From Rhodococcus wratislaviensis (lineage in GTDB: Bacteria > Actinomycetota > Actinomycetes > Mycobacteriales > Mycobacteriaceae), in NCBI RefSeq assembly GCF_900455735.1, contig NZ_UAUI01000022.1, forward strand, positions 558,001 to 622,000: DNA of 64,000 nt. Direction: 5' to 3'. Shown here piece by piece: positions 1 to 64,000 of this stretch. Position 1 is the first letter of the stretch, and every line of letters begins with the position of its first letter. The notes under the pieces are model-generated. The model was given only the letters and a program-made list of their open reading frames with translations, did not search any database and was not told the origin of the DNA. A program made the position numbers and the translations under genes.

Positions 1-60
1 GATTGCCGTCGCACCGAAAACCACCGCCTGGCGCAACCGCGACAGTTCCTTTAACTGCAT
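1..60 (-). CDS. N-terminal fragment of an unidentified, probably iron-regulated protein
   Basis: Only the first 20 codons lie inside the window. They read MQLKELSRLRQAVVFGATAI, a short basic segment running into a hydrophobic stretch, as in a signal peptide or first membrane helix. The ATG at 58-60 is preceded by GGAG six bases upstream, and an IdeR-type box lies about 45 bases upstream. The gene follows the NRPS gene on the same strand. A ferric-siderophore binding lipoprotein or an exporter would fit that position, but the fragment is too short to assign a family. Confidence 0.45.
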   Translation of the reverse strand, partial: MQLKELSRLRQAVVFGATAI

Positions 61-104
61 GACCCACTCCGCATCTCGAATTGCCGGACAGTTGCCCGGG
101 CTCG

Positions 105-123
105 GTTGGTTAGGCTATCCGAA
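105..123. promoter_or_regulatory. IdeR/DmdR iron box
   Basis: The 19 bases match the actinobacterial iron-box consensus TTAGGTTAGGCTAACCTAA at about 15 of 19 positions, with an intact GGTTAGGCTA core. The box lies between the stop of the NRPS gene and the start of the next gene on the minus strand, so it should repress that gene when ferrous iron is plentiful. Assignment is by eye against the known consensus. Confidence 0.7.
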
Positions 124-164
124 CCAGCCATCCTCGCCAATACCTACGATTTACCAACTCTTGG

Positions 165-3100
165 TCACTGGAATTCGAGCTCGAATTCGTCGATCTCCGA
201 CTGGTCCAGTTCGCCCAGAGTGAGATCCGACGGCGTGTACCCGCCCGCGGTCTCCAGACCTGCGTGCCCGGCGAGTGCCGTCAGCGCCGCGACCCAGCCG
301 TGGGCCAGCTCGGTGACGACCGCCTCCGACAGCACGGACGGGCTGTACCCCCAGGTGGCACGCAGCACCGGGCCTTCCTCCGACTCCTCCGTCAGCGCAC
401 CGATCTCCAGGGCATGGCTGACGGGCATGGCCACGTCGGTGGCCCCACCGAGCGCGGCCCCTTCCGGTGCCGTCGACCAGTCCCCGCCGTCGGTCTCACC
501 GAGCGTGAATCGACCCAGGTAGTTGAACCCGATCTCGGGCGCCACCGAACCTCCGGCCACCACCGGCCCGTCGGCGCGCAGATACTTCAGCATGCCGAAT
601 CCGATTCCACTGTCCGGTATCTCGCGCAGCTGTTCCTTGATCCGTTTGAGGGCGTCACCGGCCGCGGCGCCGCCGGCGTACGCATCGTCGAGGTCGATCC
701 CCTGCGCGTCCAGGAGCACCGGGTACAGGGTGGTGAACCAGCCGACGGTGCGGGCGAGATCCGCACCGGGGACGGCCTGCTCCTCGCGTCCGTGGCCCTC
801 GAGATCGACCGGGACGGCACCGCCGCCGTGCCGGGCGGCGGTCAACGCGAGCGCCGTGAGCAACACGTCGTCGACCTTCGCGTGGAAGCGTTCCGGCACC
901 GTCGTCAGGAGCGCCTCGGTCACCGAGGAGGGCACCTCCACCCGGATCCGATCAGTCGCGTCGATGGTGTCGCGCCGCGGATCGAGTGGGCCGGACGCGA
1001 GCCGGACCCGGTGGGCGCCGCCGGCGGTCGCACGCTGCCACAACGGCAGTTCCCCGGCGCGGTCCGCGGCCTGCTCGGCGAGCCCTGTCGACCACAGCCG
1101 GAACGGCGTGCCCGCCCGGGCAATCGGTTCACCCGCGCAGGCCGCCGCGAGGTCCGGCACCAGGATGCGCCACGACACCCCGTCCACCACCAGGTGGTGC
1201 ACCACCATCAGGACCCGGCCGTCGGCGCCGCTGCCCGCGTCGAAGAACACCACGCGCACCATGGCCCCGGATTCGGGATCGACAGCAGCGTATGCACTTT
1301 CGGTGACATGCGCGACGACACGCTCCCGCTCGGCGGATCCGAGGCCCCCGATGTCCACGTGCGAGACGACGTCGGCTGCCCGGACGGCACCGACCGGGGG
1401 CACTTCGAATTCCGTGCCGTCGAATCGGGCCCGCAACATGTCGTGGACGTCGAGCACGCGCTGCACCGCGCGTTCCAGGGCCTCCGCTGTCAGGCCCACC
1501 GGCGCGGTCAGCAGCCGGGACTGCGCGAACCGGGTGTACCGTCCGCCCCGCTCGAGCAGGTCGTGCACGATCGGGGTGGCCGGAATCCGTCCCGCCGCAG
1601 ACGCTTCCAGCTCGGCCTCGTCCACCTCGCCGGCGTCGATCTCCAGCACCCGCACGAGGCCGGCGACGGTCTTGTGCTCGAACACGTCCCGCGCGGTGAA
1701 CCGCAATCCGGCAGCCCGTGCCTTCGACACCAGCTGGATGGAGACGATGCTGTCGCCGCCGAGCACGAAGAAGTCGTCGTCGGGGCCGACCGTGTCGAGC
1801 CGCAGGATCTCCGCGACGACCGCGCACAGCCGGCGCTCGAGATCCGTGGCGGCTTCCCGCGACGTGCCGAGCGCCGAGAAGTCCGGCGCCGGGAGCGCCT
1901 TCCGGTCCACCTTGCCGTTCGGGGTCACCGGCAGCGCGTCGAGCAGGACGGTCGCGGCGGGCACCATGTAGTCGGGCAGCGCGGCCGCGACGTGCGCGCG
2001 CAACGCGTCCGCGTCGAGGCCCGTCCCCACCGCATACGCCACGAGGCGTTTCCGTCCGGGATCGTCCTCACGGGCCACGACCACCGCGGCATCCACCCCC
2101 GCACACCGGGCGAGGACCTGCTCGATCTCACCGAGTTCGACGCGGAATCCGCGAATCTTCACCTGGTCGTCGGCGCGGCCCACGTACTCGAGGGTTCGGT
2201 CCGCCGACCACCGCACCAGATCGCCCGTCCGGTACAGGCGTTCACCCGGCGCACCGTACGGGTCGGCCACGTAGCGCGACGCGCTCAGCCCGGGACGCCG
2301 GAGATAGCCGCGGGTCACGCCCGGACCCCCGACGTACAGTTCGCCCGCCACTCCGGGCGGCACCGCACGCATTCGCCGATCCAGGACATATCCGCGCGCA
2401 CCGGCGACGGGTGTGCCGATGGTCGGCCGGGCGCCCGGCAGGATGTCCGCGACCGCGGCGTCGACCGTTGCCTCGGTGGGGCCGTACATGTTTCGCGAGC
2501 GGATCCCGTCCGCCGCTGCGTCGCCGAGCGCCGTCCACAGATCCGCGGGGACGGCTTCGCCGCCGACGGCGAGAACGCTGGGACGGTGATGGGCCGCGTC
2601 GATCAGCCCGTCCGCGAGGAGTTCGCTCATGAGAAGCGGCACACAGTCCACCGCGTCGATACGGTGACGCCGAACGTAGTCGACGATGCCCGCCGAGTCC
2701 GCGAGCAGTTCCGACTCCAACAGGTGGAGAGTGTGACCACCGAGCATCGACAGCAGCGGATCGACCGACGAGTCGAAGGCCAGCGAATAGGTGAGCAGCA
2801 CGCGCAGTCGCTCGACCGACGCGTCCCCGACGGTGCGTTCGCGCTGCGTGGCGAGCAGCGCCGCGACACCGCGGTGCGGGACGACGACGCCCTTCGGCTG
2901 CCCGGTCGAACCCGACGTGTAGATCAGGTATGCGGCGTTGTCCGGCGTGGTGTCACCACCGCGTTCGTGCGGCGCGATCGGTGCGTCGGTTACCTCGGCC
3001 GCCGCCGACCACGCATCGAACGTCGACTGGTCGAGCACGAGTGCGGGTTTCGCGTCGCCTCGCATGTACGCGAGCCGCTCGGCCGGGTAGTCGGGATCGA

Positions 3101-6100
3101 GTGGCAGATAGGCGCCGCCCGCCTTCCAGACGGCAAGGATCGAGACGATCACCGGGATCCCGCGGGGAAGCATCAACGCGACCACGGACTCCGGTCCGAC
3201 GCCGCGGCCGACCAGGTGTCGTGCGATCCGGTTGGCGTGCGCATCCAGCTCCGCAAACGTCAGTTCGCGGTCCCCGCCGACGAGGGCGGGAGCGTCCGGC
3301 GTGCGTTCCACCTGGCGGGCGAACAGCACGTCGAGGGTGACGGCGTCGTCCTCGATGTCCGCTGCCGCGGCCGGGCTCCCCCGGCGAAGCCACGACCGCT
3401 CCTGCTCGGACAGCAGTTCCACCGCGGATACCCGGACACCCGGATCCGCGGCGAGCGCCTCGAACACGCGGACGGTGCGCGCAGCGAGAGCGTCGGCGGT
3501 GGCGGCGTCGAACAGGTCGCGGGCGTAATCGACACGCACGCGCATCGATCCGTCCGGCTCGTCGATCACGTCGAAGGTCAGGTCGAACATCGCCGTGTCG
3601 TTCGAGACGAACGACACCTCCGGCGAGAACTCCTCGAACAGGCTGACCGGCGGCGGCGCCTGGTGCTGCACGAGCACCTGGAACAGCGGGTGCCGGGCGG
3701 CGCTGCGCTCCGGGTTGACGGCCTCCACCAGACGGTCGAACGACACGTCCTGATGCGCGTAGGCCGCCAGGTCCGTCGCCCGGACGCGTCCGAGCAACTC
3801 GGCGAGCGTCGGGTCGCCCGACAGGTCTGTGCGCAGTACCACCATGTTGACGAAGAACCCGACCAGTTCGTCGAGTTCCGTGCTCGGCCTGCCTGCGGTC
3901 GGTGTCCCGATCGGGATGTCCTCGCCCGCACCGCTGCCCGACAGCGCCACCGCGACGGCGGTGTGCACGAGCATGAACATCGTCGCACCCGCATCACGGG
4001 CACGGCCTCGCAGCGCGGTGACGGTCTCCAGCGCGAGGGTGCGCTCCACGTGTGCGCCCGCGAACGTCGCGACCGCGGCGCGGCGACGGTCGACGGGCAG
4101 TGTCAGCTCCTCGGGCAGACCGGCCAGCCGCTCGGTCCAGTACCCGATCTGCCGGGCGCACAGACTGTCCGGGTCGGACGGGTCGCCGAGCAGGTTTCGC
4201 TGCCACACCGCGAAGTCGGCGTACTGGACCGGCAGCGGTTCCGGCCGGGCCGTCCGCCGCCCGGTGCGCGCCTCGTAGGCCGCACCCAGGTCGCGCAACA
4301 GGATCGGGGTGGACAGTTCGTCACTCGCGATGTGGTGCACGAGAAGCAGCAGCACCGATTCCTCCGCCGACACGCGGAACAGCCGCAGCCGAATCGGGAT
4401 CTCCGTCTCGAGGTCGAAGCCGTGACGGGCGGCGGCCACGAGCCGTTCGTCGAGTTCGGCCGCAGTCACGTTCTCCACGACCAGCGGCGCGGCGATGTCG
4501 GCCAGCACGCGCTGGCGGCCCACTCCGTCGATGTCCGTCAGGACGGTGCGCAGCGTCTCGTGCCGGGCGAGGACGTCGGCGAGTGCACCGCGCAGGGCGG
4601 TCTCGTCGACGGCGCCGTGCAACCGCATCGTCACGGGGACGTTGTAGGTGGGACCGGGTCCTTCCAGCAGGAACTGGAACCACAGCCGCTGCTGCCCGAA
4701 GGACAGGGGCATCGTCTCGGTGCGTGCCACGGGCAGCAGCGGGGCGCGACCCGGGCCGTCCACGCCCCGGGCACACTGTGCGGCCATCGCCACGACGGTC
4801 GGGTTGTCGAACACGGTGCGGATACTCAGTTCCACACCGAGCCGGTCCCGGGCCCGCGCGATCACCTTCGCCGCGGACAGCGAGTGCCCACCGAGCAGGA
4901 AGAAGTCGTCGTCGATGCCGATCGACGGGATGCCCAGCACCTCCGCGACGATGTCGCACAGTCCGGCCTCGAGCTCGGTGGACGGCGGCCGGGACGTGAC
5001 CAGCGATCCGAAGTCGGGGTCCGGCAGGGCTTTCCGGTCCAGTTTGCCGTTGGACGTGAGCGGCAGCGCATCGAGGACGGTGAACGCGGCGGGCACCATG
5101 TAGGCGGGCAGCCACTGGCCGACCTGCGCCCGCGCCGCCGCGACGTCGAATGCCGCGGCCTCCGAGTCCTCGTCGACCAGCAGGTACGCGACGAGTTGTG
5201 ACACTCCGCTGCTGTCGGTGCGGGCCACCGCGACAGCGCGCGTCACCCCCGGCAGCCGGGTCAGCGCGGACTCGACCTCGCCGAGTTCCACCCGGAATCC
5301 GCGGATCTTCACCTGGTTGTCGCCGCGCCCGCGGTACACGATCTGCGCGGAGTCCCCCTCCGCATCGGGCACCCACCGGACGACGTCGCCGGTTCGGTAC
5401 ATGCGGGACTCCCCGCCCGGGAACGGATTTGCCACGAACCGTCCCGCCGTGAGTCCGGGAGCACCGAGGTAGCCGCGCACGACGCCCGGTCCGGTGACGT
5501 AGAGTTCGCCGTCCACACCCGGCGGTACCGGGGCGAGGCTGTGGTCCAGCACGTAGGCGCGGAGATTGGCGACGGGCCGCCCGATCACCGGTGTCGCGCT
5601 GTCGGCGACGGCGGCGACGAGAACGTCGACGGTGCCCTCGGTGGGGCCGTAGAAATTGAACGCCTCGCCGTGCCTGGTGCGCAGCTGCTCCCACAGCCGG
5701 TCGGTGACGGCGTCGCCGCCGAATCCCACGGTCGGCACGGTCCCTGCGGGGAACAGGTCTGCGTCGATCACCTGCTCGAGCTGCGACGGTGACAGTTCCA
5801 CGAAGTCCCAGCCCTCGGCGAGCGCCAGGACCGCGAGCTGATCCGGATCACGTTGCGTCACTTCGTCGACGATGCGCAGGGAGTGCCCGCCCAGCATCCA
5901 CAGATGCGGACCCCAGGAGGCGTCGAACGAGAACGACCACACGTGACCGACGCGCATCCGGGTCTTTCCCGCCGCCGCGCAGGCCCGGGAGAAGACGTGG
6001 TGGCGGTGACTGTGGAACAGGTTCACCGCGCCGCGGTGCGGCACCTCCACCCCCTTCGGCCGCCCGGTCGAACCCGACGTGTGGATGATGTACGCGGTGT

Positions 6101-7973
6101 CGAGGTCGTGCACCCGGCGTCCACGTTCGACGTCGGACACCCGGTCGCCCGGAAGCGCGGCCAGCGTGGCGATCAGGGTGGCGTCGTCCAGCGCCACCGG
6201 CTCGGACAGCCCTGCCGCCGCGGCGATCTCGGCGATGCGCGCGGTGGCGTCGCCGCCGGTGAGGATGCACCACGGCTCCGTCTCCCCGAGGACGTGACCG
6301 AGGCGCTCGGCCGGATGGTCGGGGTCGAGGGGGATGCACGTCGCGCCCGCTTCGAGTGCCGCGAACAGGGCCACGATCGTGTCGACCGACCGCGGCAGCG
6401 CGACGGCCACCCGGCGATGCCGGCCCAGCCCGTGCGACAGCAGGTGCCGGGCCAGCCGGCCGACCCGCGCTTCCAGTTCGCCGTACGTGAGCGTGGTGCT
6501 CGCGTCGATGACGGCGGGTGCGTCCGGGTCACGGTCGACGACGGCGTGGAACAGGTCGACGAGCGTCAGGCCCGGCGGTACCGGTAGGTCGGAGGCATTC
6601 CAGTCGTGCAGCACCCGCTGCAGTTCCGCCTCGGAGAGGATCGGGAGGCGGGCCAGCGGGATCGCGGGTCCGGCACCGTCCGGAAGGTCGGCCACGGCCG
6701 CGAAGAGCCGTTGCAGGCGTTCGGCGTGCGTGTCGAGGTCGGCCTCGGTGAACGTGTCGGCATCGGCGTCGACCCAGACCTCGAGACCACCGACGGCATC
6801 GAGTGGCCGCACCGTCACCATGAAGTCCTGCAACGGCCCGCGCGCCACCGAGTGCACCCCACCGCGAATGTCGCCGAACAGCAGCCGATCTCCGAACGGT
6901 TTGACGTTGATCGACGGCCCGATCACACCGCGGGAACCCGCGGGAAGCCGCAGGTCACGCTGAATGTCCTCGCCGCGGTACCGGTAGTGGGACCGGCAGT
7001 CGGCCACTGCCGAGCGGACGTCCCCGATCAGATCGCCGAGGGTGTGCGCGGCCGTCGGCTGCAACCGCAGCGGAACGACATTCACCGCGGACATGGGCAC
7101 GCCCATCGACGCGCTGCCGAGACGGTTCATCACCGGGAAGCCGATGGTGAGGCCGGAACGGCCGGTGGCGGCCCGCAGGTACGCGCCGACGGTCGCGGTG
7201 ACCACGTCACCCCAGCTGGCCGACAGCGCTTTGCCGACCGCGCTGAGTCCGCGCTGCTGGTCGGCGGTGAGCGTCCATCGCGCGGCGCGGGACCGGCGGG
7301 CGATCCCCCCGGACACGTCGTCCGGGTCGGCGCTCTCCCCACCGAGGAGGACGGCCTCGTCGACGTCGGCCAGGTAGCCGGACCAGAATTCGCGGTCGGT
7401 GAGGAACTCGGGGGTGTCGCGGTAGTCGAGTTCCTCCTGCACGACCGGCCCGACCGGGGTGAACTTCGACGCCGGCACGTCGGCGCCGCGAATGTCGGCG
7501 GTGTAGCGCTCGGCGATCCGCCGGGTGAAGAGGCCGAATCCGTACGCGTCGATCACCAGGTGGTGGACGCAGAGGTAGACGATCACCCAGTCGTCGGCGA
7601 GAACGAGCAGGGCGGCACGCACACACGGGTCGGCGAGCGGGTCGATGACTCCGGCGACGTCGTCGGCCATCCACTGCTGCGCGGCGGCCCACGGATCCTC
7701 GGAGTGGCTCAGATCGACGCGCCCGGGCTCGGCGAGCGGGCGGGCTCCCGGATACTGGAGCACCGTTCCGTCGGATTCCACTCCGAACCCGGCGGTGAGA
7801 ACCTCCGCGTCGTCTGCGGCGCCGCGAACTGCACGGGCAGCAGCGGCCAGGTCGACGGATCCCCGCAGTTCGATGCACTCCGCCGTGTTGAACACGGGGT
7901 TGTCCGGGGTCAACTGCTGGGCGAACCATACGCCCGACTGGGCACGTGTCAAGGGCACTGCTGCGGTCGACAT
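165..7973 (-). CDS. Non-ribosomal peptide synthetase, C-A-T-C-A-T-E (siderophore)
   Basis: This is a 2602-residue NRPS with two modules. Condensation domain 1 (about 1-440) has HHLVIDA. Adenylation domain 1 (about 468-980) has [11 protein letters not shown]. Carrier 1 has its LGGHSL serine near 1029. Condensation 2 has HHIASDE near 1214. Adenylation 2 (about 1540-2025) has [11 protein letters not shown]. Carrier 2 has LGGDSI near 2074, and an epimerase domain carries [10 protein letters not shown] near 2260. Opening with a condensation domain fits acceptance of an acyl starter, here presumably 2,3-dihydroxybenzoate from the divergent genes. Hand-aligned specificity codes are D-A-G-E-G-G-F-V-D and D-S-D-D-A-G-M-V-D. 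The acidic residue at position 278 in both suggests basic amino acids (inference). There is no thioesterase, so a further module or release enzyme must lie elsewhere. The ATG at 7973 has AGAGGA upstream and begins right before the first condensation domain. Confidence 0.93.
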
Positions 7974-8064
7974 GAATTGACATCCTCTTCTTGGTGACGA
8001 ATTCAACTGTCCGAATGGACATCACGGCCTGCGAAGCGAGCGCCGGGCGAGAGGGAACAATACC

Positions 8065-8083
8065 AAAGGTTAGCCTTACCGTA
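8065..8083. promoter_or_regulatory. IdeR/DmdR iron box in the divergent siderophore promoter
   Basis: AAAGGTTAGCCTTACCGTA matches about 13 of 19 positions of the iron-box consensus and keeps the AGGTTAG/TTACC halves. It is centred in the 180-base region between the divergent NRPS and isochorismate synthase genes, about 90 and 70 bases from the two start codons. One bound repressor could therefore silence both directions under iron-replete conditions. Confidence 0.72.
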
Positions 8084-8153
8084 TAAGGTCTGGGTCGCGG
8101 TGCCCCCACCGTGACGAGTGTCCGAGTTGTCCGTAATCGAGAGGTGATCACAC

Positions 8154-9296
8154 ATGGAATCGACGGCCGTTGCCGAGTCCGCAGAGACTTCGGCGGACCT
8201 CCCGCCGGGCGCGCCGTTCGTTCTCTCCCGCCCGCACGGCACCGTGATCGCCGACGGCATCCGCACCGGTTACGACTCCGCCCGCGACGCCGCCGCGGCC
8301 CTGCGGAGCGGCACCGCGACGTCGGTGGTCGGCGCGCTCGCCTTCGACCCGTCACATCCCGCCGCGCTGATCGCACCACAGACGCTGCGTCATCACCCGG
8401 GAAGCTGGACCCCTCGTCTGCAGACCCTTCCGCACGTGCGCGCCGGTGAGTCGATTCCCCCGGAGAACGAGCACATTTCCCGAGTCGCCGCCGCCATTCA
8501 CGTGCTGCGGGAACCCGAGGCCGCACTACACAAGGTGGTGCTCGCCCGATCGGTCGTCCTGCACGCCGACGAACCGCTGCATCCGCACGCACTACTCGCG
8601 CAACTGGTGGCGAACGACCTCGGCGGCAACGGCTTCAGCGTCGATCTGAGCGCCGCAGGCACCGGCTGGTCGGGACGGCACCTCGTCGGCTCGAGTCCCG
8701 AGGTGCTCATCCGCCGCCGCGGCGACACCGTGACCTGCCATCCTCTCGCCGGATCCGCTCCCCGGCACACCGATCCCGAGATCGACCGGCTGACTTCGGA
8801 AAACCTCGCGTCGTCGGAGAAGAACCTGCGCGAACACGCCCTCGTCGTCGAGGCACTGCGCGCGAGCCTCGAGCCGTTCTGCACCGAACTCGACATCCCC
8901 GACCGGCCCACCCTCACCAGCACACCGCAACTGTGGCATCTCGGCACGCCCGTGTCGGGACGGCTGCGGGACCGCTCGGTGACCGCACTGGACCTCGCCG
9001 TCGCCGTGCACCCGACCCCGGCCGTGTGCGGCACACCCACCGACGCCGCGCGTGCGCTGATCGGCGAACTCGAGGGCGACCGCGGCTTCTACGCCGGCGC
9101 CGTGGGCTGGGCCGACGCCGACGGTGACGGCGAATGGATGGTCACCATCCGGTGCGCGCAGATCGACGCCGACCGCACCACCGTCACGGCGTACGCCGGC
9201 GGCGGCATCGTCGCCGCATCCGAACCGGACGACGAACTCGCCGAGACCACAACCAAACTGGGCACCGTCCTCGCCGCGCTGGGACTCACCCGATGA
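8154..9296 (+). CDS. dhbC: Isochorismate synthase
   Basis: This 380-residue protein belongs to the chorismate-utilising (anthranilate synthase component I-like) family. It should convert chorismate to isochorismate, the first committed step to 2,3-dihydroxybenzoate. Diagnostic segments are HLVGSSPEVL, the PLAGSAPR loop, HPTPAVCGTP and GDRGFYAGAVGW near the C terminus, all typical of EntC/DhbC. Its stop overlaps the start of the next gene as ATGA, so translation is coupled. The divergent iron box upstream predicts iron repression. A salicylate-forming synthase is less likely, because a DHB dehydrogenase and an aryl-AMP ligase follow directly. Confidence 0.92.
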   Translation: MESTAVAESAETSADLPPGAPFVLSRPHGTVIADGIRTGYDSARDAAAALRSGTATSVVGALAFDPSHPAALIAPQTLRHHPGSWTPRLQTLPHVRAGESIPPENEHISRVAAAIHVLREPEAALHKVVLARSVVLHADEPLHPHALLAQLVANDLGGNGFSVDLSAAGTGWSGRHLVGSSPEVLIRRRGDTVTCHPLAGSAPRHTDPEIDRLTSENLASSEKNLREHALVVEALRASLEPFCTELDIPDRPTLTSTPQLWHLGTPVSGRLRDRSVTALDLAVAVHPTPAVCGTPTDAARALIGELEGDRGFYAGAVGWADADGDGEWMVTIRCAQIDADRTTVTAYAGGGIVAASEPDDELAETTTKLGTVLAALGLTR

Positions 9297-10063
9297 GCGG
9301 CACCACACTGGTCGTCGGGGCGGCCCAGGGCATCGGGCGGGCCACGGCCGTCACGCTGTCGCGATCCGGTCACCGCCTGGTACTGCTCGATCGTGACGCC
9401 GCCGGCCTCGCCGCCACCGCGGCACTGCTCGGCACCGCGCCGCTCGGCACCGCCGTCACCGACATCCGCGACACCGACGCCGTCACCGACACCGTCCGAC
9501 GGATCGAGGACGAGCACGGCCCCATCACCGCACTCGCACACGTGGCGGGTGTGCTCGAGACCGGTTCGGTGCTCGACGCCGACCCCGAGAGCTGGCAGCG
9601 CGTGTTCGACGTCAACGTCACCGGGCTCGTCAACGTGCTACGGGCGGTCGGCACCGGAATGCGCGAGCGTGCAGCCGGTTCCATCGTCGTGGTCGGTTCC
9701 AACGCCGCGGGAGTCCCCCGCACCGGCATGGGCGCGTACGGCGCGTCCAAGGCCGCCGTCTCGATGATCGTCCGGGTACTCGGCCTCGAACTGGCCGAAT
9801 ACGGTATCCGCGCCAACATCGTCGCCCCCGGCTCGACGGACACCGCCATGCAGCGTTCGCTGTGGTCGGACCCCGCCGACGACACCGGAGCGCGCGGAGC
9901 GATCGACGGCGACCTGGGCTCGTACAAGGTCGGAATCCCGCTGGGCCGCATCGCCGACGCCGCCGACATCGCGGACTCCGTCGAGTTCCTCCTGTCGGAG
10001 CGGGCGCGTCACATCACCATGCAGGCCCTCTACGTCGACGGCGGCGCTACCCTCCGAGCCTGA
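9293..10063 (+). CDS. dhbA: 2,3-dihydro-2,3-dihydroxybenzoate dehydrogenase
   Basis: A 256-residue short-chain dehydrogenase with an N-terminal NAD-binding motif ([10 protein letters not shown]), an active-site serine in VVVGSNAAG and the catalytic YGASK. In siderophore pathways this enzyme oxidises 2,3-dihydro-2,3-dihydroxybenzoate to 2,3-dihydroxybenzoate with NAD. The ATG at 9293 overlaps the preceding stop (ATGA). An in-frame extension upstream would only duplicate coding sequence of the synthase and is rejected. The sandwich position between isochorismate synthase and the AMP ligase identifies it as EntA/DhbA rather than a generic SDR. Confidence 0.9.
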
Positions 10064-10098
10064 CGACCCGAACAGCCATGCCCGTGAAAGGACTTTCG

Positions 10099-11751
10099 AT
10101 GACCACGAGCGTTCGCGCTCCCCTGGAGACCACCACCGGCTACCCCGCCGCCCTCGCCGCACGCTACCGCGACGCCGGGTACTGGACGGACGAGACGTTC
10201 CAGCAGTTCCTGGGCGCCCGCGCCGAGCAATTCGGGGACGCGATCGCCGTGACCGGACCGGACGCGTCCGGGGCCGACCGCGCCCTCACCTACCGGGAAC
10301 TGTCCGACCGCGCCGACCGGCTCGCCGCCGGGCTGCAGTCGTCGGGGGTGCAGCCCGGCGACCGGGTCGTGGTGCAGTTGCCGAACATCGTCGAGTACGT
10401 CGAGGTGATCTTCGCGGTCTTCCGGCTCGGCGCACTGCCGGTGTTCGCGCTGCCCGCGCACCGCACCCAGGAGATCTCCTACTTCTGCAGCTTCACCGAC
10501 GCCGCGGCCTACGTCGTCACCGACACGCACGCCGGATTCGACTACCGCACCCTCGCCCGCGACGTGGTGTCCTCGGCCGAGAATCCGCCCCGGATCATCG
10601 TGGCCGGAGACGCGGAGGAGTTCACGTCACTCGACGAACTCCGGGCGGCGGAACCGATCTCGGACGGGCCGGCGGTGGGTCCGGAATCGGTGGCGTTCCT
10701 GCAGCTCTCGGGCGGAACCACCGGGGTGTCGAAGCTGATCCCGCGCACGCACACCGACTACCTGTACTCGGTGCGCGAATCGGACCGCATCTGCGGCATC
10801 GACGAGAGCACCCGCATGCTCGTCGTTCTGCCTGCGGCGCACAATTTTCCGATGAGCTCACCGGGCATCCTCGGCGTGCTGCACGCCGGTGGTCGCGTGG
10901 TGCTCGCGCCGGATCCGAGTCCCGACACCGCGTTCGCGCTCATCGAGAAGGAGGGCGTCACGATTGCGTCGCTGGTGCCGCCGCTCGCGTTGGCATGGCT
11001 GGCCGCCAGTGGTCGCACGGAACGCGACCTCTCGAGCCTCGAGGTGCTGCAGGTGGGCGGTGCCAAGTTCAGCGCCGAGGCCGCGAAGCGGGTGCGTCCC
11101 GAACTCGGGTGCACGCTGCAGCAGGTCTTCGGGATGGCGGAGGGACTGGTCAACTACACCCGGCTCGACGACCCGGAAGACACGATCGTCACCACCCAGG
11201 GCAGGCCGATCAGTCCCGACGACGAGGTCCGGGTCGTCGACGACCGGGGCGAGCCCGTCCCGAACGGCACGGCCGGTCATCTACTCACCCGCGGCCCTTA
11301 CACCATCCGCGGGTATTACCGGGCCCCCGAACACAATTCGACGGCATTCACCGAGGACGGCTTCTACCGCACCGGCGACATCGTCCGGCTCACGGACGAC
11401 GGCTACCTCGTCGTCGAGGGCCGCGCGAAGGATCAGATCAACCGCGGCGGCGAGAAGGTGGCTGCGGAAGAGGTCGAGAACCATCTGCTCGCACACCCCG
11501 CCGTCGCCGACGTCGCGGTGGTGTCGATGCCCGACCCGTATCTCGGCGAGCGGAGTTGCGCGTTCGTCGTGGTCCAGGGTGAGCAGCCGAAGGCCGTCGA
11601 ACTCAAGAAGTTCGTCCGCGGCCGCGGACTCGCCGACTACAAGGTGCCGGACAAGGTGGTGTTCGTCGACGAGTTCCCGGTCACCGGTGTCGGCAAGATC
11701 AGCAAGTCCGACCTGCGCCGGGCACTGGAGAAGACCTTTGTGACTTCGTAA
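10099..11751 (+). CDS. dhbE: 2,3-dihydroxybenzoate-AMP ligase
   Basis: A 550-residue stand-alone adenylating enzyme of the ANL family. Visible motifs are the P-loop [11 protein letters not shown], the aryl-acid pocket segment [11 protein letters not shown] (the asparagine typical of DHB and salicylate ligases), FGMAEGL, the YRTGD loop and the C-terminal lysine in VGKISKSDL. It activates 2,3-dihydroxybenzoate and loads it on an aryl carrier protein. That partner, usually the C-terminal domain of isochorismatase (EntB/DhbB), is not encoded here. The gene starts 35 bases after the dehydrogenase and ends 10 bases before the convergent ABC permease. Confidence 0.93.
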
Positions 11752-11761
11752 CTCGACCCGG

Positions 11762-12580
11762 CTATCGGGACAGTCTCCCCAGCAGCGCGGACGCGACGGC
11801 GATCCCGAGCACCGCGGCCGCCACGAGCACCCCGAAGTCCAGCCAGTAGTTCGTGGGCTGGCCGATCAGCAGCCCCCTGAGTGCGGACACCTCGTAACTC
11901 AGGGGGTTGACGCGGCTGATCGCCTGGACCCACCCCGGCATGAGTTCCACCGGGTACAGCGCGTTCGACGCGAAGAACAGCGGCATCGTGATCGCCTGGC
12001 CGATCCCCATCAGCCGGTCGCGTTTGAGCACCACCCCGGCGATGGCCACCGACAGGCACGAGAAGAACGCCGCTCCCAGCACCACGACCACGACGACACC
12101 GAGAAGACGCACCGGATTCCACGTCATTCCGACGCCGAGCAGCGCCGCCACGACCACGACGACCACGGCCTGGGCCACCGCGCGAACACCGGCCGCGAAC
12201 GCCTTGCCCGTCACGAGAGCCGCACGCGGAGTGGGAGTCACGAGGAGTTTGGTCAGGACCCCGGCGTCGCGTTCCCAGATGATCTGGATGCCGTAGAAGA
12301 TCGCGACGAAGAGCGCCGACTGGGCGATGATGCCCGGCGCCAGGTAGTCCAGGTAGGGGACGTCGCCGGTCGGGATCGCGCGGATGCGGCTGAACGTCTC
12401 CCCGAAGATGACCAGCCACAGAATCGGCTGGATCGCACGCGTCACCAACTCGGTGCGGTCGTGGCGGAGCTTCTGCAACTCCACCAGACAGAACGTGACG
12501 ATCCGCGACAGCAACCGGAGCACACCCCGGGTCGGCGGTTCAGCCCAGACGGCGGGCTGTGCGGCGGGCGCTACGGACAT
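11762..12580 (-). CDS. ABC-2 type drug/lipid exporter permease (DrrB-like)
   Basis: A 272-residue integral membrane protein of the ABC-2 permease family with about six membrane segments. It contains the family's characteristic loop PLSYEVSALRGLLIG, where typical members read NP..y..e..R. It should form the channel of an exporter with the ATPase encoded immediately upstream. The ATG at 12580 has GGGAGGG upstream. This start overlaps the end of the ATPase gene by 41 bases; a more upstream start would enlarge the overlap. Substrate is unknown. Export of the neighbouring siderophore is possible but not supported by a shared promoter, since the operon begins with a MarR gene and has no iron box. 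Confidence 0.85.
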   Translation of the reverse strand: MSVAPAAQPAVWAEPPTRGVLRLLSRIVTFCLVELQKLRHDRTELVTRAIQPILWLVIFGETFSRIRAIPTGDVPYLDYLAPGIIAQSALFVAIFYGIQIIWERDAGVLTKLLVTPTPRAALVTGKAFAAGVRAVAQAVVVVVVAALLGVGMTWNPVRLLGVVVVVVLGAAFFSCLSVAIAGVVLKRDRLMGIGQAITMPLFFASNALYPVELMPGWVQAISRVNPLSYEVSALRGLLIGQPTNYWLDFGVLVAAAVLGIAVASALLGRLSR

Positions 12581-13385
12581 CCCGGAGCCCTCCCTTCTCG
12601 TCGGCGGTGAGACTGTCACCGGTGAAGTGGCGGAACACGTCGTCGAGCGTCGCGTCGGGCCCCAGTTCGGCGACGAGTCCCGATGGGGAACCGACCGCCC
12701 GCAGTTCGCCGCGGTGCATCAACGCGACCCGATCACACAGCGCCTCGGCCTCTTCCATGTAGTGGGTGGTGAGCAGGACCGTCATCCCGTACTGCTTCTG
12801 CATCTCGGTGACGCGGGTCCACACCGAATCCCGCGCGACCGGATCCAGCCCGACCGTCGGTTCGTCGAGCACCAGCAACGACGGCCGGTTGACCAACGCC
12901 TGCGCGAGTTCGAGGCGCCGGACCATGCCGCCCGAGAAACTCGACGCCACCCGGTCGGCGACGTCGACGAGATCCACCATCTCCAGCACCTCGTCCACCC
13001 GGTGCCGACGTTCGGACCGGGGCACGTCGTAGAGGCGGGCGAACCAGGACACGTTCTCCCGGGCGGTGAGCGCGCCTTCGATCGACAACTGTTGCGGCAC
13101 ATACCCGAGCAGCCGTCGAACAGCCATGGCCCGGGTGCGCACGTCTAACCCGAAGATGCTCACGTCACCGCCCTGCAGCGGAAGGAGCGTGTTGAGCAGC
13201 CGGATCGTGGTGGTCTTCCCCGCCCCGTTGGGGCCGAGAAGGCCGAAGCACTCCCCCGCCTCGATCACGAGGCTCAGGTCCTTCACCGCGGTGTGGTCCC
13301 CGAACGAGTAGGTCACGTGCGACAGTTCCAGTGCGTCGCCGGATGGTCGCTGCCGCGCGGCGGTCTGCGCCCTGCGAAACATCAT
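12540..13385 (-). CDS. ABC exporter ATP-binding protein (DrrA-like)
   Basis: A 281-residue ABC ATPase with Walker A GPNGAGKTTT, Q-loop YVPQQLS, signature SFSGGMVRRLELA, Walker B LLVLDEPTVGLD and the H-loop LLTTHYMEEAE. The GMVRRLE form and a C-terminal extension after the nucleotide domain are typical of the DrrA group that pairs with ABC-2 permeases. The start codon overlaps the MarR stop (ATGA), so regulator, ATPase and permease form one operon. The frame is open far upstream to 14021, but that extension is antisense to other genes and has no homology. Confidence 0.9.
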   Translation of the reverse strand: MMFRRAQTAARQRPSGDALELSHVTYSFGDHTAVKDLSLVIEAGECFGLLGPNGAGKTTTIRLLNTLLPLQGGDVSIFGLDVRTRAMAVRRLLGYVPQQLSIEGALTARENVSWFARLYDVPRSERRHRVDEVLEMVDLVDVADRVASSFSGGMVRRLELAQALVNRPSLLVLDEPTVGLDPVARDSVWTRVTEMQKQYGMTVLLTTHYMEEAEALCDRVALMHRGELRAVGSPSGLVAELGPDATLDDVFRHFTGDSLTADEKGGLRDVRSARRTARRLG

Positions 13386-13861
13386 CTGACGACCTCCTGA
13401 TCGCTCGGCCCGGCCTGGTCCGGGTGGAGTGCTCCGGCGAGGCGGGTGATGGCGGGTATGGCGGATTCGATGGCCTTCCTGTCCTCGGCACTCAGTCCGT
13501 CGAATGCGGCGGCGACCTCGATGTTGCGGCGGTCGCGCCAACGCTCGACCTGGGCCCGGGCGTCGTCGGTGAGCGCCAGGCGGGCGACGCGGCGATCGGA
13601 CTCGTCCCGCACCCGTTCGACCAGCCCGGCGTCCGTGAGTTGCCGCACGAGGGTGGAGACGGTGTTCGCCGCGAGGCCCAGGGCCGCCGCGGCCTCCGCG
13701 ACGGACGTGCCGGGCCTGCGGCGGAGCAGACGCACCAACTCCACCTGCGACCCCGTCAACGGCGTCTCCGGCCACGGCCGCCCGACCCGGCGGCGCGTGT
13801 GCCTGCGCAGCAATCCGATTGCGGCGAAGAGCTGTTCGGCAGCCGACTCGTTCTGTGCCAT
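13382..13861 (-). CDS. MarR-family transcriptional regulator
   Basis: A 159-residue winged-helix protein. The recognition helix region reads SVAEAAAALGLAANTVSTLVRQL and is followed by the wing segment RDESDRRVARLALT, both classic for MarR. It is the first gene of a three-gene operon with an ABC-2 exporter, coupled through ATGA. It probably represses its own operon and responds to a small molecule that the exporter removes. An inverted repeat directly upstream (13867-13893) is the likely operator. Confidence 0.9.
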   Translation of the reverse strand: MAQNESAAEQLFAAIGLLRRHTRRRVGRPWPETPLTGSQVELVRLLRRRPGTSVAEAAAALGLAANTVSTLVRQLTDAGLVERVRDESDRRVARLALTDDARAQVERWRDRRNIEVAAAFDGLSAEDRKAIESAIPAITRLAGALHPDQAGPSDQEVVR

Positions 13862-13866
13862 GAAAA

Positions 13867-13893
13867 CAATATAGCTCTGTTTCAGAGGTATTG
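13867..13893. promoter_or_regulatory. Putative MarR operator
   Basis: Nested inverted repeats CAATA...TATTG and CTCTG-TTT-CAGAG lie 5-32 bases upstream of the MarR start, in the 98-base region divergent from the NRDE gene. Size and symmetry fit a MarR dimer site. Binding here could also affect the divergent promoter. Confidence 0.5.
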
Positions 13894-13959
13894 CGAGGGC
13901 GGCTACGCTCGGGCGTGCAAACCGAGTTCGGATGATCGAGGTGACGAGGAGATATCTGC

Positions 13960-14703
13960 ATGTGCCTGGTCCTGTTCGCCTGGCATACCCGCCCCGATCT
14001 CCCCCTCGTCGTCGCGGCCAACCGCGACGAGTTCTACGCCCGCCCCACCGAACCGCTGAGCAGGTGGGACGACGGGTTCCTCGCGGGCCGCGATCTCCTC
14101 GCCGGCGGCACCTGGATGGGAATTGCCGACTCCCTGCGATTCGCGGCCGTCACCAACGTCCGCAACGGCGCCCCCTCGACCGGGGCACGGTCCCGGGGTT
14201 CCCTGCCCGTCGACTACCTCCGCGGCCGGCTCTCCCCCGCCGACTACGCCGAGCAGGTGGCCGCGACGGGCGCCGAGTACGGCAGTTTCAACCTGCTCGT
14301 CGGCGACCCCGCGGAACTGTGGTGGGCCACCAACCGGCCCCACGGTCGCCGGCAGCGGGTGGAACCCGGCGTCCACGGCCTGTCCAACGCCGAACTCGAC
14401 ACCCTGTGGCCGAAGGTGACCGGCGGCAAGCAGGCGTTCGCCGCCGCGCTCGCCGCCGACGACGGCGGCCCGGATGCAGATCCGGGGGCGTACTTCGACG
14501 TGCTCGCCGACAGCGATCCTGCACCGTGGGACTCGCTGCCCGACACGGGCATCGAGCCCGAACTCGAACGCGCCCTGTCGTCCCGGTTCATTCACTACCG
14601 CGACTACGGGACGCGCGCGTCCACTCTGCTGCGGGTGAGGTCGGACGGCACCTTCGACATCACCGAACGACGGTTCGACGAGAACGGCCCCCTCCCCACG
14701 TGA
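13960..14703 (+). CDS. NRDE/TANGO2-family protein
   Basis: A 247-residue protein with the family's namesake motif NRDE (AANRDEFYARP) and an N-terminal MCLV, in which the cysteine at position 2 would be the nucleophile if the protein is an Ntn-type hydrolase. Other family landmarks are GGTWMGI, FAAVTNVR, NLLVGD and HGLSN. The biochemical role of bacterial members is not settled; the animal homologue TANGO2 is linked to haem or lipid handling. Its stop codon lies inside a strong hairpin shared with the convergent HIT gene. Confidence 0.88.
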   Translation: MCLVLFAWHTRPDLPLVVAANRDEFYARPTEPLSRWDDGFLAGRDLLAGGTWMGIADSLRFAAVTNVRNGAPSTGARSRGSLPVDYLRGRLSPADYAEQVAATGAEYGSFNLLVGDPAELWWATNRPHGRRQRVEPGVHGLSNAELDTLWPKVTGGKQAFAAALAADDGGPDADPGAYFDVLADSDPAPWDSLPDTGIEPELERALSSRFIHYRDYGTRASTLLRVRSDGTFDITERRFDENGPLPT

Positions 14704-14742
14704 GTGGCAAAGTGTGCTCCCGCACGCTTTGCCACTCACGTG
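14697..14742. terminator. Bidirectional hairpin between convergent NRDE and HIT genes
   Basis: Two 20-base arms (14697-14716 and 14723-14742) pair with a single G-U position around a 6-base loop. The arm begins CACGTGAGTGGCAAAG. The hairpin fills the gap between the two stop codons exactly and has no U-tract, as is common for actinobacterial terminators. Confidence 0.75.
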
Positions 14743-15156
14743 TCAGGTGAGGGAGGAACGGATGACGCCCGCCGTCTGATCGAGCGCGACCCGGCTCGGA
14801 GACTTCGGCATACCGCGCAGCCCGAACCCGTCACCGGCCGTCCGGGGAACGACGTGCAGGTGAACGTGGAAGACCTCCTGGCCGGCGGCGATCCCGTCGG
14901 CCAGGAACAGGTTGACGCCCTGAGCGCGCATCGGCCCGTGGCGCAGTGCGGTCGCGATGCGCTGCCCCACCGCGAACACCGCCGCGCCGTCGCCCGGGTC
15001 GAGGTCGGCGAGCCCGCTCGCATGCCGCCTCGGGACCACCAGCAGGTGTCCGGAAGTCCACGGCCGGATGTCCATGAACGCCATCACGTCGTCGTCCTCG
15101 TGCACGACGCTGGCGTCGGATCGGCCCGACACGATCTCGCAGAAAATGCAGTTCAC
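14743..15156 (-). CDS. HIT-family hydrolase/nucleotidyl transferase
   Basis: A 137-residue histidine-triad protein. It begins NCIFCEIVSG, the zinc-binding CxxC start typical of the HINT branch, and ends with HLHVVPR, the histidine triad HxHxx. It probably hydrolyses AMP or acyl-AMP conjugates. The chosen start is GTG at 15156, with GGAGG ten bases upstream. A longer reading to 15210 would run through the terminator hairpin behind purB and is unlikely. Confidence 0.87.
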   Translation of the reverse strand: MNCIFCEIVSGRSDASVVHEDDDVMAFMDIRPWTSGHLLVVPRRHASGLADLDPGDGAAVFAVGQRIATALRHGPMRAQGVNLFLADGIAAGQEVFHVHLHVVPRTAGDGFGLRGMPKSPSRVALDQTAGVIRSSLT

Positions 15157-15178
15157 GGGGTAGGCACCTCCGGTGCTT

Positions 15179-15218
15179 GTGCGTGGTTGACGAGTGCCTG
15201 CACTCGTCAACCACGCAC
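15179..15218. terminator. Terminator hairpin downstream of purB
   Basis: Perfect 18-base arms (15179-15196 and 15201-15218) enclose a 4-base loop. It lies 13 bases beyond the purB stop and just upstream of the HIT start on the same strand, so it should end purB transcription and insulate the HIT gene. Confidence 0.78.
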
Positions 15219-15231
15219 GGGCGCGAAGCGC

Positions 15232-16653
15232 CTACAGGATCGGGGACGGCTGGTAGGCGGCCGCCTCGGGGTTGGCGTCGACGAGCTTCTGCACCTGCGC
15301 CACGACCGTGGCGACCTGCGACTCGGCGGCACCGATGAACGCCTTCTTGTCGGCGAGGGCCTCGTCGAGGGCGGCCCGGTCGAGGGGCAGTCGGTCGTCG
15401 GCGGCCAGGCGGTCGAGGAGGTCGGGCTCCCTGCCCTCCTCACGCATCGCCAGCGCGACGGCGACGGCGTGTTCCTTGATGACCTCGTGCGCCGTCTCCC
15501 GGCCCACTCCGGCCCGCACCAGGGCCATCAGGACCTTGGTCGTGGCGAGGAACGGCAGGTACCGGGTGAGTTCCTTCTCGATGACGGCGGGGTAGGCGCC
15601 GAATTCGGCGAGCACCGTCAGGAACGTCTCGATCAATCCGTCGATCGCGAAGAACGCGTCCGGCAGCGCGACGCGGCGCACCACCGAGCAGAACACGTCG
15701 CCCTCGTTCCACTGCGCGCCCGCCAACTCGGCCGCCATGGACGCGTACCCGCGCAGCACCACCTGCAGTCCGTTGACACGCTCGCAGGAACGGGTGTTCA
15801 TCTTGTGCGGCATCGCCGACGACCCGACCTGGCCGGGCTGGAAGCCCTCGGTGACCAGTTCGTGTCCGGCCATCAGGCGGATGGTGTGGGCGAACGACGA
15901 CGGCCCGGCCGCCACCTGCACCAGCGCGGACAGCACGTCGTGGTCCAGCGACCGCGGGTACACCTGCCCGACGCTCGTGAACACGTGGGAGAAACCGAGG
16001 TGCTCGGCGACCTTCTGCTCGAGCGCCTCCAGCTTGGACGCGTCGCCGTCGAGGAGGTCGAGCATGTCCTGCGCGGTGCCCATGGGGCCCTTGATGCCGC
16101 GCAGCGGGTAGCGGTCGATCAGCTCGCGCAGCCGGGTGAGCGCGACGAGCAGTTCGTCGGCGGCGGACGCGAACCGCTTACCCAGCGTGGTCGCCTGCGC
16201 CGCGACGTTGTGCGACCGGCCTGCCATGACGAGGCTGCCGTACTCGGCGGCCCGCTCGGCGAGCCGGGCGGCGACCGCGACACCGTGTGCGTGGACGTGT
16301 TCGAGCGACCGCAGGATCTGCAGCTGCTCGACGTTTTCGGTGAGGTCGCGGCTGGTCAGACCCTTGTGAACCTGCTCGTGCCCGGCGAGTGCGTTGAACT
16401 CCTCGATGCGGGCCTTCACGTCGTGGCGCGTGACGCGCTCACGGTCGGCGATGGAGTCGAGGTCGACCTGCTCGAGCACCCGCTCGTAGTCGGCGAGCGC
16501 CTCGGCCGGCACGTCGATCCCGAGTTCCGCCTGGGCCCGCAGCACGGCGAGCCACAGCTGACGCTCGAGGACGATCTTGTGCTCGGGCGACCACAACTCG
16601 ACGAGTTCGGGGCTGGCGTAACGGTTGGCAAGGACGTTCGGGATGCGGCTCAC
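15232..16653 (-). CDS. purB: Adenylosuccinate lyase
   Basis: A 473-residue member of the fumarase/aspartase superfamily. It splits adenylosuccinate and SAICAR to fumarate plus AMP or AICAR in purine synthesis. The superfamily signature is GSSAMPHKMN, and other landmarks are HDVKARIEEF, the TSRDLTENV segment and AGRSHNVAAQ, which carry catalytic histidines and substrate contacts. The start is GTG at 16653 (reading SRIPNVLANRYAS), matching the usual N terminus of actinobacterial PurB. A terminator follows. purD lies 9 kb away, so the purine genes are dispersed. Confidence 0.96.
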   Translation of the reverse strand: MSRIPNVLANRYASPELVELWSPEHKIVLERQLWLAVLRAQAELGIDVPAEALADYERVLEQVDLDSIADRERVTRHDVKARIEEFNALAGHEQVHKGLTSRDLTENVEQLQILRSLEHVHAHGVAVAARLAERAAEYGSLVMAGRSHNVAAQATTLGKRFASAADELLVALTRLRELIDRYPLRGIKGPMGTAQDMLDLLDGDASKLEALEQKVAEHLGFSHVFTSVGQVYPRSLDHDVLSALVQVAAGPSSFAHTIRLMAGHELVTEGFQPGQVGSSAMPHKMNTRSCERVNGLQVVLRGYASMAAELAGAQWNEGDVFCSVVRRVALPDAFFAIDGLIETFLTVLAEFGAYPAVIEKELTRYLPFLATTKVLMALVRAGVGRETAHEVIKEHAVAVALAMREEGREPDLLDRLAADDRLPLDRAALDEALADKKAFIGAAESQVATVVAQVQKLVDANPEAAAYQPSPIL

Positions 16654-16675
16654 GAGTCCTCAGTTTACGGCGGTG

Positions 16676-17305
16676 CTACAGCTCGACGTGGTCCGGCCGG
16701 TCCAGGGCGGGCGCGACGACGTCGACGACGTCGAGCAGCATGGCCCGGGCGAGGGCCCGCAGGTCGGGGTCGTGTTCGCCGAGGGCGGTCACGAGGGCTC
16801 CGTCGACGACGGCGACGAGCCGCCGGAGTTGCTCCTGCCGGACGTCGCGGTCGGAGCGTCGCAGTGCCTCGGTGAGTACGTCGTCGAGTTGCGCCCGCAA
16901 CCGCGACTGCACCTCGCGCAGTTCGGGGCGACGCGCGCAGGCCGTGAACCGCTCGTACCGGGAGATGAGCCGCTCGCGGCAGTCCTCACTGATCAGGGCC
17001 GGACCGACGAGGAGGTCGAGGAGGAGGTCGACGGTGGATTCCCGGCCGCGGCGCCGGTGCGTGACGTCGTCGACGCGGCTGCGCATGACCGCGAGATCGC
17101 GGTCGCCGTTGCGTTCGACGGCCTTCGCGATCAGGTCGTCCAGCGACTCGAAATAGTAGGTGGTCGACGCGAGCGGAAGGTCGGCCCGGGTGGCCACCGA
17201 ACGGTGCCGGACCGCGTCGAATCCACCCTCGAGCAAGAGATCGGCGGCAGCCTCGACCAGCGCCTGTCGGCGCCGTTCGCCCTTCGGAGTTGCCGCAGAT
17301 GACAC
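16676..17305 (-). CDS. TetR-family transcriptional regulator
   Basis: A 209-residue regulator with a TetR DNA-binding N terminus (LVEAAADLLLEGGFDAVRHRSV, then LPLASTTYYFESLDDLIAKAV) and a divergent ligand-binding C terminus. I prefer GTG at 17305, which has AGGA seven bases upstream, over the TTG at 17344. It lies 22 bases upstream of purB on the same strand, so read-through into purB is possible, but no operator or target is evident. Its neighbour on the other side is a decayed hydrolase gene, which may once have been its target (inference). Confidence 0.85.
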   Translation of the reverse strand: MSSAATPKGERRRQALVEAAADLLLEGGFDAVRHRSVATRADLPLASTTYYFESLDDLIAKAVERNGDRDLAVMRSRVDDVTHRRRGRESTVDLLLDLLVGPALISEDCRERLISRYERFTACARRPELREVQSRLRAQLDDVLTEALRRSDRDVRQEQLRRLVAVVDGALVTALGEHDPDLRALARAMLLDVVDVVAPALDRPDHVEL

Positions 17306-17404
17306 CAATTCATCCTGCCAGCCGCGGGCGCCGAACCAGGGCAAATTGGACGACAGACCCCGAAGTATGTGGGCGGTTCAGTCCACCCGCGTCGCGTCGC
17401 AACC

Positions 17405-17820
17405 ATGCCGGTGTCGGTGCGGATGCCGGCCCTGGGATGTGCGGCGATGACGCCGATCGGCCTGGTGTCGGCGTGCGGATCCCGGGGTGCCTCGACACCT
17501 GATCCGGACCGCGCCGTGACGCGGCCGGCTGCCACGTCTCCGACTCCGCGACCCGACCCACTCGTCTATCTCACGGGAGGTCCGGGTGCCCCGGGATCGA
17601 CGAGTTCCAGATGGCTCAGACAGGTCTGAGCCCGCTCGATCCGGCAACCGCACCGCTCGACGTCCAGGCCACCCGGTCGTGCCGCGACCGCGTGGCCGGC
17701 CGCGGTACGACCACCTCGGGACCTACGACACCACCGCGAACGCCGCCGACGTCGCGGATCTGCGGGTGGCAACACGAGTTGCCTCGAACAGGTACGGGCG
17801 CCGACGTTCACGACTCCCTG
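17405..17820 (+). pseudogene. Remnant of a lipoprotein alpha/beta-hydrolase (TAP/Hip1-type)
   Basis: Three frames carry successive pieces of one protein family. Frame one begins MPVSVRMPALG and has a lipobox-like LVSAC, then DPLVYLTGGPGAPG, the oxyanion-hole segment of tripeptidyl-aminopeptidase-like hydrolases. That frame stops at 17629. A second frame overlaps it with ATRSCRDRVAG. A third, from about 17706, gives TYDTTANAADVADLR, the conserved helix before the nucleophile elbow. The serine motif and the remainder are missing. The order of fragments matches intact mycobacterial lipoprotein hydrolases such as Hip1, so this looks like a gene broken by indels and a 3' deletion. It accounts for the otherwise empty 17306-17823 stretch. 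Confidence 0.72.
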
Positions 17821-17823
17821 ACC

Positions 17824-18471
17824 TCAGGCGAGGCGACGGAGCCGCAGGGCGATCGTCAGCAGCGCGGGGAACGTCACGGCGAGAAGAGTGAATCGCTGGA
17901 GAAGCCCGGCGACGTCGTGCAGTGGGGCACCCTCCGGCATCGCGAACCGGCCCAGCATCACGAAACAGCCCAGACCGACCACCCCGGCGACCCCGACGTA
18001 CCGCGCCAGGCCGCGCCACCGCGGATCGGCGGCGAACCGGCGCGACAGCACCAGAAGCGCCAGCGCGCTGCAGGAGAAGAATGTGACACCCGCGATCACA
18101 TGGTTGCCGGGGTCGTAGGCGTTCCCGGCCTGATCCTCACGCAACGGAAACACGGCGGCGAGTACCAGCCCCACCGCCGCGGCGCCGAGCAGAGCCGGTC
18201 CTGCCCAGCCGAATCGCGTCGCCGCGATACCGCGGTGCAGTCCGGCCGCGAAGATCAGCAGTAGCGCGGCGAAAGCCAGGAAGTTCAGCTGCTGGAGCCA
18301 CCCGGTCGGGTCCGCCTCGAGAGCGCTGATCGGGTCGGCGATCGGGCTGTAGTCGTCCCGGAGGAATGCCTCCTGGGCGACGAACCCCGCGGTGAACAGC
18401 GGCGGACCGGCCACGCCCGCGTGGGCCGACCACCGCTGGAAGCCGGTGCGCGACACGAGAACTGACGTCAT
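17824..18471 (-). CDS. DUF998-family membrane protein
   Basis: A protein of about 215 residues with six predicted membrane segments. Landmarks are an N-terminal GPPLFTAGFVAQ segment, then DDYSPIADPISALEADPTGWLQQLNF after the first helix, as in DUF998 proteins. Function is unknown. Two methionines (18477 and 18471) are possible starts; the second is preferred only by alignment of typical N termini. It converges on the preceding pseudogene and is not obviously part of an operon. Confidence 0.8.
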   Translation of the reverse strand: MTSVLVSRTGFQRWSAHAGVAGPPLFTAGFVAQEAFLRDDYSPIADPISALEADPTGWLQQLNFLAFAALLLIFAAGLHRGIAATRFGWAGPALLGAAAVGLVLAAVFPLREDQAGNAYDPGNHVIAGVTFFSCSALALLVLSRRFAADPRWRGLARYVGVAGVVGLGCFVMLGRFAMPEGAPLHDVAGLLQRFTLLAVTFPALLTIALRLRRLA

Positions 18472-18569
18472 GACCATGGCATCGACGCTAGAGCGTCGTC
18501 AGCGCCCGGGCATCGGGCAACGTACCCATCTTCCCGAGGCGGTCACATGGGTCGTTCTACCCACTGCGG

Positions 18570-19166
18570 TCAGTTGTCGGGCAGGACGGCTCCGGTCGAG
18601 GCGTCGACGTTCACGTCGTAGTCCCAGCCCTTGGCATCGCGGATGTGGATGTGCCACACCGTCTTACCGTCCCGCTGCTGCTGTTCGGCGTTCGCGACCG
18701 TGCCGCCCGGCACCGTCGCGACGGCGATCTGCTCCGCCTGCTCCTGGGTCACCGCTCCGCCGGCGGGTGGCGCGGGTGCGGGTGTCGCGGTGGTCTCCCG
18801 ATTCTGACTGTCGGGCACCACCGCGCCGGTCGCCGCGTCGACGTTCACGTCGTAGTCCCAGCCCTTGGCATCGCGGATGTGGACGTGCCACACCGTCTTA
18901 CCGTCCCGCTGCTGTTCCTCGGAGTTCACGACCGTGCCGCCCGGGACCGTCGCCACAGCGATCTGCTCCGCCTGCTGCTTGCCGACCGCCGACGCCGCCG
19001 CGGTGCCCGTCGTTGTCGGCGCAGCCGTCGTGGCCGTGGCCGACGCCGTGGCGCTGGCAGATGTCGACGAGGTGTCACTGCTGTCGGAACCGCATCCGCC
19101 CAGCAACAGCGCGGAGGCCGCGACAATCGGAATCAGGCTCGCACATCGCACAATTCTGGTGGTCAT
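18570..19166 (-). CDS. Lipoprotein with two tandem PepSY domains
   Basis: A 198-residue secreted lipoprotein. The signal peptide ends in the lipobox LLGGC (cysteine about residue 25) and is followed by a Ser/Thr/Ala-rich linker. Two near-identical PepSY-type units follow. Each runs from AEQIAVATVPGGTV through QQRDGKTVWH to DAKGWDYDVNVDA and ends GAV(V/L)PD. PepSY domains are thought to act as inhibitors or modulators of extracytoplasmic proteases. The two units are also near-identical in DNA, which points to a recent internal duplication. No operon partner is evident. Confidence 0.88.
   Translation of the reverse strand: MTTRIVRCASLIPIVAASALLLGGCGSDSSDTSSTSASATASATATTAAPTTTGTAAASAVGKQQAEQIAVATVPGGTVVNSEEQQRDGKTVWHVHIRDAKGWDYDVNVDAATGAVVPDSQNRETTATPAPAPPAGGAVTQEQAEQIAVATVPGGTVANAEQQQRDGKTVWHIHIRDAKGWDYDVNVDASTGAVLPDN
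18601..18914. repeat. Direct repeat within the PepSY lipoprotein gene
   Basis: The 80 bases at 18601-18680 recur at 18835-18914 with one mismatch (18650 versus 18884), a period of 234 bases or 78 codons. The similarity continues more weakly on both sides and covers one complete PepSY unit. Confidence 0.9.
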
Positions 19167-19273
19167 CGTGGCTCCTCGATCGCTCGACGGCGTGGACCTG
19201 CCTGTCAGAGTACGGGAGCGACAACCGACCTCGCGGTAGTTTTCAGCAGTTCTCGCCGGTCCGAGTCAGGGCG

Positions 19274-19687
19274 TCACCACGCCCGGCACGACCGCCTGCC
19301 GAAGCCGCGTCGGGCCAGCACGAGCCAGACGATGGGCAGGAAGACGAGCGGGGGGACGCGGACCAGGGCGACCCACAGGATCGCGGCGAGCACGGCCACC
19401 ACGAACACCAGTGTCCGCAACGCCGCTGCCTCCCGTCCCGGATCGCGTCGTACGCGATCGGGTTCGGGTGCGAAGCGCTGCTTGTCCGGAAGGTCCGCGA
19501 AGAGCGGCGTGAGGTCGGCTGCGGTCTTGGCGAGGTACGCCTGGCGCACCCTCGCGTCGAACTCGTCGGTCTCGAGCCGTCCGGCTGCGAAATGTTCGGC
19601 GAGTGCCGCCGCGGCTTGCTCCCGTTCCACGGTCCCGATGCGGACTCCGCCGGGAACGGGTGGCTGTGGATGACTGATGTCGCTCAT
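19274..19687 (-). CDS. DUF1707 (SHOCT-like) membrane protein
   Basis: A 137-residue protein. The N-terminal DUF1707 domain is recognisable from VRIGTVEREQAAAALAEHFA, RLETDEFDARVRQAYLAKT and LTPLFADLP. A basic linker follows, then a hydrophobic segment long enough for two helices (residues about 85-130). Such proteins are widespread in actinobacteria, and the SHOCT-like domain is thought to be an oligomerisation or nucleic-acid-binding module. The specific role is not known. It stands alone between two other small membrane or secreted proteins. Confidence 0.83.
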   Translation of the reverse strand: MSDISHPQPPVPGGVRIGTVEREQAAAALAEHFAAGRLETDEFDARVRQAYLAKTAADLTPLFADLPDKQRFAPEPDRVRRDPGREAAALRTLVFVVAVLAAILWVALVRVPPLVFLPIVWLVLARRGFGRRSCRAW

Positions 19688-19743
19688 GTCGTCGCCTCAG
19701 GGCCGGTGTGTAACACTGTAATCCTAGCCACAGTGTAGGCCCT

Positions 19744-20031
19744 CTACTCCTGGTCGCGCCCGTGGAAACCTTCCCGGCGCTGCTCCTCGGCCCGTTCCCG
19801 GCATCGCCGCACGAACTCGGCTTCCTCCGGGTCGGCGGGCAGCCGATCGCCCGGGTCCTTCTGCGGCCGCCCGACGACGAGCCACAGCACCGAACCGACG
19901 AGCGGAAGCAGCAGCACGATCACCAGCCAGCCCTCCTTCGAGAGGTTCCGGAACTGGTCGTCGTCGGTGGTGATGGAGTCGGCGAAGCACAGGACCCACA
20001 ACACGAATGCGAACAACGCGACGTACAGCAT
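19744..20031 (-). CDS. PLDc_N-domain small membrane protein
   Basis: A 95-residue protein with two membrane helices (about residues 2-20 and 33-53). Its second helix, GWLVIVLLLPLVGSVLWLVVG, followed by RP(Q)K is the hallmark of the cardiolipin-synthase N-terminal (PLDc_N) domain. A charged cytosolic tail (PEEAEFVRRCRERAEEQ) follows. No phospholipase catalytic domain is present, so it is a stand-alone membrane module of unknown function. ATG 20031 is preceded by AGGAG. The frame is open far upstream, but that part is antisense to the aminotransferase gene. Confidence 0.83.
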   Translation of the reverse strand: MLYVALFAFVLWVLCFADSITTDDDQFRNLSKEGWLVIVLLLPLVGSVLWLVVGRPQKDPGDRLPADPEEAEFVRRCRERAEEQRREGFHGRDQE

Positions 20032-20132
20032 CGCCGTTCTCCTTGCCTGGCACGCCCGAACACGCAGTGCGCCCAAGTCCATCGAACAACTGCGGCGGCG
20101 GCGCCGCAAGAGCCGTGGCCGGGAAACTCCGG

Positions 20133-21299
20133 CTACAGCCAGCGACTCAGGCGCACCAGCGATTCGCGGACCTCGGCGGTGGATCCGGCGAACGACAGCC
20201 GGACCGTCCGGTCGCCGTGGACGGTGTCGAAATCGATGCCCGGGGCCAGTGCCAGACCGGTGTCCTGCAGCAGTCGCGAACACCATTCCGTCGACGTCGC
20301 GCCGTGGGATCCGCCGAGCAGGTGCCCGATGTCGGCGTACACGTAGAACGCGCCGTCGGCGGGCGCCAGGTCGGTGATGCCCAGTTCCGGAAGACCGGTG
20401 AGCAGCAGCTCCCGGTTGACGGCGTAGCGCTGGACGTGGCCGTCGAGCTCTGCCCTCGATTCCGCGGTGAACGCGGCGATCGCCGCGTACTGGGAGATGG
20501 CAGGCGGGCACACGGTCATGTTCGAGGCCAGGCGCTGCAACGCGCGGCGCAGTCCCTCGGGGACCAGCATCCAGCCCAGCCGCCAGCCCGTCATCGAGAA
20601 GTACTTGGACACCGATCCGACGACGACGGATTCGCGCGACGTCTCCCAGGAGCTGGTCATCGCCTGCTCGCCGTACCCGATGCCGTGGTAGATCTCGTCG
20701 GAGATCAGCAGCGTCCCGTGATCGTCGCACCAGCGGGCGAGGGCGGCCAGTTCGTCGGGGTCGATGACGGTGCCGGTGGGGTTGGCGGGGCTGGCCACGA
20801 TCAGTCCGGCCGGCGGCTCGGGCAGGGCGTCGAGCATCGCGACCGTCGGCTGGAACCGGGTGTCCGCTCCGCAGTCGATCTCGATGACGTCGCAGCCGAG
20901 CGCGGCGAGCGTGTTCCGGTAGGCGGGGTAGCCGGGGCGGGCCACCACGACGGTGTCGCCGGCGTCGAAGGCGGCGAGGAACAGCAGCGTGAACGCGCCC
21001 GAGGATCCGGTGGTCACGACGACGTCCTCGGCGTCGACGTCGATACCGGACTTGGCGGAGTGGTATCCGGCGATCGCCTCCCGCAGCGGCAGGATCCCGA
21101 ACGTCTCCGTGTAGCCGAGCAGGTGCCCGTCGAGCACTTCCCGTGTGGCGCGAAGCACCGGCTGCGGTGCGGGAGTGGACGGCTGCCCCGCCGCGAGCGT
21201 CAGCACGTCACCGTGTGTGCGCTGACGCTCGGTGGCCGCCTTCCACACGTCCATCACGTGGAAGGTCTGGATGTTGGACCGCTGGGATTCGGGACGCAC
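20133..21299 (-). CDS. PLP-dependent aminotransferase, class I/II (AspB-like)
   Basis: A 388-residue fold-type I aminotransferase. The PLP lysine is in SVSKYFSMTGWRLGW. Other landmarks are SPANPTGTVID (cofactor asparagine), SDEIYHGIGYG and the C-terminal arginine segment VRLSFAGS. It should transfer an amino group from an amino acid to a 2-oxo acid; length and motifs resemble the mycobacterial AspB-type enzymes. Substrate cannot be read from the sequence. It is transcribed alone, in the same direction as the LysR gene upstream, separated by 23 bases. Confidence 0.9.
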   Translation of the reverse strand: MRPESQRSNIQTFHVMDVWKAATERQRTHGDVLTLAAGQPSTPAPQPVLRATREVLDGHLLGYTETFGILPLREAIAGYHSAKSGIDVDAEDVVVTTGSSGAFTLLFLAAFDAGDTVVVARPGYPAYRNTLAALGCDVIEIDCGADTRFQPTVAMLDALPEPPAGLIVASPANPTGTVIDPDELAALARWCDDHGTLLISDEIYHGIGYGEQAMTSSWETSRESVVVGSVSKYFSMTGWRLGWMLVPEGLRRALQRLASNMTVCPPAISQYAAIAAFTAESRAELDGHVQRYAVNRELLLTGLPELGITDLAPADGAFYVYADIGHLLGGSHGATSTEWCSRLLQDTGLALAPGIDFDTVHGDRTVRLSFAGSTAEVRESLVRLSRWL

Positions 21300-21322
21300 C
21301 CCTTGACGCTAGCGTGACGCGC

Positions 21323-22231
21323 TCACTGCCCCGCCAACGCGTCCCGCTGCGACTCCACCGTCTCCCGGATCGCCCCCACCACCGCGGCGACCTCCGGTCG
21401 GCGCAACGACTCGGGTCGCGCGACGAGCCAGTAGGCCAGCGTGGCCTCGACCTGCCCGGGCAGCACCCGCACGAGGTCGTCGTGGCGGTCGGCCATGAAG
21501 CACGGCAGCAATCCGATGCCCGCCGACGCCCGGGTGGCCTCGACGTGGACGAACACGTTGGTCGACGTCACCGATTCGCGCATGGACACGGTGAGGCGGC
21601 GCGCGAGATCGAGTTCGTCGACCTGCAGCATCGAGTCGATGAAGTAGACGAGTGAATGATCGGCCAGATCCCCCACCTGTCTCGGTGTGCCGTGTTCGTC
21701 CAGGTACGACCTCGCGCCGTACAGGCCGAGGGTGTAGTCGGCCAGCCACAGCGCCTCCGCCCGGTGGACCTGCGGCTTGCCCACGACGATCTCGATGTCG
21801 AGCCCCGAGCGATGTTGTGAGGCCCGTCGGGTGATCGCGACGATCTCCACAGACACCTCGGGGTGTCTGCTGCGGATCAGTGCGCCGGCGGGTGCCGCGA
21901 TGTAGGCGCTGAACCCGTCGGTCGCCGATACCCGGACCACGCCCTTCAGGTGGTCGGCGCGGCCTGGTTCGGCGACGAGCCCGTGGACAGCGGCCTCCAC
22001 GCGTTCGGCCGCGGTCAGCGCCTGCCGCCCGAGGTCGGTGAGTTCCCACCCGCCCGCGGCCTTCACGAGTACCCGGCCGCCGAGGCTTTTCTCCAGACTC
22101 GCGATCCGACGCGAGATGGTCGTGTGGTTGACACCCAGGTCGTCGGCGGCGGTGTTGAAGCGGCCGGTTCGCCCGACTGCCAGCAGTACGAGCAGGTCGT
22201 CGGCGCTGGGCAGGGCTGTTCCAGAGCTCAT
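21323..22231 (-). CDS. LysR-family transcriptional regulator
   Basis: A 302-residue LysR regulator. The N-terminal helix-turn-helix reads FNTAADDLGVNHTTISRRIASLE, and a periplasmic-binding-like effector domain follows. The ATG at 22231 gives a typical LysR N terminus. It is divergent from the MHS transporter and hydroxybutyrate dehydrogenase genes, which it probably activates in response to the transported acid. A 10-bp inverted repeat in the 131-base intergenic region is a likely binding site. Confidence 0.9.
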   Translation of the reverse strand: MSSGTALPSADDLLVLLAVGRTGRFNTAADDLGVNHTTISRRIASLEKSLGGRVLVKAAGGWELTDLGRQALTAAERVEAAVHGLVAEPGRADHLKGVVRVSATDGFSAYIAAPAGALIRSRHPEVSVEIVAITRRASQHRSGLDIEIVVGKPQVHRAEALWLADYTLGLYGARSYLDEHGTPRQVGDLADHSLVYFIDSMLQVDELDLARRLTVSMRESVTSTNVFVHVEATRASAGIGLLPCFMADRHDDLVRVLPGQVEATLAYWLVARPESLRRPEVAAVVGAIRETVESQRDALAGQ

Positions 22232-22234
22232 CTC

Positions 22235-22290
22235 TGCATATTTGCACATGCCGACTGCAGGTTGCGTCATTGTGTGCGCACAAATATGCA
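22235..22290. promoter_or_regulatory. Divergent LysR control region with inverted repeat
   Basis: TGCATATTTG (22235-22244) and its exact inverse CAAATATGCA (22281-22290) are 36 bases apart between the divergent LysR and transporter genes. The left half abuts the LysR start, which suits autoregulation. The A/T-rich halves with ATA cores resemble LysR T-N11-A-type sites. Confidence 0.5.
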
Positions 22291-22362
22291 TCAATACTCG
22301 GCAGGACCAATGAACTGTGTCCCCAGTCACAACGGGGTACGGAGTGTAACGAGGAGCGACAG

Positions 22363-23751
22363 ATGAGCGTCGACGAAACAGCGCACGCGAAGGAAGCCCC
22401 GCCGTCCGGGCTGAAGAAGGTGGTCGGCGCGTCCATGGCCGGCACCGTCGTCGAATGGTACGAGTTCTTCCTCTACGGGACCGCGGCGACGCTCGTGTTC
22501 AGCAAGGTCTTCTTCGCGGCCGGAGGCAACGAACTCGACGCGATCATCGCGGCATTCGTCACCTACGCCGTCGGCTTCGTCGCCCGGCCTCTCGGCGGCA
22601 TCGTCTTCGGTCACTTCGGCGACAAGTTCGGCCGCAAGCAACTACTCCAGTTCAGCCTGCTCCTCGTCGGCACGGCCACGTTCCTGATGGGCTGCCTGCC
22701 CACGTACGGCCAGATCGGGTACTGGGCCCCGGCCCTGCTCGTCACCCTCCGCTTCATCCAGGGATTCGCAGTCGGCGGCGAGTGGGGTGGCGCGGTGCTG
22801 CTGGTGGCCGAGCACAGCCCGAACAAGTCCCGCGGCTTCTGGTCGTCGTGGCCCCAGGCCGGCGTGCCTGCGGGCAACCTCGTCGCGACCGTCGTCCTGC
22901 TGATCCTGACGACGACGCTGTCCGACGCGGCATTCCTCAGCTGGGGCTGGCGTGTGGCGTTCTGGCTGTCGGCCGTGATCGTCCTCGTCGGTTACTACAT
23001 CCGCACAAAGGTCACGGACGCCCCGATCTTCATCCAGGCGCAGAAGGAAGCGGAGCACATCAAGGAGACGTCGTTCAGCGTCTTCGAGGTGCTCAAGCGC
23101 TACCCGCGTGGCGTGCTGACGGCGATGGGCCTGCGTTTCGGTGAGAACGTCATGTACTACCTGGTGGTCACGTTCTCGATCACCTATCTCAAGGTGGTCG
23201 TTCACACGGACACCGCGCAGATCCTCTGGTGGATGCTGATCGCGCATGCCGTGCACTTCGCGGTGATCCCGCTCGTCGGGCGGCTGTCCGACACCATCGG
23301 CCGGCGTCCCGTCTACATGATCGGCGCGCTGACCGCGGGCACGTGGGGCTTCTTCGCCTTCCCGATGATGAACAGCGGGCACAATGCCGTCATCCTCGGA
23401 GCGATCATCATCGGCCTGGTGTTCCACGCCTTCATGTACGCCGGCCAGCCCGCGATCATGGCCGAGATGTTCCCGACGCGCATGCGGTACTCGGGTGTCT
23501 CCCTCGGCTACCAGGTGACGTCGATCGTGGCCGGTTCGCTGGCGCCGATCATCGCGGCCAGCCTGCTCAGCAAGTACGACTCGTCCGTTCCGATTGCGAT
23601 CTACCTGGCGATCGCGTGCCTCGTCACCGTCGTCGCCGTGATCGTCGCCCGGGAGACCAAGGGCATCTCGCTCGAATCGATCGACGCCGCGGACGCCCAG
23701 ATCCTGGCGGACGAGAAGGCGGCCGGCGCGAAGGACGGGGTCCCCGCATGA
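22363..23751 (+). CDS. MHS-family metabolite:H+ symporter
   Basis: A 462-residue MFS transporter with twelve membrane segments. The MHS-subfamily signatures are present: GTVVEWYEFFLYG in the first helix, the loop 2-3 motif GDKFGRKQLL, GFAVGGEWGGAVLLVAEH, and a second-half repeat GRLSDTIGRRPVYM. MHS proteins import carboxylates and related compounds with protons. Overlap with a 3-hydroxybutyrate dehydrogenase-like gene (ATGA) and a divergent LysR regulator suggests uptake of 3-hydroxybutyrate or a similar hydroxy acid (inference). GAGGAG precedes the ATG. Confidence 0.9.
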   Translation: MSVDETAHAKEAPPSGLKKVVGASMAGTVVEWYEFFLYGTAATLVFSKVFFAAGGNELDAIIAAFVTYAVGFVARPLGGIVFGHFGDKFGRKQLLQFSLLLVGTATFLMGCLPTYGQIGYWAPALLVTLRFIQGFAVGGEWGGAVLLVAEHSPNKSRGFWSSWPQAGVPAGNLVATVVLLILTTTLSDAAFLSWGWRVAFWLSAVIVLVGYYIRTKVTDAPIFIQAQKEAEHIKETSFSVFEVLKRYPRGVLTAMGLRFGENVMYYLVVTFSITYLKVVVHTDTAQILWWMLIAHAVHFAVIPLVGRLSDTIGRRPVYMIGALTAGTWGFFAFPMMNSGHNAVILGAIIIGLVFHAFMYAGQPAIMAEMFPTRMRYSGVSLGYQVTSIVAGSLAPIIAASLLSKYDSSVPIAIYLAIACLVTVVAVIVARETKGISLESIDAADAQILADEKAAGAKDGVPA

Positions 23752-24500
23752 CCGAGCAGAGCCTCACCGGACGCACCGCGCTCGTCACCGGCGGCGCCAG
23801 CGGGATCGGCGCAGCCTGCGCCCGGACGCTCGCCGCACGCGGAGCCCACGTCACGGTCGCCGATCTCGACGACGTGGCCGCCAAGAGCCTCGCCGACGAA
23901 ATCGACGGAACCGCGTGGCACGTCGACCTCCTCGACACCGATCCGCTCACCGAGCTGCAGCTCGAGACCGACATCCTGGTCAACAACGCCGGTATCCAAA
24001 CCATCAGTCCCATCGAGGAATTCCGCCCCGAGGACTTCCGGCGCATCCAGACGCTGATGGTCGAGGCACCCTTCCTGCTGATCCGTGCCGCCCTGCCGCA
24101 CATGTATTCCACGGGATTCGGGCGCATCGTCAACGTGTCGTCCGTGCACGGGCTCCGCGCCTCGGCGTACAAGGCCGCGTACGTCACCGCCAAGCACGGA
24201 CTCGAGGGACTGTCGAAGGTGACGGCTCTCGAGGGCGGCCCGCACGGCGTCACCAGCAACTGCGTCAACCCTGGTTACGTGCTGACACCGTTGGTGCAGA
24301 AGCAGATCGCGGATCAGGCACAGGTGCACGGCATCAGCGAGGCAGACGTGATCGAGAAGGTGATGCTCACCGAGAGCGCGATCAAGCGACTGGTGGAACC
24401 GTCGGAGGTGGCGTCCCTCGTCGCGTGGCTCGCGTCCGCCGACGCCGGCATGGTCACCGGCGCCTCCTACACGATCGACGGAGGATGGACCGCCCGCTGA
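23748..24500 (+). CDS. 3-hydroxybutyrate dehydrogenase (SDR family)
   Basis: A 250-residue classical SDR with TGGASGIGAA at the NAD site, ILVNNAGIQ, the serine in VNVSSVHGL and catalytic YVTAK. SPIEEF, the VHGLRAS loop, HGLEGLSKVTALE and NPGYVLTPLV(Q)KQI match D-beta-hydroxybutyrate dehydrogenases closely. It would oxidise 3-hydroxybutyrate to acetoacetate with NAD. It is translationally coupled to the MHS transporter and ends at a strong terminator. Confidence 0.86.
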   Translation: MTEQSLTGRTALVTGGASGIGAACARTLAARGAHVTVADLDDVAAKSLADEIDGTAWHVDLLDTDPLTELQLETDILVNNAGIQTISPIEEFRPEDFRRIQTLMVEAPFLLIRAALPHMYSTGFGRIVNVSSVHGLRASAYKAAYVTAKHGLEGLSKVTALEGGPHGVTSNCVNPGYVLTPLVQKQIADQAQVHGISEADVIEKVMLTESAIKRLVEPSEVASLVAWLASADAGMVTGASYTIDGGWTAR

Positions 24501-24511
24501 CGTGACGATAA

Positions 24512-24548
24512 AGGCGTGCACCCCCGGATGTTCCGGGGGTGCACGCCT
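24512..24548. terminator. Bidirectional terminator hairpin
   Basis: Perfect 17-base arms (24512-24528 and 24532-24548) enclose a 3-base loop between the convergent hydroxybutyrate dehydrogenase and purD genes. The arm is AGGCGTGCACCCCCGGA. Confidence 0.85.
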
Positions 24549-24572
24549 GTCAGTCGTCGGAGTTCCTCGACC

Positions 24573-25826
24573 TCAGGGAATGGCGATGCGTCCCTCGACA
24601 GCGGCCAGACCGATGTCCTTGCGGAAGTGGCTTCCCGGCAGCTTGATCGCGGAGATCTTGGAGTACGCGTCGGCGCGCGCCTCGTCGAGGTCCGCTCCGA
24701 CTCCGACCACGCTGAGCACGCGTCCGCCGGCGGAGACCACCTGATCGTCTACGAGCTTGGTGCCTGCGTGCAGGACACCCTCACCGTCGGCGCCCGTGAT
24801 CACGTCACCGGTGCGCGGGGTGGCCGGGTAGTGCTCGGCCGCGACCACGACGGTCACCGCCGAGCCGTCCTGCCATTCGAGCGGCGCGACCTGATCGAGC
24901 GTTCCGGTGGCCGCCGCATTGAGCAGTTCGCCGAGCGGGCTCTTCAGCAGTGCGAGTACGGCCTGCGTCTCGGGGTCGCCGAAACGGCAGTTGAACTCGA
25001 CCACTGCGGGGCCGTCCTTGCCGATCGCCAGACCGGCATACAGCAGGCCACTGAAGGCGCTGCCCCGGGCGACGAGCTCGGCCGCGACGGGCTTGACGAC
25101 GTCGTCGACGATCTGAGTCACGGTCTGTTCGGGCAGCCACGGCAGCGGCGTGTAGGCGCCCATGCCGCCGGTGTTGGGTCCGGTGTCGCCGTCTCCGACG
25201 CGCTTGTGATCCTGGGCAGGCAGCAGCGGCACGACGGTCTCGCCGTCGACGACGCAGAACAGCGACACCTCGGGACCGTCGAGGAAGGATTCGAGGAGAA
25301 CGGGGTGACCGTTCTCGAGCAATTCGGCCGCGTGATCGCGGGCGGCGTCCCGATCGGTGGTGACCACGACGCCCTTGCCTGCGGCGAGGCCGTCGTCCTT
25401 GACCACCCAGTTGGGACCGAAGCGGTCGAGCGCCTCGTCCAGCTTGGCGGGCGAATCGACGATCTCGCTGTGCGCGGTCTTCACGCCGGCGGTGGCCATG
25501 ACGTCCTTGGCGAATGCCTTGGAACCCTCGATGCGCGCGGCGTCGGCCGACGGGCCGAAGCAGGCGATGCCCGCCGCGCGGACGGCGTCCGCGACACCCA
25601 GCACCAGCGGGACCTCGGGACCCACCACGACGAGGTCGGCGTCGAGCTTCTTCGCGAGGGCGGCCACCGCCTCCCCGGACGCGATGTCGACGGGGTGCTG
25701 CTCGGCGATCTTGCCGATCCCGGCATTGCCGGGCGCGCACATCAGGGCACTGACACCCGGATCGCGGGCGAGGGCGAGAAGGAGGGCATGTTCACGGGCT
25801 CCGGAGCCGATAACGAGTACGCGCAC
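24573..25826 (-). CDS. purD: Phosphoribosylamine-glycine ligase
   Basis: A 417-residue GARS enzyme that joins phosphoribosylamine and glycine at the cost of ATP in purine synthesis. It begins [15 protein letters not shown]. The ATP-grasp elements are [34 protein letters not shown] and [12 protein letters not shown], all diagnostic for PurD. The start is GTG at 25826, which places the Rossmann-like glycine loop at the usual distance. The gene is alone and ends at a shared terminator. Confidence 0.97.
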
Positions 25827-25913
25827 GGGTGTCAGCCTACGGGCCCCGCCGAACGGGTTGTTCGGAGCGTGCGGTCTCGACAGTCCCGCCGGTTCGGGCT
25901 ACCGTGATTCTAG

Positions 25914-25940
25914 AATTCCGCAATTCCGAATTATCGAATT
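25914..25940. promoter_or_regulatory. A/T-rich repeat cluster upstream of the beta-lactamase-like lipoprotein
   Basis: Overlapping copies of AATTCCG and CGAATT form an A/T-rich patch in an otherwise GC-rich stretch, 25-51 bases before the start codon at 25965. It is likely promoter or operator DNA; the winged-helix protein encoded downstream is a candidate binder. Confidence 0.35.
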
Positions 25941-25964
25941 TCCACAGGTGGAGGGATCTACTCG

Positions 25965-27053
25965 ATGACCAGGAAGCTGGGCACGATCACAGCAGCAGTC
26001 GCGGTCGCGGTGAGCCTGGGCGCGTGCAGCACCGATGGCGGCGCCGCCACCTCCAGCGAGCACGCAGCGCCGCCGGCCGTATGCGCACCCCTGCCGCCCG
26101 CCGACATCACGACCGCCTCCGGATGGGTCGGATACGTCGGCTCCCACCCCGACGACGTCGCCTTCGTCGTCGACGACGGTCGCGGCCGAACGGTCGAGCA
26201 CCGCGCCGCCGACACCGTTCCGCTGGCGTCCGCGATCAAGGTGGTGCACCTGGCCGCCTACGCGCGGGCCGTCGCGTCAGGTGAACTCGACCCGGCCGAA
26301 CCGGTACCGCTGTCCGACTGGGAACGGTGGTATCTCCCGAACACCGACGGCGGCGCCCACCCGAAGGCCCTGCAGCGGCTCGGCGTCACCGATCCGGACG
26401 CCACGGTCCCGCTCGAGCAGATGGTGACCGCGATGATCCAGGAGAGCGACAACGCCGTCCCCGACTATCTGCGCGACCGGCTCGGCGACGCCGCCCTCGC
26501 CGACGCCGCCGCGCAGGGCGGCTGGGACGACCTGGAGGTGCCGACCCTGCTGGGCTCGACCATCGCCCTCCTCGACCCGGCGATGTCGCGGGATGCCCGG
26601 TGGGACGCCGCCCAGCGTTACGCGCACGACGGCGCCTACCGCGAACAGGTGATGCGGATGGCGCCCGGCGACGACTTTCCGGCGGTCACGGCCCGGGTGC
26701 AGGAATCCGGGGTGACGGGTTCGGCCGCGGGCCTGGCCTCGCTGCACCGCGCGATCGCGACCGGCGACTTCGGCCCCGGCTCCGACGTCGCGCGGGAACA
26801 CCTCGAATGGCAGCCCGCCCCACCCGGGCTGGACGGCCTGGGTTTCAAGGGCGGCAACCTTCCGGGGGTCGTCACCGAAGCGATGACGATCCGCCGTTCC
26901 GACGGCACCGTCGCCACCGCGGTGCTGCTGACGTCGCACCTGTCGAGCGAGGACTACCTGAACGTCATCGGCGGGAACTTCGCGCACCAGCAGCTGCTTC
27001 TCGAGGCGATGACCGATCCCGACACGGCGTCGCAGCTAAGTTGTGCCGTGTGA
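25965..27053 (+). CDS. Beta-lactamase-fold serine hydrolase lipoprotein
   Basis: A 362-residue lipoprotein with lipobox SLGAC (cysteine about residue 21). The class A penicillin-recognising fold is indicated by SAIK (SxxK nucleophile motif, in PLASAIKVVHL), ESDN (SDN motif) and FKGG in the position of KTG. It sits outside the membrane and may act on peptidoglycan-like or other amide/ester substrates. Real beta-lactam hydrolysis cannot be inferred. Its stop overlaps the GTG start of a winged-helix protein, so the pair is co-translated. Confidence 0.83.
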   Translation: MTRKLGTITAAVAVAVSLGACSTDGGAATSSEHAAPPAVCAPLPPADITTASGWVGYVGSHPDDVAFVVDDGRGRTVEHRAADTVPLASAIKVVHLAAYARAVASGELDPAEPVPLSDWERWYLPNTDGGAHPKALQRLGVTDPDATVPLEQMVTAMIQESDNAVPDYLRDRLGDAALADAAAQGGWDDLEVPTLLGSTIALLDPAMSRDARWDAAQRYAHDGAYREQVMRMAPGDDFPAVTARVQESGVTGSAAGLASLHRAIATGDFGPGSDVAREHLEWQPAPPGLDGLGFKGGNLPGVVTEAMTIRRSDGTVATAVLLTSHLSSEDYLNVIGGNFAHQQLLLEAMTDPDTASQLSCAV

Positions 27054-27523
27054 ACGACGAGTACGACGCCCGGCTGGCCGACCTCGAGGCGCGCGTCCAC
27101 GCCCTCGAAGCGGCCCGGCCCGCCGGATCCCCGACAGCCGACGTCGGCGAGAGCCTCGGACAGATCGGGTATCAGGGCACCGTCGACCTGGGCGGCGAGA
27201 TCCAGTGGACGATCCGCTACGACGCCGGCGCCACCCTCGACCTGTCCCCCACCGCCGTATCGAATGTGCTCGCCGCCCTGGGACATCCGACCCGACTCGA
27301 GATCGTCCGCACACTGCTGCGCGGTCCTGCCGGCGCGGCCGAACTGCAGACCGCGGTCGGGCTGTCCTCGCCCGGTCAGCTCTACCACCACCTGCGCGCC
27401 CTCGGCGGCGCACGCATCGTCGAGCAGGAGTCGAGGAACCACTACCGCATCGCGGCGGCGAAGGTGGTGCCGTTGCTGGTCATCACCCTCGCCGCAGCGG
27501 ATGTCGGGGAACACCACCTGTGA
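27050..27523 (+). CDS. ArsR-like winged-helix regulator with N-terminal coiled coil
   Basis: A 157-residue protein. The N terminus (residues 1-25, LADLEARVHALEA) is a short coiled coil. The C-terminal half is a winged helix: VLAALGHPTRLEIVRTLL, then SSPGQLYHHLRAL as recognition helix. The metal-binding cysteines of ArsR are absent. GTG at 27050 overlaps the stop of the serine-hydrolase gene (GTGA). It may regulate that gene pair. The stop codon lies inside a long palindrome, which therefore contributes to the end of the gene. Confidence 0.82.
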   Translation: MNDEYDARLADLEARVHALEAARPAGSPTADVGESLGQIGYQGTVDLGGEIQWTIRYDAGATLDLSPTAVSNVLAALGHPTRLEIVRTLLRGPAGAAELQTAVGLSSPGQLYHHLRALGGARIVEQESRNHYRIAAAKVVPLLVITLAAADVGEHHL

Positions 27524-27565
27524 GTACTTGTTAACCGCGGGGGGTTAACAAGTACTCACAGGTGG
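27514..27565. repeat. Palindromic element, copy 1 (GTGAGTACTT family)
   Basis: Perfect 23-base arms (27514-27536, 27543-27565) contain GTGAGTACTTGTTAACC and enclose the loop GCGGGG. It spans the stop codons of two convergent genes: TGA 27521-27523 on plus, and TAA at 27545-27547 on minus. It can terminate both and marks the left edge of the catabolic island. Confidence 0.9.
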
Positions 27566-28888
27566 GGTGAGGTCGGCCACCGCTCGATCCGCGGCGGCCA
27601 GGCCGAACACCAGTGCAGGGGCGATACCGCCGGTGTACGCGCGGTTGTAGAGGCCGCCGGTATCCGACCCGGCCGCGAACAGTCCGCTGATCGTGTCGCC
27701 CTTCGCATTCAGGACACCGCCATGCTCGTCGATGCGGATGCCGTGGAAGGGGAATGTCAGCGCCGGGCATGCCTCGACGATGTAGTACGGCCCCTCATCA
27801 AGTGCCTGCGAGTCGTAGCGACGCGGTGGCTGACTGTCCGGACCTGCCGCGTCGAGTGCCCGGATCTGATCCGCGATCGCGGCACCGTCGTAGCCCCATT
27901 CCTCGGGAAGATAGGCGAACTCGTCGAGATTCTCGGCGATTCCGCACCGCCCACCCCGGCGCTGCGCGAGGTCGAACTTGTCGAGCGCCGCGGCGCCCTC
28001 GACGTAGCTGCCGGTGATCCACTCGCGGTACACCCGTGCGTCGGCGACGAGCAATCCACGCGACTCGGGCTGCTCCAGCAGATCCATCGTGGTCAGATGG
28101 TCACCGACGGTCTCGTCGGTAAACCGACGGTTGTCGAGATTGAACAGCAGCGCATGCTCGCTGTAGTAGAGCGACAGCGCGACGAAGTCGGCCGTGTCGC
28201 GGAAACGCACGCCCGTCGGGATGAGATGCCCGTAGAAGCCGGACCGGTCCGTGCCGGAGGCAGCCCCGACGGCCTCGGCCAGACGTAGTCCGTCACCCGC
28301 ACTCGTAGGATTCGAGCGCAGTTGCATCTCGGTCGCGGCGGGATGGATGTGCTCACCGGACAGTTCGGGACTCGCCTGAAATCCCCCGGTCGCGAGAATC
28401 GTCGCGTGGGAACGTATCTCACATTCCTCTCCGGTCGCCAGGCGCACACGGGCACCTATGACTCCGCCGTCTTGTGTGAGCAACGACAGGGTCTCGGCGC
28501 TCATGTACAACTCACCGCCGTGATCGCGAATTCGCCGACGACACTCGTCGATGTATCCGTTGGTGTCGAACTGGTGACCCGTGCCGTAACGGAGAACTGT
28601 CACCGCATCGGCGCACTCGATGCCGAGTGAGCGGATCCAGGCAATTCCGTCCGCAAATCGGTCGACGAGCGCCCGACGTAGTGCGGGGTCGCCGTTCGGG
28701 TTGACCTCTTCCATGACCTCGTGTGAGGGCGCAGTCCACGCGTATCCCGCGAACTGGGCGGACCCGCCAATCGTTGCAGACTTCTCGACGACGACGACCG
28801 ACCGTCCTCCGGCCACCGCCCGAGCCGCCGCGGTCAACCCGGCCATGCCGGCGCCGATGACGAGTAGATCGGTGTCGATTCCTGGCAT
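27545..28888 (-). CDS. FAD-dependent oxidoreductase (fumarate reductase/KstD-like)
   Basis: A 447-residue flavoprotein of the FAD_binding_2 family. It has the dinucleotide motif LLVIGAGMAGLTAA, an acidic EK at the end of strand two, ATGGF in the middle, and the C-terminal GLFAAGSDTGGLYNRAYTGGIAPALVFG that closes the FAD site. Relatives include fumarate reductases and 3-ketosteroid dehydrogenases, which insert or remove double bonds next to carbonyls. A role in desaturating or reducing a cyclic catabolic intermediate is inferred. A copy of the island operator lies upstream. The last residues (VSTC) are encoded by the palindrome. Confidence 0.84.
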   Translation of the reverse strand: MPGIDTDLLVIGAGMAGLTAAARAVAGGRSVVVVEKSATIGGSAQFAGYAWTAPSHEVMEEVNPNGDPALRRALVDRFADGIAWIRSLGIECADAVTVLRYGTGHQFDTNGYIDECRRRIRDHGGELYMSAETLSLLTQDGGVIGARVRLATGEECEIRSHATILATGGFQASPELSGEHIHPAATEMQLRSNPTSAGDGLRLAEAVGAASGTDRSGFYGHLIPTGVRFRDTADFVALSLYYSEHALLFNLDNRRFTDETVGDHLTTMDLLEQPESRGLLVADARVYREWITGSYVEGAAALDKFDLAQRRGGRCGIAENLDEFAYLPEEWGYDGAAIADQIRALDAAGPDSQPPRRYDSQALDEGPYYIVEACPALTFPFHGIRIDEHGGVLNAKGDTISGLFAAGSDTGGLYNRAYTGGIAPALVFGLAAADRAVADLTPPVSTC

Positions 28889-28941
28889 CTGGTGCTCCTC
28901 ATAGTGCGAACAGTTGCATTGTCACCCAACACCGTAGTTCC

Positions 28942-28959
28942 TCAACTGAAGTCAGTTCA
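28942..28959. promoter_or_regulatory. Island operator 1 (FAD oxidoreductase)
   Basis: TCAACTGAAGTCAGTTCA matches the 18-bp consensus TGAACTG-N4-CAGTTCA at 13 of 14 fixed positions. It lies 54 bases upstream of the oxidoreductase start. Confidence 0.75.
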
Positions 28960-29100
28960 AGCATTGGGGATGCATTTGCGACGAACAATCACCCCACCCC
29001 CTTACCCCCCATGCCCCGTGACGACATCGACCACCGGTAGGAATCCACATTTCGGTCCGCGATGTGATTGCCGACACAACAATTCCTCGATAGCATACTT

Positions 29101-29118
29101 TGAACTGAACTCAATTCA
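29101..29118. promoter_or_regulatory. Island operator 2 (LivK)
   Basis: TGAACTGAACTCAATTCA matches 13 of 14 fixed positions and abuts the AAGGAG ribosome site of the binding-protein gene, so a bound repressor would block initiation or elongation. Confidence 0.78.
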
Positions 29119-29128
29119 AGGAGTGGAT

Positions 29129-30289
29129 GTGCGGAAAACCCTTCTCACAGTCGGTGTAGTCCTCGCCACGGCATTGACGGCATGCGGAACACAAGCCGGC
29201 GGGGGCGATGCGGGCGGGCCGATCAAACTCGGCGCATGGCTTCCCCTTTCGGGGCCACAGGCCTCGGGGGGTCTGCCCCAGGAAGCCGGCACCCACGCGT
29301 TCTTCGATCAGCTCAACGAGGCTGGAGGAATCCACGGTCGCCCCGTCGAGTGGACCCCAGTCGACAACGCTTTCGACCCACAGCAGACGATTCAGGTGGC
29401 TCGACAGTTGGTCTCTCGCGACCGGGTTGTCGCGATCGTCAACGCAAACGGCACGGCAACCACGGAGGCGACGTTTCCATTCGTGCTCGAACAGAACGAC
29501 ATACCCATCTTCGGAACCTACGGCGGCTCCACCGCCTGGTACGACCCGCCGCGGGACGCTTTGTTCGGCAGCCAGACGCTCTACGAGAACCAGGCGCGCG
29601 CCGCCGCGCAGTGGGCGCTCCACGAGGGTGCCAAGAAGGTCACGATCATCCGCAACGATCCGGCAGCGTTCGTCAATGTGGGCGCAGTCGCCACGACCGA
29701 ACTCGAGAAGGCCGGCGCGGAGGTCTCGACGGTGGAGGTCAAGCTCGGTACCACGGACTACAGCCCGTTCGTGTCCCAGATCCGTTCGGCTGCACCCGAT
29801 GCAGTCCTGACGATCCTGCCGATCCAGGAGGCCGCTGCGTACCTCAACGAGATGGCTCTGCAGGGTGTCAAGATTCCCAGTTACGGCTACTCCCCCACGG
29901 TGGGTAACAGCTTGCTCGACCTCGCAGGTACGAACGCGGAAGGGTTCCGCGCCGTGTCACTGACGCTGCCGCCCACCGCCGATAACCCTGCGGTCGAGGA
30001 ATACCGACAAGCGCTTGCGAAGTACAAGCCGGGCGAGAAGCCCGATTTCTACTCGCTGGCAACCTATGGCTCGGCGAAAGCGTTTGCTCAGGTCCTCGCG
30101 AGCATCGACGGCGAGATCACGTCCAAGTCAATCACCGACGCGATAGTCACGAGCGGCACCCTCGACACCGGCGTGATGCCTCCACTCACGTTCGGTGTGG
30201 ATGAGCACCTCGGTACCGACAGCGTGGTCCGAGTCCAGGTAGAGGGCGGCAAGTTCGTTCCCATCGGAGACTTCGTGTCACCGCAGTAA
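29129..30289 (+). CDS. HAAT-type ABC transporter substrate-binding lipoprotein (LivK-like)
   Basis: A 386-residue lipoprotein with lipobox LTAC and a periplasmic-binding-protein type 1 fold: IKLGAWLPLSGPQASGG near the mature N terminus, NEAGGIHGRPVEW, QLVSRDRVVAIVNANGTATT and YDPPRDALFG. Such proteins feed Liv-type importers with branched-chain amino acids, aromatic acids or other carboxylates. GTG 29129 is chosen because AAGGAG precedes it by five bases; the ATG two bases earlier is out of frame. The cognate permeases and ATPases are encoded convergently at 31218-34656 and carry the same operator. Confidence 0.9.
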   Translation: MRKTLLTVGVVLATALTACGTQAGGGDAGGPIKLGAWLPLSGPQASGGLPQEAGTHAFFDQLNEAGGIHGRPVEWTPVDNAFDPQQTIQVARQLVSRDRVVAIVNANGTATTEATFPFVLEQNDIPIFGTYGGSTAWYDPPRDALFGSQTLYENQARAAAQWALHEGAKKVTIIRNDPAAFVNVGAVATTELEKAGAEVSTVEVKLGTTDYSPFVSQIRSAAPDAVLTILPIQEAAAYLNEMALQGVKIPSYGYSPTVGNSLLDLAGTNAEGFRAVSLTLPPTADNPAVEEYRQALAKYKPGEKPDFYSLATYGSAKAFAQVLASIDGEITSKSITDAIVTSGTLDTGVMPPLTFGVDEHLGTDSVVRVQVEGGKFVPIGDFVSPQ

Positions 30290-30294
30290 CACGT

Positions 30295-30335
30295 CGAGCG
30301 CATCCAGCTCGACGAGTCCGACCTGGATGCGCTCG
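30295..30335. terminator. Putative terminator after LivK
   Basis: Thirteen-base perfect arms (30295-30307, 30323-30335) enclose a 15-base loop. It starts six bases after the binding-protein stop, between convergent genes. Confidence 0.55.
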
Positions 30336-30373
30336 TGGCGAATACCGTCTTCCTGTTCCGCTCGGATGACCAG

Positions 30374-31171
30374 TCAGACGGTGAACCGTCCACGGTTGCT
30401 GAGTAGCACCGCACCCACGACGTTTCTGGCCTGCTCCGAAGCGAGAAACAGCACATTGTCCGCGATCTCGTCCGGGGTCGCGTACGGCACCGGTGTGTTG
30501 TTGACCCACTGCACTTTGAGTTCTTCTGGTGTGCGAGCGGCCATCCCGGTCTCCGTCGGGCCGGGAGCGACGAGGTTGAGTCGGATACCGAACGCCACGA
30601 CCTCCTTGGCGACAGCCTGGCAGAAGGCATGGACAGCAGCTTTCGACGCCGCGTAGTGCGGGTATCCCGTCAAGGTATCGAACGCTGAGGACGAGCCGAT
30701 CACGACGATCGAGCCGCCTTTCGGTTTCATCGCCCGTACGGCGGCGCGAACGACATGGAATGTTCCGTCCAGATTGACCGACATCACTCGGCGCCACTGC
30801 GTATCAGTGAGGTTCGCCGTCAGGTCGATCGGTCTGCCGGCGGCGGTCGCCTCCGTGATGATCTTCTTGGACTCCGCGTCGTCGACGCCGGCGGCGTGCA
30901 CGACGACGTCGAGCCGCCCCTCGGCGTCGAGGACCTCCGCCATCGCGGCATCGACGGCCCCCGGGTCCGAGACGTCGACCCCTCGTGCGACCGTCGTGGA
31001 GTCGTCCCCGTACCGTCGGCGCACATTCTCGACCACGATGTCGGCCACGTAGACGCGGGCAGCTCCCTCACCGACGAGTTGCGCGACGACGGCCGCTCCG
31101 ATTCCTGATCCGCCTCCAGTGACCAGGGCAACCGCGCCCTCGAATCTGCCGTGTCCTGCTGTTCTGTCCAT
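30374..31171 (-). CDS. Short-chain dehydrogenase/reductase
   Basis: A 265-residue SDR with GGGSGIGAA at the cofactor site, VVHAAGVDD, the active serine in VIGSSSAFD and catalytic YAASK. It should oxidise an alcohol or reduce a ketone in the island's pathway. A roughly 15-residue insertion (KKIITEATAAGRPIDLT) between the NAG-like motif and the next helix resembles hydroxysteroid dehydrogenase-type SDRs. It follows the Liv permease/ATPase genes on the same strand with a 46-base gap and is the last gene of that operon. The ATG at 31171 is set by the SDR N terminus. Confidence 0.86.
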   Translation of the reverse strand: MDRTAGHGRFEGAVALVTGGGSGIGAAVVAQLVGEGAARVYVADIVVENVRRRYGDDSTTVARGVDVSDPGAVDAAMAEVLDAEGRLDVVVHAAGVDDAESKKIITEATAAGRPIDLTANLTDTQWRRVMSVNLDGTFHVVRAAVRAMKPKGGSIVVIGSSSAFDTLTGYPHYAASKAAVHAFCQAVAKEVVAFGIRLNLVAPGPTETGMAARTPEELKVQWVNNTPVPYATPDEIADNVLFLASEQARNVVGAVLLSNRGRFTV

Positions 31172-31217
31172 CTTCGTCGGTATTCCCTTCGTCAGAGCCT
31201 GATCGAGCGCACTGCAG

Positions 31218-33782
31218 TCACCGGTCGATCTCGCCGACAACTGCAGGGATGTCTGTACCGAAGTAGGCAGCCTCGGCGATGCGGCTGAAGCCCGGAGTAC
31301 TGCTGTTGCCGCGCGCGACGGCCTCACCTTGGCGCAGAACAATGACCTCGCTGCAGGCTTCGAGCGCGCGGGCGAGCGACTGGTCCAGCAGGATGGTCGT
31401 AATGCCCCGGCGCGCCATGTCGTTCACCTGTGAATACACTTCGTCGACCATCGCCGGGGACAGACCCAGCGCGGGTTCGTCGAGGATCAGAACTTCGGGG
31501 TCGGCCATGAGCGCCCGGGCGATGGCGACAAGCTGTTGTTCGCCGCCGGACAGCGAGCCGGCCGGTATGTCCATGCGGGTGCGGACCCGTTCGGGAAGGC
31601 CTTGCCGCAACTCGTCGAGCCGATCACGCAGCGTACGACCGGAGATCCCCGCGGCATACGCCGCGACCTCGAGGTTCTCGCGCACCGACAGGGTGCGGAA
31701 CAAGGCGCGCCCCTCGGGAACCAGGCTGAGCCGCAGTGCGTCTGTGCCATTGACTGTCCGGGTGCCGCCGGTCGACTGCAGATCGCCGTGCAGGATCCGC
31801 CCCAGCGTGCTCTTGCCGGCGCCGTTCGCGCCCACGATGCCGAGGATTCCGCCTGCATGGACGTCGAGATCAATGCCGGACAATGCCTGCACACCCTCGT
31901 AGTGGTGCTCGATCCCCCGCACGGAGATCAACGGCGCCTCCGTGCGATCGATGTCGGGTGCGATCAGTGTGGTGTCGGTGTTTCCCAGATACGAGTCGCG
32001 GACCAGTTGGTTCTGCAGGACCGTGTCCGGGGTTCCATCGGCGATCAGCTCGCCGAAGTCGAACGCCACCACCCGATCTGCGACGGAGAACAGGTCGTCG
32101 AGGACGTGGTCGATGATGACGACGGAGGTACCGGAATGCGAGAGCCGGCGGATGTGGTCGGCGAGGGTGTGACGTTCGTCGGCGTCGAGGCCACCGAATG
32201 GTTCGTCGAGCACGATCAATCGTGGGTTGTCGGCCAGCGCCGCGATCGCACGGGCCAGATCGACCCGTTTCTGCAGCCCGAACGGCAGTTCTGCGGGGAG
32301 TCGGTGCACGTGGTCGGCCAATCCGACACTCTCGAGGACCTGCAACGCCGTGTCGCGATCAGCGCGCCGCCCCCAACGGTTGACGACACTGACATTTTCG
32401 AGAACGGTCAGTTCAGCGAAAAGCTCAGCATGCTGAAAAGTCCGGCCGAGGCCGAGCGAGCGTCGACGCGTCGCCCGCACGCCGTGCAGGGGCCGGCCAC
32501 CGAGTTCCATTGTCCCCACGAGTTCACCGCCACCGATCAGGCCACACAGGGCGTTGACGAAGGTGGTCTTGCCGGCGCCGTTCGGCCCGATGATCGCGAG
32601 CACCTCACCTGCATCTACGCGGAGGTCGATGTTGTGCACGGCCTGAAGGCCACCGAATCGAACACCGAGTGCCTCCGTTTTCAGCACGGCCGCCGCGGCG
32701 GTATCGGCCCGCGTGTCCGGAACCGATCCCTCAGTGTCGAGAAGGCTCGGTTGGGAGGTGGACAGCGTGGGGCGGCCGAGCGCACGGGTGAGCGGGACGA
32801 ATCGGCGCAGCACTCTCCCGGCCGTCGGGACGATTCCATCGGCGAGAAACAGCAGGGTGAGAATCAGGACACCCCCGATCAGGTAGGGCTGGTCGATCGA
32901 CAGCGACGACGCCAGAGTTGGTGCGGATGCGAGGAACGCACCACCGAGAACGGCTCCGATCACGCTGCCGGTCCCGCCGAGAACGGTCGCGGCAATCAGG
33001 TTGACCGCGAAGACCATCGAAAAGCCCTCCGGGCTGATGAAGCCCGAAAGCAAGGCAAGAAGCACACCGGACAAGCCGGCGACACCCGCGCTGATCGCGA
33101 AACCGAGGCTCGCCTGCAGTTCGGGAGCGATACCGATCGATCTGCCCGCCAGTGGGTGTGTCTTGGCCGCAACCATGCGCATACGTATGGTCGTGCGGCG
33201 CAGGAACACCGACACTGCCACAGCGAGACCGAGGACTCCGACGGAAAGGTAGGTGACTGCGTCGGATGACGGAACGAGTTCGCCGAGCGCGGTGTCGAAT
33301 GCGTCAACCGGCACTCCTTGGTCGCCGCCGGTGACGCTCTTCCACGCACCGATGATTTCGAGAGTCACCAATGTGAACGCCAACGTGAGAAGCGCGACGT
33401 ACAGCACGGAGAAGCGGGAGCCGGCGAACCCGAGGAAGCCTCCCAGCATTGCGCACAAAGCCACGGCGACAACGGACGTGAAGGCCAGTCCCCAACCGTT
33501 ACCGCTGCCGTAGGCGGTCACATACGCGCCGATCGCGACCATTGCGGGATGCCCGATCGACCAGATACCCGTCCACCCGGCCAATAACGAGATGGACAAG
33601 ACGATCAGTCCGTACACCGCAGCGAGTCCGACCGTGTAGATCTGGTAGCCGGGCACGAGTCCGGCAGACAGCATCATTATCGTCAGGATCGCCGCAGCCG
33701 GTCCGCCGAGAAACTGAGCGGCGCCGTACAGGCGCTGGGCAGAGCGTCCGGGACGCTGCGCCGAGTCATCTTTTGTGACCAT
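31218..33782 (-). CDS. LivM-LivG-LivF fusion: ABC importer permease with two ATPase domains
   Basis: An 854-residue single polypeptide. Residues about 1-330 are a LivM-type permease (YGLIVLSISLLAGWTGIWSIGHPA at the start of the core, VLGGTGSVIGAVLGG near its end). Residues about 365-605 form a LivG-type ATPase: Walker A GPNGAGKTT near 399, signature LPFGLQKRVDLARA near 504, Walker B LIVLDEPFGGLD. Residues about 618-850 form a LivF-type ATPase: GANGAGKST near 656, LSGGEQQLVAIARA near 747, LILDEPALGLSP. These are normally three genes. With LivH (4 bases upstream) and LivK the importer is complete. The frame extends further 5', but that part overlaps LivH. Confidence 0.92.
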   Translation of the reverse strand: MVTKDDSAQRPGRSAQRLYGAAQFLGGPAAAILTIMMLSAGLVPGYQIYTVGLAAVYGLIVLSISLLAGWTGIWSIGHPAMVAIGAYVTAYGSGNGWGLAFTSVVAVALCAMLGGFLGFAGSRFSVLYVALLTLAFTLVTLEIIGAWKSVTGGDQGVPVDAFDTALGELVPSSDAVTYLSVGVLGLAVAVSVFLRRTTIRMRMVAAKTHPLAGRSIGIAPELQASLGFAISAGVAGLSGVLLALLSGFISPEGFSMVFAVNLIAATVLGGTGSVIGAVLGGAFLASAPTLASSLSIDQPYLIGGVLILTLLFLADGIVPTAGRVLRRFVPLTRALGRPTLSTSQPSLLDTEGSVPDTRADTAAAAVLKTEALGVRFGGLQAVHNIDLRVDAGEVLAIIGPNGAGKTTFVNALCGLIGGGELVGTMELGGRPLHGVRATRRRSLGLGRTFQHAELFAELTVLENVSVVNRWGRRADRDTALQVLESVGLADHVHRLPAELPFGLQKRVDLARAIAALADNPRLIVLDEPFGGLDADERHTLADHIRRLSHSGTSVVIIDHVLDDLFSVADRVVAFDFGELIADGTPDTVLQNQLVRDSYLGNTDTTLIAPDIDRTEAPLISVRGIEHHYEGVQALSGIDLDVHAGGILGIVGANGAGKSTLGRILHGDLQSTGGTRTVNGTDALRLSLVPEGRALFRTLSVRENLEVAAYAAGISGRTLRDRLDELRQGLPERVRTRMDIPAGSLSGGEQQLVAIARALMADPEVLILDEPALGLSPAMVDEVYSQVNDMARRGITTILLDQSLARALEACSEVIVLRQGEAVARGNSSTPGFSRIAEAAYFGTDIPAVVGEIDR

Positions 33783-33786
33783 GGAA

Positions 33787-34656
33787 TCAGACCCTCTCGA
33801 AGGTTTGGCGGCCGAAGATGCCCTGGGGACGGATGAGCAGCACGAGCACCGCCACGCAGAAGACGAACGTGTCTCGGAAGCTGGCGGAGATATACGCTGC
33901 GGCCAGGTTGTCCAGGACACCGATGACGAGCCCACCGATGACCGCGCCGTACATGCTTGTGAGGCCACCGAGCAGGATGCCTGCGAAGGCACGGAACAAC
34001 ACGGGGGCGAGGATCACCGGCGAAACCCCGGTCTTCGGGGCGTACAAGAAGACACCCAGCACCGCCAGCGCCATGCCGAGTGCCCAGGCGATCCGCGCGA
34101 CCTTGTGCGCGTTGATGCCCAAGATCTCTGCGGTCTCAGCAGATTCGGCGACCGCGCGCATCGCGGATCCGACCGGCGTACGCGTGAACAGATACGCAAT
34201 GGCCGACACGGCCACCGCGGCGAGGAGAATCGTGGCGATGTCCTGCAGCATCAGGTTCGAATTGCCGATCGAGATCGTGCCGTCGACGAGCTGCGGGAAT
34301 CGACGCGGCTGCTCACCCCAGTAGTGGCCGATCAGATGCTCGACAATGATCGACAGCCCCATTGTGACGACGAGCGCAGCGAAGAGCTTCCCTTGCCCGA
34401 GCGGTCGAATCAGTGCTTCCCGCACCACGACTCCGCTGAGAGCTCCGAAGGCCACTGCGACCACCAGTGCGACAGCAATGCCCACGCCGGCCCCGTACGC
34501 GCTGAGGGCAACGTAGATGGCGAGGGTCGACAATGACGCCATTGCGAAATTCATGACGTCGGTGGATCGGAAGATGATGACCAATCCGAGTCCGATGAGA
34601 CCGTACACGGCACCGTTGGCGATGCCGGTGGTCAAAGTGATGAACAACTGGTCCAC
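33787..34656 (-). CDS. HAAT-type ABC transporter permease (LivH-like)
   Basis: A 289-residue membrane protein with about eight helices. LivH landmarks are ITTLTTGIANGAVYGLIGLG-like N-terminal residues, VMNFAMASLSTLA, the conserved cytoplasmic loop TPVGSAMRAVAESAETAEILGIN and LFRAFAGILLGG. It pairs with the permease half of the fused protein downstream. GTG 34656 has GGAGG four bases upstream; a longer reading would run through the operator and promoter. First gene of an operon with the fusion protein and an SDR. Confidence 0.9.
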   Translation of the reverse strand: MDQLFITLTTGIANGAVYGLIGLGLVIIFRSTDVMNFAMASLSTLAIYVALSAYGAGVGIAVALVVAVAFGALSGVVVREALIRPLGQGKLFAALVVTMGLSIIVEHLIGHYWGEQPRRFPQLVDGTISIGNSNLMLQDIATILLAAVAVSAIAYLFTRTPVGSAMRAVAESAETAEILGINAHKVARIAWALGMALAVLGVFLYAPKTGVSPVILAPVLFRAFAGILLGGLTSMYGAVIGGLVIGVLDNLAAAYISASFRDTFVFCVAVLVLLIRPQGIFGRQTFERV

Positions 34657-34687
34657 GATGCCTCCGAGGGGCGGCCGGATATCAAAT

Positions 34688-34705
34688 TGAGCTGACTTCA
34701 GTTCA
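34688..34705. promoter_or_regulatory. Island operator 3 (LivH operon)
   Basis: TGAGCTGACTTCAGTTCA matches 13 of 14 fixed positions and lies 32 bases upstream of the LivH start. Confidence 0.78.
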
Positions 34706-34750
34706 AGTAACGTAAAGGACCTTGGGTGTGAGCGCAACCACACTTCCGTC

Positions 34751-34796
34751 CCCGTGAGTACTTGTTAACCGCGGGCGGTTAACAAGTACTCACGGG
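34751..34796. repeat. Palindromic element, copy 2 (GTGAGTACTT family)
   Basis: Twenty-base perfect arms (34751-34770, 34777-34796). The middle GCGGGC allows two more pairs, so the structure is almost fully double-stranded. It contains the stop codon of the FMN oxidoreductase (34765-34767) and lies upstream of the LivH promoter, separating the two units. Confidence 0.9.
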
Positions 34797-36699
34797 CGAC
34801 GGCACGGCCTTCGGAGATGGCGTGTGCGACCTTGCGCGGCACGAGCGCGTCGCCGATGACGTGCACGCGTGCGTTGACCGGTGCGAGTTGCGACCAGTCG
34901 CGTGGGCGTCGCTCACCGGCCACGACCACCCGGTCGACGTCGAGACGCGTCCTCTGCCCCGACAGGGTGTTCTCGAATTCGACCGAACCGTCGCAGACCG
35001 CGACGAGAGACGACAGCACGCGCACGTCGACCGGTTTGCCCGACAGCCGACGCAGGTACTGCACCCGGCCCTCCGCCGGAAGACCCGAGGCGAAGGCCGC
35101 GGCGGGCGTCAGAACCGTCACGCGGTCGGCACCCGCGGCAAGCGCCGCTTCGACGGTGCTCGCTGCGGGCCAGAGCCCGAATCCGTCGTCGACCACCACG
35201 ACGTGGCCGGCCCCGCGAAGAGCTTCTCCCCCACCCAGCAGGGCGTGAGAGGTGAGCACGGACGCCGTTCCCGCCAACGTCTGGGGCAGTTCTTCCACGG
35301 CACCGACGGCCAGCACTACGTCGTCGAAGTTCTCCAGTTCGACGGCGCTCACGGTGCGCGCAAGATGGATTGCGACCTTCGGCATGTTGTCGGAGTAGTA
35401 GTCGAGGAGGCGACGCCAGCCGCTGCGGTGTGGCGCGTCTGCCGCTGTCGCCAGCTGGCCTCCGATCCGCTCTCGCCCTTCGAAGAGCGTGACGTCGTGG
35501 TCGGGTCCGAGCCGCATCGCGCACTCGAGCCCGGCGGGACCGGCACCGACGACGGCGATCCGTCTCCGCTCTCTCGACCCGCGCGTGGGCCCCAGCGTCA
35601 GCGGGTACGCGGGACGTGCGGAATGACCCGGCGGCGCGAGGTCGGGATTGACCGAGCACAGTAGGACGGGGTCGAATGCCCGGCAGTCCTCGTTGCAGGA
35701 CACGCACGGGCGGATCGACGCCTCGCGGCCGGTCAGTATCTTCCGCGGGAAGTCCGGGTCGGCGATCAGCGGTCGTGCCATACCGACGAGGTCGGCACCC
35801 GACTGCAGCGCGGTTTCGATGGACGCACCGGTCCGGAACGACTGCGACACGAGCAGCGGGGTCACTGCGGCGGCGCGCAACTGTCCGACCGAATCGAGCA
35901 GCGGCGGGTCGGTGACAGCCATGTCCCGGACGTAGGTGGTGCGGACGCCGACCGTGACGTTGACGTAGTCGAAATCGGAGAGGTACGGCAGGACGTCGCA
36001 GAGTCCGTCCATGCTCAGGCCGGCCTCGTCGCTGCCGTCAGCGGAGACGCGGACTCCGAGGACGATACCGGGGCAGGCGTCGCGGACCGCGCGGGCGATG
36101 CGGTCGAGGAGGTGCGTCCGCTGAGACGTTGTCGCGGCATCTCGGCCGAGGTTCGTGTTCGGTGAGAGGAATTGCGCAAGTAGGTATCCGTGGGCCGCGT
36201 GCAGTTCGACGACGGGAAAGCCGGCCGACCAGGCGTGGACAGCGGATATGCGGAATGCGTCGACGATCCCCTCGACGTCGGCGCCGGAGAGGGCGCGCGG
36301 TCGCGTCGGTTCGCGGGGCGAGCGGACAGCGGACGGCCCGACGGGATGACTCCACATCTCGGCACCCAGCGTTTCGCGTCCGAGGTGCACCAGCTGGCAG
36401 GCGGCGATGGCTCCTTCGTCGGTGATCGCCCGCGCCCGAGCCTCCAGGCCGGCGAGGACTTCGGGACGCCAGGCCTCGGTGATGTTGCCGTTGCGATTGG
36501 TCGAACCAGGCGACACCACGGTGCCGCCGACGATGAGCATCGCGGCACCGCCGGCCGCGCAGCGCCGCCAGTAGTCGTCGTCGCCGCGTGAGGGGATGCC
36601 GCCGGCGACGGCTCCCGAGGCGTGCGGCGTACCGACGAGCCGGTTTGCCAGCCGAATCGGGCCTAGCTGGAGCGGCCGCGCCGCACGTGGAGTCGTCAT
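34765..36699 (-). CDS. FMN/4Fe-4S/FAD oxidoreductase (2,4-dienoyl-CoA reductase-like)
   Basis: A 644-residue enzyme of the old-yellow-enzyme plus FAD type. The N-terminal TIM barrel binds FMN (LANRLVGTPHAS, QLVHLGRE, ELHAAHGYLLAQFLSP). The iron-sulfur ligands are in CVSCNEDCRA and LLCSVNP around residues 335-350, and the C-terminal half binds FAD or NAD(P)H (VVGAGPAGLECA near 385). Members reduce activated C=C bonds such as dienoyl-CoAs, or demethylate. In this island it probably saturates a conjugated enoyl intermediate. ATG 36699 has GGAGG upstream. The last residues (EYLLTARG) are encoded by the palindrome. Confidence 0.87.
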   Translation of the reverse strand: MTTPRAARPLQLGPIRLANRLVGTPHASGAVAGGIPSRGDDDYWRRCAAGGAAMLIVGGTVVSPGSTNRNGNITEAWRPEVLAGLEARARAITDEGAIAACQLVHLGRETLGAEMWSHPVGPSAVRSPREPTRPRALSGADVEGIVDAFRISAVHAWSAGFPVVELHAAHGYLLAQFLSPNTNLGRDAATTSQRTHLLDRIARAVRDACPGIVLGVRVSADGSDEAGLSMDGLCDVLPYLSDFDYVNVTVGVRTTYVRDMAVTDPPLLDSVGQLRAAAVTPLLVSQSFRTGASIETALQSGADLVGMARPLIADPDFPRKILTGREASIRPCVSCNEDCRAFDPVLLCSVNPDLAPPGHSARPAYPLTLGPTRGSRERRRIAVVGAGPAGLECAMRLGPDHDVTLFEGRERIGGQLATAADAPHRSGWRRLLDYYSDNMPKVAIHLARTVSAVELENFDDVVLAVGAVEELPQTLAGTASVLTSHALLGGGEALRGAGHVVVVDDGFGLWPAASTVEAALAAGADRVTVLTPAAAFASGLPAEGRVQYLRRLSGKPVDVRVLSSLVAVCDGSVEFENTLSGQRTRLDVDRVVVAGERRPRDWSQLAPVNARVHVIGDALVPRKVAHAISEGRAVAREYLLTARG

Positions 36700-36712
36700 G
36701 CAACCTCCTAAG

Positions 36713-36730
36713 TGAACTGGATTCAGTTCA
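36713..36730. promoter_or_regulatory. Island operator 4 (FMN oxidoreductase), perfect copy
   Basis: TGAACTGGATTCAGTTCA is a perfect match to the consensus with 7-base inverted arms. It lies 14 bases upstream of the oxidoreductase start. Confidence 0.85.
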
Positions 36731-36772
36731 TGTTATCAGGTGATTGACATCACACGGCGATTTCCCTACATT

Positions 36773-36790
36773 CAAACTGATATCAGTTCA
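36773..36790. promoter_or_regulatory. Island operator 5 (hydrolase/importer operon)
   Basis: CAAACTGATATCAGTTCA matches 12 of 14 fixed positions, with a perfect ACTGATATCAGT core, and lies 17 bases before the hydrolase start. Together with operator 4 it controls the divergent pair. Confidence 0.78.
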
Positions 36791-36806
36791 ATTGCTGAGG
36801 AGCATC

Positions 36807-37502
36807 ATGTCGTTCGTTCTCGTCCACGGCGCAGGAATGGGTGCCTCCTGCTGGGGACCACTTCTCCCGTTGCTCGAAGGTGCCGCTCTCGCAGTCGATC
36901 TCCCAGGTCGGGGACGACGACGCTCCATCGACCCCCGGTCCGTCACTCTCGACGACTGCGCTGCCGCCGTCATCGATGACGTGGAGGCGGCAAACCTCGA
37001 GGACGTCGTACTCGTCGCACACTCTTTCGCGGGAGTGACGGCCCCTCGGGTCATACAGGCACTCGCGCACCGACTACGGCACGTCGTCTTCCTCTCCGCC
37101 GTCGTCCCGCCCGACGGGACGCGAGTGATCGACCAGATCGACCCGGGCGTCCGCGCCGCGGTGGAAGCCTCGATAGAAGATGGTGTGTATCGCCAGGATC
37201 CGATGGGCGCCGCCGCGATGCTCTGCAACGACATGGACGCGGAGCAGACCGACTGGATGATCGACCAGCTGGTCGACGATTGCGGCGCGTTACTCACCGA
37301 GTCCGTCGATCTGTCCGGTCTCCGCGCCGACATACCCCGTACATACGTACGTTTGACCAAGGACACGTGCTATCCACCCGAACTGCAGGAGAGGTCGGCT
37401 GCCCTCGTCGGCGGCGACTCCGTCTTTCTCGAATCCGGTCACATGGCCATGGTCACGATCCCCGATCGCGTTGCCGCGCTGCTCAACGGTGTCGCGTCGT
37501 AG
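36807..37502 (+). CDS. Alpha/beta-fold hydrolase
   Basis: A 231-residue hydrolase. It starts FVLVHGAGMGASCWGPLL, the HG oxyanion segment. The nucleophile elbow reads VAHSFAG, with alanine where GxSxG has its first glycine, as in the MenH/hydroxynitrile-lyase-like branch. A terminal histidine is in SGHMAM, and DLPGRG lies early in the fold. It could open an ester, lactone or thioester in the island's pathway. GAGGAG precedes the ATG. It leads a six-gene operon with an ABC importer and two SDRs. Confidence 0.83.
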   Translation: MSFVLVHGAGMGASCWGPLLPLLEGAALAVDLPGRGRRRSIDPRSVTLDDCAAAVIDDVEAANLEDVVLVAHSFAGVTAPRVIQALAHRLRHVVFLSAVVPPDGTRVIDQIDPGVRAAVEASIEDGVYRQDPMGAAAMLCNDMDAEQTDWMIDQLVDDCGALLTESVDLSGLRADIPRTYVRLTKDTCYPPELQERSAALVGGDSVFLESGHMAMVTIPDRVAALLNGVAS

Positions 37503-37581
37503 GCCTCATTCGACTCCTCCATCCATCACCGAACACACGGGTTCGCATTCGTCGAACCGATACCGGAAGGGCTTTCATGCC

Positions 37582-38619
37582 ATGAGAAGTATGCCGATAA
37601 AGCTGATGGCCGTCGCGGTGGTCGCCGCTTTCGCCTCGGCCGCTTGTGGATCCGGCGGTTCCGGTTCCAGTGGACCCGTGTCCGGCACATGGGACGACGT
37701 CGTCGCAGCCGCTAAGGGCGAAGGCAGTGTGCTCCTGTACTCGAGCCAGAACCCCGCCAATCTCGACGCTCTCAAAGTGGCCTTCGAGCAGGAGTATCCC
37801 GAGATCTCCCTCGAATACGTCCGGGGAACCGACGCCGATATCAACCCGAAGGTCGAGGTCGAGAATCAGACGAAGCGCGGTACCGCTGACGTGCACATGC
37901 TGACGGACGCCGCGTGGATCGAGACGGCCGCCGAGTCGGGCACCTACTCGACCGATCTCGTCGGCCCGGCATTCGATGCGCCGGAGTACGAACCGCAGAA
38001 GAGCATCATTTCCGACAAATTCTTCCTGACGAGTGCGGCGGTGTTCTCTCTCGGATGGAACACGTCGGCACTTCCGGGAGGGCTGCAGAAGCCGGCAGAC
38101 CTCCTCGACCCGGCGTTGAAGGGCAAGATCGGAATCGTCAACCCGTCCGGTATCGCCTCGTACGTCGACTTCTACCGATTCTTCGAGAAGAACTTCGGCG
38201 CCGACTATCTTCAGAAGCTCGCGGAACTGAAACCACGCATCTACCCGAGCGCACTGGGTGTCGCTCAGGCCTTGACCTCCGGCGAGATCGTCGCGACCCC
38301 CGTGGTGCAACCCCTGGTGCGGGAAAAGGAATCGGGCGCACCGGTGGACTGGGCATTGCCGTCCCCTCCGTGGGGGACCCCCTGGTTCACACACGCACTG
38401 TCCGCGGCGCCGCACCCGAATGCGGCACAGGTGCTGGCGAACTTCATGGCCACCCCCGCCGGCCAGAAGGCGCTGTCACTCGGCTACGCGAGCGCCCTTC
38501 CCGACATCGAAGGAAGCGTCGCGCGAGCCCAGGACATCGCGCTGCCCAACCCGTCCGATCTGACGCCCGAATCACTCACCGAATACCAGTCCGGCTGGGA
38601 AAAGAGATTCATCCAGTGA
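37582..38619 (+). CDS. ABC transporter substrate-binding lipoprotein (Fe3+/AfuA-like class)
   Basis: A 345-residue lipoprotein with lipobox ASAAC and a type 2 periplasmic-binding fold: EGSVLLYSSQNPANLDALKVAFEQEYP at the mature N terminus and LLDPALKGKIGIVNPSG in the hinge, as in the ferric-ion/2-aminoethylphosphonate/polyamine group. Although named for iron, many relatives bind organic anions. Location in the catabolic regulon and lack of an iron box argue for an organic substrate (inference). GGAAGG lies upstream of ATG 37582. The stop overlaps the next gene as GTGA. Confidence 0.85.
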   Translation: MRSMPIKLMAVAVVAAFASAACGSGGSGSSGPVSGTWDDVVAAAKGEGSVLLYSSQNPANLDALKVAFEQEYPEISLEYVRGTDADINPKVEVENQTKRGTADVHMLTDAAWIETAAESGTYSTDLVGPAFDAPEYEPQKSIISDKFFLTSAAVFSLGWNTSALPGGLQKPADLLDPALKGKIGIVNPSGIASYVDFYRFFEKNFGADYLQKLAELKPRIYPSALGVAQALTSGEIVATPVVQPLVREKESGAPVDWALPSPPWGTPWFTHALSAAPHPNAAQVLANFMATPAGQKALSLGYASALPDIEGSVARAQDIALPNPSDLTPESLTEYQSGWEKRFIQ

Positions 38620-39431
38620 CAACCAACGACGGGCGACTGCGTGACACCTGCGCACTCGTCACCGGTGCTGCACGAGGAATAGGCGCCGCGACCGCGGAAC
38701 TCTTCCACGCCCACGGGGCCACGGTCTACCTCGGCGACGTCGACGACGAGCTGGGCGAAAGTGTCGCGGCGAAAATCGGTGCGAGAGCGCACTACCGGCA
38801 CCTCGACGTCACCGACGAATCCCAGTGGACGCGCGTCACCACCGACATGGCGGATCGCGGGCATTCGGTGCGTGTTCTCGTCAACTCCGCGGGCGCCGCA
38901 TCCAAAGCGTCCATCATGCAGACGTCGCTCGCAGATCTACGACGCATGATCGACCTCAACCTCGTGGGCACCTTCCTCGGTCTGCAAGCCGCAGGCGACG
39001 CGATGACCACCGGCGGGTCCGTCGTCAACTTGTCTTCGCTGCGTGGCGTCCTCGCGACTGCCGAGCTCGGAGCGTACGGCGCGTCGAAGTTCGGTGTTCG
39101 TGCCTTGACACGCGTTGCGGCGTTGGAGTTCGCGGAATCGAATATCCGGGTCAACGCGGTCTGCCCGGGCAGCATCGAGACGGCAATCACCGCCGGTGCC
39201 GACTTCGCCGACGACGACATGGACGCGTATGTGAAAAGCATTCCGCTGCAACGCCGGGGTCTACCGCTCGAGGTCGCGAAGGCCATCCTGTTTCTCGCGT
39301 GCGAGGACAGCAGCTACATCACCGGCTCCGATCTCATGATCGACGGCGGAACCTCCGCGGGCGCCAGGACTCCGAAGCGCCCACAGCCAACCCTCGACAA
39401 CCCACTCGCAACCAAGCAGGTGCCAAGGTGA
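38616..39431 (+). CDS. Short-chain dehydrogenase/reductase
   Basis: A 271-residue SDR with TGAARGIGAA, VLVNSAGAA, NLSSLRG (serine) and YGASK. It has a C-terminal tail after the usual DGG end that is rich in Pro, Thr and Lys (about 20 residues). It starts with GTG overlapping the binding-protein stop and ends overlapping the ATPase GTG. An enzyme gene is thus placed between transporter components and coupled to both, which links uptake to the first oxidation step. Confidence 0.86.
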   Translation: MTTNDGRLRDTCALVTGAARGIGAATAELFHAHGATVYLGDVDDELGESVAAKIGARAHYRHLDVTDESQWTRVTTDMADRGHSVRVLVNSAGAASKASIMQTSLADLRRMIDLNLVGTFLGLQAAGDAMTTGGSVVNLSSLRGVLATAELGAYGASKFGVRALTRVAALEFAESNIRVNAVCPGSIETAITAGADFADDDMDAYVKSIPLQRRGLPLEVAKAILFLACEDSSYITGSDLMIDGGTSAGARTPKRPQPTLDNPLATKQVPR

Positions 39432-40591
39432 CATCGCAATTCCGGGTTTCCAACCTGACCAAGACCTTCGGGTCCAACACCATCGTCGATCAACTCGACC
39501 TCGACATTCAGGACGGTGAATTTCTCGTCCTGCTCGGCCCCAGCGGTTGCGGGAAAACGACCACGTTACGATGCATCGCCGGTCTCGAGACACCCGAAGG
39601 CGGGTCGATCACGTTCAAGGACCACACTGTGTTCGATGCGTCGAGCCGTATCAACGTTCCGGCGTACAAGCGCAACATCGGCATGGTCTTCCAGTCCTAC
39701 GCGTTGTGGCCCAACATGACGGTGCGAGAAAACATCCGGTACCCCTTGAAAGTTCGGGGGATGAAGAGCGCCATCGCCGCCGGACAGGTCGAGACCGCAG
39801 CAGGCATGGTTGATTGCGGCGCCCTGCTCGACCGGTATCCGTCCCAGCTCAGCGGTGGACAGCAACAGCGAGTAGCCGTGGCCCGCGGCCTGGTCGCCCA
39901 ACCCGACCTGGTGCTGTTCGACGAACCCCTGAGCAATCTCGATGCGCGGCTGCGTGATCAGGTGCGGTCTCAGATTCATCAACTACACCAACGACTGGGT
40001 TTCACTGCCGTATTCGTCACCCACGATCAGGCCGAGGCGTTTGCGCTCGGTGACCGACTCGCCATCATGAAGGCGGGCAAGATCGAACAGTACGACACCC
40101 CGGAGCGGGTCTACGAGACCCCTTCCTCCGACTATGTCGCGGCGTTCATCGGGATGGCGAACCGGCTCGAACTCGTCCGCCGGCACGAGGGGTGGACCAC
40201 GCGAGCGGGGGCTCCCGTCGATCTCGACGCGGCCGGAGTCCAAGGCGACTACATCAGCGGCGATACGGCTCTGGGAAGGCTCCGGCCCGACGACCTCGCA
40301 CTTCATCATTCACTCGACGAGGTCCGTGCGGGTGACGTCGGCTTCGTCGGCGATCTCGTCACCTCGGAGTACGGAGGCCGCTATTTCGACGTGACGGTCG
40401 ATGCCGGAGGTGAGCAGTTGTTCGTCCGCGCAGATGCGGAACTGCACGGACGCTGGTTGCGTGGTGCCGCCATCGGATCTCCTCTGGTGGTGAGCTTCTC
40501 GCCCACCAAGCTGCGAGTGTTTCCGCATCCGGACGGCCACGTGGATCTCCAGGTTCCCGTGCTCGCCCAGGCCGCCCGATCGGAGGCGTGA
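39428..40591 (+). CDS. ABC importer ATP-binding protein (FbpC/PotA-like)
   Basis: A 387-residue ATPase with Walker [11 protein letters not shown], the Q-loop [14 protein letters not shown], signature [15 protein letters not shown], Walker [13 protein letters not shown], the H-loop VTHDQAEAF and a C-terminal TOBE-type domain (residues about 240-370). The ALWPNMTV loop is typical of the ferric/putrescine importer ATPases. It energises the fused permease encoded next; their genes meet at TGATG-type overlap. GTG 39428 overlaps the preceding stop. Confidence 0.92.
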
Positions 40592-42291
40592 TGGCTACGG
40601 TTGCGGTGAGCCGCGGCGCACGTCCGTTCGTCGTCAGTACGGTGTGGCGTACCCGGCTCGGGTACGGCGCGCTGCTGGCGGTTCTGGCGTATCTCGTCGT
40701 GCTACCGCTCTTCCGATTGCAGTCGCTGGCGTTCGAGGACGGCGGTCGCGGATATCAAGCCCAGTACGGCCGGTACGACATCGGCCAAACCATCCGGACG
40801 ACCATCGCGCTCGCTGTCTCGTCACTCGCCATCGCCATGGTCCTGGGAACGATTCTTGCGTTCGCGGCGACCAGGCTGCCACGCCGGCTGAGCTTTCTCA
40901 GGATCGTCCCCATCCTGCCCATCGTGATGCCGGCGGTGGCCAATGTGGTCGGGTGGGCATTTCTCCTCTCCCCCGGACCCGGGTATCTGAACGCGCTCCT
41001 GCGCAAGCTTCCCTGGTGGAACCACGTGGACTCCGGACCGATCGACGTCTACAGCACACCGTGGATCATCATTCTCACGGGTTTCGGACTCACGTCCTTC
41101 GTCTACCTCTTCGTCAGCGCGGGAATGCAGAACATCAGTTCCGAGCACCTCGAGGCAGCACAGATCAGCGGTTCGTCGACGCTCGGGGTGTTCTTTCGTG
41201 TAGTGCTCCCGCTGCTTCGCCCCTCCCTGGTGTACGGCGGTGGCATTGCGCTGCTTCTCGGTCTGGGCCAATTCACCGGACCGCTCCTGCTGGGACAGAA
41301 CACCGGCGTGAAAGTCCTCACCACCGAAATGTATCGGCGGGTGTCCGAGTCGCCGGCGGACTTCGCCGCTGCAGCCGCGGCGGGCTCGCCGCTCGTCATC
41401 TTCGGCGTCGTGGTCGTGCTGGCGCAGAAGATGCTTCTCGGTAATCAGTCACGCTTCGTCACTCACGGGGGAAAAGCGTTCGCACCGAATACCGGTCGTT
41501 CGGCGTGGGCCGCCGTGTGCATCTCGGGATACGCGATGCTCGCACTCGTCGTTCCGTTGATCGGACTCGCCATCGTGGCCGTGTCTCCCTATTGGTCGGA
41601 GACACTGTCCTGGAATCTCTTCACACTCGACAACTTCCGGGCGCTTTTCCGGACGGCGAGCATCGTCGACTCGGTGTACACGAGTCTCCTCACCTCCGTG
41701 GTGGCGGTCGCCATCTGCGTGCCGATCGGTTACCTCACCGCCACGCTGCTCGTGCGAGGTCGCAAACACAGGGTGCTGGCAACCGTCGGTGACGTCATCA
41801 CCGCTCTCCCCCTGGGCATTCCAGCGGTGATCTTCGGCGTCGGGTTCCTGCTCACGTACACCCAGCCTCCGCTGATTCTCTACGGGACCAAAGCGGTCAT
41901 CATCCTCGTCTACATCGTGCTGATGGTGCCCTTCTCGACCCGAATGCAAATGACGGCGATGCTGTCACTCGGGGAGACCTATGCCGAGGCGTCGGCCACG
42001 AGCGGTGCGAGCCCGTTCGTCACCAACATCCGTGTGATTCTGCCGCTGATGAGGCCCACCGTGCTCAGTTCCGTCGCGTTGATGTTCATCCTGCTGACCC
42101 ACGAGTTCGCCGCCTCACTGCTCGTCCGTGCCGCCACGACACAGGTGATGGGTACGCTGCTGTTCGACCTGTGGGAGAACGGCTCCTACCCGCTGGTGGC
42201 CGCGATGGCCCTTCTCATGACCGCCGTGACCAGCATCGGTGTCGTGATCGCGATGCTCGTCGGCGGCCGAAACGTATTGAGCAATCTCTGA
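40591..42291 (+). CDS. Fused ABC importer permease (FbpB-like, two BPD domains)
   Basis: A 566-residue membrane protein with about twelve helices and two binding-protein-dependent permease domains in tandem. The EAA loops read EHLEAAQISGSSTLGVFFRVVLP in the first half and TYAEASATSGASPFVTNIRVILP in the second. This duplicated layout is usual for FbpB/AfuB-type importers and removes the need for a second permease. A GGAGG lies four bases before ATG 40591. It completes the importer with the lipoprotein and ATPase upstream. Confidence 0.91.
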   Translation: MATVAVSRGARPFVVSTVWRTRLGYGALLAVLAYLVVLPLFRLQSLAFEDGGRGYQAQYGRYDIGQTIRTTIALAVSSLAIAMVLGTILAFAATRLPRRLSFLRIVPILPIVMPAVANVVGWAFLLSPGPGYLNALLRKLPWWNHVDSGPIDVYSTPWIIILTGFGLTSFVYLFVSAGMQNISSEHLEAAQISGSSTLGVFFRVVLPLLRPSLVYGGGIALLLGLGQFTGPLLLGQNTGVKVLTTEMYRRVSESPADFAAAAAAGSPLVIFGVVVVLAQKMLLGNQSRFVTHGGKAFAPNTGRSAWAAVCISGYAMLALVVPLIGLAIVAVSPYWSETLSWNLFTLDNFRALFRTASIVDSVYTSLLTSVVAVAICVPIGYLTATLLVRGRKHRVLATVGDVITALPLGIPAVIFGVGFLLTYTQPPLILYGTKAVIILVYIVLMVPFSTRMQMTAMLSLGETYAEASATSGASPFVTNIRVILPLMRPTVLSSVALMFILLTHEFAASLLVRAATTQVMGTLLFDLWENGSYPLVAAMALLMTAVTSIGVVIAMLVGGRNVLSNL

Positions 42292-42336
42292 TGTCGATCT
42301 GCCCCGCCCGATCCGAACGAGTGACAAGGAGTCCAG

Positions 42337-43101
42337 ATGACTGTCGGCCCTGACCGACTTCGAGACAAGGTCGTCCTGCTGACGGGTGCGACCGGTGGTA
42401 TCGGCGCCGAGATCGTGCGAAGGCTCGCCGACGAGGGTGCTCACGTCGTCCTGACCGATCTCGAGAAATCGGCCTGCCAGGAATTGCTCGATACTCTCAC
42501 CCAGCCCGAGCGACACGCGGCGCTCGCCCTCGAGGTCTCCTCCGAGAAACAGTGGGAAGACGTCGTGGCAGCAACCGAGAGCACGTTCGGCGCGCTGCAC
42601 GCCCTGGTCAACAACGCTGCCATCGGCAGCGTCGCAACGGTCGACGAGGAAACCCGATCCCATTGGGATCGGGTGATCGGCGTCGGCCAGACCGGCACAT
42701 GGCTGGGTATGAAACATGCCGGCCCGCTCATCGAGCGGAGCGGCGGCGGTTCGATCGTGAACATGTGCTCGATACTGGGGACCGTGGGCGGTCTGGGCAA
42801 CAGCGTTGCCTATGCAGCCGCCAAAGGCGCAGTCCGGACGATGACGAAGAACGCCGCCCTGCACTGGGCGAAAGCGGGAGTGCGCGTCAACTCGCTGCAC
42901 CCGGGATTCATCGGTACGCCCCCGCTGCTCGAGCGCTGGGAGGGCAGCGAGCGTCACCGCGAAATGCTGGCCGGCACACCGATGGGCCGTCTCGGGCGGG
43001 GTGAGGAGATCGCGGCCGTAGTCGCCTTCCTGGCCGGCGACGACTCCACATTCGTCACCGGGTCGGAGATCTACGCCGACGGTGGGTGGACGGCGGCCTG
43101 A
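42337..43101 (+). CDS. Short-chain dehydrogenase/reductase
   Basis: A 254-residue SDR with TGATGGIGAE, LVNNAAIG, the catalytic serine in NMCSILG and tyrosine/lysine in YAAAK, ending in YADGGWTA. Motifs fit classical NAD(P)-dependent hydroxysteroid or 3-hydroxyacyl-type dehydrogenases, but the substrate is unknown. It is the last gene of the operon begun by the alpha/beta-hydrolase, 45 bases after the permease, and ends at a very strong terminator. Confidence 0.86.
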   Translation: MTVGPDRLRDKVVLLTGATGGIGAEIVRRLADEGAHVVLTDLEKSACQELLDTLTQPERHAALALEVSSEKQWEDVVAATESTFGALHALVNNAAIGSVATVDEETRSHWDRVIGVGQTGTWLGMKHAGPLIERSGGGSIVNMCSILGTVGGLGNSVAYAAAKGAVRTMTKNAALHWAKAGVRVNSLHPGFIGTPPLLERWEGSERHREMLAGTPMGRLGRGEEIAAVVAFLAGDDSTFVTGSEIYADGGWTAA

Positions 43102-43106
43102 GCGAG

Positions 43107-43153
43107 ACAGAAGAACATGGCCTCCGCGTGATGCGGAGGCCATGTTCTTCTGT
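43107..43153. terminator. Bidirectional terminator hairpin
   Basis: Perfect 21-base arms (43107-43127, 43133-43153) with a 5-base loop between the convergent SDR and quinone-reductase-like genes. The arm is rich in AAGAACATGGCC, so one face ends with a short U-rich run in either direction. Confidence 0.88.
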
Positions 43154-43168
43154 GTAGCGGCCGGAGCG

Positions 43169-44200
43169 TCAGCGTAGGCGGCACAGCGTCTTTCCCACGG
43201 TGCGGCCGTGCAGCATCGCGACGATGGCGTCCGGCGCCGACTCGAGGCCGTCGAACACGGTCTCCTCGACAACGAGACGACCGTCGCGGAGGTAGCTCCC
43301 GACCTCGGCCCGCATGTCGCCGAGCAGATGGTCGTAAGCACCAGCTCGGAAACCCCGCACCGTGAGGTTCTTCGCCACGATCTGAAAAAGATTGCTCGGA
43401 CTCGCCGCCGCCGTGTCCGCGTCATAGGAGGCGACAGCGCCCGCCATGGCCACCCGACCGCCTGGTCGGAGGTGATACAGGGCGGCCTCGAGATGCGTTC
43501 CACCCACGTTGTCGAAATACAGATCGATGCCGTTCGGTGCCGTGCTTGCGAGGGCTTCGGCCAGGTCCGGGCTGTGGTAGTCGAATGCGCCGTCGAGTTT
43601 CAGTTCGTCCAGGAGGAACCTGACCTTCTCGCCGGAACCGGTGCTGCCGACCACGTAGTGACCTCTGAGCTTCGCAATCTGGGCGGCGAGACTGCCGACC
43701 GCACCCGCGGCCGACGAGATCCACACGACGTCTCCACTCGTGAGTCCACCGATGCACTGCAATCCCACGTACGCCGTGAGCCCGGAGCTGCCCAGCGCTC
43801 CGAGATAGGATTGCGGCGGGTGCACGCTCGTGTCGAGGCGAGTCACGCCGCCGGCCCCGGCCAAGGTTTCGCTGCCCTGCCGGACCACCGCGAACTCACG
43901 GAAACCCTTGATGTGCAGAACCGTATCGCCCGGCTCGAAGCCGGGGTCGCGGGACTCGAGTACCTCGCCGACAGCCAATCCGGTCAGCGTCTCCCCGATG
44001 CCGAACGGCGGCAGGTAGCCTGCCGGGCCGGAAGGGCCGAGACGTATCCTGACGGACGGGTCGATCGACAACCACGAGTTGCGAACGAAAATCTCACCGG
44101 GCTCCAGTTCTTCGGGAACCGTCACCACGTCGAGGTGGAAGTCCGATGGCCGGACCTTCCCCTGGGGGTGGCGCGCCAGTTTCAGCTCATGACTCTGCAC
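43169..44200 (-). CDS. NADP-dependent enoyl reductase of the MDR family (CurA/PTGR-like)
   Basis: A 343-residue zinc-free medium-chain reductase. Family marks are an RPS-like N-terminal segment, SWLSIDPSVRIRL (the DPYMR-like motif), GALGSSGLTAYVGL, the NADP loop SSAAGAVGSLAAQIAKL and YFDNVGG. Relatives reduce the double bond of alpha,beta-unsaturated ketones (curcumin reductase, prostaglandin reductase, double-bond reductases). GTG 44200 has AAGGA five bases upstream. It is the third gene of an operon with an EthD-domain protein and an MBL hydrolase. Confidence 0.87.
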   Translation of the reverse strand: MQSHELKLARHPQGKVRPSDFHLDVVTVPEELEPGEIFVRNSWLSIDPSVRIRLGPSGPAGYLPPFGIGETLTGLAVGEVLESRDPGFEPGDTVLHIKGFREFAVVRQGSETLAGAGGVTRLDTSVHPPQSYLGALGSSGLTAYVGLQCIGGLTSGDVVWISSAAGAVGSLAAQIAKLRGHYVVGSTGSGEKVRFLLDELKLDGAFDYHSPDLAEALASTAPNGIDLYFDNVGGTHLEAALYHLRPGGRVAMAGAVASYDADTAAASPSNLFQIVAKNLTVRGFRAGAYDHLLGDMRAEVGSYLRDGRLVVEETVFDGLESAPDAIVAMLHGRTVGKTLCRLR

Positions 44201-44216
44201 AGGAATCCTTCCGCAC

Positions 44217-45233
44217 TCAGACCACGGAGAAGACGTCGCGGTCGTCTCGTCTTCGGACTGCGAGCCGACCGCGATCGACCAAAGTGTCGAGGTGCGCGAG
44301 GGTCTCACAGATGGCGATCATTTGATTGAACGGGTCGAGAGTGGAGAACGGCCTTTCGCGACGGGTCCACGTGACCGCGTCTGCGACGGCAGTCGCGGTC
44401 GCCGGCCCGAGCGAGACCAGCGCGTTGCGCATGGCCGCGAAACGCCGGTCATGATGCGCGAGAAGTTCTTCGACGCGCAGGTGCACGCTCGGTGTCGGAT
44501 CTCCGTGCGCCGGCAGCAGTTGCGAGTCGGGGCGTTCGAGCAGTCGGGTCAGCGACTCGAGGTAGCGCCCCAACGGCAGATCCCACTCACCGAGTTCGAA
44601 GCCGATCGACGGTGTGATCGTGGGCAGGACGTGGTCGCCACTGAAGAGCAGCCCCTGCTGTTCATCGTGAAAGACCATGTGCCCCTTAGTATGCCCCGGC
44701 GTGTGCACGACGTCGAGTGCGTGCCGTCCGATCCGGAGCGGACCGGCCGTGAGCCAGTGGTCGGGCTGTTCCCAGTCCGAGGGGTAGAAGGGTTCCGCGG
44801 CGGTCAAGACCTCGACCGTGTCTGCCAGGAGGGGGGCACCGGCGCGGCGGAGTTCGCGCAGAGAATCCGTCGGCACGTTACTGCCGAGTGCACTGACGGC
44901 TGCCAATCCGTCGGCCTCGGCCATCCCGAGGTGGACGCGGGCGCCGTGACGACGGCGGAGTTCGATCGCGAACGTGTAGTGATCGCGGTGCACGTGAGTG
45001 ACATAGATGTCGTGAATCTGCTCGGTGCTGTGCCCGATGTGGAACAGTGCGCGCTCCATCTCGTCGAAAGTCGTGTCGACTCGCCAGCCACCGTCGACGA
45101 GGGCCAGGCCGTCCTCGGTCTCGAGGGCGTAGACGTTGACCGCTCCGAGGCCGTCATCGGGCATCTGGAGGGGCACTCGATGCACACCGGGCGCCACCTC
45201 GTAGCAGCCCGGTTCCATCCAGTGCGCCCTCAT
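44217..45233 (-). CDS. MBL-fold metallo-hydrolase
   Basis: A 338-residue metallo-beta-lactamase-fold protein with the metal motif THVHRDH, a further ligand in HTPGHTKGH, an aspartate in FSGDHVLP and a histidine in PAHGDPTP. A C-terminal helical/winged region (residues about 260-338) resembles the extension of thioesterase-, lactonase- and glyoxalase-II-like members. It may hydrolyse a lactone or thioester in the pathway (inference). ATG 45233 overlaps the stop of the EthD-domain gene (ATGA). Confidence 0.86.
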   Translation of the reverse strand: MRAHWMEPGCYEVAPGVHRVPLQMPDDGLGAVNVYALETEDGLALVDGGWRVDTTFDEMERALFHIGHSTEQIHDIYVTHVHRDHYTFAIELRRRHGARVHLGMAEADGLAAVSALGSNVPTDSLRELRRAGAPLLADTVEVLTAAEPFYPSDWEQPDHWLTAGPLRIGRHALDVVHTPGHTKGHMVFHDEQQGLLFSGDHVLPTITPSIGFELGEWDLPLGRYLESLTRLLERPDSQLLPAHGDPTPSVHLRVEELLAHHDRRFAAMRNALVSLGPATATAVADAVTWTRRERPFSTLDPFNQMIAICETLAHLDTLVDRGRLAVRRRDDRDVFSVV

Positions 45234-45568
45234 GATCGACCGCTGTCCACTTCGACCATCGTTTTCTCCTCGCCCATGACGAGGATGCGCTTTCCCCGCA
45301 TCTGGCCGACGTTGTCCACTGCGGCTTGCCATTCCGGGCTGGCGAGCGCGGCATCGAGGTCCTCGCGGGAGTCGAAGCTCAGAATCGAGACGCCGTCCCA
45401 TTCCCGTGACCTGTCGTCCATCGCGTCGAGCACTTCGGTGTGCTGCCATCGCCGCAGCCCTGGGAGCGGGTAGGTCACGTCGGCATGTTCGCCGCGCCAC
45501 CACTGGATGAACTGCTCATGGCTCCAGTCGTGCGGACGGGCGGCCAAGACGATCAAGTTGTACATCAT
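45230..45568 (-). CDS. EthD-domain small protein
   Basis: A 112-residue ferredoxin-like dimeric alpha/beta-barrel protein: NLIVLAARPHDWSHEQFIQWWRGEHADV at the N terminus and a conserved middle WDGVSILSFDSREDLDAALASPEW, both typical of EthD-like proteins. Some relatives are small monooxygenase, isomerase or decarboxylase-like enzymes; others are uncharacterised helpers in ring degradation. Two adjacent methionines (45568, 45565) follow GGAG. It leads a three-gene operon with the MBL hydrolase and the enoyl reductase, and an island operator lies directly upstream. Confidence 0.82.
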   Translation of the reverse strand: MMYNLIVLAARPHDWSHEQFIQWWRGEHADVTYPLPGLRRWQHTEVLDAMDDRSREWDGVSILSFDSREDLDAALASPEWQAAVDNVGQMRGKRILVMGEEKTMVEVDSGRS

Positions 45569-45579
45569 CACTCCGTAAC

Positions 45580-45597
45580 TGACCTGAATTTGGTTCA
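45580..45597. promoter_or_regulatory. Island operator 6 (EthD operon)
   Basis: TGACCTGAATTTGGTTCA matches 11 of 14 fixed positions and lies 12 bases upstream of the EthD-domain start. Confidence 0.65.
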
Positions 45598-45640
45598 AAT
45601 CTCGAGGGAAAGGAGAGCCACCCCTCCGCACACGCCCGCA

Positions 45641-46279
45641 TCACGCGCGGACGATGCGCAGGGTGGCGTCTCGAACGTGCTGGTTGAGCTGGTCGAGGGT
45701 CATGTCCCCGTCGGGTCGGTACCAACGCCACACGCTGACGACGAGTCCGAGGATCAGCCGGGCCATCAGTCGCGGATCACTGTCGGCGAATACGCCTGCG
45801 CCCATCCCCCGCGCGATGAGGAGCGACCACTCTTCTTCGATCGAGTTCACCAGCGCGCGTGAGGTCTGGCGCTCGGCCTCTTCCTTCTCGGATTGGCGGG
45901 GAGTGGCGAGCAGGTCCATATGACTCTGGAGGATGCGCCGCTGAAGGGCGTCCCGCGGGGTCGCTTCCAGAGCGCTGGTGACGGCGGCACTCAACGCCTC
46001 GACCGGGTCGTCGACGCCCTCGATCGCGGCAGCGAATCGCTCGAGTGACTGCGCCAGTTCGAGACGCATGATGGTCAGCAGGCAGTGACCCTTCGACTCG
46101 AAATAGTGATAGAGCGCCGTCTGACCGATGCCGACCTCGTCGGCGATCGACGCCCACTTCGTATGCTCGAAGCCGACCTCCCCGAAGCGTTCGATCGCGG
46201 CTGTCAGGATCAACCCGCGCTTCGAACGCGGACCATCGCGGAGCGTCATGGCTTCTACGGACACTGAATCCCCATCCAT
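45641..46279 (-). CDS. TetR-family regulator, probable master repressor of the catabolic island
   Basis: A 212-residue TetR protein. The DNA-binding domain runs from ILTAAIERFGEVGFEHTKWASIADEVGIGQTALYHYFESKGHCL, and a C-terminal domain of KstR2/FadR-like length (with VSVWRWYRPDG near the end) should bind a small effector, often an acyl-CoA. One copy of the 18-bp island palindrome lies 36-53 bases upstream of its start, which implies autoregulation; it is the only regulator inside the island. Starts at 46279 or 46249 are both possible and neither has a clear ribosome site. No cysteine/metal features are seen. Confidence 0.85.
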   Translation of the reverse strand: MDGDSVSVEAMTLRDGPRSKRGLILTAAIERFGEVGFEHTKWASIADEVGIGQTALYHYFESKGHCLLTIMRLELAQSLERFAAAIEGVDDPVEALSAAVTSALEATPRDALQRRILQSHMDLLATPRQSEKEEAERQTSRALVNSIEEEWSLLIARGMGAGVFADSDPRLMARLILGLVVSVWRWYRPDGDMTLDQLNQHVRDATLRIVRA

Positions 46280-46314
46280 CGGTTGGTTGTCGGGTCGGTA
46301 CCGGTCAGACTACC

Positions 46315-46332
46315 TGAACTGAGGTCAGGTCG
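46315..46332. promoter_or_regulatory. Island operator 7 (TetR autoregulation)
   Basis: TGAACTGAGGTCAGGTCG matches 12 of 14 fixed positions and lies upstream of the TetR gene, between it and the end of the CoA-ligase gene. Confidence 0.7.
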
Positions 46333-46339
46333 GGTCGAA

Positions 46340-47842
46340 TCAGCGGCTCTCGCTACTGGTGAGCAGGCGTGTTGCGAGGTCCACCGCATCCGGTCGAGAC
46401 AGCTTCCCCACCCGGTTCTGCGGCAGATCGTCGATCGTGAAGACGAACTCCGGCCACTTGAACTTCGGGAACTCGATGTCCCCGAGGTGCGCAACGACCT
46501 CGTCGAGGGTAATCGGATCGCCGGTGCTCACGACCAGGGCCGCCGCACGTTCACCGAGTAGCTCGTCCGGCACCGGGACCACGCACACCTGGGACACGGT
46601 CGGGATGCGTGCGATCGCGGCCTCGACCTCGTTGATGTCGATGTTGCGGCCCCCGCGAATGATGATCTGCTTCTGGCGCCCCATCACCCGGATGCTGCCG
46701 TCTTCGGCCACTTCGACGAGGTCGCCGGTAGGCAGGAATCCGTCCGCGGTGAGTTCCGGGGGTGCGGGAACACCTGCCCGTGCATAGCCGACGAAGAGGG
46801 AGGGCCCCTTGACCTGGGCATCGCCCACCCGGCCCGGTGGCAGAGGAGCGCCGTGTGCGTCGACCGCTCGGACGACGGTCCCGGGGAAGGGACGACCGTC
46901 CCGCCCGAGCCGGACGTCCGGTACGTCCGCGGGCAGCGGGGTCGTGTGCCCGAGACACTCGGACATACCGAACACACGCAGGAACGTGGTGCCGAGGGTC
47001 TGTTCGGCGCGACCGAGCGCGCCGGCATCCATTGGACCGCCGCCGACGGTCATTGCGCGCAGCGACGCGAGTGCTCCCGCAGCGTCCGGCGCGACGGCCA
47101 GCTGAAGAGCCATGGTCGGGACGAGCATCGTCCAGGCGACCCGGTGTTCCCGGACGATCTGGAGGGCTGTCGCAGGCTTCCAGCCGTCCATGCAGACCAT
47201 CGGCGCGGCAAGCATTGCGGGGAGATAGAGCCCGAAGCAGAATGCCGCTACCGACGAGAGTGGTACGAACGCCGCGACGGGATCCCCGGGTTCGAGGCCG
47301 ACCGCCTCGATCGTGCAACGGCAGGCATAACGAATCGCGGATTCCGACTGCACCACGCACTTGGGATGTCCGGTCGACCCGGACGTCATCGCGATCGCAA
47401 TTCCGCCGTTCCACCGCTCGACGTCACTGACCGGTGATCGCGACCAGCGCATCACCCAGCCGGCCGGTGCGGTCGCTTCCTCGCAGAACCGGTCCTCCGG
47501 TACACCCCAGTGCGCGAGCGACTGCCGGTCGGCGATCACGACGTCGGGTGTGATGTCGTTCAACGCCACGATGAATTCCGACGGGGTGGCATGCCGGCTG
47601 AACACCGCAATCAGACCGCCGCGCAGTCCGACGGCGATTGCCGCGGCGAGCGTGCGCCACGTGTTGTCAGCCTGCACGAGCACGGTCGGCGAGCCACCCG
47701 TCGCGGCGTCCAACTGGGCGGCGAGCTCGGTTGCCGCCGCGACAACCTCCGCCATCGTGTGCTCCCCCGTTGCATCGACGACTGCGATGTCATCCGGAGA
47801 ATTCGCTGCGCGAGCAACGAAATCGCGTGCCAGCTCCCACAT
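46340..47842 (-). CDS. Acyl-CoA synthetase (ANL superfamily)
   Basis: A 500-residue AMP-forming ligase with the P-loop MTSGSTGHPKCVV, GMSECLGHT (substrate-side aromatic/glutamate motif), PTGDLVE, GRQKQIIIRGGRNIDINEVE (the hinge) and the catalytic lysine in NRVGKLSRPD. It should convert a carboxylic acid to its CoA thioester, the entry step for the acyl-CoA enzymes encoded next door. Its closest type appears to be the short/medium or cyclohexanecarboxylate-like ligases; substrate is not predictable. ATG 47842 places the N terminus normally. Single-gene unit with its own operator. Confidence 0.88.
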   Translation of the reverse strand: MWELARDFVARAANSPDDIAVVDATGEHTMAEVVAAATELAAQLDAATGGSPTVLVQADNTWRTLAAAIAVGLRGGLIAVFSRHATPSEFIVALNDITPDVVIADRQSLAHWGVPEDRFCEEATAPAGWVMRWSRSPVSDVERWNGGIAIAMTSGSTGHPKCVVQSESAIRYACRCTIEAVGLEPGDPVAAFVPLSSVAAFCFGLYLPAMLAAPMVCMDGWKPATALQIVREHRVAWTMLVPTMALQLAVAPDAAGALASLRAMTVGGGPMDAGALGRAEQTLGTTFLRVFGMSECLGHTTPLPADVPDVRLGRDGRPFPGTVVRAVDAHGAPLPPGRVGDAQVKGPSLFVGYARAGVPAPPELTADGFLPTGDLVEVAEDGSIRVMGRQKQIIIRGGRNIDINEVEAAIARIPTVSQVCVVPVPDELLGERAAALVVSTGDPITLDEVVAHLGDIEFPKFKWPEFVFTIDDLPQNRVGKLSRPDAVDLATRLLTSSESR

Positions 47843-47858
47843 TCCGCCGACCTTCCAT

Positions 47859-47876
47859 TGAAGTGAACTAGTTTCA
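47859..47876. promoter_or_regulatory. Island operator 8 (CoA ligase)
   Basis: TGAAGTGAACTAGTTTCA matches 11 of 14 fixed positions and lies 17 bases upstream of the ligase start. Confidence 0.62.
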
Positions 47877-47915
47877 TTATTGACTATGACACGCACCGTA
47901 CCCAGCTTTCGTCCG

Positions 47916-48983
47916 TCACGGAATCACGACGGCTCTCCCGGTGATCTCGCCGCGCCGCAACCTCGCATACACGTCGAGGACGTCGTCCAATGGGTACGTG
48001 GTCGCCTCGACGGCCAGCAGACCCTTGTTTGCGAGGTCGACCACGGCCTCGAGGTCTGCGCGAGTTCCCCAGAACGGCGCAGTCACCTGCCAGCCCGTCG
48101 CGAGTCCGACGTCTTTGCCCACCGTGAGCCGGCCGCCGGCGCTGCCGACAGTCACCAGTCGTCCCCCGGGGGCGAGCAGCTGCGCCGCCGATTCCATCGT
48201 GTCCGGCGCTCCTACGAAATCGAAGACGACGTCAGCGCAGTGAAAGCCGGCGGTACCGGACCGAGATGTCGCAACCTCCGCAATGTCCGACACCGCCACG
48301 TCCGCCCCCAGCCGACGCGCAAGGTCGCGTGAGCTCTCACGCGGATCGACCGCAATGATCGTGCCTGCGCCCAGTGCGCGGAGAACCTGGACCGCGATGT
48401 GGCCCAGTCCCCCGACTCCGACCACCACGGAAACGGAGTCGGCGTCGACGAGATCCCGATTGGTACGAACTGCGTGATACGCCGTCAGGGCGGCATCGGC
48501 GAGTGGGGCGGCACTCTCGGGGGCGAGTCCGTGGGTGCGGACCAGGCACCGTCCCGAGGGAACGGTCATGGTGTCGGCCAGACCACCGTCGTAGCCGATG
48601 CCGTTGCCGATCGCGGCGAGACGGCCGTCCTCGCGTTTGCTCAATTCGAAGCAATAGTTCTCGCGGCCTCGGCGGCAGTTGCGGCATCGCCCGCACGACC
48701 AGACACCATGGACGACGACGGATTCGCCGATCCACGACTTGTCGGCCTCCGGGCCTGCGCCGACCACGGTTCCCGCCACCTCGTGCCCGAGGGTGAACGG
48801 GAGGGAATAGTCGAATACTCCCGCGGGTGCGTCCATCACGTGCAGATCGGATCTGCACAGTCCGGCGGCGTCGACGCGGAGGAGCAGCTGATGCCCCTGC
48901 GGTTCGGGAACAGGGATGCGCACAACGCGCGGACCGTCGCCCCAGCTGGTCAGGCGTACTGCGCGCATCGTCGGAACTGCCAT
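47916..48983 (-). CDS. Zinc-dependent alcohol dehydrogenase (MDR family)
   Basis: A 355-residue zinc enzyme. The catalytic zinc ligands are in GLCRSDLH and GHE. The structural zinc lobe is CGRCRNCRRGRENYC, and the cofactor site is VVGVGGLGHIAVQVLRA with the acidic residue in AVDPRE favouring NAD. It oxidises an alcohol intermediate to aldehyde or ketone. ATG 48983 has AAAGG eight bases upstream. It is the last of nine genes of the operon that begins with the crotonase at 56334. Confidence 0.9.
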   Translation of the reverse strand: MAVPTMRAVRLTSWGDGPRVVRIPVPEPQGHQLLLRVDAAGLCRSDLHVMDAPAGVFDYSLPFTLGHEVAGTVVGAGPEADKSWIGESVVVHGVWSCGRCRNCRRGRENYCFELSKREDGRLAAIGNGIGYDGGLADTMTVPSGRCLVRTHGLAPESAAPLADAALTAYHAVRTNRDLVDADSVSVVVGVGGLGHIAVQVLRALGAGTIIAVDPRESSRDLARRLGADVAVSDIAEVATSRSGTAGFHCADVVFDFVGAPDTMESAAQLLAPGGRLVTVGSAGGRLTVGKDVGLATGWQVTAPFWGTRADLEAVVDLANKGLLAVEATTYPLDDVLDVYARLRRGEITGRAVVIP

Positions 48984-48998
48984 GAGTGTCACCTTTGC

Positions 48999-49760
48999 CT
49001 ACCGTGCGGTCCAGCCGCCATCGACCACCAGAGTCTGACCTGTGACGTATGACGACGCGTCCGATGCCAGGAAGAGCACGGCGCCGTCCACTTCGCCGGG
49101 GCGTCCGCCGCGGGCGAGCATCGTGTTGCGGCGCACCCAGTCCGCCGAGCGCTGGTTGCTGAACAGTCCATCGGTCATTTCCGTGTCGAACCAACCCGGC
49201 ACGATGGCGTTCACGCGGATGCCGCGTCTACCCCACTGCCCGGCGAGCTCACGGGTCAGCCCGAGCACGCCGGCTTTCGATGCCGCATAGCTCGCACCGC
49301 CGATGGGTGCCGTCGAGACGAGCCCGACGACGGAGGAGATATTGATGATCGATGTTGTCTCGCCCGCCGGTGTGGCCGAGGCGACGCACGTGGCGAGATG
49401 AAATCCCGCGGCCAGATTGACGTCGAGAATCGAGGAGAATTCCTCCGGGCTCTCGTCCTCGGCGTTCGGTCTGCCGGGTCTGCCCGCGTTGTTGACGAGG
49501 ACGTCGATCCGCCCAGCCTGCGAGAGGGCCCGATCCACGAGCGCGCGCCGGTCCGAGTCCACGGTGATGTCGCACTCGACGGGGACGACCCCGTCGACCT
49601 CGCCGGCCAGCGCCGCGAGACGCTCGACTCGGCGGGCGGCGGCGAAGACCGTCGCGCCTGCCGACGCCAGCGTCCGCGCGAAGCCCATTCCCAGTCCGGA
49701 CGATGCACCCGTGACGACGGCGACGCGACCGCTCAGCTGGAACAGCTCGGGTACCTGCAT
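48999..49760 (-). CDS. Short-chain dehydrogenase/reductase
   Basis: A 253-residue SDR with TGASSGLGMG, VLVNNAGRPG, the active serine in NISSVVG and catalytic YAASK, ending VDGGWTA. It resembles 3-oxoacyl-ACP-reductase-type and gluconate-dehydrogenase-type SDRs. It lies 15 bases upstream of the alcohol dehydrogenase and 37 bases after another SDR. Two dehydrogenases acting in sequence, or on different stereoisomers of one hydroxy intermediate, are plausible (inference). Confidence 0.87.
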   Translation of the reverse strand: MQVPELFQLSGRVAVVTGASSGLGMGFARTLASAGATVFAAARRVERLAALAGEVDGVVPVECDITVDSDRRALVDRALSQAGRIDVLVNNAGRPGRPNAEDESPEEFSSILDVNLAAGFHLATCVASATPAGETTSIINISSVVGLVSTAPIGGASYAASKAGVLGLTRELAGQWGRRGIRVNAIVPGWFDTEMTDGLFSNQRSADWVRRNTMLARGGRPGEVDGAVLFLASDASSYVTGQTLVVDGGWTAR

Positions 49761-49797
49761 GTGGTTGGCTCCTACTCGTGTTCGTGGCACGCGCGCG

Positions 49798-50559
49798 TCA
49801 GTAGACGGCGGTGCGGCCGCCGTCGACCGGGATGACGGCACCCGTGGTGTAGCCGGCTCGGTCGCCGGCCAGATGCACGACGAGGCCCGCGATTTCATCC
49901 GGGTGCCCGAGTCGGCCGGCCGGGAGTCGGTCGATGATCTTGCCGACGAACTCGTCGTCCCAGTCCGCCGCCATATCGGTTGCGAATCCGCCCGGCATGA
50001 TGCAGTTCACCCGTACCCGGGGCGCGTATTCCTGAGCGAAGGCCATCGTCAGCGCGTTGAGACCGTTCTTCGACGCCGCGTACATCGCCTCCGGCGGGCT
50101 GGGCCGCAGTGCGCCGATGCTCGAGATGTTGATGATCGAACCGCCTCCGGCCGCGCTCATCCTGGCACCGGCCACCGCCATGAGCCGGAACGGGCCCTTG
50201 AGGTTGACCTCGATCGTCTTGTCGAAGAGCGACTCGGAGACCGACTCGAGGTTCGGCGACAGCGGAGCGATGCCGGCGTTGTTGACGACGATGTCGAGAC
50301 TTCCGAACTGCGTGAGAATGTGGTCGACGGCGAGTTCGATCGCGTCCCACTTCCCGACGTGCAGTGCGAGCGGTTCGGCGATGCCACCGGTGTCCCTCGT
50401 GATCGCGAGGGCCGCGGAGATGCACGCGTCCTCCTTGCGGCTCGACACGATCACGGTGGCTCCCGCGGCGGCCAGCCCGCTCGCGATGGCGTATCCGAGC
50501 CCTCGGGTGGCCCCCGTGACGAGTGCGACCTTGCCTGTCAATTCTCGCGTGGCGTTCAT
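49798..50559 (-). CDS. Short-chain dehydrogenase/reductase
   Basis: A 253-residue SDR with TGATRGLGYA, IVVNNAGIAP, the serine in NISSIGALR and catalytic YAASK, ending PVDGGRTAV. It is translationally coupled to the acyl-CoA dehydrogenase upstream (ATGA at 50556-50559). Similarity of length to the next SDR but low identity suggests separate substrates. It probably acts on a hydroxyacyl-CoA made by the coupled enzymes. Confidence 0.87.
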   Translation of the reverse strand: MNATRELTGKVALVTGATRGLGYAIASGLAAAGATVIVSSRKEDACISAALAITRDTGGIAEPLALHVGKWDAIELAVDHILTQFGSLDIVVNNAGIAPLSPNLESVSESLFDKTIEVNLKGPFRLMAVAGARMSAAGGGSIINISSIGALRPSPPEAMYAASKNGLNALTMAFAQEYAPRVRVNCIMPGGFATDMAADWDDEFVGKIIDRLPAGRLGHPDEIAGLVVHLAGDRAGYTTGAVIPVDGGRTAVY

Positions 50560-51758
50560 GCGTACTTCTTCAGTTCGAGACGCGCAATGGTGCGCAGATG
50601 GACTTCGTTCGGACCGTCGGCGATCTGCAGTGCCCGGGTGATCGCATACAGCCGGGCCAGGATCGTGTCGTCACTCACCCCGGCCGCGCCGTAGGTCTGG
50701 ACGGCGTGGTCGACCACTCGATGAGCGACCTCCATGGCCGCAACCTTGATCGCGGCGACTTCCGACCGGGCGGCGGCGTTGCCGCGGGTGTCCATCAGCC
50801 ACGACGACTGGAGAACCAGCAGCCGGATCTGGTCGATCTCCATCCGGCTGCGCGCGATCCACTCCCGTACCACACCGCGATCAGCGAGCGGCGCACCGAA
50901 GGCAGTGCGCTGCAGAGCCCGTCGGCACATCAGCTCGAGGGCGCGCTCGGCCATGCCGATCGCTCGCATCGCGTAGTGCATGCGCCCCGGCCCCAGCCGG
51001 CCCTGCGCAATCGCGAAACCGTCTCCCTCGGCGCCGAGCATGTGGTCGGCCGGCACCCGGACATCCGTGAACTGGACCTCGCCGTGACCGAGCCGGTCCC
51101 GGTACCCGAACATGGGCAGATCGCGAAGGACCTCGATACCGGGAGAATCCGCGGGCACCAGGATCATGCTCTGCTGCCGGTAGGTCGGAGCCTCGGGATC
51201 GGACTTGCCCATGAAGATGACGAGCTTGCAATCAGGGTCGAGAATGCCTGAGGTGTACCACTTCCGGCCGTTCAGGACGTACTCGTCGCCGTCCCGGCGG
51301 ATGGTCGACGTGATGTTCGTGGCGTCCGAACTCGCCACATCCGGTTCCGTCATGGCGAACGCCGACCGGATCGTGCAGTCGAGGAGCGGCGCGAGCCACC
51401 GTGACTGTTGTTGCTCGGTGCCGTACATGGCGAGGATCTCCATGTTGCCGGTATCGGGTGCCGAACAGTTGATGGCCTCGTTGCCGATCACCGAGCGTCC
51501 GACCATCTCGGCGAGCGGGGCGTACTCGAGGTTGGTGAGACCGGCGCCCCACCCGCCGTGCGTCATGAAGAGATTCCACAATCCGAGCTCGCGCGCCTTC
51601 GCCTGCAGGTCGAGCATGACCTTGGGCTGCTCGTGTGGGTTGTCGTTCGACTTGATCTGCTCGTCGTACACGGCCTCGGCCGGATAGACGTGCTCTTCCA
51701 TGAAGTTCCGCAGCTGCTCGAGCAATCGCTCGGTGCGCGCGGAGTATTCGAAGTCCAC
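50556..51758 (-). CDS. ACAD10/11-type acyl-CoA dehydrogenase-fold protein
   Basis: A 400-residue acyl-CoA dehydrogenase-fold protein. FAMTEPDVASSDATNI, GRKWYTSG, LGPGRMHYAMR and the C-terminal ADGPNEVHLRTIA are the marks of the ACAD10/ACAD11 branch. In place of the YEGT-type loop with the usual catalytic glutamate it has ADGPNE. In animals ACAD11 cooperates with its own APH-type kinase domain to dehydrate 4-hydroxyacyl-CoA through a phosphorylated intermediate; here a kinase gene lies 50 bases upstream. I prefer GTG 51758, with AGAGAGG seven bases upstream, over ATG 51782, which has no ribosome site. Confidence 0.86.
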   Translation of the reverse strand: MDFEYSARTERLLEQLRNFMEEHVYPAEAVYDEQIKSNDNPHEQPKVMLDLQAKARELGLWNLFMTHGGWGAGLTNLEYAPLAEMVGRSVIGNEAINCSAPDTGNMEILAMYGTEQQQSRWLAPLLDCTIRSAFAMTEPDVASSDATNITSTIRRDGDEYVLNGRKWYTSGILDPDCKLVIFMGKSDPEAPTYRQQSMILVPADSPGIEVLRDLPMFGYRDRLGHGEVQFTDVRVPADHMLGAEGDGFAIAQGRLGPGRMHYAMRAIGMAERALELMCRRALQRTAFGAPLADRGVVREWIARSRMEIDQIRLLVLQSSWLMDTRGNAAARSEVAAIKVAAMEVAHRVVDHAVQTYGAAGVSDDTILARLYAITRALQIADGPNEVHLRTIARLELKKYA

Positions 51759-51808
51759 GTGAGGTCCTCTCTGTTCCGTCATCGCGTCACGCGGTGGACG
51801 GAGGTTGA

Positions 51809-52771
51809 TCAGGCAAGTAGCGCAGTCCCGCTGCGGATGAGCTGCGCGATGGTGTCGGGCAGCCGTTCCTGGTCGGGGTCGTGGTGGCGGCCTTCGCGGT
51901 GCCGGCGCAGGTTGTGGCCCATGATCGCCGCCATCTTCAGACGGCCGAGTGCGTTGAACCAGTTCATGTCCGGCAGCGCCGGGTGATCCCCGGTGTAGAG
52001 GTCGATCAGTTCGTCCTCGGACGGCAGGTCCGGCACCGCGCGCCCCACCCCGGGAAAGTTCGCACCGTCGGCGAACACGAGGAACCAGCCCAATTCGACC
52101 CGCGGATCGCCCAGGCTCCAGATCTCCCAGTCGATCAAAGCCACCGGCTCCGTGCCACGGGCGATGATGTTGCCCAGCCGGTAGTCACCGTGTACCAACG
52201 TCGGTGCCAGCGCCTCGGGAAGATCTGCGGCGAGGAGGCGCAGGAGTTCGTCGCCGCCGCTGACGAGGTCGGGGGGAACGGCATCCAGGGTTCGTTTCCA
52301 CCGCGCCAGCTCCGCACCGGGTGACAACGGATCTCCGGCCGCCAGGATCGTGTCGACCGGCACCGCGTGCAGCAGCGGCAGCACCGCGGCGGCCCGGCGC
52401 ATCCGCGCCGCCGCGACAGCCGGTTCGACCGGAGGCGAATCGAGCACCGGCTCGAGTGACTCCCCGGCCACGCACTCCATCGCGAACCACGCCGGGCCGT
52501 CCTCGTCGACGGCGACGATCCGGGGTACGGGGACCTCTGTCGCCCCCAGAGTTTCCATGATCCTCGCCTGGCGCACCATGTCGTGTCGCCCGATGGGGCG
52601 TTGCCCCTCGGGAACCGCCTTGACCACGAGGTCGCCGTCGCTGGTCTGCACCTTGTACGTCAGACCCGAATGCCCCCCGAGCAGCGGCTCGAGTGTGCCG
52701 ACGTCCAGACCGGGGTTCTGCTCGCGCAGCCGATGCGCCACACGGTCGTCGAGGGTGATCGTTGCGCTCAC
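51809..52771 (-). CDS. APH-family phosphotransferase (ACAD10/11-kinase/LvaA-like)
   Basis: A 320-residue kinase-fold protein. The nucleotide loop is in LLGGHSGLTYKV, a lysine in LVVKAVPEG, the catalytic loop HGDYRLGNII and the metal-binding aspartate in ALIDWEIW, all typical of the APH/choline-kinase family. Relatives fused to or next to ACAD-type enzymes phosphorylate the 4-hydroxyl of acyl-CoAs. Drug resistance is unlikely given the context. It starts with GTG overlapping the stop of one acyl-CoA dehydrogenase gene and is followed by the ACAD11-type gene, so the three proteins are made together. Confidence 0.86.
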   Translation of the reverse strand: MSATITLDDRVAHRLREQNPGLDVGTLEPLLGGHSGLTYKVQTSDGDLVVKAVPEGQRPIGRHDMVRQARIMETLGATEVPVPRIVAVDEDGPAWFAMECVAGESLEPVLDSPPVEPAVAAARMRRAAAVLPLLHAVPVDTILAAGDPLSPGAELARWKRTLDAVPPDLVSGGDELLRLLAADLPEALAPTLVHGDYRLGNIIARGTEPVALIDWEIWSLGDPRVELGWFLVFADGANFPGVGRAVPDLPSEDELIDLYTGDHPALPDMNWFNALGRLKMAAIMGHNLRRHREGRHHDPDQERLPDTIAQLIRSGTALLA

Positions 52772-53973
52772 GCGCGCGGCTCCCTCGGCAGGCCGAGCAC
52801 GCGCTCGGCGAGGATGTTTCGCTGGATCTCGTCGGTACCGCCCGCGATGCGATACCCGGGCGCGCCGAGCACATGCTCCGTCCACGCGAACGTTCCCCAC
52901 TCGCCCGAGTCGGCGATCAGATCGCGCCCCAGCAACAGCCGGACGACTTCCGATGTACGTGCCATGGTGTCGGTGGCGAGCAACTTACCCACCGATGCCT
53001 CGGGACCGGGGTCCTTGTCGGCGACGACTGCCGCGGCCACCCGCATACCGGTCACCCGCTGGACGTAGCTGCGCGTCACGAGATCCGCGACCTTGTCACG
53101 TTCGATTTCGGTCAGCTGCCGGTCGAGGTGATGGGCCAGTTCGACGGCGTGATCGGCATTGGCCAGACCTAGGTTCCCGGCGTCGAGTCGTTCGGCTGCC
53201 AGTACCGTCAGGGCGACCGGCCAACCCTCCCCCACCGGCCCCAGCCGGTAGTCGTCCGACAGTTCGACGCCGTCGAGGTAGACCTCGTTGAAGGAACTGC
53301 CCCCGGTCATCTGGCGGATGGGCCGGACGGTGACTCCCGGAGCGTCCATCGGGATCAGGAAGACGGTGAGGCCTGCGTGTTTGGTCGCGTCGGGGTCGGT
53401 GCGGCACACCGCGACCCCGACGTCGGCGACCCGGGCGCCGGACGTCCAGACCTTGTGCCCGGTAATCGTCCACCGGCCATTCCGTTCGACTGCCCTCGTC
53501 CGTACCGCGGCAAGGTCGGATCCGGCTTCGGTTTCCGAAAACAGCTGGCAGGCAATGATGTCGGTCCGAAGCATCGCACGCACATACCGCTCGCACTGTT
53601 CCGGTGTTCCCCATTGGGCGATCGCCGGAGCGACCAGTTGCTGAGTCACCGAGAACATTTCGGTCCGGCGCGGCACGTCGAATGCGTTCTCCTCCCGCCG
53701 GAACGCGAGCACGTAGGACATCGGCAGACCACGGCCACCGTACTCGGCCGGCCAGTTCATCGAGCCCCAGCCGGCGTCGAACTTCGTCTGTTCGTACGCC
53801 CGGATATGGTCGGTCTCGTCGCGCTCCTGCTCGGCCGTCCAATTCTCGAAGACGGCGACCGAGTCGGATCCCACTCCCCATTTGATCTGGGTGCGCGGTT
53901 CCGCGACAGTTCTCAGCCACGCCCGCGCTTCATCCACGAACTGGTCCAGGTCGGGCATCGTTGCTTGATTCAT
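52768..53973 (-). CDS. Acyl-CoA dehydrogenase (FadE, GGTDEIQ type)
   Basis: A 401-residue dehydrogenase. FSETEAGSDLAAV, GHKVWTSGA and the C-terminal GGTDEIQRNILAERVLGLP fix the family; the bulky W in NWPAEYGG is common in actinobacterial FadE subunits. The usual catalytic glutamate in the YEGT loop is replaced by G in IAGGTDE, as in subunits of heteromeric dehydrogenases that act on large or cyclic acyl-CoAs. The likely partner is the 379-residue paralogue at 56455-57594. The stop overlaps the kinase GTG. Confidence 0.87.
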   Translation of the reverse strand: MNQATMPDLDQFVDEARAWLRTVAEPRTQIKWGVGSDSVAVFENWTAEQERDETDHIRAYEQTKFDAGWGSMNWPAEYGGRGLPMSYVLAFRREENAFDVPRRTEMFSVTQQLVAPAIAQWGTPEQCERYVRAMLRTDIIACQLFSETEAGSDLAAVRTRAVERNGRWTITGHKVWTSGARVADVGVAVCRTDPDATKHAGLTVFLIPMDAPGVTVRPIRQMTGGSSFNEVYLDGVELSDDYRLGPVGEGWPVALTVLAAERLDAGNLGLANADHAVELAHHLDRQLTEIERDKVADLVTRSYVQRVTGMRVAAAVVADKDPGPEASVGKLLATDTMARTSEVVRLLLGRDLIADSGEWGTFAWTEHVLGAPGYRIAGGTDEIQRNILAERVLGLPREPRA

Positions 53974-53982
53974 GGCTCTTCC

Positions 53983-55131
53983 TCAGACGGACAGGACGGT
54001 GCAGGCACTGATTCCGGGCGCACCGTAGACGTGGGTGAATCCGACGCGCGGGTGTCCGGGAACCTGCCGGGCACCGGCCTCCCCGCGCAATTGCGTGACG
54101 ATCTCGTGTATCTGCCGGAGGCCGGAGGCACCGATCGGTTCCCCGTTGGCGATACATCCGCCGTCGGTGTTGATCGGGATTCGGCCGCCGATCTCCGTCT
54201 CGCCGGCCGCAATCAGTTTTTCTTGTTCGCCGTGCTCGCAGAATCCGCATTCGGCCATGTGCATGATCTCGGCACCGCTCTCCGTGTCCTGGAGTTGCGC
54301 GACATCCACATCCGAGGGACCGAGTCCGGCCTGCTCGAATGCGGCGGCGGCGGTGGACGTGCTCACACTCGACGGGGTTCCCTGGCCCTGAATCGACGGA
54401 CCGAACACCTCGAAGGAACCGAACCGGCGGGTACCCGCCGAGATTCCCCGTATGTGCACCGGTCTTCCGCCGAGGCGCCGGGCGGCGGCCTCACTCGCCA
54501 CGACCACGGCGGCTCCGCCCTCGCCGGGCGAGCAGAACATGTATCGCGTCAGCGGGTCGTTGACCATGTCCGCTGCGGCGATCGTCTCAGCGGAAATCGG
54601 TTCGCGGCGCCAGGCATTCGGGTTCAGCGAGCCGTTGCGATACGCCTTCTCCGCCACGGCGGCCAGAGTCGGTGCGCTGATCCCGTGTTCGCGCATGTAG
54701 CGCGCGATCTTGATGCCGAAGAACTGGGTGGTGACCATCAGGCCTGCCTCGCCGTAGCCGACGGGCAGACCCCAATCCTGCGGTGCCGGGTCGAAGGCGC
54801 CGCGCGGATGCTTGTCGAAGCCGACCGCGAGTGCGATGTCGGCGGCCCCCGAGCGAATCGCGTTGACGGCCGACACCAACGCACTACCGCCGGTCGCGCA
54901 ACCGTTCTTGACGTTGGTGAAAGGTATGCCGGTGAGCCCGAGCTCGGCGACCAGGGTGTCGGCGAGCCCGGACCCGTCGCTGCCACCGAATGCGACCTGA
55001 ACATCGGTCCACGCGATGCCTGCGTCGGTCAGCGCGGACGCAATTGCATCCAGCGCCAGCCGGCGGCCGCTCTTGCCCGGCTGACGTCCGAACTTCGAGA
55101 GTCCGGCCCCGACGATCGACACGGCGGACAT
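53983..55131 (-). CDS. SCP2-type thiolase/aldolase (Ltp-like)
   Basis: A 382-residue thiolase-fold enzyme of the lipid-transfer-protein branch. The nucleophilic cysteine is in NGCATGGSAL near residue 80. A second region reads CSPGEGGAAVVVAS. The position of the classic GHPxGATG carries GEPIGASG, with glutamate instead of the catalytic histidine, and the C terminus is HVYGAPGIS. It is coupled to a DUF35 gene (TGATG), the same pairing as in Ltp2-type retro-aldolases of steroid side-chain breakdown. Either thiolytic or aldol cleavage of a beta-oxidation intermediate is possible. Confidence 0.85.
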   Translation of the reverse strand: MSAVSIVGAGLSKFGRQPGKSGRRLALDAIASALTDAGIAWTDVQVAFGGSDGSGLADTLVAELGLTGIPFTNVKNGCATGGSALVSAVNAIRSGAADIALAVGFDKHPRGAFDPAPQDWGLPVGYGEAGLMVTTQFFGIKIARYMREHGISAPTLAAVAEKAYRNGSLNPNAWRREPISAETIAAADMVNDPLTRYMFCSPGEGGAAVVVASEAAARRLGGRPVHIRGISAGTRRFGSFEVFGPSIQGQGTPSSVSTSTAAAAFEQAGLGPSDVDVAQLQDTESGAEIMHMAECGFCEHGEQEKLIAAGETEIGGRIPINTDGGCIANGEPIGASGLRQIHEIVTQLRGEAGARQVPGHPRVGFTHVYGAPGISACTVLSV

Positions 55132-55508
55132 CAGCGGATCTCCTTCAGATAGGCGTCGGTGGCGAAGTGGGGCACCGGTGCCGTGGCGATCAAGGTCACC
55201 GGCGCCCCGTCGTCCAACTCGTCGAAGTCGTGGCATTCGAGCACGGCTTCGATCCTGATTCCCTCGGGGAGTTCGACGTATCCGACGGCGAACGGCGCGA
55301 AGCCGTTCGGCGGCGGGACGTACGGCGGAGATTTCGGGGCGAACCGCTGAACCGTGTACGCCCAGACCGTTCCGCGTGTGCTCAGAGTGAACGGCGACAT
55401 CGCCGGTCGTGAGCACTGCGAGCACAGACTGGTGGCCGGGAACGCGACAGTCGAGCAGTGGGAGCACCGGCTCGCGCCGAGCGCCGGCGCGGTGTGTGTC
55501 TCGCCCAT
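55131..55508 (-). CDS. DUF35 OB-fold/zinc-ribbon partner of the thiolase
   Basis: A 125-residue protein with a rubredoxin-like zinc ribbon (CSHC ... CSQC, about residues 16-33) followed by an OB-fold (GTVWAYTVQRFAP, FAVGYVEL, GAPVTLI). Such proteins bind Ltp/SCP2-type thiolases or aldolases, and sometimes the companion MaoC-type hydratase, and are needed for their activity or substrate channelling. ATG 55508 has a GAGAGG six bases upstream; ATG 55514 would be too close to it. Its stop overlaps the thiolase start by one base. Confidence 0.87.
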   Translation of the reverse strand: MGETHTAPALGASRCSHCSTVAFPATSLCSQCSRPAMSPFTLSTRGTVWAYTVQRFAPKSPPYVPPPNGFAPFAVGYVELPEGIRIEAVLECHDFDELDDGAPVTLIATAPVPHFATDAYLKEIR

Positions 55509-55545
55509 CCTCATCCTCTCCTCGGGATTCGTCGTCGGTGTCGGA

Positions 55546-56334
55546 TCAGCGACCGACCCAGACCGGCTCACGCTTTTCGAGGAAGGCGTTCACGCCTTCG
55601 CGTGCGTCCTCGGACTGCAGCGCATTGCCGACGGCGAGGTGCTCCATCACCATCAACGACTGGATGTCCGCGTCGAGACCGCGGTCGATGCACATCTTGG
55701 TGAGCTTCATCATGAACGGGCTCTTGTCGACGATCGGGGCGATGAACTCGGCGACAAGCTTGTCGAGGTCTTCGGCCGGCGCCGAGGCGTTGATCAGGTC
55801 GAAGGCCTCCGCCTCCTTGCCGGTCAGGAGTTTCCCGGTCAGCATGAGCTCCTTGGTCTTCCGAATGCCGATCATCCGCGGGAGCCGGTAGATCGGGCCT
55901 GCCCCACCGAACAGCGCGCGGCGGATGTGGAAGTCGCCGATGCGAGCGTCCTCGGCGGCGACGGCGAAGTCGCAGGAGATCATGAGCTCGAAACCGCCTG
56001 CGGTGACGAAGCCTTCGAGGACCGCGACGGACGGCGTGTTCATCGAGTACAGGCGGTCGCACACCTTGGCGGACAGCACGGCGACGTCCATCGCGGTGGT
56101 GGAGCCGACGTACTTCTCGCGCAGTTCGTCGAGATCGAAGCCCGAGCAGAAGGTGCCGTCGCGTCCACGCAGGACGAGCACCTTGAGGCTGGGGTCGTTG
56201 TCGACCTCCACGATGATCTCGTCGAGGCGATGCAGCAGCTCGACGGTGACCGCGTTCTTCTTGTGCGGGCGGTTGAGCCATACGCGGGCGACGTCGCCGT
56301 CCTTCTCGAGCACGATGTGGTCGGTGTCCACCAT
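55546..56334 (-). CDS. Enoyl-CoA hydratase/isomerase-family protein
   Basis: A 262-residue crotonase-fold protein. RVWLNRPHKKNAVTVELL, GRDGTFCSGFDL and the oxyanion segment TAGGFELMISCDFAVAAEDARIG fix the family. The glutamate equivalent to the first catalytic residue of hydratase is kept (FELM). The second glutamate, normally in a PE motif, is replaced (DFHIRR). It may therefore be an isomerase, hydrolase or one-base hydratase rather than a standard hydratase. ATG 56334 has AAAGGA seven bases upstream. It leads a nine-gene operon ending with the alcohol dehydrogenase. Confidence 0.84.
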   Translation of the reverse strand: MVDTDHIVLEKDGDVARVWLNRPHKKNAVTVELLHRLDEIIVEVDNDPSLKVLVLRGRDGTFCSGFDLDELREKYVGSTTAMDVAVLSAKVCDRLYSMNTPSVAVLEGFVTAGGFELMISCDFAVAAEDARIGDFHIRRALFGGAGPIYRLPRMIGIRKTKELMLTGKLLTGKEAEAFDLINASAPAEDLDKLVAEFIAPIVDKSPFMMKLTKMCIDRGLDADIQSLMVMEHLAVGNALQSEDAREGVNAFLEKREPVWVGR

Positions 56335-56359
56335 GTCGGTGTCCTTTCGAGGGAGAAAC

Positions 56360-56377
56360 TGAACTGGATTCACTTCA
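56360..56377. promoter_or_regulatory. Island operator 9 (nine-gene operon)
   Basis: TGAACTGGATTCACTTCA matches 13 of 14 fixed positions and lies 26 bases upstream of the crotonase start. Confidence 0.8.
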
Positions 56378-56454
56378 GTTCTACTGGGTGGGAGATGGTC
56401 CGTCAATAGGGCGGAGCAAGAGGTTTCGATTCAGCCGGGGGGAGGTGCTGGGAT

Positions 56455-57594
56455 TCAGAGCCCGACGAGATCCGCGACGCGTCTGCGGTGCGCTCGTGAA
56501 TCACCCAGAAGCGGTTCGTCACCGAGCGCGCGGCGAACGTAGGAATGCGCCGCATGTTCCCAGGTGAAGCCGACACCGCCATGCAATTGCACGGCCTCGA
56601 GGGCGGTGCCGATCGCGGCCTCGGTGCAGATTGCCCCCGCGACCGCGGCCGGGAGCGCCGCGGAGTCCGGGTCTTCCGAGAACACGGCGGCCGCATACCG
56701 CGCCGCCGATCGAGCCTTCTCCAACTCGACCAAAGTGTTGGCCAGTCGATGCTTGACGGCTTGGAAGGAGCCGATCGCTCGCCCGAACTGGTGGCGCTGC
56801 ATCGTGTAGTCCGTTGTGCTTTCGAGTAAACGATCGACGATTCCCACATGTTCGCAGGCCAGCCCGATCACCCCCAGGCTGTGCAGTGATGCGGCCGTCC
56901 GCAGTGCGTCGCGGGGTCCGACGAGACGCACGGCGTCCGCGTCGTCGAAGAGCAGATTCGCCTGCCGCCGACTGGGATCGATGACCGGAAGCTCCGTACG
57001 CCGCATCGCGGCGGTACGCAGGTCGACCGCATAGAGGCCGGGCCCCTCGTCACCGCGCCCGAGTAGCACGACGATATCGGCCGCGCCGCCCTGCACGACG
57101 TTGGTCGCGCGGCCGGACACCGACCAGCGACCTCCGGCTCGGGTGGCGTCGACGAAATCGGTGTCCGGGCTCAGAGCTGTCACGGTGGCGACGAGTTCGC
57201 CCTGGACGACCCGCCCCAGCAGGTCGTCGACCTGCGGGCACCGGTCGGCCGCGAGCAGGGCGCGCACTCCCAGCGTCGCGGACGTGAGCACCGGTTCACA
57301 GACCAGCGCGCGCCCGCATTCTTCGAGAACGATCCCGAGTTCGACCACGCCGTAACCCAGGCCCCCGCGATCTTCCGGCACCGCCAGCGCGGCGACGTTC
57401 ATCTCCTTGACGAGAAGCGACCACAACTCAGGGGAATAGCCGATCTCGGACTCGGCGGCGAGACGGCCGGCCTCGAGCGTCGAATGTCGATCCAGCAATT
57501 GGCGGACTACGGCCCGGATATCGTCGTGCTCGGCGACGGGCGTCATCGCCGGGGGTTCGGTCTCGGGCCAGGGACGGGCATGGGGGAACGGCAT
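56455..57594 (-). CDS. Acyl-CoA dehydrogenase subunit (FadE, lacking the catalytic glutamate loop)
   Basis: A 379-residue dehydrogenase paralogue. VRQLLDRHSTLEAGRL, VPEDRGGLGYG, RHQFGRAIGSFQAVKH and the C-terminal QLHGGVGFTWEHAAHSYVRRA place it with the short subunits of actinobacterial heteromeric dehydrogenases; it lacks the GGTxEI(Q) end. It is expected to pair with the 401-residue protein at 52768-53973, as alpha and beta chains of one enzyme (inference). GAGGAG precedes the ATG. It is a separate unit, divergent from the SnoaL-like pair, with its own operator. Confidence 0.85.
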   Translation of the reverse strand: MPFPHARPWPETEPPAMTPVAEHDDIRAVVRQLLDRHSTLEAGRLAAESEIGYSPELWSLLVKEMNVAALAVPEDRGGLGYGVVELGIVLEECGRALVCEPVLTSATLGVRALLAADRCPQVDDLLGRVVQGELVATVTALSPDTDFVDATRAGGRWSVSGRATNVVQGGAADIVVLLGRGDEGPGLYAVDLRTAAMRRTELPVIDPSRRQANLLFDDADAVRLVGPRDALRTAASLHSLGVIGLACEHVGIVDRLLESTTDYTMQRHQFGRAIGSFQAVKHRLANTLVELEKARSAARYAAAVFSEDPDSAALPAAVAGAICTEAAIGTALEAVQLHGGVGFTWEHAAHSYVRRALGDEPLLGDSRAHRRRVADLVGL

Positions 57595-57611
57595 GGAACT
57601 CTCCTCTAAAT

Positions 57612-57629
57612 TGACGTGAGTTCAGTTTA
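57612..57629. promoter_or_regulatory. Island operator 10 (acyl-CoA dehydrogenase)
   Basis: TGACGTGAGTTCAGTTTA matches 11 of 14 fixed positions and lies 18 bases upstream of the dehydrogenase start. Confidence 0.65.
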
Positions 57630-57678
57630 GTTTCGCGGAAGCTGCCGCGGCAAGAACCCTCGACAAGCCCCACCGGGT

Positions 57679-57696
57679 TGAACTAAGTTCATTTCA
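57679..57696. promoter_or_regulatory. Island operator 11 (SnoaL pair)
   Basis: TGAACTAAGTTCATTTCA matches 12 of 14 fixed positions. Its last base is the A of the ATG at 57696, so the message is probably leaderless or nearly so and a bound repressor would cover the start site. Confidence 0.7.
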
Positions 57697-58082
57697 TGAC
57701 CGATGCACTCGTGATCGAGCGGTACTACGCGATCCTCGACAGCGGCCGGATCGACGACGCGGTGGCCCTGCTCGACGAATCGATCGAGTTCGCCATAGTC
57801 CTCCCGGGTACCGTCCGCCGGGGGTACAGCCGCGCCGACATGCTCGACTACCTGAAGGGACGGCCCCCGGTCGATCGACGACACGTGCTGCTCCGAACGA
57901 GCAGCGCCGGCGACGTCCAGTTCGCCTACGGTTCCGTCGTGGAAAACGACGTGAAGACGACCGGCTACTTCCTTGCCGCCATGCACCTCGACAGCGACGG
58001 CGCCATCGATGCGTACGAGGTGTCGTTCGATACGGAATTCAGCATTCTCACAAAGGAGTTGGCCCATGGGAAGCGCGACTGA
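57696..58082 (+). CDS. SnoaL-like/NTF2-fold protein 1
   Basis: A 128-residue protein of the NTF2-like alpha+beta barrel fold. The pattern VIERYYAILDSGRIDDAVALLDESIEF followed by beta strands (FAYGSVVEN, GYFLAAMHLDSDGAIDAYEV) fits SnoaL/ketosteroid-isomerase-type proteins, which act as isomerases, hydratases or cyclases on ring compounds. No ribosome site is visible; the start is supported by the operator overlapping it. Its 3' end overlaps the next gene by 17 bases. Confidence 0.78.
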   Translation: MTDALVIERYYAILDSGRIDDAVALLDESIEFAIVLPGTVRRGYSRADMLDYLKGRPPVDRRHVLLRTSSAGDVQFAYGSVVENDVKTTGYFLAAMHLDSDGAIDAYEVSFDTEFSILTKELAHGKRD

Positions 58083-58464
58083 CCTGAACGAGACGACGTC
58101 TGCGACACCCGTGCTGGTCGCGTGGTTCGCGATCATGGATTCGGACGATCCCGACCGCGTCCTGAACATGATCACCGACGATTTCCGGATGTCGGTGCAA
58201 TTCTCCACCGGCGGTGGGAATGCCGCCGAGTTCGTCGGGGATCGCGCCGGTCTCGTCGAGTACCTGCAGCAACGCGAGAAGAGTGTGCTCATACACGAGA
58301 TCCTCGCGGGAGCTCGTGTCGGAGAGGTCGAACTGGCGCTGGGACGCACCACGCGGAACGGCGAGTTCGAGGCATCGTTCAACACCTCGGCGCAGCTCGA
58401 CGGATCGGGCCGCGTACGGAGGTTGCTGATCTGCCGCACGCCCGAAATCTCGTTCGACCTCTGA
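58066..58464 (+). CDS. SnoaL-like/NTF2-fold protein 2
   Basis: A 132-residue protein with the same fold: LVAWFAIMDSDDPDRVLNMITDDFRMSVQF as the helical start, then EFVGDRAGLVEYL and strands ending VRRLLICRTPEISFDL. Identity to the preceding protein is low, but order and size match, so the two may form a heterodimer. ATG 58066 follows AAGGAG and lies within the first gene, in another frame. The stop is just before palindrome copy 3. Confidence 0.76.
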   Translation: MGSATDLNETTSATPVLVAWFAIMDSDDPDRVLNMITDDFRMSVQFSTGGGNAAEFVGDRAGLVEYLQQREKSVLIHEILAGARVGEVELALGRTTRNGEFEASFNTSAQLDGSGRVRRLLICRTPEISFDL

Positions 58465-58469
58465 AACAG

Positions 58470-58513
58470 CTGTGAGTACTTATTAACCGCGGGCGGTTAA
58501 TAAGTACTCACAG
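58470..58513. repeat. Palindromic element, copy 3 (GTGAGTACTT family)
   Basis: Twenty-one-base perfect arms (58470-58490, 58493-58513) with only GG between them; the arm contains GTGAGTACTTATTAACC. It lies between the convergent SnoaL and GT39 genes and marks the right edge of the catabolic island. Confidence 0.9.
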
Positions 58514-58523
58514 GGGGTTTCGG

Positions 58524-60614
58524 TCAGGACGTGAGGTCGTACAGGGTCACGCCGTCGACGGTGACGGCGGTGAAGTTCTCCTGCACCCAGGTGGAGATCT
58601 CCGATGCCGTTCCGTCTCCACCCATTCCGCCGCCTCGGCCGCCGGAGATGAAGTAGTGGATCTTGCCGTCCGCCACGTACTGCTGGAACTGCTCCAGCGT
58701 GGGTGACGGATCGCTGCCGTTGAAACCGCCGATCGGCATGACCGGGTCCTCGGTGGCCAGCTGGTATCCGGATGCGCTGTTGGATCCGATCGCCGCTGCC
58801 ACCCAGGTGTAGTTGCCGGAATCCTGTTCGAGCAACGACACCAGTTCCGCGCCGGGGGTGCTACCGGACAGCAGTCCCCCGGCGGCGCCGCCCATGGCAC
58901 CCATACCGCCCGTGCCGTCGGTGGCACTTGCCGTCGCACCGTCGGTTGCGCCGGGTGCGGTGGTACCGCCGGGCATTGCCGGTGCGGTGGCACCGTCGGT
59001 GCGGCCGCCCATGCGTCCGGCACCGTCCATGCCGCCGGGGCCACCCATTCCGCCGGGGCCGCCGCGGGCGCCTTCGACGTTGGGTCCGGCCGAGACGATC
59101 GAACCGGTGTGCGGCGTCGCGATCGTGTCGACGGCGTAGGCCGTCGGTCCGGCGAGCCCGGTGAACAGTGCGGCCAGCGTGACCACGGCAGCGATGCGGC
59201 CCCGGGTCAGCGCCGGGATCAGCACGGCAACCGCGGCGACGACGCCGACGACGACCACCGCCCACTTCAGCCACGGCACGAACGACGCGCTGCGTCCGAG
59301 CAGAACCCAGGACATGGCAGCGGTGGCCAGCAGTGTCACCGCGAGAACCGCCCGCACCCACAGCGCGTCCCGTCGACGCCACAGCGTCACCGAACCGATC
59401 GCCACCAGCGCTGCCACCGCCGGTGCGAGCGCGACGGTGTAGTACGCGTGGAAGATGCCCGCCATGAAGCTGAACGTCAGCCCGGTGACGAGCAGCCACA
59501 ACCCCCACACGAGGAACGACGCACGCTGGGTGTCGACGCGAGGCGCCCTGCCGCGCAGCGCGAGACCGGCGACCAGCAGGATCAGCGCGGCCGGGATCAG
59601 CCAGGCGATCTGACCGCCCTGAGCCGACTCGAACATGCGCGTGATGCCGGTGCTGCCCCACATACCGCCACCGCCGCCGGGGCCACCTGCGGGGAAGCCG
59701 CCACCCGCCATGGCCTCGCCGGCACCTCCCAACGCCGCAGTGGCGTCACCGCGACCGCCGCCGGGCGTGACGCTGCCGGTCTCCTCACCGTTCAACCGGC
59801 CGAGACCGTTGTAGCCCAGCGTGAGTTCGAGGATCGAGTTGTTCTGCGAACCACCGATCCAGGGCCGCGACGACGCCGGCCACAGTTCGACGATCAGCAG
59901 CCACCAGCCCGCGGAGACGATCATCGCGCCGAGCGCCGCGAAGCACTGGGCGAGGCGTTTGCCGAACTTCGGCGGTCCCGCGACGAGATAGGTCAGAGCG
60001 AGCGGCGGGACGACGAGCATCACCTGAAGCTGCTTGGTCAGGAATCCCAAACCGACGAACACGCCGGTCAGCACCATCCACCGGGTGCGTCCGTCCTCCA
60101 CGGCCCGCAGCATCGCCCACACGGAGGCGATCATCAGCAGCACCAGCAGGGCGTCGGGGTTGTTGAATCGGAACATCAGCACCGCGATCGGCGTCAGCGC
60201 GAGCACGAAACCCGCGAGCAGACCGGCCGGGGCGCCGAACCACCGCTTCACCGTGGCGTACAGCAGGGCGACGGAACCGACACCGAGCAGGGCCTGCGGT
60301 ACCAGCATCGCCCACGAGCTGAGCCCGAAGATCCGGACCGACAGCGACATCAGCCACAGCGACATCGGCGGCTTGTCGACGGTGATGGAGTTGGCGGCGT
60401 CGGAGGATCCGAAGAAGAACGCCTTCCACGACTCCGAACCCGCCTGGACCGCGGCGGCGTAGAACGAGTTGGCCCAGCCGGAGGCGCCGAGCCCCCAGAT
60501 GTACGCGACCGCGGTCCCGGCCAGCAGCGCGGCGAGCGCCCAGGGCTCCCACCGCCTCCGGGCCGGGGGTGGTTCGGCCGCGTCGACCTTCGGTTGTTCG
60601 AGGGTCGTCGTCAT
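58524..60614 (-). CDS. ArnT/PMT-like GT39 glycosyltransferase with Gly-rich inserts
   Basis: A 696-residue polytopic membrane protein of the GT39/PMT_2 family (eleven or more helices). The catalytic first loop contains NSITVDKPPMSLWL, and the second large loop has WIGGSQNNSILELTLGYNGLGRL. A glycine-rich stretch lies near residues 275-325, and a second (Gly, Met, Thr, Ala) near 510-585 precedes an extracellular C-terminal domain. It probably moves a sugar from a polyprenyl-phosphate donor to an outside acceptor. Its start overlaps the stop of the GT2-GtrA gene (ATGA), which supplies the likely donor. Confidence 0.88.
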   Translation of the reverse strand: MTTTLEQPKVDAAEPPPARRRWEPWALAALLAGTAVAYIWGLGASGWANSFYAAAVQAGSESWKAFFFGSSDAANSITVDKPPMSLWLMSLSVRIFGLSSWAMLVPQALLGVGSVALLYATVKRWFGAPAGLLAGFVLALTPIAVLMFRFNNPDALLVLLMIASVWAMLRAVEDGRTRWMVLTGVFVGLGFLTKQLQVMLVVPPLALTYLVAGPPKFGKRLAQCFAALGAMIVSAGWWLLIVELWPASSRPWIGGSQNNSILELTLGYNGLGRLNGEETGSVTPGGGRGDATAALGGAGEAMAGGGFPAGGPGGGGGMWGSTGITRMFESAQGGQIAWLIPAALILLVAGLALRGRAPRVDTQRASFLVWGLWLLVTGLTFSFMAGIFHAYYTVALAPAVAALVAIGSVTLWRRRDALWVRAVLAVTLLATAAMSWVLLGRSASFVPWLKWAVVVVGVVAAVAVLIPALTRGRIAAVVTLAALFTGLAGPTAYAVDTIATPHTGSIVSAGPNVEGARGGPGGMGGPGGMDGAGRMGGRTDGATAPAMPGGTTAPGATDGATASATDGTGGMGAMGGAAGGLLSGSTPGAELVSLLEQDSGNYTWVAAAIGSNSASGYQLATEDPVMPIGGFNGSDPSPTLEQFQQYVADGKIHYFISGGRGGGMGGDGTASEISTWVQENFTAVTVDGVTLYDLTS

Positions 60615-61864
60615 GCGTGAGCTCCTTCGGGGCGTGCGTTCCGGAACACCCAGCGAAGGGCTATGAAACGGCTGATGGTGGCAACGAGATTGGCGAGAAC
60701 GAGGACGGCGAGTTCGACGTGCTTGGACACGTCCGGGGCCGCCCAGTGGAGGACGTACAGCGAACCGCTGGTGAGGAGCAATCCGAAGGCGAACACGAGC
60801 AGGCCCTGCATCTGATGCCGGGCCGCGCCTTCGGATCCGCGGACACCGAACGTGAACGCGCGGTTCGCGGCCGTGTTGAGCACGGCGGTGACGAGCAGTG
60901 AGACGGCGTTGGCCCACTGCGCGCCCATGATCGGATGCAGGATCAGGTAGAGCAGCGCGTACGCGACGGTCGACGCGATGCCGATCACGGCGAACCGGGC
61001 CAGCTGCCCGACCATGCCGCGGGGAACTCCGGGCACCAGCGGCTCGCGACCGAAACTGTCGCGGAGGCTGCCGAGCGGCAGCGATCCGGTGGACAGGGCC
61101 CGGCCCACCCGCCACACCCCCTTGAGGTCGGCGACGGCGGTCGCGACGATGTCGACGCGACTGTCCGGGTCGTCCACCCAGTCGACGGGGACCTCGTGGA
61201 TGCGCAGGCCTGCGCGTTCCGCGAGCACCAGCAGCTCGGTGTCGAAGAACCATCCGGTGTCCTCGACCAGCGGCAGCAGGCGCTGCGCGACGTCTGCCCG
61301 CATCGCCTTGAACCCGCACTGGGCGTCGGAGAACCGCGCGTGCAGGGCGCTGCGGAGGATGAGGTTGTAGCTGCGGGAGATGAACTCGCGCTTCGGGCCT
61401 CGGACCACCCGCGACGAGCGGGCGAGACGGGAGCCGATCGCGAGGTCCGAGTGCCCCGACAACAAGGGCGCGATGAGCGGCATCAGGGCGTTGAGGTCCG
61501 TCGACAGGTCGACATCCATGTACGCCACCACCTCGGCGTCGGAGGCACTCCACACCGCACGCAGAGCGCGGCCTCGCCCCTTCTCGTCGAGGTGGACGAC
61601 GTGGATGCCGTCGATCTCGGCGGCCAGCCGGTGGGCCACGGTGAGGGTGGCGTCGACGCTGGCGTTGTCGGCGATGGTGATGCGGGCGGAGTAGGGAACG
61701 TTCTCGTCGAGGTGCCGCCGCAGCCGGCGCACGCAACGTTCGAGTCCGGCTTCCTCGTTGTAGACCGGCACGACAACGTCGAGCACGGGCGCGGTCTCGG
61801 AGGTTTCGGGGGTCTCGAGTCGTCCCATGGCGCCCGGTGCGCGGGAGAGGGAATTCGTCGTCAT
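60611..61864 (-). CDS. GT2 glycosyltransferase fused to a GtrA domain
   Basis: A 417-residue fusion. Residues about 25-255 form a GT-A fold transferase of the dolichyl-phosphate type: VVVPVYNEEAGLERCV, AYMDVDLSTDL (DxD near 116) and SRSYNLILR. Residues about 275-400 are the four-helix GtrA domain (FAVIGIASTVAYALLYL to FIALRWVF), proposed to flip or hold the polyprenyl-phosphate sugar. It should make a polyprenyl-phosphate hexose on the cytosolic side for the GT39 enzyme encoded next in the operon. Upstream, palindrome copy 4 lies between it and the divergent HIT gene. Confidence 0.9.
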   Translation of the reverse strand: MTTNSLSRAPGAMGRLETPETSETAPVLDVVVPVYNEEAGLERCVRRLRRHLDENVPYSARITIADNASVDATLTVAHRLAAEIDGIHVVHLDEKGRGRALRAVWSASDAEVVAYMDVDLSTDLNALMPLIAPLLSGHSDLAIGSRLARSSRVVRGPKREFISRSYNLILRSALHARFSDAQCGFKAMRADVAQRLLPLVEDTGWFFDTELLVLAERAGLRIHEVPVDWVDDPDSRVDIVATAVADLKGVWRVGRALSTGSLPLGSLRDSFGREPLVPGVPRGMVGQLARFAVIGIASTVAYALLYLILHPIMGAQWANAVSLLVTAVLNTAANRAFTFGVRGSEGAARHQMQGLLVFAFGLLLTSGSLYVLHWAAPDVSKHVELAVLVLANLVATISRFIALRWVFRNARPEGAHA

Positions 61865-61926
61865 GCGTCCAAGATTCGTCCCGTACGCTCCGATGACTCT
61901 GGACGGAGGCTGGGAGTTTCCTGTGC

Positions 61927-61989
61927 GCTTCGCGCCCGTGAGTACTTATTAACCGCGGGAGGTTAATAAGTACTCACGGGGGGCGAAGC
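61927..61989. repeat. Palindromic element, copy 4 (GTGAGTACTT family) in a divergent promoter region
   Basis: Inner 20-base perfect arms (61935-61954, 61961-61980) contain GTGAGTACTTATTAACC, and an outer 7-base pair GCTTCGC/GCGAAGC (61927-61933, 61983-61989) extends the stem. It ends six bases before the HIT start codon, so here it lies in 5' DNA rather than at gene ends. Confidence 0.88.
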
Positions 61990-61995
61990 CGCATA

Positions 61996-62430
61996 ATGGC
62001 GGCCATGGGATCTGTATTCAGCGCCATCATCAACGGAGATCTGCCCGGACGTTTCGTGTGGGAGGACGAGGACGTCGTCGCGTTCCTCACCATCGCTCCC
62101 GTCACGCAGGGCCATGCCCTCGTCGTACCCCGCAAGGAGGTGGACCAGTGGCAGGACGTCGACGGTGAGATCTGGACGAAGGTCATGGACGTCGCCCGCA
62201 CGATCGGGCAGGCCGTCCGCCCCGCGTTCGACGCGCCGCGCGCGGGTCTGCTGATCGCGGGCCTCGAGGTGCCGCACCTGCACGTGCACGTGTTCCCGGC
62301 CTACGACCTCGGTGATTTCAACATCAGCAACGCCGAGCAGAACCCGTCCCAGGAATCGCTCGACGAGGCGCAGGCGAAGCTCAAGGCAGCGCTGCGCGAA
62401 CTCGGCCACGCGGACAACGTCCCCGACTGA
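61996..62430 (+). CDS. HIT-family protein
   Basis: A 144-residue histidine-triad protein. It has the N-terminal [21 protein letters not shown], the conserved ITQGH-like [17 protein letters not shown] and the catalytic PHLHVHVFP. It probably cleaves nucleotidyl adducts. It lacks the CxxC of the first HIT protein in the window. ATG 61996 or 62005 may be used; no ribosome site is clear, and palindrome copy 4 is immediately upstream. It converges with the kinase gene with a 3-base gap. Confidence 0.86.
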
Positions 62431-62433
62431 CGG

Positions 62434-63900
62434 TCAGCTCGACCGCGGCAGTTCCACCCGGAACGTCGCACCCTCGCCGGGCCGGCTGTCGACGGTCACC
62501 GACCCGCGGTGGGCGGCGACCAGGGCCGCCACGATCGACAGGCCCAGGCCGCTGCCGCCGCTCTCCCGGGTGCGGGAGGCGTCGGTGCGGTAGAACCTCT
62601 CGAACACCCGGGCCGCGTCCTCCTCACTGAGTCCCGGTCCGGTGTCGGCCACCTCGAGCACGACGCTGCGTTCGGTGGTGCTCAGCCGCACCGTCACGTC
62701 CGCGGTGGCGGGGGTGTGTTTGACGGCGTTGGCGAGCAGGTTGCCGAGGACCTGCCGCAGCCGGGCCTCGTCACCGATCACCTCCGGGGTCCCGGGACCG
62801 GGACGGACGTCGAGCGCGATGGACCGGTCGGGGGCGACGGCGCGTGCGCCGTGCACGGCGTCCGAGGCCACCGACAGCAGGTCGACGGGCCGGGTCTCGA
62901 GGGGACGCTGGGCGTCGAGCCGGGCGAGCATGAGGAGATCCTCGACGAGGAGCCCCATCCGCGACGCCTCGCCTTCGATGCGACTCATCAGGGTTTCCGT
63001 GTCGGTCATCGCGCCTTGTCGATACAGCTCGGCGAAACCGCGGATCGTGGTGAGCGGGGTGCGCAGTTCGTGGCTCGCGTCGGCGACGAATCGCCGCATC
63101 TTCTCCTCGGAGCGGCGCGCCGATTCCTCCGACGCCTCGGTGGCGGCGAACGCGTGCTGGATCTGGGCGAGCATTCCGTTGAGCGCCACGGACAGTCGAC
63201 CGATCTCGGTACGATCGTCCCGTTCCGGAACACGCCGGTGCAGGTCGCCCGAGGCGATTGCCGCGGCGGTCTCCTCCACTTCCACGAGGGGGCGCAGACT
63301 GCGCCGGACCACGAAGTAGGCGACCACTCCGAGCGCGATCAGCACGACCACGCCGATGATGAGTTGCAGGACGATCAGCCGATTCACCGTTTCGTCGTTC
63401 TCGGTGAGCGTCATCGCGACGGTGGTCTCGGTTCCGTCCGGCGCGGTGGTCGTCAGCACCCGCCACCGCACGTCGGAGTTGTCGGTGGAACCGACCGTCT
63501 CGGGCCCGGACGCGGGGTCCTCGGGCAGTGCGGGAGAAACGGATTCGTCGTTGATCTCGCGCAGCACCGTTCCGTTCGCCAGTGTCGTGCGGACGTAGAA
63601 CGGGCTCGGCGGGCGGCCGGGGTTCGGTTCGTCCGGCGGCGGCAGGGGGCGCGACTTGCCGGGCTTCGCCCACCCCTGCGCCGCGTCGTGCAACTGGTGA
63701 TCGACGCGGTTGGTCAGCGAATTCTCGAGCGCCGACGTCACCGCGACACCGGATGCGAGGAGCCCGAGCGCCGAGAGAAGCAGCACGGCGCCGACGAGGG
63801 TGATGCGCAGCGGCATCGCGCGAATCCACCGTCGCGCAGGACTGTTCGAGACAGCGGCGACCGCCTCGGCCGGCTCCCGAGGAGCCGCGGGCGCGGTCAT
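62434..63900 (-). CDS. Sensor histidine kinase (TrcS/TcrY-like)
   Basis: A 488-residue kinase. Two membrane helices (about 32-54 and 176-198) flank an extracytoplasmic domain of about 120 residues with a Pro-rich [11 protein letters not shown] segment. A HAMP domain follows, then the phospho-acceptor [10 protein letters not shown] (histidine near 275) and an ATPase domain with [11 protein letters not shown] (N box), ADTGPGLSE (G1) and GGSGLGLSI (G2). It phosphorylates the regulator encoded upstream, with which it overlaps by ATGA. The pair resembles mycobacterial TrcRS/TcrXY systems; the signal is unknown. Confidence 0.93.
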
Positions 63901-64000
63901 CGCCGCGGTTCTCGCATCACGTAGCCGACCCCGCGGAGGGTGTGGATCAACGGAGTCTCGCCCGTGTCGACCTTCCGACGAAGGTAGGACACGTACGACT
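63897..64000 (-). CDS. OmpR-family response regulator, C-terminal fragment
   Basis: The window holds the last 34 codons. They read [13 protein letters not shown] then [15 protein letters not shown], the recognition helix end and wing of an OmpR/PhoB DNA-binding domain. The stop overlaps the kinase start (ATGA), so the two are one operon. The receiver domain lies outside the window. Confidence 0.92.

Follow-up and report, generated by a model that had tools for sequence, protein, structure and literature searches.

A probable palindromic operator shared by the predicted units of a catabolic island in Rhodococcus wratislaviensis and the TetR-family protein predicted to bind it

A 30-kb catabolic island of Rhodococcus wratislaviensis carries similar 18-bp palindromes in front of its predicted transcription units and a single regulatory gene, which raises the questions of whether this regulator is the one that reads them and what the regulated pathway degrades. 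The window, i.e., the whole 64,000-nt stretch of DNA that was analysed, carried TGAACTGN4CAGTTCA or a variant of it at all eleven places where the initial annotation had located the palindrome (Table 1). Ten of these sites differ from that sequence by 0 to 3 mismatches and the one at 47859 by 4. Pattern searches returned 11 matches in the window (ten sites plus an overlapping place at 57607) versus a mean of 1.28 in shuffled versions, with a maximum of 7 over 100 shuffles. Consistently, when every 7-N4-7 palindrome in the window was counted without reference to the motif, TGAACTG ranked as the top half-site (6 versus 0.0 in 20 Markov copies). A position matrix derived from the eleven island sites and four further sites on contig C26 scored the former at 22.4 to 31.5 bits, and the part of the window outside the island reached 7.2 bits at most. 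The island sites also ranked first with a matrix of 45 Streptomyces sites, places ≤5 bp apart being merged, although those 45 sites had been chosen with the own-genome matrix and this ranking is thus not independent. Shuffling, a reversed-pattern control, orthologue loci and motif-free counts together ruled out an artefact of chance or composition.

The gene layout predicts eleven transcription units, each with one site whose edge lies 0 to 53 bases from the likely start codon, well within the ∼75 bases first proposed. Five of them (ACAD3, the ECH operon, FadD, TetR, and the EthD operon) lie in tandem on one strand, which would permit read-through. At many sites a second palindrome is offset by 5 bp from the first, which suggests that two dimers may bind. 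A further site precedes the PotA-type transporter gene in all seven close relatives and is absent from the R. wratislaviensis genome, as checked by alignment with four of the seven.

Table 1. Predicted operators and genes of the island (positions in the window)
Feature	Position	Strand	Matrix score (bits)	Remarks
Operator 1, TCAACTGAAGTCAGTTCA	28942..28959		29.5	53 bp from FAD-dependent reductase start 28888
Operator 2, TGAACTGAACTCAATTCA	29101..29118		31.5	10 bp from Liv-type binding protein, likely GTG 29129
Operator 3, TGAGCTGACTTCAGTTCA	34688..34705			31 bp from LivH, likely GTG 34656; overlapping second palindrome at 34683, 18.7 bits
Operator 4, TGAACTGGATTCAGTTCA	36713..36730		30.4	Perfect arms; 13 bp from OYE-type reductase start 36699
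Operator 5, CAAACTGATATCAGTTCA	36773..36790		26.9	16 bp from alpha/beta hydrolase, likely ATG 36807
Missing operator, PotA-type gene	39378..39396			Occupied in 7/7 close relatives
Operator 6, TGACCTGAATTTGGTTCA	45580..45597		25.5	∼8 bp from EthD-family gene, likely start 45571-45565
Operator 7, TGAACTGAGGTCAGGTCG	46315..46332		22.4	35 bp from TetR gene start 46279
Operator 8, TGAAGTGAACTAGTTTCA	47859..47876		24.9	16 bp from CoA ligase, likely ATG 47842
Operator 9, TGAACTGGATTCACTTCA	56360..56377		30.9	25 bp from main operon, likely ATG 56334
Operator 10, TGACGTGAGTTCAGTTTA	57612..57629			17 bp from acyl-CoA dehydrogenase 3 start 57594; overlapping second palindrome at 57607, 19.9 bits
Operator 11, TGAACTAAGTTCATTTCA	57679..57696		27.9	Last base is the A of likely start codon 57696
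FAD-dependent fumarate-reductase/ketosteroid-dehydrogenase-like flavoprotein	27545..28888	-		NCBIfam below cut-offs; PDB flavocytochrome c
Branched-chain-type periplasmic binding protein	29129..30289	+		Peripla_BP_6
LivH-type permease, LivM-LivG-LivF-type fused protein, SDR	30374..34656	-		Permease part of fused protein inferred from its position before two ATPase domains
Old-yellow-enzyme/2,4-dienoyl-CoA-reductase-like flavoprotein	34765..36699	-		
Alpha/beta hydrolase, solute-binding protein, SDR, PotA-type ATPase, fused permease, SDR	36807..43101	+		Single gene run; middle SDR assigned by reading its frame
EthD-family protein, MBL-fold hydrolase, CurA/alkenal-type double-bond reductase	43169..45571	-		
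TetR-family regulator, predicted repressor	45641..46279	-		TetR_N + TetR_C_24
Acyl-CoA ligase (FadD-like)	46340..47842	-		
Main operon	47916..56334	-		Enoyl-CoA hydratase, OB-fold protein (named after R. qingshengii homologue), SCP2-type thiolase, acyl-CoA dehydrogenase 2, APH-type kinase, ACAD11-like dehydrogenase, two SDRs, zinc alcohol dehydrogenase
ACAD11-type acyl-CoA dehydrogenase	50556..51782	-		
APH-type kinase, relative of ACAD11 kinase domain	51809..52900	-		Motifs HGDYRLGN, DWE
Acyl-CoA dehydrogenase 3	56455..57594	-		Nearest NCBIfam IpdE2, 184 bits, cut-off 450
Small SnoaL/NTF2-like protein	57696..58082	+		SnoaL_2 19.6 bits, below cut-off 27; name also that of R. qingshengii homologue

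Scanning of the whole genome with a tight pattern returned 17 places, whereas the reversed pattern returned none. Of these 17, 11 lie in the island, 4 belong to a second cluster on contig C26, and 2 are weak. Strong sites thus fell in two clusters by this pattern scan, and the genome-wide scatter that the initial annotation had named as fatal to its proposal did not appear; since the tight pattern missed the site at 45580, weaker sites may exist elsewhere. The claim that no site lies outside the island therefore stands for the window and fails for the genome, and the island cannot be called complete. One of the C26 sites sits 203 bp upstream of its gene. Most of the C26-type cluster is carried by megaplasmid pRHL1 in R. 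jostii RHA1, and the regulon is predicted to span this second locus. The luciferase-like gene cluster found there was dropped as a regular regulon member, its 98-100% identical copy being present in only 2 of the 28 genomes of the genus; ten remoter luciferase-like homologues (L146-L155, 44-51%) showed no site of at least 14 bits within their 3.6- to 4.1-kb loci.

None of the ORFs tested beside the C26 sites encodes a TetR of the island kind, and other TetR-type genes on C26 are at least ∼10 kb away from any site. These genes are possible alternative regulators of the C26 cluster. More broadly, a regulator encoded elsewhere might bind the palindromes at both loci, the island TetR gene being just one of its targets. 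We consider this unlikely, because the palindrome follows the TetR gene from genome to genome. Scored by matrix, the motif occurs in 77 of the 80 best TetR orthologue loci despite variation in the other genes around them; the remaining three (L084, L108, and L129) had no site within reach. The motif is absent from nine loci that carry TetR paralogues. Among the 80 orthologue loci, many stem from closely related species and do not count as independent observations. The recognition helix reads VGIGQTALYHYFES in 49 of the 50 loci that were parsed out of the 80 and VGIGQTTLYHYFES in the other. Motif-free palindrome counts placed five variants of the motif first in 50 orthologue loci. In 21 Streptomyces loci the same count found TGAACTG in only two and ranked first other sequences, which are probably conserved among these close species; there the motif was recovered by the matrix only, which slightly lowers our confidence. 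In every Streptomyces locus and some of the Nocardia ones, the best position directly upstream of the TetR gene has a low score of 2.3 to 15 bits. Genomes lacking the TetR (n = 18, two of them incomplete at 74-75%) had 5.5 places versus 1.9 in the control; other regulators may therefore act through related motifs. Site and regulator are nevertheless conserved together across actinobacteria, which makes this TetR the likely single repressor; the comparative evidence for it as the predicted binder of the palindromes is strong.

The protein itself clearly belongs to the TetR family (TetR_N, 42.1 bits, cut-off 24; TetR_C_24, 65.6 bits, cut-off 26.4), and its model is all-helical with a pLDDT of 87.9. 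It is the one regulator inside the island, as first described, and operator 7 before its own gene predicts autoregulation. Its structural neighbours include KstR2 as the second best and FadR among the near ones, as well as DarR and EthR, which have other ligands. The TetR could accordingly be an activator or a general fatty acid regulator of the FadR kind, with the island as only part of its targets. This reading, to which we give little credence, draws on the fold and on a match to the NCBIfam model of Bacillus FadR (NF053878), which at 45.2 bits stays far below the cut-off of 200, for which reason general FadR identity was rejected; sequence identity is 19-20%. Moreover, strong sites concentrate in two clusters instead of being scattered. 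The inner bases of the Bacillus FadR half-site are unlike those of the island operator.

The structural proximity to KstR2, the IpdE2-like dehydrogenase, and the ketosteroid-dehydrogenase-like flavoprotein might instead place the island within the cholesterol regulon. KstR2 of mycobacteria and rhodococci recognizes a 14-bp operator, AnCAAGnnCTTGnT, at three places (PMC3068626). In agreement with the initial annotation, which had set the island operator apart from it, AnCAAGnnCTTGnT was not matched anywhere in the island at 0 to 1 mismatch; the window contains it twice with one mismatch, each time outside the island. Exact copies of a narrower KstR2 motif occur elsewhere in the genome, at C21:34185, C21:36303, and C14:453203 (134 kb off), and a TetR gene beside the KstR2-type motif at C21:36303 (C21:36362-36895) is 30% identical to the island TetR. 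The latter is not an orthologue of KstR2 (26-27% identity). Membership in the KstR2 regulon was rejected on this placement of the motif and is very unlikely. The resemblance is rather one of design: as in the KstR2 regulon, one type of operator precedes each predicted unit and the regulator's own gene.

We thus favour, with a probability of roughly 80%, the reading that the eleven palindromes and the C26 sites are operators of the TetR encoded at 45641-46279, which would repress a catabolic regulon until released by an acyl-CoA. At each unit, a TetR dimer, or often two dimers 5 bp apart, would cover the start region or the promoter. The two ABC importers would bring in a substrate, which would then be reduced, and the CoA ligase would activate the acid to an acyl-CoA, relieving repression at all units simultaneously, including the TetR gene. 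With less confidence, the APH-type kinase might then phosphorylate 4-hydroxyacyl-CoAs, and the ACAD11-like dehydrogenase might convert them to an enoyl-CoA that enters beta-oxidation. In strains with the second cluster, the luciferase-like flavin monooxygenase may supply additional substrates.

The predicted pathway is large and would break down hydroxylated acids, 4-hydroxyacyl-CoA catabolism being our best guess for its class. The guess builds on the importers, reductases, CoA ligase, and beta-oxidation enzymes, together with the split relative of the ACAD11 kinase and dehydrogenase. The kinase matches the ACAD11 kinase domain (E 6e-16) and contains HGDYRLGN at 237 and DWE at 257, which we take to be its catalytic motifs. 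The dehydrogenase matches ACAD11 at E 1.7e-123, followed among other named types by medium-chain dehydrogenase at 2.3e-40; its best match is 4hr3, a putative acyl-CoA dehydrogenase. It has matches in 25 of the 28 genus genomes, 15 of them without the island-type TetR, so the enzyme alone cannot fix the substrate. A different substrate, e.g., a cyclic terpenoid or steroid-like ring, with another role for the kinase, is a serious contender at slightly below even odds. The OYE, ketosteroid-dehydrogenase-like, CurA-like, and IpdE2-like enzymes do suggest an enone or ring, and 3,6-diketocamphane monooxygenase is among the best PDB relatives of the luciferase-like protein. However, kinase and ACAD11-like dehydrogenase are adjacent, both at ≥45% identity, in 64 of the 80 loci, compared with only 12, 15, and 10 loci in which the flavoprotein, OYE, and CurA-like genes, respectively, reach that identity within the 10-kb flanks. 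The 4-hydroxyacyl-CoA and ring readings are compatible if a ring is opened to a hydroxy acid.

The arrangement of the kinase and dehydrogenase as separate adjoining genes, with ACAD11 among the best PDB relatives, is reminiscent of the LvaA/LvaC pair of Pseudomonas, which is described along with ACAD10/ACAD11 of animals as a kinase plus dehydrogenase pair (PMC12440821). Unlike LvaA/LvaC, the island pair lies inside a much larger predicted TetR regulon, which also comprises two importers and several ene-reductases. In Rhodococcus erythropolis, the TetR repressor QsdR controls a lactone-responsive degradative operon with a CoA ligase; it differs from the island TetR in sensing the lactone ring itself and in governing a three-gene cluster (PMC6262395). 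The QsdR structure, 4ZA6, was not among the 60 chains listed of the 74 that matched. The regulon is apparently undescribed, as first proposed: searches of open-access papers listed no account of the regulon or motif. Literature matches were listed for the shortest motif word, CTGAGTTCAG, alone, with no bacterial-operator title among those listed, and the terpenoid and abscisic acid literature offered nothing usable.

Collectively, these data point to a real regulon that is widely conserved and follows a familiar design, that of a KstR2-like single-repressor catabolon, with the TetR as its predicted repressor. More tentatively, and with the odds somewhat against it, this TetR may be an actinobacterial acyl-CoA-sensing master repressor that, through one two-dimer operator (5 bp), runs a whole uptake and degradation programme for hydroxy acids and their source rings or lactones, and that captured a megaplasmid monooxygenase cluster in Rhodococcus. 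Sequence data allow the regulator, its likely operator, and the target genes to be identified jointly and traced through many actinobacteria, which makes the catabolic pathway directly testable in the common laboratory strain R. jostii RHA1. If true, the pRHL1 cluster would clearly exemplify a plasmid gene set under a chromosomal repressor, and the ACAD11-like pair would offer bacterial material for a reaction only recently described in mammals.

Every one of the eleven palindromes (TGAACTGN4CAGTTCA or a variant) placed by the initial annotation before the transcription units of the catabolic island was found in the window, ten with 0 to 3 mismatches to this consensus and site 47859 with 4. 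The pattern matched 11 places in the window, including an overlapping one at 57607, against a mean of 1.28 in shuffled sequence (largest of 100 shuffles, 7), and a motif-blind count of all 7-N4-7 palindromes ranked TGAACTG first (6 versus 0.0). On a position matrix built from the eleven island sites and four sites on contig C26 (own-genome matrix), the eleven scored 22.4 to 31.5 bits; no place in the window outside the island exceeded 7.2 bits. Start codons, picked by reading frame and ribosome-site-like sequence, lay 0 to 53 bases from the sites, within the limit of about 75 bases claimed earlier, and the gene layout likewise predicts eleven units, each with a site. Another 18-mer, the near-perfect palindrome TTAACCGCGGGCGGTTAA, occurs twice, at 34765-34782, where the OYE gene ends, and at 58483-58500, past the right end of the island; these copies are perhaps transcription terminators.

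Features of the island, its flanks and the second locus (unprefixed positions refer to the window)
Feature	Locus	Position	Context
Site	island	28942	53 bases to start
Site	island	29101	10 bases
Site	island	34688	31 bases; shifted pair 34683/34688
Site	island	36713	13 bases
Site	island	36773	16 bases
Site	island	45580	~8 bases
Site	island	46315	35 bases
Site	island	47859	16 bases
Site	island	56360	25 bases
Site	island	57612	17 bases; shifted pair 57607/57612
Site	island	57679	0 bases
Flavoprotein, fumarate-reductase/ketosteroid-dehydrogenase-like	island		
Liv-type importer, SDR	island		
Fused Liv frame	island	31218-33992	924 aa
OYE-type reductase	island		
Gene row	island		alpha/beta hydrolase, solute-binding protein, SDR (from frame), PotA-type ATPase, fused permease, SDR
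EthD protein, MBL-fold hydrolase, CurA-like reductase	island		
TetR	island	45641-46279	
CoA ligase	island		
Main operon	island		enoyl-CoA hydratase, OB-fold protein, SCP2-type thiolase, acyl-CoA dehydrogenase, APH-type kinase, ACAD11-like dehydrogenase, two SDRs, alcohol dehydrogenase
Third acyl-CoA dehydrogenase	island		
SnoaL-like protein	island		
purD-like gene	flank	24573-25826	near left end
Beta-lactamase2-family protein	flank	25965-27053	directly left of island
Sensor kinase	flank		
Site	C26	16897	11 bp before flavin reductase
Site	C26	17013	14 bp before SnoaL-like, luciferase-like monooxygenase, RibB-type run
Site	C26	21735	203 bp before SDR
Site	C26	27007	38 bp before aldehyde dehydrogenase
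RibB-like gene	C26 (L001)	18853-19911	riboflavin-pathway DHBP synthase

Island genes were annotated with NCBIfam and Pfam; since most NCBIfam matches scored too low for the curated cut-offs, genes are named at family level only, and the OB-fold protein is named after its R. qingshengii homologue. The fused Liv frame is an unusual combination: a stretch of about 430 residues, probably a LivM-type permease, precedes LivG-type and LivF-type ABC ATPase domains; the protein is 88 to 96% identical over more than half its length in six near relatives. Five relatives (G001, G005, G006, G019, and G024) also have a homologue of the purD-like gene (98 to 99%) close to the island, which suggests a fixed insertion place, and two (R. 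jostii RHA1 and G005) have one of the Beta-lactamase2-family protein there.

Across the 7.78-Mb genome, in which the window is C14:558001-622000, the tight pattern TGAANTGANNTCANTTCA (up to 2 mismatches) was used because a looser initial one returned 278 places, with 164 in its control. It returned 17 places versus 0 for the reversed pattern: 11 in the island, covering all sites but 45580, 4 on C26, and 1 each on contigs C12 and C19, the last two scoring 10.4 and 7.1 bits, far under all fifteen sites. Rather than being scattered at similar density, 11 of the 17 fall within 28.8 kb (binomial probability, 2e-23). The claim of no sites outside the island thus stands for the window but not for the genome.

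The predicted repressor, TetR, is single in the genome (next paralogue, 31% identical), and occurs at an E value of 1e-40 or better in 10 of 28 genus genomes, this one counted. Ten relatives whose surroundings were examined, nine of the genus and one from elsewhere in the family, retain a large part of the island, with sites. Genus genomes with TetR average 14.2 places (control, 1.5) versus 5.5 (control, 1.9) in those lacking it, two of which are incomplete (Mann-Whitney p = 5e-5; per megabase, p = 0.001); the leftover excess in the latter suggests related motifs of other regulators.

A named-genome scan for TetR relatives yielded 177 loci, the best 80 of which were kept, spanning Rhodococcus, Nocardia, Williamsia, Gordonia, Aeromicrobium, Nocardioides, Dietzia, Streptomyces, and others. 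In these 80, the own-genome matrix found 216 sites of at least 17 bits, at least one in 77 loci, counts that are not independent events as many loci come from close species; controls gave 11 (reversed sequence) and 0 (Markov sequence, three runs). Most sites (186/216) lay near an ORF 5' end, versus 21% of random places. At this threshold L084, L108, and L129 had no site; in the first two, island genes are also absent or just distantly similar. Counted motif-blind in 50 non-Streptomyces loci (L067-L116), the top five half-sites (TAAACTG, TGAATTG, TGAAATG, TGAAGTG, and TGAACTG) were all motif variants, present in 27 to 35 loci versus 0 to 1.0. The same count did not recover the motif in 21 Streptomyces loci (TGAACTG in 2), and a ranking of the window with Streptomyces sites gives no independent test, as those had been chosen with the own-genome matrix. 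Immediately upstream of the TetR gene, several Nocardia loci and every Streptomyces locus have only a weak best place (2.3 to 15 bits).

All seven close relatives carry, ahead of the PotA-type gene, a site that our genome lacks. Aligned with four of these relatives, which have 24 to about 116 extra bases there, the window shows a gap near 39378-39396, suggesting a deletion in our genome; the transporter would therefore probably be driven from 36773. Two more distant genomes with a different island order (G021 and G013) had no site before this gene.

On C26 (40 kb of the 101-kb contig examined), other TetR-type genes lie within the initial 6.5 kb, at least about 10 kb away from the closest site. 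In R. jostii RHA1, of the same genus, most genes of this cluster lie with sites on pRHL1 (C2, NC_008269.1; match coordinates agree), the aldehyde dehydrogenase being absent there; a paralogue of the island flavoprotein (80%) on this replicon also has a site (C2:1049000). R. jostii NBRC 16295 has a different satellite (L060, C61:10001-30000), with three sites of more than 24 bits and genes for a solute-binding protein paralogue (91%), thiolase (28%) and enoyl-CoA hydratase (32%) relatives, and a 727-aa protein. The luciferase-like gene is rare (98 to 100% copies in 2 of 28 genomes), and none of ten distant homologues examined had a site. The RibB-like gene adjoins the luciferase-like monooxygenase and the flavin reductase, as if to supply them with FMN.

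Comparison with the KstR2 protein and motif rejected the KstR2 regulon, as the initial annotation had held for the operator, and the NCBIfam cut-off rejected FadR as the identity of TetR. Exact copies of a narrow KstR2-type motif occur at C21:34185, C21:36303, and C14:453203; the second adjoins a TetR gene (C21:36362-36895), possibly the genome's own KstR2. We found no description of the regulon in the open-access papers searched; "undescribed" holds to that extent, but "complete" does not, given the four further sites on C26.

The window, C26, and the 80 loci together held 181 strong sites, of which 112 had a second match of at least 12 bits shifted by 5 bp, against 35 with shuffled flanks (SD, 5; largest in 200 rounds, 49). 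Two dimers may bind overlapping at such a shifted double palindrome, as with QacR. The island together with the C26 cluster is a putative TetR-run acyl-CoA catabolon of a kind already known, set apart by its two-replicon layout and the shifted double palindrome.
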